A DNA stretch of 20,653 nucleotides from an uncultured Vogesella sp. (GTDB lineage Bacteria; Pseudomonadota; Gammaproteobacteria; Burkholderiales; Chromobacteriaceae). The stretch is from the NCBI GenBank assembly GCA_946479405.1, contig CAMLGD010000036.1, positions 1 to 20,653 of the forward strand, written 5' to 3'. This document shows, in pieces, positions 1 through 20,653 of this stretch (position 1 is the first letter of the stretch; each line of letters opens with the position of its first letter). The translations under genes and the position numbers were made by a program. The notes below the pieces were generated by a model. That model had not been told where the DNA came from, searched no databases, and worked only from the letters and a program-made list of their open reading frames with translations.

Positions 1-330
1 AAGAACCTGGACGATGCCACCATCGCCAAGTTCCAGCGCGAGCTGGGTGCCATGGGCTACAAGTACCAGTTCATCACCCTGGCTGGCATCCACAACATGT
101 GGTACAACATGTTCGATCTGGCACAAGACTACGTGGCTCGCGGCATGTCCGCCTACGTGGAGAAGGTGCAGGAGCCGGAATTCGCCGCCCGCGATCGTGG
201 CTACACCTTCGTGTCGCACCAGCAGGAAGTGGGCACCGGCTACTTTGACGACGTCACCACCGTGATCCAGGGCGGCAAGTCCTCGGTTACCGCACTGACC
301 GGCTCTACCGAAGAAGAGCAGTTCCACTAA
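1..330 (+). CDS. aceA: Isocitrate lyase, C-terminal part (5' end outside window)
   Basis: The reading frame is open from base 1 and encodes the last 109 residues of isocitrate lyase, which splits isocitrate into glyoxylate and succinate as the first step of the cytosolic glyoxylate bypass. The stretch [18 protein letters not shown], followed by [10 protein letters not shown] and the tail [16 protein letters not shown], is typical of the C-terminus of bacterial AceA. The catalytic KKCGH-type loop lies upstream of the window and cannot be checked. A strong terminator follows about 50 bp after the stop. Malate synthase, the partner enzyme, is encoded at 2824-4419, with an opposite-strand permease between them. 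Identification is firm; the product is partial only because of the window edge. Confidence 0.95.
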
Positions 331-378
331 GCGTTTCGACATCAAACGGCGACTCGACCCCGCCGTCTGCGTCAAAGC

Positions 379-410
379 AAAACCCCCGTCGCAAGACGGG
401 GGTTTTGTCT
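379..410 (+). terminator. Rho-independent terminator of aceA
   Basis: Perfect 12-bp stem: AAAACCCCCGTC (379-390), loop GCAA, GACGGGGGTTTT (395-406), followed by GTCTTTT. The tetraloop and the T-rich 3' side make it a strong intrinsic terminator 49 bp after the aceA stop. The A-rich 5' side could let it work on the other strand too. Confidence 0.93.
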
Positions 411-419
411 TTTACCGCA

Positions 420-439
420 TGCGGCCAACGTTGGCCGCA
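420..439. repeat. Inverted pair of the 10-mer TGCGGCCAAC (candidate uptake signal)
   Basis: A perfect 20-bp palindrome, TGCGGCCAACGTTGGCCGCA, made of two abutting copies of the 10-mer in opposite orientation (420-429 plus, 430-439 minus). It lies just after the aceA terminator. The same palindrome recurs at 922-941, and the identity between the two sites extends to 26 bp (417-442 and 919-944). Confidence 0.9.
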
Positions 440-448
440 AGCGCAGTA

Positions 449-537
449 CGTAGGGCGGGTTGAACCAACGGTTCATACCCGCGTGAATGACCAACTTCGC
501 GCCGCGCGGGTATGGCCTGCGGCCAACCCGCCCTACG
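449..537. repeat. Long inverted repeat in aceA-permease spacer
   Basis: The outer arms CGTAGGGCGGGTTG (449-462) and CAACCCGCCCTACG (524-537) are perfectly complementary. Inside them a second pair, CATACCCGCG (474-483) and CGCGGGTATG (505-514), is also perfect. The whole can fold into one long hairpin of about 89 nt. The GTAGGGCGGGTT...AACCCGCCCTAC pattern resembles dispersed intergenic palindromic repeats known in many proteobacteria. One copy of TGCGGCCAAC (518-527) overlaps the start of the right outer arm. No open frame here looks like a protein gene. Confidence 0.75.
518..527 (+). repeat. Single TGCGGCCAAC copy
   Basis: Exact 10-mer, non-coding, overlapping the right arm of the 449-537 inverted repeat. 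Confidence 0.85.
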
Positions 538-575
538 ACCGCGTAAGCAATCCACCCAACGTTACAAATAGCAGA

Positions 576-800
576 ACCGAACCGGCGTGCCCCAATCCCG
601 TTGGCGCGAGCCGGGCAAAATGGTGCGCCCCAGGTTTTAAGCCGCCGCTTTGTTTGAGCCGCGCGACGGTAGCGCGCGGCGAGTTCGGCGGCGCCTGGGG
701 CGTGCCTTTTTGCACGGGGTTTCGAGCCGCCGCCGGGGAGACGGGGATCGCTAAGGGGGCCGCGGAGGCCCCCTTAGCCTGCTCGCCGGGCGGAACCGGC
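576..800. repeat. Structured non-coding element with nested hairpins
   Basis: A GC-rich segment built from nested complementary arms: CGCCCCAGG (626-634) with CCTGGGGCG (694-702); GCCGCCG (641-647) with CGGCGGC (686-692); GCCGCGCG (658-665) with CGCGCGGC (673-680). A separate 12-bp hairpin follows: GCTAAGGGGGCC (750-761) with GGCCCCCTTAGC (767-778). Frames on both strands stay open (to 806 on plus, 533-802 on minus), but the translations are low-complexity, rich in Pro, Ala, Gly and Arg, and overlap these hairpins, so I read them as by-products of base composition. It is probably a dispersed intergenic repeat or structured RNA element. I could not test copy number. Confidence 0.6.
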
Positions 801-867
801 ACCTAAATCATCATCCGCGCAGCGGATACAAAATCAGCACCAATATCCCCCCACAGCCGCCAAAGAA

Positions 868-899
868 AATGCCGCCAACTTATTAAGGTGAGCGGCATT
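868..899 (-). terminator. Intrinsic terminator of the amino acid permease gene
   Basis: On the minus strand the arms AATGCCGC (899-892) and GCGGCATT (875-868) pair around a 16-nt loop and are followed by TTCTTTG. The hairpin lies about 50 bp past the permease stop, so it probably ends that transcript. Confidence 0.7.
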
Positions 900-921
900 G
901 CTGGCTGCAGGCAAGCGGGCA

Positions 922-941
922 TGCGGCCAACGTTGGCCGCA
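922..941. repeat. Inverted pair of TGCGGCCAAC, second identical palindrome
   Basis: Copies at 922-931 (plus) and 932-941 (minus) abut to give the same 20-bp palindrome as 420-439. It starts 5 bp beyond the permease stop codon on the minus strand, a typical gene-end position for paired uptake signals, and precedes the 868-899 terminator. Confidence 0.9.
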
Positions 942-945
942 AGCA

Positions 946-2340
946 TCACGCCTTGTGCAGATGCGAACGCTGGCGCGAGTAACCGAAGTACACCACCAGG
1001 CCGATCACCAGCCACACCACGAAGCACAGCCAGGTCAGGCTGGACAGCTGCGCCATCAGGAACACGCAGAACACCATGGCCAGCGCCGGTACATAAGGCA
1101 CGCCCGGGCAGTGGAACTTGCGCGGCAGGTCCGGTTCGCGCTTGCGCAGCAGGATGATGGCGGCGGCGATCAGCGAGAACGCGGCCAGGGTGCCGATGTT
1201 CACCAGCTCGGCCAACGTACCCAGCGGCACGAAGCCGGCGATCAGCGCAATGAGGGTGCCGATCAGCCAGGTGGCCTTGTACGGCGTGCCGTACTTCGGA
1301 TGCACCTCGGAGAACACCTTGGGCAGCAGGCCGTCGCGCGACATCGCGAACAGGATGCGGGTCTGGCCGTAGGTCATCACCAGGATCACGGTGAGCATGC
1401 CGAGGATCGCGCCCAGGTCGACGAAGCCGGCGAACCAGTCGAGCTTGGCCACCTGCAACGCCAGCGATACCGGGTGATCGATGCCCTTGAACTGCATGAA
1501 CGGCACGATGCCGGTCATGATGGCGGACACGATCACATACAGCACCGAGCAGATCGCCAGCGACCAGATCACCCCCTTCGGGATGTCCTTCTCCGGGTTC
1601 TTCACCTCTTCCGCCGCGCAGGTTACCGCGTCGAAACCGAGGAAGCTGAAGAACACGATGGCGGCGCCCTGGAACACCCCGCTCATGCCGTAGGGCAGCG
1701 CCGGGTTCCAGTTGGCCGGTTTCACGTGCCATACCGCAATGCCGATGAACAGCAGCACCACCGCCACCTTGATCAGCACCACCACATTGTTCACCTTCTT
1801 CGATTCCTTGATGCCGAAGGCCAGCAAGGCAGTAATCAGCATCGCCACCACGAAGGCCGGCAGGTTGAAGACGGTGTCGACGCCGGGACGGGCGCCGGCG
1901 GCGGCAGTCAGCGCATCCGGCAGATGGATGCCGAAGCCGGACAACAGGCTCTGGAAGTAGCCGGACCAGCCCACCGATACCGCCGACGAGGCCAGCAGGT
2001 ATTCCAGCATCAGGTCCCAGCCGATCATCCAGGCAATGATCTCGCCCAGCGTGGCGTAAGCGTAGGTGTAGGTGGAGCCGGACACCGGCAGCATGGAAGC
2101 GAATTCGGCGTAACACAGCGCGGCAAAGCCGCAGGCGATAGCGCCAATGATGAATGACAGCACCAGGCCGGGGCCGGCCACGGTGGCACCGGTGCCGGTG
2201 AGCACGAAAATACCGGTGCCGATGATGGCGCCGATGCCCAGCATGGTGAGGTCAAAGGCGGACAGCTCCTTGCGCAGCACACCCGCGCCCTGCGACGCGG
2301 CCATCATCTGGCGCACGTCCTTCTTGCGTAACAAACTCAT
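946..2340 (-). CDS. APC-superfamily amino acid permease (cationic amino acid transporter-like)
   Basis: The 464-residue inner-membrane protein has about 12 hydrophobic segments. The first carries GIGAIIGTGIF (residues 35-45), the unwound substrate-binding helix of the amino acid/polyamine/organocation superfamily. Other family stretches are CYAEFASMLPVSGSTYTYAY and FFSFLGFDAVTCAAEEVKNP, which fit the CAT/YfnA-like branch. It probably takes up an amino acid by proton symport; the substrate cannot be told from sequence. I chose the ATG at 2340 because AAGGGACC lies about 5-11 bp upstream and the protein then starts MSLLRKKD, like relatives. The frame extends upstream to 2475, but that part has no family likeness. 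It is transcribed alone, divergent from aceB, and ends at a paired 10-mer and a terminator. Confidence 0.9.
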   Translation of the reverse strand: MSLLRKKDVRQMMAASQGAGVLRKELSAFDLTMLGIGAIIGTGIFVLTGTGATVAGPGLVLSFIIGAIACGFAALCYAEFASMLPVSGSTYTYAYATLGEIIAWMIGWDLMLEYLLASSAVSVGWSGYFQSLLSGFGIHLPDALTAAAGARPGVDTVFNLPAFVVAMLITALLAFGIKESKKVNNVVVLIKVAVVLLFIGIAVWHVKPANWNPALPYGMSGVFQGAAIVFFSFLGFDAVTCAAEEVKNPEKDIPKGVIWSLAICSVLYVIVSAIMTGIVPFMQFKGIDHPVSLALQVAKLDWFAGFVDLGAILGMLTVILVMTYGQTRILFAMSRDGLLPKVFSEVHPKYGTPYKATWLIGTLIALIAGFVPLGTLAELVNIGTLAAFSLIAAAIILLRKREPDLPRKFHCPGVPYVPALAMVFCVFLMAQLSSLTWLCFVVWLVIGLVVYFGYSRQRSHLHKA

Positions 2341-2823
2341 TGTCTGGTCCCTTTTCGCCGGCAACGCCGGCTCTCGTGGAGCCGGGTACCGGGTGTTGTT
2401 GTGATGTATGGCGCAGCGCTGGTCAGACGCAACGCGCAGGGGCGCGAATATGCCGCATCGCAACAGGGGATTCAAGCCGGCGTTGCCAATAGTATTTTGT
2501 ATCCATACTGCAATCTGCAGAAATACGGGACAAATCTACCAGCCGCAGTCCTTCCAGCTGTTATATCGCGCCACGATATGCCAAATCACGGCAGATCACT
2601 GCAAATATGCCTGCCGCACCACTTGCGGCTGCCACAACGAGGCTTTGGCCCAACACACGCCAGACTGGCCACCGCGGACTACCGCCAAAAAAGTAAAAGA
2701 TGTTATCGGTTTTTGCCTATTTTTCTACCACTTGGCTAACGCTAAACTGCCAGACTGACAACGAGAGCGCGCGCTAGCGTGCCACGGACGGCCAGCGGTC
2801 GGACCAACAACCAAGGAGAGACA
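2341..2823. other. Divergent intergenic region (permease / aceB)
   Basis: This 483-bp stretch has no supportable gene; short open frames here have no recognisable content. It is AT-richer than its surroundings around 2490-2540 and 2690-2750 and must hold the promoters of the permease (minus) and aceB (plus). I found no convincing -35/-10 pair for either. It contains the palindrome described at 2563-2579. Confidence 0.5.
2563..2579. promoter_or_regulatory. Possible operator palindrome ATATCG-N5-CGATAT
   Basis: The arms ATATCG (2563-2568) and CGATAT (2574-2579) are perfect and sit in the shared upstream region of the permease and aceB genes. The size suits a dimeric regulator site. No regulator is identified, so the role is inference. 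Confidence 0.3.
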
Positions 2824-4419
2824 ATGGCACTGCAATTGCCGCCGGGAGTGGAGATCCTCGTGCCGGTGAAACCCGCGCACCAGATGCTGCTAAGCAGCGA
2901 GGCGCTGGCCTTCATCGCCATGCTGCACCGCCAGTTCGAGCCGCGGCGCCGCGAATTGCTGGCGCTGCGCCAGCAACGCCAGGCCGAGCTGGATAGCGGC
3001 AAGCTGCCGGACTTTCTGCCGGAAACCGCGGCCATCCGTCACGGCGAGTGGCAGATCGCCCCGCTGCCAGCCGAGCTGCTGGACCGCCGCGTGGAAATCA
3101 CCGGCCCGGCCGAGCGCAAGATGATGATCAACGCGCTCAATTCCGGCGCCTGCTGCTTCATGGCCGATTTCGAGGATGCGCTCAGCCCCGGCTGGCGCAA
3201 CATCCTGCAAGGCCACCAGAACATGTGCGATGCCTGGCGCGGCAGCATCAGCTACCACAGCCCGGACGGGCGCCACTACCAGCTGAACGGCAAACCGGCC
3301 ACGCTGATGCTGCGCCCGCGCGGCTGGCACCTGCCCGAAAAACACCTGCGCATCGACGGCCAGCCGCTGTCGGCAGCGCTGTTCGACTTCGGCCTCAGCT
3401 TCTTTCACAACGCCGCACAGCTGCATGCGCAGGGCCGCCACATCTACTACTACCTGCCCAAGCTGGAAAACCATCTGGAAGCGCGGTTGTGGAACGACAT
3501 CTTCCTGGCAGCACAGCAGGCACTGGCGCTGCCAGTGGGCAGCATCCGCGCCACTGTGCTGATCGAGCACCTGTTGGCCGCATTCGAGATGGACGAGATT
3601 CTGTTCGAGCTGCGCGAGCATAGCGCCGGACTGAACGCCGGCCGCTGGGACTACCTGTTCAGCTGTATCAAGAGCTTCCGCCAGGTGCGGCATTTCTGCC
3701 TGGCCGACCGTGAGCAGATCGGCATGACCGTGCCGTTCATGCGCTCCTACGCACTGCTGCTGCTCAAGACCTGCCACCGCCGTGGCGCACCGGCGATCGG
3801 CGGTATGTCGGCACTGACACCGATCAAGCACGATGTGGCGGCCAACGAGCGCGCGCTGGCAGCGATCCGTGCCGATAAAGAACGCGAGGCTCGTGACGGC
3901 TATGACGGCAGCTGGGTGGCGCACCCGGCGCTGGTGCCGCTGGCGTTCGAGGCGTTCCGCAGCGTGGCCGGCGACGCACCCAATCAGCTGGCGCGCCAGC
4001 GCGAACATGTGGTGATTACCGCCGCCGATCTGCTGAATTTCCAGCCGGAAACCCCGATTACCGAGCAGGGGCTGCGCAACAACATCAGCGTCGGCCTGCA
4101 GTACCTCGGCGCCTGGCTTAGCGGCAATGGCTGCGTACCGATCCACAACCAGCTGGAAGAGGCGGCCACCGCCGAGATCGCCCGCGCCCAGCTGTGGCAG
4201 TGGCTGCACAGCCCCAAGGGCATACTGGCGGATGGCCGCAAGGTGAGTCAGTCGCTGCTGCGCGACCTGGCCACCGACGAGATCAACCGGCTGCAGGCCG
4301 AGTACGGCAGCCGCTGGAGCCGCCATTTTGAAGACGCCGCGCAGTTGTTCGACCTGCTGATCACCAGCGAGGAATTCATCGACTTCTTCACCCTGCCCGG
4401 CTACGAATACCTGGATTGA
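2824..4419 (+). CDS. aceB: Malate synthase A
   Basis: The 531-residue cytosolic enzyme condenses glyoxylate with acetyl-CoA to give malate, the second step of the glyoxylate bypass. Length matches the roughly 530-residue A-type enzyme, not the longer G type. The family signature REHSAGLNAGRWDYLF is at residues 264-279. RPRGWH (164-169) carries an active-site arginine region, and DGSWVAHP lies in the C-terminal half. The start is the ATG at 2824, since AAGGAG (2813-2818) is 5 bp upstream. The frame could begin at 2779, but that lacks a binding site. An in-frame 10-mer copy at 3573-3582 encodes Leu-Ala-Ala. A terminator follows at 4506-4537. Confidence 0.96.
   Translation: MALQLPPGVEILVPVKPAHQMLLSSEALAFIAMLHRQFEPRRRELLALRQQRQAELDSGKLPDFLPETAAIRHGEWQIAPLPAELLDRRVEITGPAERKMMINALNSGACCFMADFEDALSPGWRNILQGHQNMCDAWRGSISYHSPDGRHYQLNGKPATLMLRPRGWHLPEKHLRIDGQPLSAALFDFGLSFFHNAAQLHAQGRHIYYYLPKLENHLEARLWNDIFLAAQQALALPVGSIRATVLIEHLLAAFEMDEILFELREHSAGLNAGRWDYLFSCIKSFRQVRHFCLADREQIGMTVPFMRSYALLLLKTCHRRGAPAIGGMSALTPIKHDVAANERALAAIRADKEREARDGYDGSWVAHPALVPLAFEAFRSVAGDAPNQLARQREHVVITAADLLNFQPETPITEQGLRNNISVGLQYLGAWLSGNGCVPIHNQLEEAATAEIARAQLWQWLHSPKGILADGRKVSQSLLRDLATDEINRLQAEYGSRWSRHFEDAAQLFDLLITSEEFIDFFTLPGYEYLD
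3573..3582 (-). repeat. Single TGCGGCCAAC copy inside aceB
   Basis: Plus strand reads GTTGGCCGCA, read in frame as ..G TTG GCC GCA, coding Leu-Ala-Ala with a TTG leucine codon in a gene that otherwise strongly prefers CTG. Confidence 0.85.
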
Positions 4420-4505
4420 GCGGGTAAACCGGGCATGGCGTGCAGCCGGCAAAGCGTCCAGCTATTCACCTGTACTGGCCGGACTACATAATTCGCCAGC
4501 ATCCA

Positions 4506-4537
4506 CCCGCCAGCACAAGCCGGGCTGGCGGGATTTT
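4506..4537 (+). terminator. Intrinsic terminator of aceB
   Basis: Perfect 9-bp stem CCCGCCAGC (4506-4514) / GCTGGCGGG (4524-4532), 9-nt loop, followed by ATTTT. It lies 86 bp past the aceB stop. Confidence 0.82.
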
Positions 4538-4580
4538 CCCGTCGCGCACCAATGGTGGGCATATCGCACCAAATGAATAC

Positions 4581-4595
4581 AATATTTGAAATATT
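4581..4595. promoter_or_regulatory. Palindrome AATATT-TGA-AATATT upstream of the ABC importer
   Basis: A perfect AT-rich inverted repeat 16 bp upstream of the proposed -35 box of the importer operon. It could be an operator or an upstream AT element; no binding protein is known from this window. Confidence 0.35.
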
Positions 4596-4610
4596 ATTGC
4601 TTTGCACAAT

Positions 4611-4639
4611 CTGAAACCCCGGCAACTTTGGAATATGAT
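4611..4639 (+). promoter_or_regulatory. Putative sigma70 promoter of the ABC importer operon
   Basis: CTGAAA (4611-4616), 17-bp spacer, TATGAT (4634-4639). The -10 box matches the consensus at 5 of 6 positions and the -35 at 4 of 6. It lies 40 bp upstream of the chosen start codon. Confidence 0.5.
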
Positions 4640-4678
4640 TGCGCAGTCTTTGCACTGCACCATTCCAAAGGAATTACC

Positions 4679-5647
4679 ATGTCCGCCGTTTCCCGCCGCA
4701 CCCTGCTGGCGCTGGCCGTTGCTGCCAGCCTGTCCCCGTTTGCCCTGGCTGCCGAACAGAAATCGGTGGCGGTTACCGCCATCGTTGACCACCCGGCGCT
4801 GGATGCCGCGCGCAAGGGTATCGAGGACGAGCTGAAAGCCGCTGGCTTCGAACCGGGCAAGCAGCTGAAATACCAATTCCAGAGCGCACAGGGCAACCCG
4901 GCTACCGCCGCACAGATCGCGCGCAAATTCGTCGGCGATGCGCCGGACGTGATCGTCGCCATTGCCACCCCCAGCGCCCAGGCCGTAGTTGCCGCCACCC
5001 GCTCCATCCCGGTGGTGTTCACCGCGGTGACCGACCCGGTGGCCGCCAAGCTGGTACCGGGCTGGAGCGCCAGCAAGACCAACGTTACCGGCGTATCCGA
5101 CAAGCTGGCACTGGCACCGCAGATTGATCTGATCGGCAAGGTGAAGCCGGGCGCCAAGCGCGTGGGCATGGTGTACAGCCCGGGCGAGGTGAACTCGGTC
5201 GTGGTGGCCAAGGAACTGAAGGCCGAGCTGGCCAAGCGCGGCATGAGCCTGGTGGAAGCACCGGCACCGCGTACCGTGGACGTGGCCCCGGCCGCCAAGA
5301 GCCTGATCGGCAAGGTTGACGCCATCTACACCACTACCGACAACAATGTGGTCTCCACCTATGAATCGCTGGTAGCGGTGGCACAGCAAGCCAAACTGCC
5401 GCTGGTAGCCGCCGACACCGATTCGGTGAAGCGTGGCGCCATCGCCGCGCTGGGCCAGAACTACTACGACATCGGCCGCCAGACCGGCAAGCTGGTGGTG
5501 CGCATCCTGAAGGGCGAAAAAGCCGGCAGCATCGCACCGCAGCTGGGCGAAAAACTGTCGCTGTCGCTGAACCCGACTGCGGCACAGAAGCAGGGCATCA
5601 CCCTTAGCCCGGCACTACTGAAAGACGCCAAGGAAACCGTGAAGTAA
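4679..5647 (+). CDS. ABC importer substrate-binding protein (TrpX-like, ABC_sub_bind family)
   Basis: This 322-residue secreted protein belongs to the ABC_sub_bind family (COG2984 type). Its N-terminus, MSAVSRRTLLALAVAASL, has two arginines, a hydrophobic core and a likely cleavage after ALA around residue 24, so it is periplasmic. Inside, VTAIVDHPALDAARKGIEDEL, VIVAIATPSAQAVVAATRSIPVVFTAVTDPV and VYTTTDNNVV-like stretches follow the family plan. The ATG at 4679 is preceded by AAAGGAA at good spacing; an upstream extension to 4586 lacks a site. Permease and ATPase genes follow. In Gram-positive bacteria related systems (TrpXYZ) import aromatic amino acids; the substrate here is unproven. Confidence 0.88.
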   Translation: MSAVSRRTLLALAVAASLSPFALAAEQKSVAVTAIVDHPALDAARKGIEDELKAAGFEPGKQLKYQFQSAQGNPATAAQIARKFVGDAPDVIVAIATPSAQAVVAATRSIPVVFTAVTDPVAAKLVPGWSASKTNVTGVSDKLALAPQIDLIGKVKPGAKRVGMVYSPGEVNSVVVAKELKAELAKRGMSLVEAPAPRTVDVAPAAKSLIGKVDAIYTTTDNNVVSTYESLVAVAQQAKLPLVAADTDSVKRGAIAALGQNYYDIGRQTGKLVVRILKGEKAGSIAPQLGEKLSLSLNPTAAQKQGITLSPALLKDAKETVK

Positions 5648-5657
5648 ATCCTGGCAT

Positions 5658-5690
5658 GGTTGGCCGCACACCCTGCGGCCAACCTGTTTT
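5658..5690 (+). repeat. Inverted pair of TGCGGCCAAC forming an intra-operon hairpin
   Basis: Copies at 5659-5668 (minus) and 5674-5683 (plus) give arms GGTTGGCCGC (5658-5667) and GCGGCCAACC (5675-5684) around a 7-nt loop, followed by TGTTTT. The hairpin sits 11 bp after the binding-protein stop and before the permease. It looks like a weak terminator or 3'-end stabiliser that would let the binding protein be made in excess over the membrane parts. Confidence 0.8.
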
Positions 5691-5739
5691 CCACCGCGCA
5701 GCCACGAGCTGCGCGCTGTCATTTACAGCGAGTAAAACC

Positions 5740-6639
5740 ATGACCCTGATTGCCCTGATGGGGGCGCTGGAAATCGGCCTGATCTTTGCGCTGGTGGCGC
5801 TGGGTGTGCTGATTTCCTTCCGCATCCTCGATTTTCCCGACCTGACCGCCGACGGCAGCTTCCCGCTGGGCGGCGCGGTAGCCGCCACCCTGATCGCCGG
5901 CGGCCATGACCCGTGGCTGGCCTGTGGTGTGGCGACGCTGGCCGGTGCCGCCGCCGGCCTCACCACTGCCTGGCTCAACGTGCGGCTGAACATCCTGCAG
6001 CTGCTGGCCTCCATTCTGGTGATGATCGCGCTGTACTCCATCAACCTTCGCATCATGGGCGCGCCGAACATGCCGCTGATCGGCAGTCCGACCGTGTTCA
6101 GCCCGCTGATCGGCGACAACTTCGACATCGCCTGGCAGGTCCAGCCGGCCATGTTGGCCGCAGTGATCGTGATCGCCAAGCTGGCGCTGGATGTGTTTTT
6201 TGCTTCGCAGACCGGGCTGGCGATGCGCGCCACCGGCGCCAATGCCCGCATGGCTCGGGCACAGGGCATTGCCACCGAGCGCATGGTACTGGCCGGCATG
6301 GCACTGTCCAATGCGCTGATCGCACTGGCTGGCGCGCTGTACGTGCAGACCCAGGGTGGCGCGGATGTTTCCATGGGCGTGGGCACCATCGTGGTGGGGC
6401 TGGCGGCGGTGATCATCGGCGAAACGCTGCTGCCGTCGCGCACGCTGTGGGTGATCACCCTGGCCACCGTGCTGGGTGCACTGCTATACCGCCTGCTGAT
6501 CGCGCTGGCGCTCAACGCCGACTTCATCGGCCTGCAGGCGCAGGATCTGAACCTGATCACCGCGCTGCTGGTGGGCTTTGCGCTGGTACTGCCGAAACTG
6601 AAAGCCAAGATGGTCCGTAAAGCCGGAGGAACCCGCTGA
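5740..6639 (+). CDS. ABC importer permease (COG4120 type)
   Basis: The 299-residue hydrophobic protein is the membrane subunit of the importer. It has about eight membrane segments, starting with ALEIGLIFALVALGVLISFRIL. The stretch FPDLTADGSFPLGGAVAA and the later ATGANARMARAQGI and GGADVSMGVGTIVVGLAAVIIGE are typical of the family that pairs with ABC_sub_bind proteins. The frame is open from 5656, but I chose the ATG at 5740 because the upstream part overlaps the 5658-5684 hairpin and has no membrane character. The ribosome site is weak. The stop overlaps the ATPase start by one base, indicating translational coupling. A 10-mer copy at 6153-6162 encodes Leu-Ala-Ala. Confidence 0.88.
   Translation: MTLIALMGALEIGLIFALVALGVLISFRILDFPDLTADGSFPLGGAVAATLIAGGHDPWLACGVATLAGAAAGLTTAWLNVRLNILQLLASILVMIALYSINLRIMGAPNMPLIGSPTVFSPLIGDNFDIAWQVQPAMLAAVIVIAKLALDVFFASQTGLAMRATGANARMARAQGIATERMVLAGMALSNALIALAGALYVQTQGGADVSMGVGTIVVGLAAVIIGETLLPSRTLWVITLATVLGALLYRLLIALALNADFIGLQAQDLNLITALLVGFALVLPKLKAKMVRKAGGTR
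6153..6162 (-). repeat. Single TGCGGCCAAC copy inside the permease gene
   Basis: Plus strand GTTGGCCGCA, in frame as TTG GCC GCA (Leu-Ala-Ala) within Met-Leu-Ala-Ala-Val. Confidence 0.85.
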
Positions 6640-7433
6640 TGCTGCGCGCCGATAACCTGTTCAAGACCTTCAACCCGGGCACCCCGATCGAGAACCCGGT
6701 GCTGCGCGGCCTGTCGCTGCAGATCGACAGTGGCCAGTTCGTCACCGTGATCGGCAGCAACGGTGCCGGCAAGTCCACCTTTCTCAACGCGCTGGCCGGC
6801 GACGTAATTGTGGACAACGGCAGCCTGAGCATCGACGGCCAGGACGTGACTCGCACCCCGGGCTGGCAGCGTGCCGGCCTGGTGGCGCGGGTGTTCCAAG
6901 ACCCGATGGCCGGCACCTGTGAAAACCTCAGCATCGAGGAAAACATGGCGCTGGCCTACTACCGCGGCAAAAAGCGCGGCTTTGGCGCGTCGCTGAACCG
7001 CCAGTTGCGCGAACTGTTCCGCGAGCGGCTGGCGACGCTGAAGCTGGGGCTGGAAAACCGCCTGCCAGACCGCATGGGTCTGCTGTCCGGCGGACAGCGT
7101 CAGGCGGTAAGCCTGCTGATGGCCAGCCTGCAGCCGTCACGCATCCTGCTGCTGGACGAACATACCGCCGCGCTGGACCCGAAAACCGCCGCCTTCGTGC
7201 TGGAGCTGACCGACCGCATCGTGCACGAGAACAAGCTCACCGCGCTGATGGTGACCCACTCCATGCGCCAGGCACTGGATCACGGCCATCGCACCGTCAT
7301 GCTGCACCAGGGCCGCGTAGTACTGGACGTGGCCGGCGACGAGCGCGGCCGCATGCAGGTAGCCGACTTGCTGGCGATGTTCGAGAAAACCCGCGGCGAA
7401 GCCATCGACGACGACGCGCTGCTGCTGGGCTGA
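6639..7433 (+). CDS. ABC importer ATP-binding protein (COG1101 type)
   Basis: The 264-residue cytoplasmic ATPase energises the importer. Walker A is GSNGAGKST (39-47), the signature is LSGGQ (149-153), Walker B is ILLLD followed by E174, and the H-loop histidine is H207 in MVTHS. The version LLLDEHTAALDP is characteristic of the ATPases that accompany ABC_sub_bind/COG4120 systems. GGAGGA lies 8 bp upstream of the ATG, which overlaps the permease stop by one base. It is the last gene of the operon, and a 17-bp-stem terminator follows 11 bp after its stop. All motifs for activity are present. Confidence 0.93.
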   Translation: MLRADNLFKTFNPGTPIENPVLRGLSLQIDSGQFVTVIGSNGAGKSTFLNALAGDVIVDNGSLSIDGQDVTRTPGWQRAGLVARVFQDPMAGTCENLSIEENMALAYYRGKKRGFGASLNRQLRELFRERLATLKLGLENRLPDRMGLLSGGQRQAVSLLMASLQPSRILLLDEHTAALDPKTAAFVLELTDRIVHENKLTALMVTHSMRQALDHGHRTVMLHQGRVVLDVAGDERGRMQVADLLAMFEKTRGEAIDDDALLLG

Positions 7434-7444
7434 GTCTGATCGGA

Positions 7445-7483
7445 CAAACAATCGGGGCCGCGCAATGCGGCCCCGATTGTTTG
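7445..7483 (+). terminator. Strong terminator of the ABC importer operon
   Basis: Perfect 17-bp stem: CAAACAATCGGGGCCGC (7445-7461), loop GCAAT, GCGGCCCCGATTGTTTG (7467-7483). The 3' arm ends in ATTGTTTG instead of having a free T-run. Its last two bases begin a copy of the 10-mer repeat. Confidence 0.85.
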
Positions 7484-7491
7484 CGGCCAAC
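7482..7491 (+). repeat. Single TGCGGCCAAC copy at the terminator foot
   Basis: Exact 10-mer overlapping the last two bases of the 7445-7483 stem; non-coding. Confidence 0.85.
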
Positions 7492-7580
7492 ATTGCCGTC
7501 GTGGCGCCCCACCCGGCGCGCGATAGGCAAGCCGCAGCCAAGCGGGTAATCTGCATCTATCGAAATCTCCGGTCGTCCGC

Positions 7581-8753
7581 ATGCTGCTGCTTGACCCCTT
7601 TACCCTGTATTTCCTGCTGATGGCCACCCTGCTGTTGCTGTCGCTGCTGCTGCTGTTGATCGGGCACATCTACCGGCAGGAGCGTTCGCTACGGCTGTGG
7701 GGACTCAGCGGGCTGCTGGGCGTCGGCGGTGTGCTGCTACTGATGGCACGCGAGGTGCTATCGCCATGGCTGGGGGTGGTTGCGGCCAACTCGCTGCTGT
7801 TCTGTAGCCTGGCCGGCACCTGGCTGGGCATCGCCGAATTCCAGCAGCGCGCGCTGCCCTGGCGGCGGGCCGGTCTGCTGTGCGGTGGTTTCACGCTGCT
7901 GTGGATGTTGCTGCTGTTCCACGGCGATAGCGGACTGCGCGCGCTGCTGTACGGCCCGATCTACCTGCTGTTTGCCGGCCTGGCGTTGCACGAGTTGTTC
8001 CGCCAGCCGCAACACTGGCAGCGCGGCAGCTACCGGCTGGTAGGCGCCATCATCCTGCTGCTGATGCTGAGCTACACCTACCGCACCTTCTACATGCTGC
8101 AACACCCGGTGCACAACCCGCTGCACAATACCGGCCTGCCACTGCAGCAGCTGCTGGCCAGCCTGCTGGAATTCGCCAAGACGCTGGGCCTGCTGTATCT
8201 GGTATTCGAACGCATGCAGCAGCGGCTGCAACAGCTGGCCATGCAGGATGCGCTGACCGGGCTGCACAACCGCCGCGCCTTCGAGCAGCAGGCGCTGGCC
8301 GCCCTGCAGCACGATGGCCACCAGCGCCATGCACTGCTGGTCATGGACCTGGACCTGTTCAAACGCATCAATGACGGCCATGGTCATCAGGCCGGCGATG
8401 CCGCACTACAACACTTTGCCGGCTTGCTAGCTGCGCAGCTGCCTGCCGGCAGTATCAGCGGCCGCCTGGGCGGCGAGGAGTTCGTGGCACTGCTGCGTGA
8501 CACCAGCAGCAGCCAGGCCTGGCTGGCGGCAGAAGCGATCCGTAGCCAGCTGGCCGCACACTGGATCTGCCTGCCGGACAAGCCGGCGTTTCAGGTCACC
8601 ACCAGCATCGGGCTGGCCATGCGCCAGCACGGGCAACAGACGTTGGCCGCGCTCTACCATGACGCAGACATGGCGCTGTATGATGCCAAGCAGCGCGGTC
8701 GCAACCAAGTGTGCAGCAGCCGGCCGCTCGTTGCGATGCCGGCACCAGCGTGA
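7581..8753 (+). CDS. Membrane-anchored diguanylate cyclase (GGDEF domain)
   Basis: The 390-residue protein is predicted to make cyclic di-GMP from two GTP at the inner membrane. Residues 1-210 hold about six hydrophobic segments with no sensor domain I recognise. The GGDEF domain spans about 215-380: it begins with DALTGLHNRRAF (223-234), has DLDLFKRINDGHGHQAGD, and carries GGEEF at 297-301, so the catalytic site is intact. The residues at the inhibitory I-site position (normally RxxD, five residues before GGEEF) read PAGS, so product inhibition is probably absent. The start at 7581 has no clear ribosome site; a later start is possible. The gene seems to be its own unit, with a 10-mer copy at 7781. 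Confidence 0.9.
   Translation: MLLLDPFTLYFLLMATLLLLSLLLLLIGHIYRQERSLRLWGLSGLLGVGGVLLLMAREVLSPWLGVVAANSLLFCSLAGTWLGIAEFQQRALPWRRAGLLCGGFTLLWMLLLFHGDSGLRALLYGPIYLLFAGLALHELFRQPQHWQRGSYRLVGAIILLLMLSYTYRTFYMLQHPVHNPLHNTGLPLQQLLASLLEFAKTLGLLYLVFERMQQRLQQLAMQDALTGLHNRRAFEQQALAALQHDGHQRHALLVMDLDLFKRINDGHGHQAGDAALQHFAGLLAAQLPAGSISGRLGGEEFVALLRDTSSSQAWLAAEAIRSQLAAHWICLPDKPAFQVTTSIGLAMRQHGQQTLAALYHDADMALYDAKQRGRNQVCSSRPLVAMPAPA
7781..7790 (+). repeat. Single TGCGGCCAAC copy inside the GGDEF gene
   Basis: Exact 10-mer, in frame as GCG GCC AAC (Ala-Ala-Asn) between membrane segments. Confidence 0.85.
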
Positions 8754-8807
8754 ACCTGTTGCCCCGCAGCGCAGTCTGACAGCGCTCAACCATCCCCGGG
8801 AGCCCCC

Positions 8808-9500
8808 ATGCGTACCTTCGCCCTTGGCAGCCTGCTGCTGACCACCGTACTTCTTAGCGCGCCGGCACTGGCCGACAACAGCACCATGCTCAATCTCAGC
8901 GCCAGCGCCCAGCGCGAGCTGGCCAATGACCAGGTCAACGCCAGTCTGTACGTGCAGGACCGCCAAGCACAGCCGGCGCTGTTGGCCGACCGTCTCAACA
9001 AGGCGCTGGCCCGCGCCAAGGCCGAATCCGGCAGCTTCCACCAGGTAGAAATCAGCAGCGGCAGCTACAACAGCTGGCCGGATTATGGCCGCGACGGCAA
9101 GATCCAGGGCTGGCAGGGCCGGGCGGAAATCCGCCTGAAAAGCCGTGACTTCACCGCCACCGCCGAGCTGGTCGCCCGACTGCAGAAATTCATGCTGCTG
9201 GAAAACGTACAGTTCAGCGTGGCCGACAGCACCCGTCGCCAGGCGGAAGACCATCTGATTCCGGAGGCCATTGCCGCCCTGCAGGCGCAAGCCGCCGCCG
9301 CCGGCAAGGCGCTGGGTCGACCCAACCAGCAAGTGCTGGAGCTGAGCATCGGCAATGTACAGGCACCGCCCCCGATGCCGATGCTGCGCAGCAAGGCCAT
9401 GATGGCCGATGCCGCCGCTCCCGAAGTCGCCACCCCGGACTGGCAGGCAGGCAACAGCCTGGTGCAGCTCAGCGTCAGCGGTCGTATCGAATTGCGCTGA
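8808..9500 (+). CDS. Periplasmic SIMPL-domain protein (DUF541 family)
   Basis: The 230-residue protein has a clear signal peptide, MRTFALGSLLLTTVLLSAPALA, with cleavage likely after residue 22, so it is secreted to the periplasm. The rest fits the SIMPL/DUF541 fold: LNLSASAQRELANDQVNASLYV near the N-terminus, SSGSYNSWPDYGRDGKIQGWQGRAEI in the middle and LVQLSVSGRIEL at the end. Proteins of this family have been linked to outer-surface and oxidative-stress functions, but no precise biochemical role is established. GGGAG precedes the ATG by 5 bp. It lies 54 bp after the GGDEF gene and may be cotranscribed with it. A terminator follows at once. Confidence 0.82.
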   Translation: MRTFALGSLLLTTVLLSAPALADNSTMLNLSASAQRELANDQVNASLYVQDRQAQPALLADRLNKALARAKAESGSFHQVEISSGSYNSWPDYGRDGKIQGWQGRAEIRLKSRDFTATAELVARLQKFMLLENVQFSVADSTRRQAEDHLIPEAIAALQAQAAAAGKALGRPNQQVLELSIGNVQAPPPMPMLRSKAMMADAAAPEVATPDWQAGNSLVQLSVSGRIELR

Positions 9501-9505
9501 GCACG

Positions 9506-9533
9506 GCCCGGCACCAAGCAACGCCGGGCTTTT
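9506..9533 (+). terminator. Intrinsic terminator after the SIMPL gene
   Basis: Stem GCCCGGC (9506-9512) / GCCGGGC (9523-9529) with a 10-nt loop and TTTT, directly after the stop codon. Confidence 0.78.
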
Positions 9534-9595
9534 GATCGGCCGGCCGTTACGCTAAATTAGATGCTGATACCCCATCGCCCACTCGTGCCCACACC

Positions 9596-10210
9596 ATGAA
9601 ACTGATCGCATCGCTTACCAGCCCCTACGCCAGGAAAGTCCGCATCGTCCTGGCGGAAAAGAAGATCGACTGCCCGCTGCAGTTGGATATTCCGTGGGAA
9701 GCCGGCTCCACCGTTACCGACTTCAACCCGCTGGGCAAGGTGCCAGTCCTGCTGATGGACGATGGCAGCACGCTGTACGATTCACGTGTGATCGTCGAAT
9801 ACCTGGAGAACAGTTCGCCGGTCTCGCGCCTGTTGCCACAGGACAGCAAGCGCCTGCTGATCGAAACCCGGCGCTGGGAAGCACTGGCCGATGGCATCTG
9901 CGACGCGGCCGGCAGCATCGTGGTGGAAGGCCGCCGCCCGGCTGACAAGCAAAGTGCCGAATGGATCGCACACCAGCAAGGCAAGGTAGATCGCGGGCTG
10001 GCAGCACTTTCCGCCATGCTGGGAGAACGCCATTGGTGCAATGGCGAAGCCTACAGTCTGGCCGATATTGCTACCGGCTGCGCGCTGGGGTATCTCGACT
10101 TCCGCTTCCCGCAGCTGGACTGGCGCGGCACCTATCCCAACCTGGCCACACTGGAAGAAAAACTGGCAGCCCGCGCCAGTTTTGCCGAAACCGTGCCGCC
10201 TGCCGCCTGA
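9596..10210 (+). CDS. Glutathione S-transferase family protein (YibF-like)
   Basis: This 204-residue cytosolic protein has the GST layout. The N-terminal thioredoxin-like domain starts MKLIASLTSPYARKVRIVL, where serine/tyrosine near residues 9-11 would contact glutathione. FNPLGKVPVLL contains the cis-proline loop, and LYDSRVIVEYLE the glutathione-binding serine region. The C-terminal all-helical domain has WCNGEAYSLADIATGCALGYLDFR. Length and this last motif are close to E. coli YibF, whose substrate is unknown. No strong ribosome site is seen before the ATG. It stands alone between terminators at 9506-9533 and 10226-10258. Confidence 0.88.
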   Translation: MKLIASLTSPYARKVRIVLAEKKIDCPLQLDIPWEAGSTVTDFNPLGKVPVLLMDDGSTLYDSRVIVEYLENSSPVSRLLPQDSKRLLIETRRWEALADGICDAAGSIVVEGRRPADKQSAEWIAHQQGKVDRGLAALSAMLGERHWCNGEAYSLADIATGCALGYLDFRFPQLDWRGTYPNLATLEEKLAARASFAETVPPAA

Positions 10211-10225
10211 GCTCATCAAACATCC

Positions 10226-10258
10226 AAAAAATGCCGTTTCACTGAAGCGGCATTTTTT
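10226..10258. terminator. Bidirectional-looking terminator after the GST gene
   Basis: AAAAAATGCCG (10226-10236) pairs with CGGCATTTTTT (10248-10258); the stem extends inward with TTTC/GAAG including one G-T pair. The A-tract on the left and T-tract on the right would suit both strands. Confidence 0.85.
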
Positions 10259-10286
10259 ACGTGCATTTTTTCTGCACCCGTCTATG

Positions 10287-10296
10287 CTGAATTCAG
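10287..10296. promoter_or_regulatory. Palindrome CTGAATTCAG upstream of the KorA-like gene
   Basis: A perfect 10-bp palindrome 36 bp upstream of the start codon, overlapping a weak -10-like TATGCT (10283-10288). KorA/TrfB-type proteins bind short palindromes at their own promoters, so this is a candidate autoregulatory operator. This is inference only. Confidence 0.3.
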
Positions 10297-10331
10297 GTTA
10301 GCCACAAGCAACCATACGCGGGAGCACAAAC

Positions 10332-10544
10332 ATGAGACTCGAACACTTCAATCACGTCGCCAACCTGATCGGCCTGAAGAAAAAATCGCGCGAAGCCGTG
10401 TGGCTGATGGAAATCGACGGCATGACCGGCTATGCAGCATCCAAGCAGCTGGATATCAGCCAATCCACCGTGTCGCGGGCGCACGCGCGCTTCCGTCGCG
10501 CGCTCAATGAAATCAATGCACTGTCACCCTTCCTGCCGCTGTAA
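10332..10544 (+). CDS. Small KorA/TrfB-like helix-turn-helix protein
   Basis: The 70-residue basic protein carries a helix-turn-helix at about residues 33-54 (GYAASKQLDISQSTVSRAHA), with Gln-Ser-Thr-Val-Ser-Arg as the likely recognition helix start. The layout resembles the DNA-binding part of TrfB/KorA repressors of broad-host-range plasmids (REAVW..., then ...A.LGLT...VS.A..R). It lacks the C-terminal dimerisation part, so it is shorter than KorA at about 100 residues. GGAG (10321-10324) lies 7 bp before the ATG. No plasmid or phage gene is nearby, so it is an orphan regulator, target unknown. It could equally be a small phage-type regulator left behind. Confidence 0.7.
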   Translation: MRLEHFNHVANLIGLKKKSREAVWLMEIDGMTGYAASKQLDISQSTVSRAHARFRRALNEINALSPFLPL

Positions 10545-10550
10545 GCCGAC

Positions 10551-10580
10551 AAGCGGTCACCCGCCCGCGGGTGGCCGCTT
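10551..10580. terminator. Convergent hairpin between KorA-like and Nudix genes
   Basis: AAGCGG-T-CACCC (10551-10562) pairs with GGGTG-G-CCGCTT (10569-10580) around a 6-nt loop, with one T-G wobble. It lies between convergent stop codons and probably ends transcripts from both sides, though T-runs are short. Confidence 0.55.
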
Positions 10581-10986
10581 ATTCAAACACTGCGCTGCAC
10601 ACATTGCCGTCGAACTGCAGACAATCCATCACCCGCTGCTGCTGCATGGCAGACAGCTCCGCCAGCGGCCAGTAACGCCAAGCCAGATGCTCATTACTCA
10701 AGCGCACGCTAGCACCGGCCGGTAAACGGCAGCGAAAAATACAAACCTGCGACTGATAGCACGCGTGGTAATACACACCAGACAGGTAGTCGATGGTTAC
10801 CGTCAGCCCCAGCTCTTCCCGGCACTCACGCAGCAAGGCCTGATGAATGGTTTCCCCCGGCTCCAGCGCGCCGCCGGGCAAGCCCCAGCGGCCATCGCCA
10901 TAACTGGCCTGCAACTGCAGTACCTGCCCGTCTGCATCGGCAATCACCGCATGACAACTCATGCGGAACATGTCGTTAAATGCCAT
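10579..10986 (-). CDS. Nudix hydrolase
   Basis: The 135-residue cytosolic protein contains a full Nudix box, GALEPGE-7 residues-RECREELGL (GX5EX7REUXEEXGU), the metal-binding and catalytic element for hydrolysing nucleoside diphosphates linked to another moiety. The sequence before it, YGDGRWGLPGGALEPGE, is standard. The exact substrate (damaged nucleotide, ADP-ribose, NADH or other) cannot be inferred. The ATG at 10986 is preceded by GGAGGA at good spacing. The gene is transcribed away from the tRNA operon and converges with the KorA-like gene. Confidence 0.92.
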   Translation of the reverse strand: MAFNDMFRMSCHAVIADADGQVLQLQASYGDGRWGLPGGALEPGETIHQALLRECREELGLTVTIDYLSGVYYHACYQSQVCIFRCRLPAGASVRLSNEHLAWRYWPLAELSAMQQQRVMDCLQFDGNVCSAVFE

Positions 10987-11087
10987 CCCGGCTCCTCCTG
11001 CTGCGGCGATGAATTTGAGGATATTGTCGTATTCCAGCTACTTGGCAAAATTCCAGCGTAACCATGGCAAATTTTTCACAAAAACTA

Positions 11088-11116
11088 TTGACGCCAGCAG
11101 GCGCCATCCGTATAGT
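11088..11116 (+). promoter_or_regulatory. Sigma70 promoter of the tRNA operon
   Basis: TTGACG (11088-11093), exact 17-bp spacer, TATAGT (11111-11116): five of six matches in each box. A GC-rich discriminator (TCGCGTC) follows, as in stable-RNA promoters under stringent control. Transcription would begin near 11123, about 30 bp before the first tRNA. Confidence 0.85.
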
Positions 11117-11154
11117 TCGCGTCTCTCGCAAGTCATCGACAAACGAGAAACAGC

Positions 11155-11231
11155 GCACCCGTAGCTCAGTTGGATAGAGTATTTGGCTACGAACCAAAGG
11201 GTCGGGCGTTCGAATCGCTCCGGGTGCGCCA
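11155..11231 (+). tRNA. tRNA-Arg (anticodon ACG), copy 1
   Basis: A 77-nt cloverleaf with acceptor arms GCACCCG / CGGGTGC, encoded CCA end, anticodon stem TTTGG/CCAAA and loop CTACGAA, so anticodon ACG at 11189-11191. It would be edited to ICG to read CGU, CGC and CGA. Confidence 0.95.
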
Positions 11232-11234
11232 GCT

Positions 11235-11310
11235 GTCCCCATCGTCTAGAGGCCTAGGACACCGCCCTTTCACGGCGATAACCGGGGTTCGACTCCCCGT
11301 GGGGACGCCA
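11235..11310 (+). tRNA. tRNA-Glu (anticodon TTC), copy 1
   Basis: A 76-nt cloverleaf with acceptor GTCCCCA/TGGGGAC, CCA encoded, anticodon loop CTTTCAC giving TTC at 11269-11271. T-loop TTCGACT. Confidence 0.95.
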
Positions 11311-11314
11311 CTAC

Positions 11315-11391
11315 GCACCCGTAGCTCAGTTGGATAGAGTATCTGGCTACGAACCAGAGGGTCGGGCGTTCGAATCGCTCCGGGTGCGCCA
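11315..11391 (+). tRNA. tRNA-Arg (anticodon ACG), copy 2
   Basis: As copy 1, with the anticodon stem TCTGG/CCAGA instead of TTTGG/CCAAA; anticodon ACG at 11349-11351. Structure is kept by the paired change. Confidence 0.95.
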
Positions 11392-11394
11392 GCT

Positions 11395-11470
11395 GTCCCC
11401 ATCGTCTAGAGGCCTAGGACACCGCCCTTTCACGGCGATAACCGGGGTTCGAATCCCCGTGGGGACGCCA
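11395..11470 (+). tRNA. tRNA-Glu (anticodon TTC), copy 2
   Basis: As copy 1 except T-loop TTCGAAT (A at 11453 for C). CCA is encoded. Last gene of the operon. Confidence 0.95.
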
Positions 11471-11483
11471 GGATTCGACAATC

Positions 11484-11507
11484 AAGCCACCGCAAGGTGG
11501 CTTTTTT
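11484..11507 (+). terminator. Terminator of the tRNA operon
   Basis: Perfect 8-bp stem AAGCCACC / GGTGGCTT with GCAA tetraloop, followed by a run of T to 11507; 14 bp after the last tRNA. Confidence 0.93.
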
Positions 11508-11715
11508 GTTTTCTACCCGCCCCGCCAAACTTCCTGCCACTCCCGTCAGTCTTATACCCAGCCAGCCATTTTGCTGCGCCCTTTCATAGCATAACGATAT
11601 ATATATTCAGTCTTTTGCTAGCGCAGCGCTCTCCGGTACATTGCCACTGCCGGACAATCCGGCGGCCGCTGCGGCCCTACTGTCGAAGTCAACTGTTCAA
11701 GAAACGAGTGCCACG
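11508..11715. other. Leader region upstream of cysD
   Basis: No gene is seen. A marked AT-rich patch, ATAACGATATATATATTCAG (11591-11610), is the likely promoter or CysB-type control area, but no clear -35/-10 pair stands out. A short hairpin GCCGG-N5-CCGGC is at 11649-11663. Confidence 0.4.
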
Positions 11716-12642
11716 ATGAAAATCAGTCAGGAGAGGCTGACCCACCTCAAGCAACTGGAAGCCGAGTCCATCCACATCATTCGCGAAGTCGCCGCCGAGT
11801 TCGAGAATCCGGTGATGCTGTACTCCATCGGCAAGGATTCCGCCGTGATGCTGCATCTGGCACAGAAGGCCTTTGCCCCGGGCAAGCCGCCGTTCCCGCT
11901 GATGCACGTGGACACCACCTGGAAGTTCAAGGACATGATCGCGCTGCGCGACAAGCAGGCACGCGAGCATGGCTGGGACCTGATCGTGCACGTGAACCAG
12001 GAAGGCGTGGACGCCGGCATCAACCCGTTCACCGCCGGCAGTGCCAAGCACACCGACGTGATGAAAACCGAGGGCCTGAAGCAGGCACTCAACAAATACA
12101 AGTTCGATGCCGCCTTCGGTGGTGCGCGCCGCGATGAGGAAAAGTCCCGTGCCAAGGAGCGCGTGTACTCCTTCCGCGACAAGAACCACCGCTGGGACCC
12201 GAAAAACCAGCGCCCGGAGCTGTGGAACATCTACAACTCGCGCATCAACAAGGGCGAAAGCATTCGCGTGTTCCCGCTGTCCAACTGGACCGAGCTGGAC
12301 ATCTGGCAATACATCTTCCTGGAAAACATCGAGATCGTGCCGCTGTACTTCGCCGCCGAACGCCCGGTAATCGAACGTGACGGCACGCTGATCATGCTCG
12401 ACGACGAGCGCATCCTGCAGTACCTGACGGAAGAAGAGAAAGCCAAGATCGAGACCAAGCGCGTGCGTTTCCGCACCCTAGGCTGTTATCCGCTCACCGG
12501 CGCGGTGGAGTCCGCCGCCACCACGCTGCCGGAAATCATCCAGGAAATGCTGCTGACCAAGACCTCCGAACGCCAGGGCCGCGTGATCGATCACGACTCC
12601 TCCGGCTCGATGGAGAAAAAGAAAATGGAAGGCTACTTCTAA
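11716..12642 (+). CDS. cysD: Sulfate adenylyltransferase small subunit
   Basis: This 308-residue subunit carries out adenylylation of sulfate with ATP to give APS, the first step of assimilatory sulfate reduction, in complex with the GTPase Cys[23 protein letters not shown] and the PP-loop SIGKDS (residues 37-42) match E. coli CysD (302 residues), as do [24 protein letters not shown] and [16 protein letters not shown] chose the ATG at 11716, giving a start like the family; the frame is open back to 11641 but that part is alanine-rich and unmatched. The ribosome site is weak. cysN follows 79 bp later, beyond a palindrome of the 10-mer repeat. It is probably under sulfur control, but no site was identified. 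Confidence 0.96.
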
Positions 12643-12674
12643 GCCGCTGTTTCTTTCGCATACCGAACTTCCAG

Positions 12675-12698
12675 AGGTTGGCCGCATGCGGCCAACCT
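12675..12698. repeat. Inverted pair of TGCGGCCAAC between cysD and cysN
   Basis: A perfect 24-bp palindrome with copies at 12677-12686 (minus) and 12687-12696 (plus), abutting in the order opposite to that at 420 and 922. It sits between two genes that must be coexpressed. Because it has no T-run, it probably does not terminate efficiently. Confidence 0.88.
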
Positions 12699-12721
12699 TG
12701 CTGATGCAAGGCACGACGCTC

Positions 12722-14152
12722 ATGGCACACCAATCCGACCTGATCTCCAGCGACATCCTGTCCTACCTGAAGCAGCACGAAAACAAGGACATGCTGCGCT
12801 TCATCACCTGCGGCAACGTCGACGACGGCAAATCCACGCTGATCGGCCGCCTGCTGCATGACTCCAAGCTGATCTTCGAAGATCAGCTGGCCGCCATCCA
12901 GCGCGACTCCAAGAAGTACAACACCACCGACCAGGACATCGACCTGGCGCTGCTGGTGGACGGCCTGCAGGCCGAGCGCGAACAGGGCATCACCATCGAT
13001 GTGGCCTACCGCTACTTCAGCACCGATCGCCGCAAGTTCATCATCGCCGACTGCCCGGGCCACGAGCAGTACACCCGCAACATGGCCACCGGCGCCTCCA
13101 CCTGCAACCTGGCAGTGATCCTGATCGACGCCCGCTACGGCGTGCAGACCCAGACCCGTCGCCACAGCTACATCGTCAGCCTGCTGGGCATCAAGCACGT
13201 CATCGTCGCCATCAACAAGATGGACCTGGTGGACTTCGATCAGACAGTGTTTGACCGCATCCGTGCCGACTACACTGCGTTTGCGGCCAACCTGGACATC
13301 CCGGACATCCGCTTCGTGCCGATCTCCGCGCTGCGCGGTGACAACGTGGTCAACCGCACCGACAGCGCACCGTGGTACGACGGCCAGACGCTGATGGAAA
13401 TCCTGGAAACCGTCGAGATCGACCACGACGTGAAACTGCCGGCGTTCCGTCTGCCGGTGCAGTACGTGAACCGCCCGAACCTGGACTTCCGCGGCTTCTG
13501 CGGCACCGTGGCCGCCGGCGAAATCCGCCCGGGCGATCGCGTGCGCGCGCTGCCATCCGGCAAGGAAAGCACGGTCAAGGCCGTGGTGGTGTACGAAGGC
13601 GAACTGGCAGCGGCCCATACCGGCCAGGCCATTACCCTGACGCTGGCCGACGAGATCGACATCTCGCGCGGTGACATGATCGTGCGCGTGGACGAGGCGC
13701 AGCCTGAAGTCAGCCAGGGCGTGGAGGCGCATCTGGTGTGGATGGACGAAGCACCGCTGGTGGTGGGCAAGGAATACCTGTTCAAGCTGTCCGGCAAGAG
13801 CGTCACCGGCCGCGTGGAACGCATCGTGCACCGCGTCGACGTGAACACGCTGGATGCCTTCGAAGCGGAAAAGCTGCAGCTGAACGAAATCGGCCTGGTA
13901 CGCATCGCCTTCAACTCGCAGGTGGTATTTGATGCCTACCGCGACAGCCGTGCCACCGGCAGCCTGATCGTGATCGACCGCCTGTCCAACGCCACCGCCG
14001 GCGCCGCCATGATCCGCAGCGCCGCCCACAGCGAAGGCCAGAGCGAACACGACGAACTGGCCCACTTCAAGGCCTTCGAGGTGGAGCTTAACACCCTGGT
14101 GCGCAAGTACTTCCCGCACTGGGAAGCGCGCGACATCAGCAAATTGCTCTGA
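12722..14152 (+). CDS. cysN: Sulfate adenylyltransferase large subunit (GTPase)
   Basis: The 476-residue GTPase subunit couples GTP hydrolysis to APS formation by CysD. Length equals E. coli CysN (475), so there is no fused CysC kinase. G1 is GNVDDGKS (31-38), G3 DCPGH (110-114), G4 NKMD (165-168); the C-terminal half has elongation-factor-like beta-barrel sequence ([21 protein letters not shown]). The ATG at 12722 gives MAHQSDL; the upstream start at 12686 would lie inside the palindrome and is unlikely. AAGG is about 12 bp upstream, so the ribosome site is modest. A copy of the 10-mer at 13282 encodes Ala-Ala-Asn. A good terminator follows. Confidence 0.96.
13282..13291 (+). repeat. Single TGCGGCCAAC copy inside cysN
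   Basis: Exact 10-mer in frame GCG GCC AAC (Ala-Ala-Asn). Confidence 0.85.
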
Positions 14153-14165
14153 GCCTGCATGTAAC

Positions 14166-14198
14166 AAAGCCCGCCGGTTAACACTCGGCGGGCTTTTT
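14166..14198 (+). terminator. Terminator of cysDN
   Basis: Perfect 11-bp stem AAAGCCCGCCG (14166-14176) / CGGCGGGCTTT (14186-14196) with a 9-nt loop and T-rich tail, 13 bp after the cysN stop. Confidence 0.93.
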
Positions 14199-14374
14199 CT
14201 TTTCTTTTGATGGCCTGTCGGTACGCCACTGATGGCCCTGCCGCCATGCGTCCGCGCCTGCCCGCCCTGATACGAAGCACCAGCCAGCCGACTGGCAGCA
14301 TTTTGGGGTCAGTTACCACCGCCATGCCACACCCTCGGCCACACCCTGCGATGACACGGCGCCAAGCGGCAAAT

Positions 14375-15253
14375 TCAGCGCAGGCTGCAGGGCAGGTTCA
14401 GACCGCCGAGGCGGAACCAGCGCATCAGATTGTCGAAATCACGCTGTTCGCCGGCACTCAGCCGGGCATAGCCCTCGCGCACCCGCTGTGCCAGCGCTGC
14501 ATCCACATTGCGGCGCGGCGCGCTGCGGAACAACAGCATGAACGGCGCCAGTGCGGTGCGGAAACTGTGCAATTCGCGCTGCAGCAACGCCACCGCCTGC
14601 TGCAGTTCGTCCAGGCTGAAGGCTGCGCGCAGCGAGTTGAGAAAGTCGCGGGTAAACAGCTCGGACTGCAACTCGACGCGGTCGTGGGCGAAGAAATGCT
14701 GGGTGGCCCGGCGCTTGAGGCGACCGAAATCGGCCAGATAGACGCCGCCGTCGGAACGCAACACCCGGCGAATCTGCTGCATCGTCTGCGCCAGCTGCGC
14801 GGTATCCGACAGATGATGCAGCGACATGGTGCACAGCACGCAGTCGACACTGGCATCGGCAATACCGTCCAGGCAGCTGATATCGCCGTGACGCAGGCTG
14901 ATGTTGGCCGCACCGGCCTGCGCCAGATTGTCCCGCGCCAGTGCCAGCATGCCAGCCGAGGCATCCAGCCCGATGAAGCGGGCGTCCGGGTGCAGCCGGG
15001 CGATCTGCAGCAGCTGATTGGCCGGGCCGCAGCCCAGGTCCAGCACCACGTCACCGGGCCGGATCACCGGCAGCGACATGATGGCGTGAAACAGGTAGAT
15101 GTAATTGAGGATGCCGTTGCCCTGGCCGCTGTGCACGAAGGCCTGGATCTGCTCCGCATCCTCCATCAGCGCCTGTGGTTCCGGCTCGCGCGCCAGCAGT
15201 GCCGGCGACAGCCGCTCCAGCAGCAGGTGAGCCAGCATGGCAGTGGCGGCCAT
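14375..15253 (-). CDS. SAM-dependent methyltransferase (class I) of the polyene-type locus
   Basis: The 292-residue protein has the class I fold: motif I is LDLGCG (71-76), followed by the acidic FIGLDAS strand (about 93-99), HGDISCLD, and CVLCTMSLHHLSD. It begins with a helical segment and ends with a C-terminal helical part not seen in the smallest methyltransferases. The substrate is unknown. Aryl polyene loci commonly carry a methyltransferase that modifies the aryl head, and the neighbouring glycosyltransferase and acyltransferase on the same strand support that role by inference. The start at 15253 has AAGGA about 11 bp upstream; a second in-frame ATG at 15238 is possible. A 10-mer copy is at 14903. 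Confidence 0.82.
   Translation of the reverse strand: MAATAMLAHLLLERLSPALLAREPEPQALMEDAEQIQAFVHSGQGNGILNYIYLFHAIMSLPVIRPGDVVLDLGCGPANQLLQIARLHPDARFIGLDASAGMLALARDNLAQAGAANISLRHGDISCLDGIADASVDCVLCTMSLHHLSDTAQLAQTMQQIRRVLRSDGGVYLADFGRLKRRATQHFFAHDRVELQSELFTRDFLNSLRAAFSLDELQQAVALLQRELHSFRTALAPFMLLFRSAPRRNVDAALAQRVREGYARLSAGEQRDFDNLMRWFRLGGLNLPCSLR
14903..14912 (-). repeat. Single TGCGGCCAAC copy inside the methyltransferase gene
   Basis: On the coding (minus) strand the 10-mer reads T-GCG-GCC-AAC, encoding Ala-Ala-Asn. Confidence 0.85.
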
Positions 15254-15276
15254 TGCTCAGACAGTCCTTGCCGGTA

Positions 15277-15286
15277 TGCGGCCAAC
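15277..15286 (+). repeat. Single TGCGGCCAAC copy between methyltransferase and glycosyltransferase
   Basis: Exact 10-mer in the 68-bp spacer. It is followed by CCTGCGG, an incomplete second motif start. Confidence 0.82.
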
Positions 15287-15321
15287 CCTGCGGCAGACAG
15301 CTACCTTGCGTGCCACCGGCA

Positions 15322-16095
15322 TCAGCGGGCAGCGCCGTTGCCGGCCAGCCGGCGCCATAACAGCAGCGGCAGACGCAGGGCGAAACCGAACATCAGCCGG
15401 ATGTGCATCCAGGTCAGCAGGCGGTTGTCGCGCCAGTAATTGAAGTGCGACACCCCACCCTCCTCTGCCTGGAAATACTTTACCGGCGACGGCAGGTTGA
15501 CCGGCGGCACGCCATACCAGCACAGGCGGACCACCGCCTCCGGGTCGAAGTCGAAGCGACGCATCCAGCGCTGGCGCTGCATGATCTGCCGCAGCGGCGC
15601 CACCGGGTAGACGCGGAAGCCGAACAGCGAATCGCCGATACCCATCCACAGCGTTTCCAGATTCGCCCACCAGTTGGAAATCTTGCGGCCCTTGACCCGC
15701 AGGCTGGGCGCACTGGCATCGAATACCGGCAACCCCAGTACCATGGCCTGCGGCTGCTGCTGCGAGCATGCCATGAAGGCGGGAATCTGCTCTGCCGGGT
15801 GCTGACCGTCGGAATCCATGCACAGCACGTGGCTGAAACCCAGCCGCGTAGCTTGCTCCAGCCCGTGCAGCACCGCGGCGCCCTTGCCGCGGTTTTCCGG
15901 CAGCACGAACACCCGCAGGCCCTCGTCCTCGGCGGCCATCTGCAGCAGGGTCTGTTCCGAGCCGTCGTTGCTGCCGTCCACGATCACCCATACCGGGCTC
16001 CATTGCGCGCGCGCGGCGCGTACCGTGTCGAAGACCTTGGGGCCAGGGTTGTAGCTGGGGATAAGGACCACATGCGTGGCGGAGGAAATGGGCAT
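15322..16095 (-). CDS. Family 2 glycosyltransferase of the polyene-type locus
   Basis: The 257-residue cytosolic or membrane-associated protein has the GT-A fold of family 2. LIPSYNPG opens the nucleotide-binding region, DGSNDGS is at 40-46, ENRGKGAAV follows, and the metal-binding DSDGQH is at 94-99. It resembles dolichol-phosphate-mannose-synthase-like enzymes in aryl polyene and flexirubin loci. I chose the ATG at 16095; the frame can also start at a GTG at 16122, adding nine residues. Neither has a strong ribosome site. Downstream lies the methyltransferase and upstream the acyltransferase, all on the minus strand, so they may be cotranscribed although the gap to the acyltransferase is 110 bp. 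Confidence 0.85.
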   Translation of the reverse strand: MPISSATHVVLIPSYNPGPKVFDTVRAARAQWSPVWVIVDGSNDGSEQTLLQMAAEDEGLRVFVLPENRGKGAAVLHGLEQATRLGFSHVLCMDSDGQHPAEQIPAFMACSQQQPQAMVLGLPVFDASAPSLRVKGRKISNWWANLETLWMGIGDSLFGFRVYPVAPLRQIMQRQRWMRRFDFDPEAVVRLCWYGVPPVNLPSPVKYFQAEEGGVSHFNYWRDNRLLTWMHIRLMFGFALRLPLLLWRRLAGNGAAR

Positions 16096-16205
16096 GGCAG
16101 GCTTACAGAATGGAATATGCACCCGGAAGGATGGCGTTTGAATGGGGCAGAACTTAGCCGATGGCCGGCCAGCCGGTCAAGAATGCAAGGCCGCGGATAA
16201 GCGCC

Positions 16206-16964
16206 TCAATCCAGTCGCAACTCCGGGTCGATGGAAAGCTTGATCGATGCTTCAAAATATTGCTGCAAATTACGCGCGATTTCATCACGCGGGCCATTTG
16301 CCTCGAATTGCTTGCCGGGCACCGCACGGTAAATCAGCGGAAATAGCGGCGGACGCCATATTTTCCAGCCCTTGCTCAGATAAGGTGAATTGGTAGTAAT
16401 GATAATGGTCTGCAATGGCGCCGCCGCCTTATTGGCAATCAATGCCACCGAGCCGCCAATATCATTTACCGGCTGGCGCGTAGTACGGGTGCCTTCCGGA
16501 AAAATCATCAGCACCGTGCCCTGCTGTACGGTACGGATGGCGGCACGAAACATCTGCTCCGGATAGCGGTTGGACACGTAACCGGCCAGGTAGGCCCCGG
16601 CCCCCAGAAACAGATTGGAACTGATGCTGGCCTTCATCAGGCATACCGCGCGCGGTACGCGCGACAGCACCAGAAAAGCGTCAATCATGCTGGGGTGATT
16701 GGGCACCAGCAGCATGCGCTCCCGCCCCTTGAGCCGGTCTAGTGCACGCAAATCCAGCCGCATCAGCCCGCAGGCCTGGGCGCCGGCCAAGAAGCAGCGG
16801 CAGATGGCGCTGATCGCCCACTGCACCACCGGCTGTCGCAGCCTCTTCGGTGCCAGCAGCAGCGGCAGCACGGCGATATTGCCCAGCAACAGCATGGAAC
16901 CCAACCAGCATAACATCAGGTAAAACAATATGATCTGGGCCGGCCGGAAATAGCGACTCAACAT
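16206..16964 (-). CDS. Lysophospholipid acyltransferase-like protein of the polyene-type locus
   Basis: The 252-residue membrane protein has N-terminal hydrophobic segments (IILFYLMLCWLGSMLLL, then IAVLPLLL) and the PlsC-type acyltransferase motifs NHPSMID (89-95, the HX4D catalytic pair) and FPEGTR (155-160). Enzymes of this family move acyl groups onto glycerol or sugar acceptors; in aryl polyene loci one is thought to link the polyene to its outer-membrane lipid anchor. I prefer the ATG at 16964, which matches the usual start near the first membrane segment. The frame runs on to 17048 but that extension is charged and unlike the family. Divergent from the ACP gene. Confidence 0.87.
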   Translation of the reverse strand: MLSRYFRPAQIILFYLMLCWLGSMLLLGNIAVLPLLLAPKRLRQPVVQWAISAICRCFLAGAQACGLMRLDLRALDRLKGRERMLLVPNHPSMIDAFLVLSRVPRAVCLMKASISSNLFLGAGAYLAGYVSNRYPEQMFRAAIRTVQQGTVLMIFPEGTRTTRQPVNDIGGSVALIANKAAAPLQTIIITTNSPYLSKGWKIWRPPLFPLIYRAVPGKQFEANGPRDEIARNLQQYFEASIKLSIDPELRLD

Positions 16965-17202
16965 TATCTCGAATTTACTCCCGCTTTCTGGGTAACCATG
17001 TTTTTGCTCCAGGCGGGCTAGGCGGCCAATCATTCTGGCAGGCAACAATCCGGGGGAGTTTCAGTGTAATTGACGGCGGTCATTGCGGCATTGGCGTGCC
17101 GTGAAAGCGCGGGCGGAATCAAGTTACCGACAACGCATATACTATAATTTTACTATACAATTATCGGCTTTTGGTACACGCCACGTTTTGGATCGAATAC
17201 TC
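16965..17202. promoter_or_regulatory. Divergent promoter region (acyltransferase / ACP)
   Basis: A 238-bp spacer with an AT-rich core at 17137-17165. It holds a perfect TATAAT (17143-17148), the direct repeat ACTATA (17141-17146 and 17153-17158) and TATACA (17154-17159). On the minus strand ACTATA reads TATAGT, so the core could serve both directions. No matching -35 box at 17 bp was found, so an activator may be needed. Confidence 0.5.
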
Positions 17203-17481
17203 ATGCTGGAACAAATCATCAAAAGCTATCTGGTCAATACCAAGGGCAAGGATTCCGCCCTGTTCGACGATCCGGCACTGCAGGTTTCAGACTTGGGCCT
17301 CGACTCGCTGGACATGGTGGAGATGCTGTTCGAAATCGAAGATCGCTGCGGTTTCCAGCTGCCGGATCCCACCCGCTACCCCAAGATGAGCTTCCGTGAA
17401 ATGCTGGCCGATATCGAGGCAGCCATTCGCGAGCACAACAACGGCGAACTGCCGGCACTGAGCCTCGAAGCGAGCAAATAG
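17203..17481 (+). CDS. Acyl carrier protein
   Basis: The 92-residue acidic carrier has DLGLDSLDMVEMLFEIED; Ser35 in the DSL motif would carry the 4'-phosphopantetheine arm. Helix pattern and length fit a stand-alone ACP of type II synthases. It begins a tight cluster: the ketosynthase start codon overlaps its stop by one base. The ATG at 17203 is favoured because the frame upstream (to 17083) lacks family likeness. The sequence differs from housekeeping AcpP, in which the motif is usually GADSLDTVE, so it is probably dedicated to this locus. Confidence 0.9.
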   Translation: MLEQIIKSYLVNTKGKDSALFDDPALQVSDLGLDSLDMVEMLFEIEDRCGFQLPDPTRYPKMSFREMLADIEAAIREHNNGELPALSLEASK

Positions 17482-18728
17482 TGGCCAAGGTTCTGATTAC
17501 CGGCATGGGCGCCATCAGCCCGCTGGGCGCCGATCTGCCTACCAGCTTCGCCCAGGCGCTGGCCGGGCACTGCGCCGTTGGCGCGGCGACGCCCGAAATC
17601 GCCAGATGGCTGCCCAATGTATTGCTGGCCCAGGCTGCCGCCGAGCCGGCCAGCCTGCTGGATGGCAAGCATGCCGGCCTGGACCGCGCCAGCCAGTTTG
17701 CCCTGGTAGCCGCCAACGAGGCACTGGCTGCGGCCAACTTCGGTCCGGCACCGGATGATGCACGCCGCGTCGGCGTCTACGTCGGCATCGGCTTTGGCGG
17801 CGCACATACCGTGGACGGCCTGTACGACCGCTTCCAGTCCGCGGTACACAGCGATGGCAAGCGCAACCCGGTGATGGTGCACCCGCTGTCGGTACCACGC
17901 ATGATGGCCAATGCGCCGGCGGCCGCTATTTCCATGGCTTACGGCCTGCGCGGCCCCAGCCACACCTACACCGTGGCCTGCGCCTCCTCCAGCGTCGCTA
18001 TCGGCGAAGCCTTCCGGGCGATTCGCGATGGCTACCTGGACGCTGCCGTGGTGGTGGGCTGCGAAGCCATGCTCACCCCGGGTGCGATGCTGGCCTGGAA
18101 TGCGCTGCGCGTGATGGCCAAACCGCATGCGGCCAACCCTGCGCGCAGCTGCCGCCCGTTCTCGCAGGATCGCAGTGGTTTCGTGCTGGGTGAAGGCGGC
18201 GCCGCCATCGTGCTGGAAAGCGAAGCCCGCGCCAGCGCGCGTGGCCAGCAGGCGCTGGCCGAATTGAGCGGCTATGGCTGCAGCAGCGATGCCGCCCACC
18301 TCACCGCACCATCCAGCGCCGAGCAGATCAATGCCATGCAGCAGGCGCTGGACGATGCCGGCCTGCGCCCGCAGGACATCCAGTACCTGAACGCACACGG
18401 CACCGCCACCGATGCCGGCGATGTCACCGAGACCGAATCCATTCGCGGCGTGTTCGGCAGTGCCGCAGACCAGCTGGCCGTCAGCTCCACCAAGGCAATG
18501 CACGGCCACCTGATCGGTGCCGGCGGCATCCTGGAATTCGCACTCAGCGTGATGGCGATGCGCAGCGGCTCGCTGCCGCCCACCGCCACGCTGGAGCAGG
18601 CGGACCCGCGCTGCGATCTGGATTACATCCCGTTGCAGGCGCGCCATGGCTGCGATGTGCGCTCCATCATGTCCAACTCCTTCGCTTTCGGCGGCAGTAA
18701 TGTGTCGCTGGTGGCAAAGCGCGTGTAG
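17481..18728 (+). CDS. 3-oxoacyl-ACP synthase II-like ketosynthase
   Basis: The 415-residue condensing enzyme extends the acyl chain on ACP. The catalytic triad is present: Cys167 in VACASSS, His306 in NAHGTAT and His343 in KAMHGHLIGAGG, with Lys338. FAFGGSN near the C-terminus is also typical. An intact cysteine means it is a true ketosynthase, not a chain-length factor. It starts with GTG overlapping the ACP stop, indicating coupling, and is followed 2 bp later by the dehydratase. It is FabF-like, but its neighbours point to specialised polyene or lipid synthesis. Two copies of the 10-mer (17729 and 18129) occur in it. Confidence 0.93.
   Translation: MAKVLITGMGAISPLGADLPTSFAQALAGHCAVGAATPEIARWLPNVLLAQAAAEPASLLDGKHAGLDRASQFALVAANEALAAANFGPAPDDARRVGVYVGIGFGGAHTVDGLYDRFQSAVHSDGKRNPVMVHPLSVPRMMANAPAAAISMAYGLRGPSHTYTVACASSSVAIGEAFRAIRDGYLDAAVVVGCEAMLTPGAMLAWNALRVMAKPHAANPARSCRPFSQDRSGFVLGEGGAAIVLESEARASARGQQALAELSGYGCSSDAAHLTAPSSAEQINAMQQALDDAGLRPQDIQYLNAHGTATDAGDVTETESIRGVFGSAADQLAVSSTKAMHGHLIGAGGILEFALSVMAMRSGSLPPTATLEQADPRCDLDYIPLQARHGCDVRSIMSNSFAFGGSNVSLVAKRV
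17729..17738 (+). repeat. Single TGCGGCCAAC copy inside the ketosynthase gene (1)
   Basis: Exact 10-mer in frame GCG GCC AAC (Ala-Ala-Asn). Confidence 0.85.
18129..18138 (+). repeat. Single TGCGGCCAAC copy inside the ketosynthase gene (2)
   Basis: Exact 10-mer in frame GCG GCC AAC, within His-Ala-Ala-Asn-Pro. Confidence 0.85.
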
Positions 18729-18730
18729 TC

Positions 18731-19231
18731 ATGAACGAGCAAGGCTACGCCTACCCTATACAGCTGCAGCGCGGCGATATCGAGCAGATATTGCCGCACC
18801 GTGGCGCTATCTTCGTCTGCCAGCGGCTTACCATCGACGGGCCGCACCAGTTTCATGGCGTGGCAAGTTGGCCGCATGACCATGCGGTAATCGAAGGGCA
18901 CTTTCCCGGCATGCCCATCGTGCCGGGCGTGCTGCTGATCGAAACCATGGCGCAGCTCGCCGGCGCCGGCCTGCTGGCGGGCGACCCTTACGTCAAGACG
19001 CTGCCGGAAGATTCGGTGGGCGTGCTGGCGGCAGTGCGCAACTGCTGGTTCAAGCAGCCGGTGCTGCCGGGGCAGCAGGTGGAATTCTTCATCCACTGCC
19101 GGCAGATGGCGCCGCTGCTGGTACAGGTCAGCGCCCAGGTGAAAGTAGCGGAACAGGACGTGGCCAAGCTGGAAGTGGCGCTGGCCTATGCGCCGCGCAG
19201 TCAGCTGCAGGCGGCGAGCACAGCCGGTTGA
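18731..19231 (+). CDS. FabZ-like 3-hydroxyacyl-ACP dehydratase
   Basis: The 166-residue hot-dog-fold protein has LPHRGAIFVC near its start, then GHFPGMPIVPGVLLIETMAQ with catalytic His57 and Glu71, as in FabZ. It would remove water from 3-hydroxyacyl-ACP to give the trans-2-enoyl product; without an enoyl reductase in view, double bonds would be kept, as a polyene needs. It follows the ketosynthase by 2 bp and has an extra C-terminal tail ending QLQAASTAG. The 10-mer at 18867 is read here as Ser-Trp-Pro-His, a different frame from all other copies. Convergent with the small gene at 19251. Confidence 0.9.
   Translation: MNEQGYAYPIQLQRGDIEQILPHRGAIFVCQRLTIDGPHQFHGVASWPHDHAVIEGHFPGMPIVPGVLLIETMAQLAGAGLLAGDPYVKTLPEDSVGVLAAVRNCWFKQPVLPGQQVEFFIHCRQMAPLLVQVSAQVKVAEQDVAKLEVALAYAPRSQLQAASTAG
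18867..18876 (-). repeat. Single TGCGGCCAAC copy inside the dehydratase gene
   Basis: Plus strand GTTGGCCGCA, read as GT-TGG-CCG-CA (Trp-Pro), which is a third reading frame for the motif. Confidence 0.85.
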
Positions 19232-19250
19232 TCCCTTAAACTCAGCTTAT

Positions 19251-19718
19251 TTAGACCCCACTAGCAAGCTCCTGATTGAACCGCCAGATCAACTCCGTTT
19301 CCGGCAGATCGTATGCAGCCATTGCCTGATAGTAGTTTGATACGGCGCGGTCGAGCAGGTCATGTGCCTCAATGCGGGCATTGAAAGTAACGTGGTCATC
19401 TCCCGTCCTTTCCATGTGCTTTGTCGCGTTCTTTGCACAATTCATAACACCAGCAATTGCCTTCGGCGTCGACTCTGCTCCGTCTTCATGAATGTACTTT
19501 GACAGGCGGACAGCAGCACTCTGCACACCAGCAAAGGACGACTCCCCACCGATAGCTTCTACAAGCCTACCAAGCAACTCCTCAGCTGCACCGGCAAGAT
19601 GAAGCGCAGCAAAGTCTGAGTCACCTTCGTAATAGAGGCGAAGAGCACGATCCAGCAGTTCGCATGCGATTGCAAGTTTAGGCGTTGGCGTTACCGCAGA
19701 ACTCTCCTGTACCCCCAC
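19251..19718 (-). CDS. Helical protein of unknown function, lower GC, inserted in the polyene-type locus
   Basis: I do not recognise a defined family. The protein is about 155 residues, all-helical in appearance, with LLDRALRLYYEGDSDFAALHLAGAAEELLG near the start, a stretch around KNATKHMER in the middle and LLDRAVSNYYQ near the end, loosely reminiscent of HEPN-like helical bundles (weak). The start is unclear: GTG at 19718 is the only in-frame start near the end of the ketoreductase gene, 5 bp past its stop. Yet AGGAG lies downstream of that GTG (about 19704-19709), with no ATG, GTG or TTG at the right distance, only GTA. Sampled stretches are about 47-60% GC against about 70% in the neighbouring ketoreductase gene. 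Likely acquired. Confidence 0.65.
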   Translation of the reverse strand: MGVQESSAVTPTPKLAIACELLDRALRLYYEGDSDFAALHLAGAAEELLGRLVEAIGGESSFAGVQSAAVRLSKYIHEDGAESTPKAIAGVMNCAKNATKHMERTGDDHVTFNARIEAHDLLDRAVSNYYQAMAAYDLPETELIWRFNQELASGV

Positions 19719-19723
19719 AACGA

Positions 19724-20443
19724 TTAGATCATGCCGCCATTGATGGAAATCACCTGGCCGCTGATATAGCCGGCCTGCTCCGACGCCAGAAAGCCCACCA
19801 GGCTGGCCACTTCCTCCGGCCGCCCCACCCGCTTCATCGGCACCAGCTGCGCGACTGTCTCCTTGTCGAACACGTCCTTGGTCATGTCCGAGGCAATGAT
19901 GCCGGGTGCCACCGCGTTGACAGTGATGCCGCGGCTGGCCAGCTCCAGCGACAGCGACTTGGTGGCGCCGTGCAGCGCGCTCTTGGCGGCGGCGTAGTTG
20001 GTCTGGCCGCGGTTGCCGGCCAGCGCCGCCACCGAGGTGATATTGATGATGCGGCCCCAGCGGGTGCGGATCATCGGCATGGTCAGCGGCTGGGTCACGT
20101 TGAAGAAGCCGTGCAACGACACATCGATTACCCGGTGCCACTGCGCCGCCTGCATGCCGGGGAACACCGCGTCGTCGTGGATGCCGGCATTGTTCACCAG
20201 CACCTGCACCGGGCCCTGCTCCAGCAGCTGTTCCAGCGCCGCAGCGGTGGCAGCGGCATCGGCCACGTCGAACTGCACTGCCTCGGCCGAACAGCCCTGC
20301 TCGCGCAGCGCGCCGCACAGTTGTTCCGCCGCCGCCAGATTGCTGTTGGCGTGGATGATGACGTGGAAACCGTCGGCCGCCAGCCGTTGGCTGATGGCTG
20401 CGCCGATGGCACCGCTGCCACCGGTAATCAAGGCTCGTTTCAT
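19724..20443 (-). CDS. 3-oxoacyl-ACP reductase (short-chain dehydrogenase, FabG-like)
   Basis: The 239-residue SDR enzyme reduces 3-oxoacyl-ACP with NADPH. The cofactor motif TGGSGAIG is at 7-14, NNAG at 84-87, and the catalytic Ser137, Tyr150 and Lys154 stand in ITSVAALAGNRGQTNYAAAKSAL. The C-terminus, ISGQVISINGGMI, is typical of FabG. I chose ATG at 20443 (MKRALITGG); a TTG at 20455 would add four residues and overlap the upstream stop. The ribosome site is weak, suggesting coupling to the upstream hot-dog gene, whose stop is 8 bp away. It fits the ketoreductase of aryl polyene loci (often called ApeQ), an inference from context. Confidence 0.92.
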   Translation of the reverse strand: MKRALITGGSGAIGAAISQRLAADGFHVIIHANSNLAAAEQLCGALREQGCSAEAVQFDVADAAATAAALEQLLEQGPVQVLVNNAGIHDDAVFPGMQAAQWHRVIDVSLHGFFNVTQPLTMPMIRTRWGRIINITSVAALAGNRGQTNYAAAKSALHGATKSLSLELASRGITVNAVAPGIIASDMTKDVFDKETVAQLVPMKRVGRPEEVASLVGFLASEQAGYISGQVISINGGMI

Positions 20444-20451
20444 GCTTTTAC

Positions 20452-20653
20452 TCAAGAAGTTGATTTGCCGGCCAGTGCGTCGGCATCCAGCACCACGCCC
20501 AGGCGGCCGCTCACCAGCAGGCTGTCGCCGGCATGCAGGCTGAAACGGTACATGGCGTTGATCTCGCTACCAGACAGCCGCTCGGCATGAATGCGCAACG
20601 GTGCGGCCAACTGGTCCAGCCGGCGGCAATGCCAGCTCAGCTCGCGCACGCTG
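20452..20653 (-). CDS. Hot-dog dehydratase-like protein, C-terminal part (ApeP-like; 5' end outside window)
   Basis: The frame is open to the right edge; about 66 residues are visible. The segment LRIHAERLSGSEINAMYRFSLHAGDSLLVSGRLGVVL reads like the last strands of a hot-dog domain and fits the COG4706-type predicted 3-hydroxyacyl-ACP dehydratases that precede the ketoreductase in aryl polyene loci. No catalytic residues are in view, so activity cannot be judged. It is coupled to the ketoreductase. A 10-mer at 20602 is read as Leu-Ala-Ala on the coding strand. Confidence 0.65.
   Translation of the reverse strand, partial: SVRELSWHCRRLDQLAAPLRIHAERLSGSEINAMYRFSLHAGDSLLVSGRLGVVLDADALAGKSTS
20602..20611 (+). 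repeat. Single TGCGGCCAAC copy inside the ApeP-like gene
   Basis: Plus-strand copy; coding strand (minus) reads TTG GCC GCA (Leu-Ala-Ala). Confidence 0.85.

Follow-up and report, generated by a model that had tools for sequence, protein, structure and literature searches.

A decamer repeated throughout the window

Why does one exact 10-base word, TGCGGCCAAC, recur on both strands of a stretch of Vogesella DNA, and what might read it? The window, that is, the whole 20.65-kb stretch analysed, harbours 20 exact copies, 12 on the plus strand and 8 on the minus strand (Table 1). These were reported in a first-pass annotation of this DNA, and all its positions were recovered except one, corrected by a single base. 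In 100 dinucleotide shuffles of the window, a mean of 0.13 copies and a maximum of 1 were obtained, close to the 0.1 or so estimated earlier. A third-order Markov model likewise ranks the word first among the 10-mers of the window (20 copies vs 0.18 expected), and just five sites differ from it by one mismatch. On comparison of sequences, TGCGGCCAAC is probably a DNA uptake sequence (DUS) of the genus Vogesella, read by the minor pilin ComP.

Within the window, eight spacer copies form four inverted pairs, as previously described. According to our rough gene calls, 12 copies are intergenic and 8 genic; the earlier split of 11 and 9 depends on the choice of start codons. An ORF at 5656-6639, for example, would start beside the pair 5659-5683 and run through it. 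With these same calls, the eight genic copies share a single codon register, with orientations of 5 and 3; two of the three peptide readings proposed earlier were recovered, and the third was not. The hairpin formed by the pair 5659-5683 has UGUUUU after it, and the pair is kept exactly in L001, L003 and L004, one arm carrying one mismatch in L002. Compared with V. oryzae, 7 of the 10 fully aligned copies are exact at 88.6% mean identity over aligned bases, where hand arithmetic predicts about 3 of 10; the remaining 10 copies were not fully alignable.

Table 1. Exact copies of TGCGGCCAAC in the window
Position	Strand	Context
420..429	+	left arm of tail-to-tail pair 420-439; ~90 bp past end of isocitrate lyase ORF (52-330)
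430..439	-	right arm of tail-to-tail pair 420-439
518..527	+	spacer
922..931	+	arm of tail-to-tail pair 922-941; just beyond 3' end of amino-acid permease ORF (946-2475, minus strand)
932..941	-	arm of tail-to-tail pair 922-941
3573..3582	-	within malate synthase gene
5659..5668	-	arm of head-to-head pair 5659-5683, after ABC substrate-binding ORF (ends 5647)
5674..5683	+	arm of head-to-head pair 5659-5683
6153..6162	-	within ABC permease gene
7482..7491	+	spacer
7781..7790	+	within GGDEF gene
12677..12686	-	arm of head-to-head pair 12677-12696; flanking genes PAPS-reductase-domain / EF-Tu-like GTPase
12687..12696	+	arm of head-to-head pair 12677-12696
13282..13291	+	within EF-Tu-like GTPase gene
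14903..14912	-	within methyltransferase gene
15277..15286	+	spacer or near gene end
17729..17738	+	within ketoacyl synthase gene
18128..18137	+	within ketoacyl synthase gene; 18129 in the first-pass annotation
18867..18876	-	inside or beside FabA-like gene, depending on start
20602..20611	+	close to window end

Abundance and dialects in the Chromobacteriaceae

The first-pass annotation named several observations that would count against an uptake sequence, and these were sought in related genomes rather than in the window's own genome. With regard to density, TGCGGCCAAC is present in 1,871-2,895 copies in 13 of 61 Chromobacteriaceae genomes and in 8-58 copies in the other 48, which places it at about 100 times the copy number of family members without the word; a reversed control word does not exceed 26 copies in the 61 genomes. 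Two sister words were found. The first, TTCGGCCAAC (TTC dialect), is abundant in eight genomes, with 2,168, 1,851, 1,368, 1,245, 1,104, 893, 579 and 183 copies, the three values under a thousand belonging to G057, G009 and G056, respectively, and at most 78 copies elsewhere. The second, CTCGGCCAAC (CTC dialect), reaches 1,940 and 1,590 copies in two genomes, and at most 165 in the others. In DUS orientation, TGCGGCCAAC reads (A)AG-GTTGGCCGCA and is, by its sequence, one of three dialects of the form (A)AG-GTTGGCCG followed by CA, AA or AG. The dialects are confined to groups of genomes, and the earlier proposal, that this lineage has an uptake dialect of its own, is upheld as the best reading. 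Among 399 genomes drawn anonymously from the order, so that Neisseriaceae may or may not be included, the six-word pattern HKCGGCCAAC was high in only 8, all of them from this family set (1,330-2,999 copies vs at most 315).

In evenly spaced samples from one genome per dialect, the word is the most over-represented 10-mer (256 copies vs 3.0 expected in G065, 108 vs 1.6 in G046 and 117 vs 1.1 in G054), and in the region of up to 20 kb around comP it scores highest in 19 of the 23 word-bearing genomes. A leading 10-mer with about a thousand copies or more is also the hallmark of Neisserial-type DUS. No uptake-like 10-mer was detected in 200 kb each of an Aquitalea-like (G019) and a Chromobacterium-like (G035) genome. 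A weak excess of CTCGGCCAGC in the latter (33 vs 5) was set aside, as we read it as Leu-Ala-Glu codons.

Placement, orientation and flanking bases

Placement, strand bias and flanks were scored in G065, G046 and G054, evenly sampled as representatives of the three dialects. The copies are shared between the replication strands in ratios of 120:136, 53:55 and 59:58, respectively, hence with no bias, and are spread over the chromosome, the variance-to-mean ratio of counts per 20 kb being 1.13, 0.86 and 2.36, the last value including one prophage sample. This Mu-like prophage is the only copy-free stretch among the ten 20-kb stretches sampled in G054; three stretches in all, each picked for having no copies, would agree with a depletion of the word in foreign DNA. 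A short, exact, lineage-specific and genome-wide word could also be a methylation, restriction, replication or segregation site (of the KOPS, Chi or matS kind, or a methyltransferase target), a reading that we regard as highly unlikely. The absence of strand bias relative to GC skew speaks against polar motifs of the Chi/KOPS type, which are biased to one replication strand, and the low clustering and the weak shared 3' extension CTT also argue against such a site, which would moreover explain neither the copy-free prophage nor the match with ComP clades (see below).

Regarding the flanks, the first-pass annotation had found no consensus and had fixed the core at 10 bp. Neither statement could be maintained: positions 11-13 favour C-T-T in G065 (57%, 57% and 55% of 255 copies), the sister dialects behave likewise, and the preferred motif exceeds 10 bp. 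On the other strand, positions -2 and -1 favour A and G (57% and 57% in G065, 64% and 58% in G046, 50% and 55% in G054), so that the two-base 5' extension (AG or AT) of Neisserial-type DUS is present here as a preference only. Apart from the weak C-T-T, the flanks are unlike one another, contrary to what a repeat family would give.

Copies are denser in spacers than in genes (1.31 vs 0.48 per kb in G065, 1.14 vs 0.44 in G046 and 0.82 vs 0.46 in G054), and denser in convergent than in divergent spacers (2.97 vs 0.67, 2.29 vs 0.15 and 2.28 vs 0.68, respectively). In G065, 157 of 256 copies are genic, with every codon register used and one dominant. Inverted pairs number 23 among these 256 copies, 7 among 108 in G046 and 4 among 117 in G054; as for Neisserial-type DUS, the three sampled genomes thus combine both orientations, no replication-strand bias and gene-end inverted pairs.

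In Neisseria, paired uptake sequences form intrinsic terminators, and gene-end inverted pairs, some with T-runs, are likewise found here. This raises the possibility that the word is primarily a terminator or RNA hairpin, its abundance being explained by selection for termination at these pairs. A hairpin fold is obtained for each of the four window pairs (z -2.0 to -3.5), convergent spacers are the richest in copies, and at least 5 T of 8 bases were counted beside pairs in 9 of 46 flanks in G065, 4 of 14 in G046, 3 of 8 in G054 and 1 of 8 in the window, with a mean T content of 0.27-0.45 vs 0.17-0.21. Nevertheless, unlike in the paired terminators of Neisseria, most copies here are single and many are genic, and a T-run accompanies at most 9 of the 23 pairs in G065. 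Furthermore, a hairpin suffices for a terminator, for which one exact 10-mer is not needed, and such a role would not yield three dialects differing at two fixed positions. We therefore consider a primary terminator function very improbable.

Comparison with known uptake sequences

Like the words described here, Neisserial DUS are 10-12-mers with a 5' AG preference (Frye et al. 2013, PMC3630211; Berry et al. 2013, PMC3868556), and they share with them the occurrence in both orientations, inverted pairs, lineage dialects and a ComP orthologue. Their copy number, 943 to 5,918 per Neisserial genome (PMC3630211), is comparable. AGGTTGGCCGAA, the TTC form, agrees with AG-mucDUS and AG-simDUS at 9 of 12 positions without any shift of register or change of strand, a level of at least 9 being reached by shuffled letters in 1% of trials (7 dialects, both strands, offsets -4 to 4). 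The 12-base forms of the TGC dialect, that of the window, and of the CTC dialect agree with known DUS at 8 of 12 positions, a score attained in 7% of the trials with shuffled words. A difference resides in the core, where positions +6 to +8 are CCG in all three dialects here but CTG in all eight described DUS dialects (PMC3630211; PMC12061091), and position +10, a conserved A in the latter, is A, A and G, the G being that of the CTC dialect. Both N. meningitidis and N. subflava are reported to lose transformation when the CTG core carries a single change (PMC12061091). Described DUS belong to the Neisseriaceae, and the present words to the Chromobacteriaceae. Lacking the CTG core, they would therefore be DUS-like in their working, yet represent none of the eight dialects; the best reading of their sequences is that the AG-GTTGGCCGNN words form a DUS group outside the Neisseriaceae.

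In Pasteurellaceae, the uptake signal sequences (USS) are AAGTGCGGT and ACAAGCGGT, likewise short and genome-wide, but differing in word and clade. In the sampled sets, 0-1 and 1-4 copies of them, respectively, were counted, hence no abundance. Their receptor is called unknown in PMC12616744, with PpdA/ComN predicted.

Frye et al. (2013, PMC3630211) reported that five genomes of related genera, one each of Laribacter, Lutiella and Pseudogulbenkiania and two of Chromobacterium, had no obvious DUS. If the G055/G057-type genomes are Pseudogulbenkiania, TTCGGCCAAC may already stand, unrecognised, among the over-represented 10-mers of Table S1D of that paper. Judged by titles and abstract starts, it is the only work on uptake sequences in these genera among the matches listed. 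Passages of two other papers mention DUS for Neisseriaceae only (PMC11316581, PMC10715097), and the abstract of a third gives uptake sequences as known from Pasteurellaceae and Neisseriaceae (PMC7811141).

ComP and the competence machinery

The ComP-like minor pilin whose search the first-pass annotation had recommended is present in relatives of the window's genome. As with Neisserial-type DUS, a ComP orthologue is encoded in all 23 word-bearing genomes; it also occurs in 34 genomes in which no word is abundant, and ComP alone is therefore no predictor of DUS. The candidates of V. oryzae and strain JH1-16 have solved Neisseria ComP structures as best matches (2m3k, E 1.5e-6; 2nba, E 8.7e-11). 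V. facilis ComP as modelled with AlphaFold2 (mean pLDDT 89.6) retrieves ComP as its top three folds, namely, 5hz7, 2nba and 2m3k (E 1e-5, 2e-3 and 2e-2; TM 0.58, 0.51 and 0.45). Orthologues were found with an alignment (A1) built on homologues of two word-bearing species, which therefore favours word-bearing genomes in score. The Pfam family ComP_DUS (PF16732) was rejected as a presence marker, as every one of the 61 genomes matches it, mostly by way of other pilins; V. oryzae ComP itself obtains 18.5 bits for a cut-off of 27.3.

The ComP tree comprises 57 rows of at least 60 bits, a cut of our own; G042, G043 and G045, scoring 52-59 bits, fell below it, and the rows used do not include G044. 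Genomes G042-G045, devoid of the words, also lack a ComP orthologue. The 13 TGC ComPs form one clade (100/100) and the two CTC ComPs another (93/84); the TTC ComPs are not a single clade (4 changes). Overall, the four word states require 5 changes on the tree vs 21.1 with shuffled labels. The C-terminal part of the protein, after residue 40, carries two Cys in 54 of 57 rows, and thus mostly differs from Neisseria ComP, whose two disulfides need four (PMC12061091); the double stapling of the DD loop and of strands beta4-beta5 was not found. The K of a Y/F-K motif is present in 21 of 23 word-bearing and 0 of 34 other ComPs, and a phylogeny-aware test, with 3 independent contrasts, detected no significant ComP association, this motif included.

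An uptake sequence might also be read by a protein other than ComP, such as the FimT-like pilin of V. oryzae, whose gene lies immediately upstream of comP. The arrangement was seen in one genome (G001), where a GspH/FimT-type pilin gene (C22:13803) directly precedes comP (C22:14327), and the ComPs of the 34 genomes without the word fit such a reader. However, the DUS receptor of Neisseria is ComP (PMC3868556; PMC12061091), and the Vogesella-group ComP clade coincides with the TGC dialect, so that another reader appears unlikely.

Further competence genes are encoded as well. ComEC is matched in 59 of 61 genomes and 21 of 23 word-bearing ones, the MAGs G002 and G003 yielding no match and V. alkaliphila a split one; DprA is matched in all 61, including all 23, its match in G054 being interrupted by a stop. 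The presence of either is not discriminating, because controls (E. coli and others) match too.

Proposed mechanism and significance

We propose that the word on free double-stranded DNA would be bound by ComP displayed in the type IV pilus, that pilus retraction would draw the DNA into the periplasm, and that one strand would be passed inward by ComEC and recombined by DprA and RecA. Biased uptake of tagged DNA, together with recombination, could keep exact copies abundant and let new ones spread, mostly where they do little harm, namely, at gene ends, where they occur as inverted pairs that may in some cases double as terminators. The tag would most likely serve as a 'self' mark that gives DNA from the cells' own kind preference in uptake.

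As to its origin, we see an even chance, taken as a whole, for a history in which ComP-read words are ancestral to both families, Neisseriaceae and Chromobacteriaceae, and in which the CTG core can vary. There would be a second group, AG-GTTGGCCG followed by AA, CA or AG, whose ComP reads CCG. TTCGGCCAAC would be the older form, and a single joint change of word and ComP in Vogesella would have led to TGCGGCCAAC. The words would have been lost from Chromobacterium, most Aquitalea and others, with the G042-G045 lineage losing ComP as well.

If the second-group reading is true, these genomes offer natural receptor/word pairs with which the reading of DNA by ComP could be solved. Further genera, some of them environmental, that combine three core-breaking words with ComP orthologues would take the system outside the Neisseriaceae and would show that receptor-word co-evolution can run through a core held to be essential; the paired receptors would help to work out the unsolved ComP-DNA recognition. 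For Vogesella itself, a genetically tractable genus, the word suggests natural transformability, and it provides a tag to spot foreign DNA in these genomes.

The Word in the Window

The ten-base candidate uptake word TGCGGCCAAC is present as 20 exact copies in the 20,653-base window, 12 on the plus and 8 on the minus strand, as listed in the first-pass annotation except for one start, which lies at 18128 and not at 18129. The word is the top 10-mer of the window, against 0.18 copies expected from a third-order Markov model and a mean of 0.13 (maximum 1) in 100 dinucleotide shuffles. Five sites carry one mismatch, and this excess of exact copies fits a word kept exact, not a decayed repeat.

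With regard to its origin, the window encodes a malate synthase sharing 91% identity with that of Vogesella oryzae, 78% and 77% with those of two 'Neisseriaceae' MAGs and 73% with that of V. alkaliphila, and a GGDEF protein sharing 95% identity with a 'Vogesella sp. GCM10023246' protein and 85% with that of V. facilis. Its genes belong to ordinary metabolism: the end of isocitrate lyase, amino-acid permease, malate synthase, ABC transporter, diguanylate cyclase, glutathione transferase, fatty-acid-type synthases, and a PAPS-reductase-domain protein and EF-Tu-like GTPase that are probably CysD/CysN-like. One stretch (see table) is perhaps an aryl-polyene-like lipid cluster.

Three Dialects in the Family

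The genome-wide tests were performed on relatives of the window's source genome. Counting in related Chromobacteriaceae, as had been proposed, bore the word out: among 61 family genomes, TGCGGCCAAC occurs 1,871–2,895 times in 13 (V. oryzae, V. alkaliphila, the two MAGs G002 and G003, and nine others), versus 8–58 times in the other 48, and a reversed control word reaches at most 26 copies. Two sister words surfaced among the commonest 10-mers when the first loci, and the surroundings of comP from 60 genomes, were inspected. The TTC dialect, TTCGGCCAAC, characterises eight genomes, namely, G011 (strain JH1-16; 2,168 copies), G054 (1,851), G005 (an 'uncultured Aquitalea' MAG; 1,368), G048 (1,245; its ComP, P0016, is named Gulbenkiania at NCBI), G055 (1,104), G057 (893), G009 (Crenobacter oryzisoli; 579) and G056 (183), with at most 78 copies elsewhere in the family set. 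The CTC dialect, CTCGGCCAAC, is found in G046 (1,940) and G047 (1,590), with at most 165 elsewhere. In each of the 23 word-bearing genomes a single word prevails; C. oryzisoli (579 TTC and 165 CTC) comes closest to a mixture. The low counts in G056 and C. oryzisoli, beside a TTC-type ComP, possibly reflect decaying, young or mixed dialects, or incomplete or mixed assemblies. In an order-wide draw of 399 genomes, the pattern HKCGGCCAAC, which covers six words, reaches high counts (1,330–2,999) in only eight, every one of which belongs to the family set; the rest have at most 315, a value reached in a 7.0-Mb genome.

Anatomy of the Word

Even samples were taken from one representative per dialect: 400 kb of G065 (TGC, the Vogesella type) and 200 kb each of G046 (CTC) and G054 (TTC). 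The word ranks first among 10-mers in all three, as the first-pass annotation had suggested checking, with 256, 108 and 117 copies observed versus 3.0, 1.6 and 1.1 expected, respectively. When only the 20 kb or less surrounding comP is scored, it leads all 10-mers in 19 of the 23 word-bearing genomes (exceptions: G066, G009, G056 and G057). Samples of two further genomes, G019 (Aquitalea-like) and G035 (Chromobacterium-like), yielded no such word. Exact copies compare with one-mismatch copies as 256:68 (TGC), 117:44 (TTC) and 108:94 (CTC). The flanks had been described as lacking a consensus, but a weak C-T-T extension on the 3' side is common to the three dialects; on the opposite strand, the unit reads (A)AG-GTTGGCCG, then CA, AA or AG.

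A methylation or replication signal is an unlikely alternative reading of the word. Replication-strand bias, named in the first-pass annotation as an argument against uptake, is absent from the three samples, copies on the G-rich and C-rich strands being equal (120:136 in G065, 53:55 in G046, 59:58 in G054).

By rough gene calls, which are poor for G054, copies per kb in spacers versus genes amount to 1.31 versus 0.48 (G065), 1.14 versus 0.44 (G046) and 0.82 versus 0.46 (G054), and those in convergent versus divergent spacers to 2.97 versus 0.67, 2.29 versus 0.15 and 2.28 versus 0.68. One codon register dominates among genic copies. Inverted pairs with gaps of at most 40 bases number 23, 7 and 4, respectively. 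That the word is primarily a terminator element is likewise improbable. All four inverted pairs of the window fold as hairpins and T-runs flank some pairs outside it, so that part of the pairs may also end transcription.

One of the ten sampled stretches of G054 is copy-free and corresponds to a Mu-like prophage, and seven gaps exceed 5 kb in the G065 samples. Of the two gaps inspected, one holds a sugar/glycosyltransferase cluster of low GC content and the other genes for integrase and resolvase; the prophage and these two stretches were picked for their absence of copies and serve as illustration, not as a test. Other frequent 10-mers (see table) are either local repeats or something else.

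Features by genome and position
Feature	Position	Locus	Observation
Lipid-type genes	window 17083-19231		Consecutive phosphopantetheine-carrier, ketoacyl synthase and FabA-like genes; acyltransferase gene adjoining
Mu-like prophage	G054:C3:349457-369456	L282	D12-class adenine methyltransferase; without uptake word
dprA match	G054:C3:1180062-1180681		Broken by stop codon
comEC match, V. alkaliphila	G004:C9:9030-9572		In two pieces
ComP-like pilin genes	G054:C3:1518675-1519630	L202	Two adjoining (E 3e-27 and 6.5e-36), one diverged
FimT/GspH-type pilin gene and comP, V. oryzae	G001:C22:13803-14740	L110, L174	FimT/GspH-type pilin gene directly upstream
G042-G045		L228-L230; recA L291, L292, L299, L300	Without ComP orthologue or any of the three words
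10-mer GGCAATATCA	G037, about 20 kb	L201	7 copies
10-mer CAGCAAGGCC	G039, about 20 kb	L215	8 copies
10-mer TCAGGGTAAA	G045, about 20 kb	L229	6 copies

ComP, the Candidate Receptor

DprA is matched in all 61 genomes and ComEC in 59 (not in MAGs G002 and G003); the split ComEC of V. alkaliphila is either a frameshift or an assembly error. A 139-residue pilin of V. oryzae has Neisseria meningitidis ComP as its best PDB match (2m3k, E 1.5e-6; 5hz7, E 6.7e-6), and for the candidate of strain JH1-16 the matches are ComP of N. subflava (2nba, E 8.7e-11) and 2m3k (E 1e-7). Modelled with AlphaFold2 (mean pLDDT 89.6), V. facilis ComP best matches the three solved ComPs (5hz7, E 1e-5; 2nba, 2e-3; 2m3k, 2e-2), followed by PilX (E 0.58). 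Aligned homologues share invariant K, WP.LP and N.D.G residues, and the dialects differ at the residue following NTDxG (Y/E) and at the one preceding it (R/K). A ComP profile search gave matches in all 61 genomes, those of 57 being ComP-like (top match at E 1.4e-19 or below). The ComP-like minor pilin that had been anticipated is present in all 23 word-bearing genomes (E 6.5e-36 or better); a caveat is that more diverged ComPs also occur in 34 genomes that bear none of the words.

In the ComP tree (57 rows, with a program warning of long branches), the 13 TGC ComPs form one clade (100/100) and the two CTC ComPs another (93/84), while the TTC ComPs are not a clade (4 changes); the four states require 5 changes versus 21.1 with shuffled labels. 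The recA tree (60 rows) requires 7 versus 21.2, and here TGC is not one clade but two groups of 8 and 5 genomes. An independent-pair test of ComP against the word offered 3 pairs only and no significance. For the four related genomes G042–G045, the profile search gave nothing beyond weaker pilin hits (2.3e-13 to 8e-16), and the recA tree places them among word-bearing lineages with support that is not strong (93/76); joint loss of receptor and tag is possible.

Less probably, a protein other than ComP is the receptor, for example the FimT-like pilin encoded upstream of comP in V. oryzae, an arrangement that could represent a two-pilin DNA receptor unit.

Relation to Known Uptake Sequences

According to Frye et al. 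2013 (PMC3630211), eight DNA uptake sequence (DUS) dialects all carry CTG at +6 to +8 and A at +10, and no obvious DUS exists in Laribacter, Lutiella, Pseudogulbenkiania and two Chromobacterium genomes. PMC12061091 likewise describes a CTG core common to the eight dialects, single changes of which eliminate transformation in both N. meningitidis and N. subflava, and a ComP with two disulfides. In contrast, the Chromobacteriaceae words carry CCG at +6 to +8, and their ComPs mostly have two cysteines in that part; since these two defining features fail, we do not file the word among the described dialects. A 12-position comparison used dialect letters from PMC7371117 and PMC12061091 as well as those of king3, with wadDUS left out. 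The TTC form AGGTTGGCCGAA agrees with AG-mucDUS/AG-simDUS at 9 of 12 positions, on the same strand and in the same register (1% of shuffles are as good), and the TGC and CTC forms agree with known DUS at 8 (reached by 7% of shuffles). As evidence of common descent, this likeness is modest. Of the six DUS words counted in the samples, none exceeded 9 copies, the number for king3 within 400 kb of G065; canonical DUS numbered 0–1.

Most likely, judging from sequence, ComP within the type IV pilus would bind the word on free DNA, pilus retraction would start DNA uptake, and recombination of taken-up kin DNA would keep and spread exact copies; uptake would be biased towards the word, and Vogesella would be competent. 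For V. indigofera OSW_575, a tractable environmental strain, conjugation and allelic exchange are described (PMC12826045), in passages that do not speak of natural transformation. Among the literature matches listed, none reports uptake sequences for these genera, and the 10-mer supplement of Frye 2013 may list TTCGGCCAAC unrecognised. The uptake words of these genera would apparently represent an unreported variant of the known uptake-sequence system.
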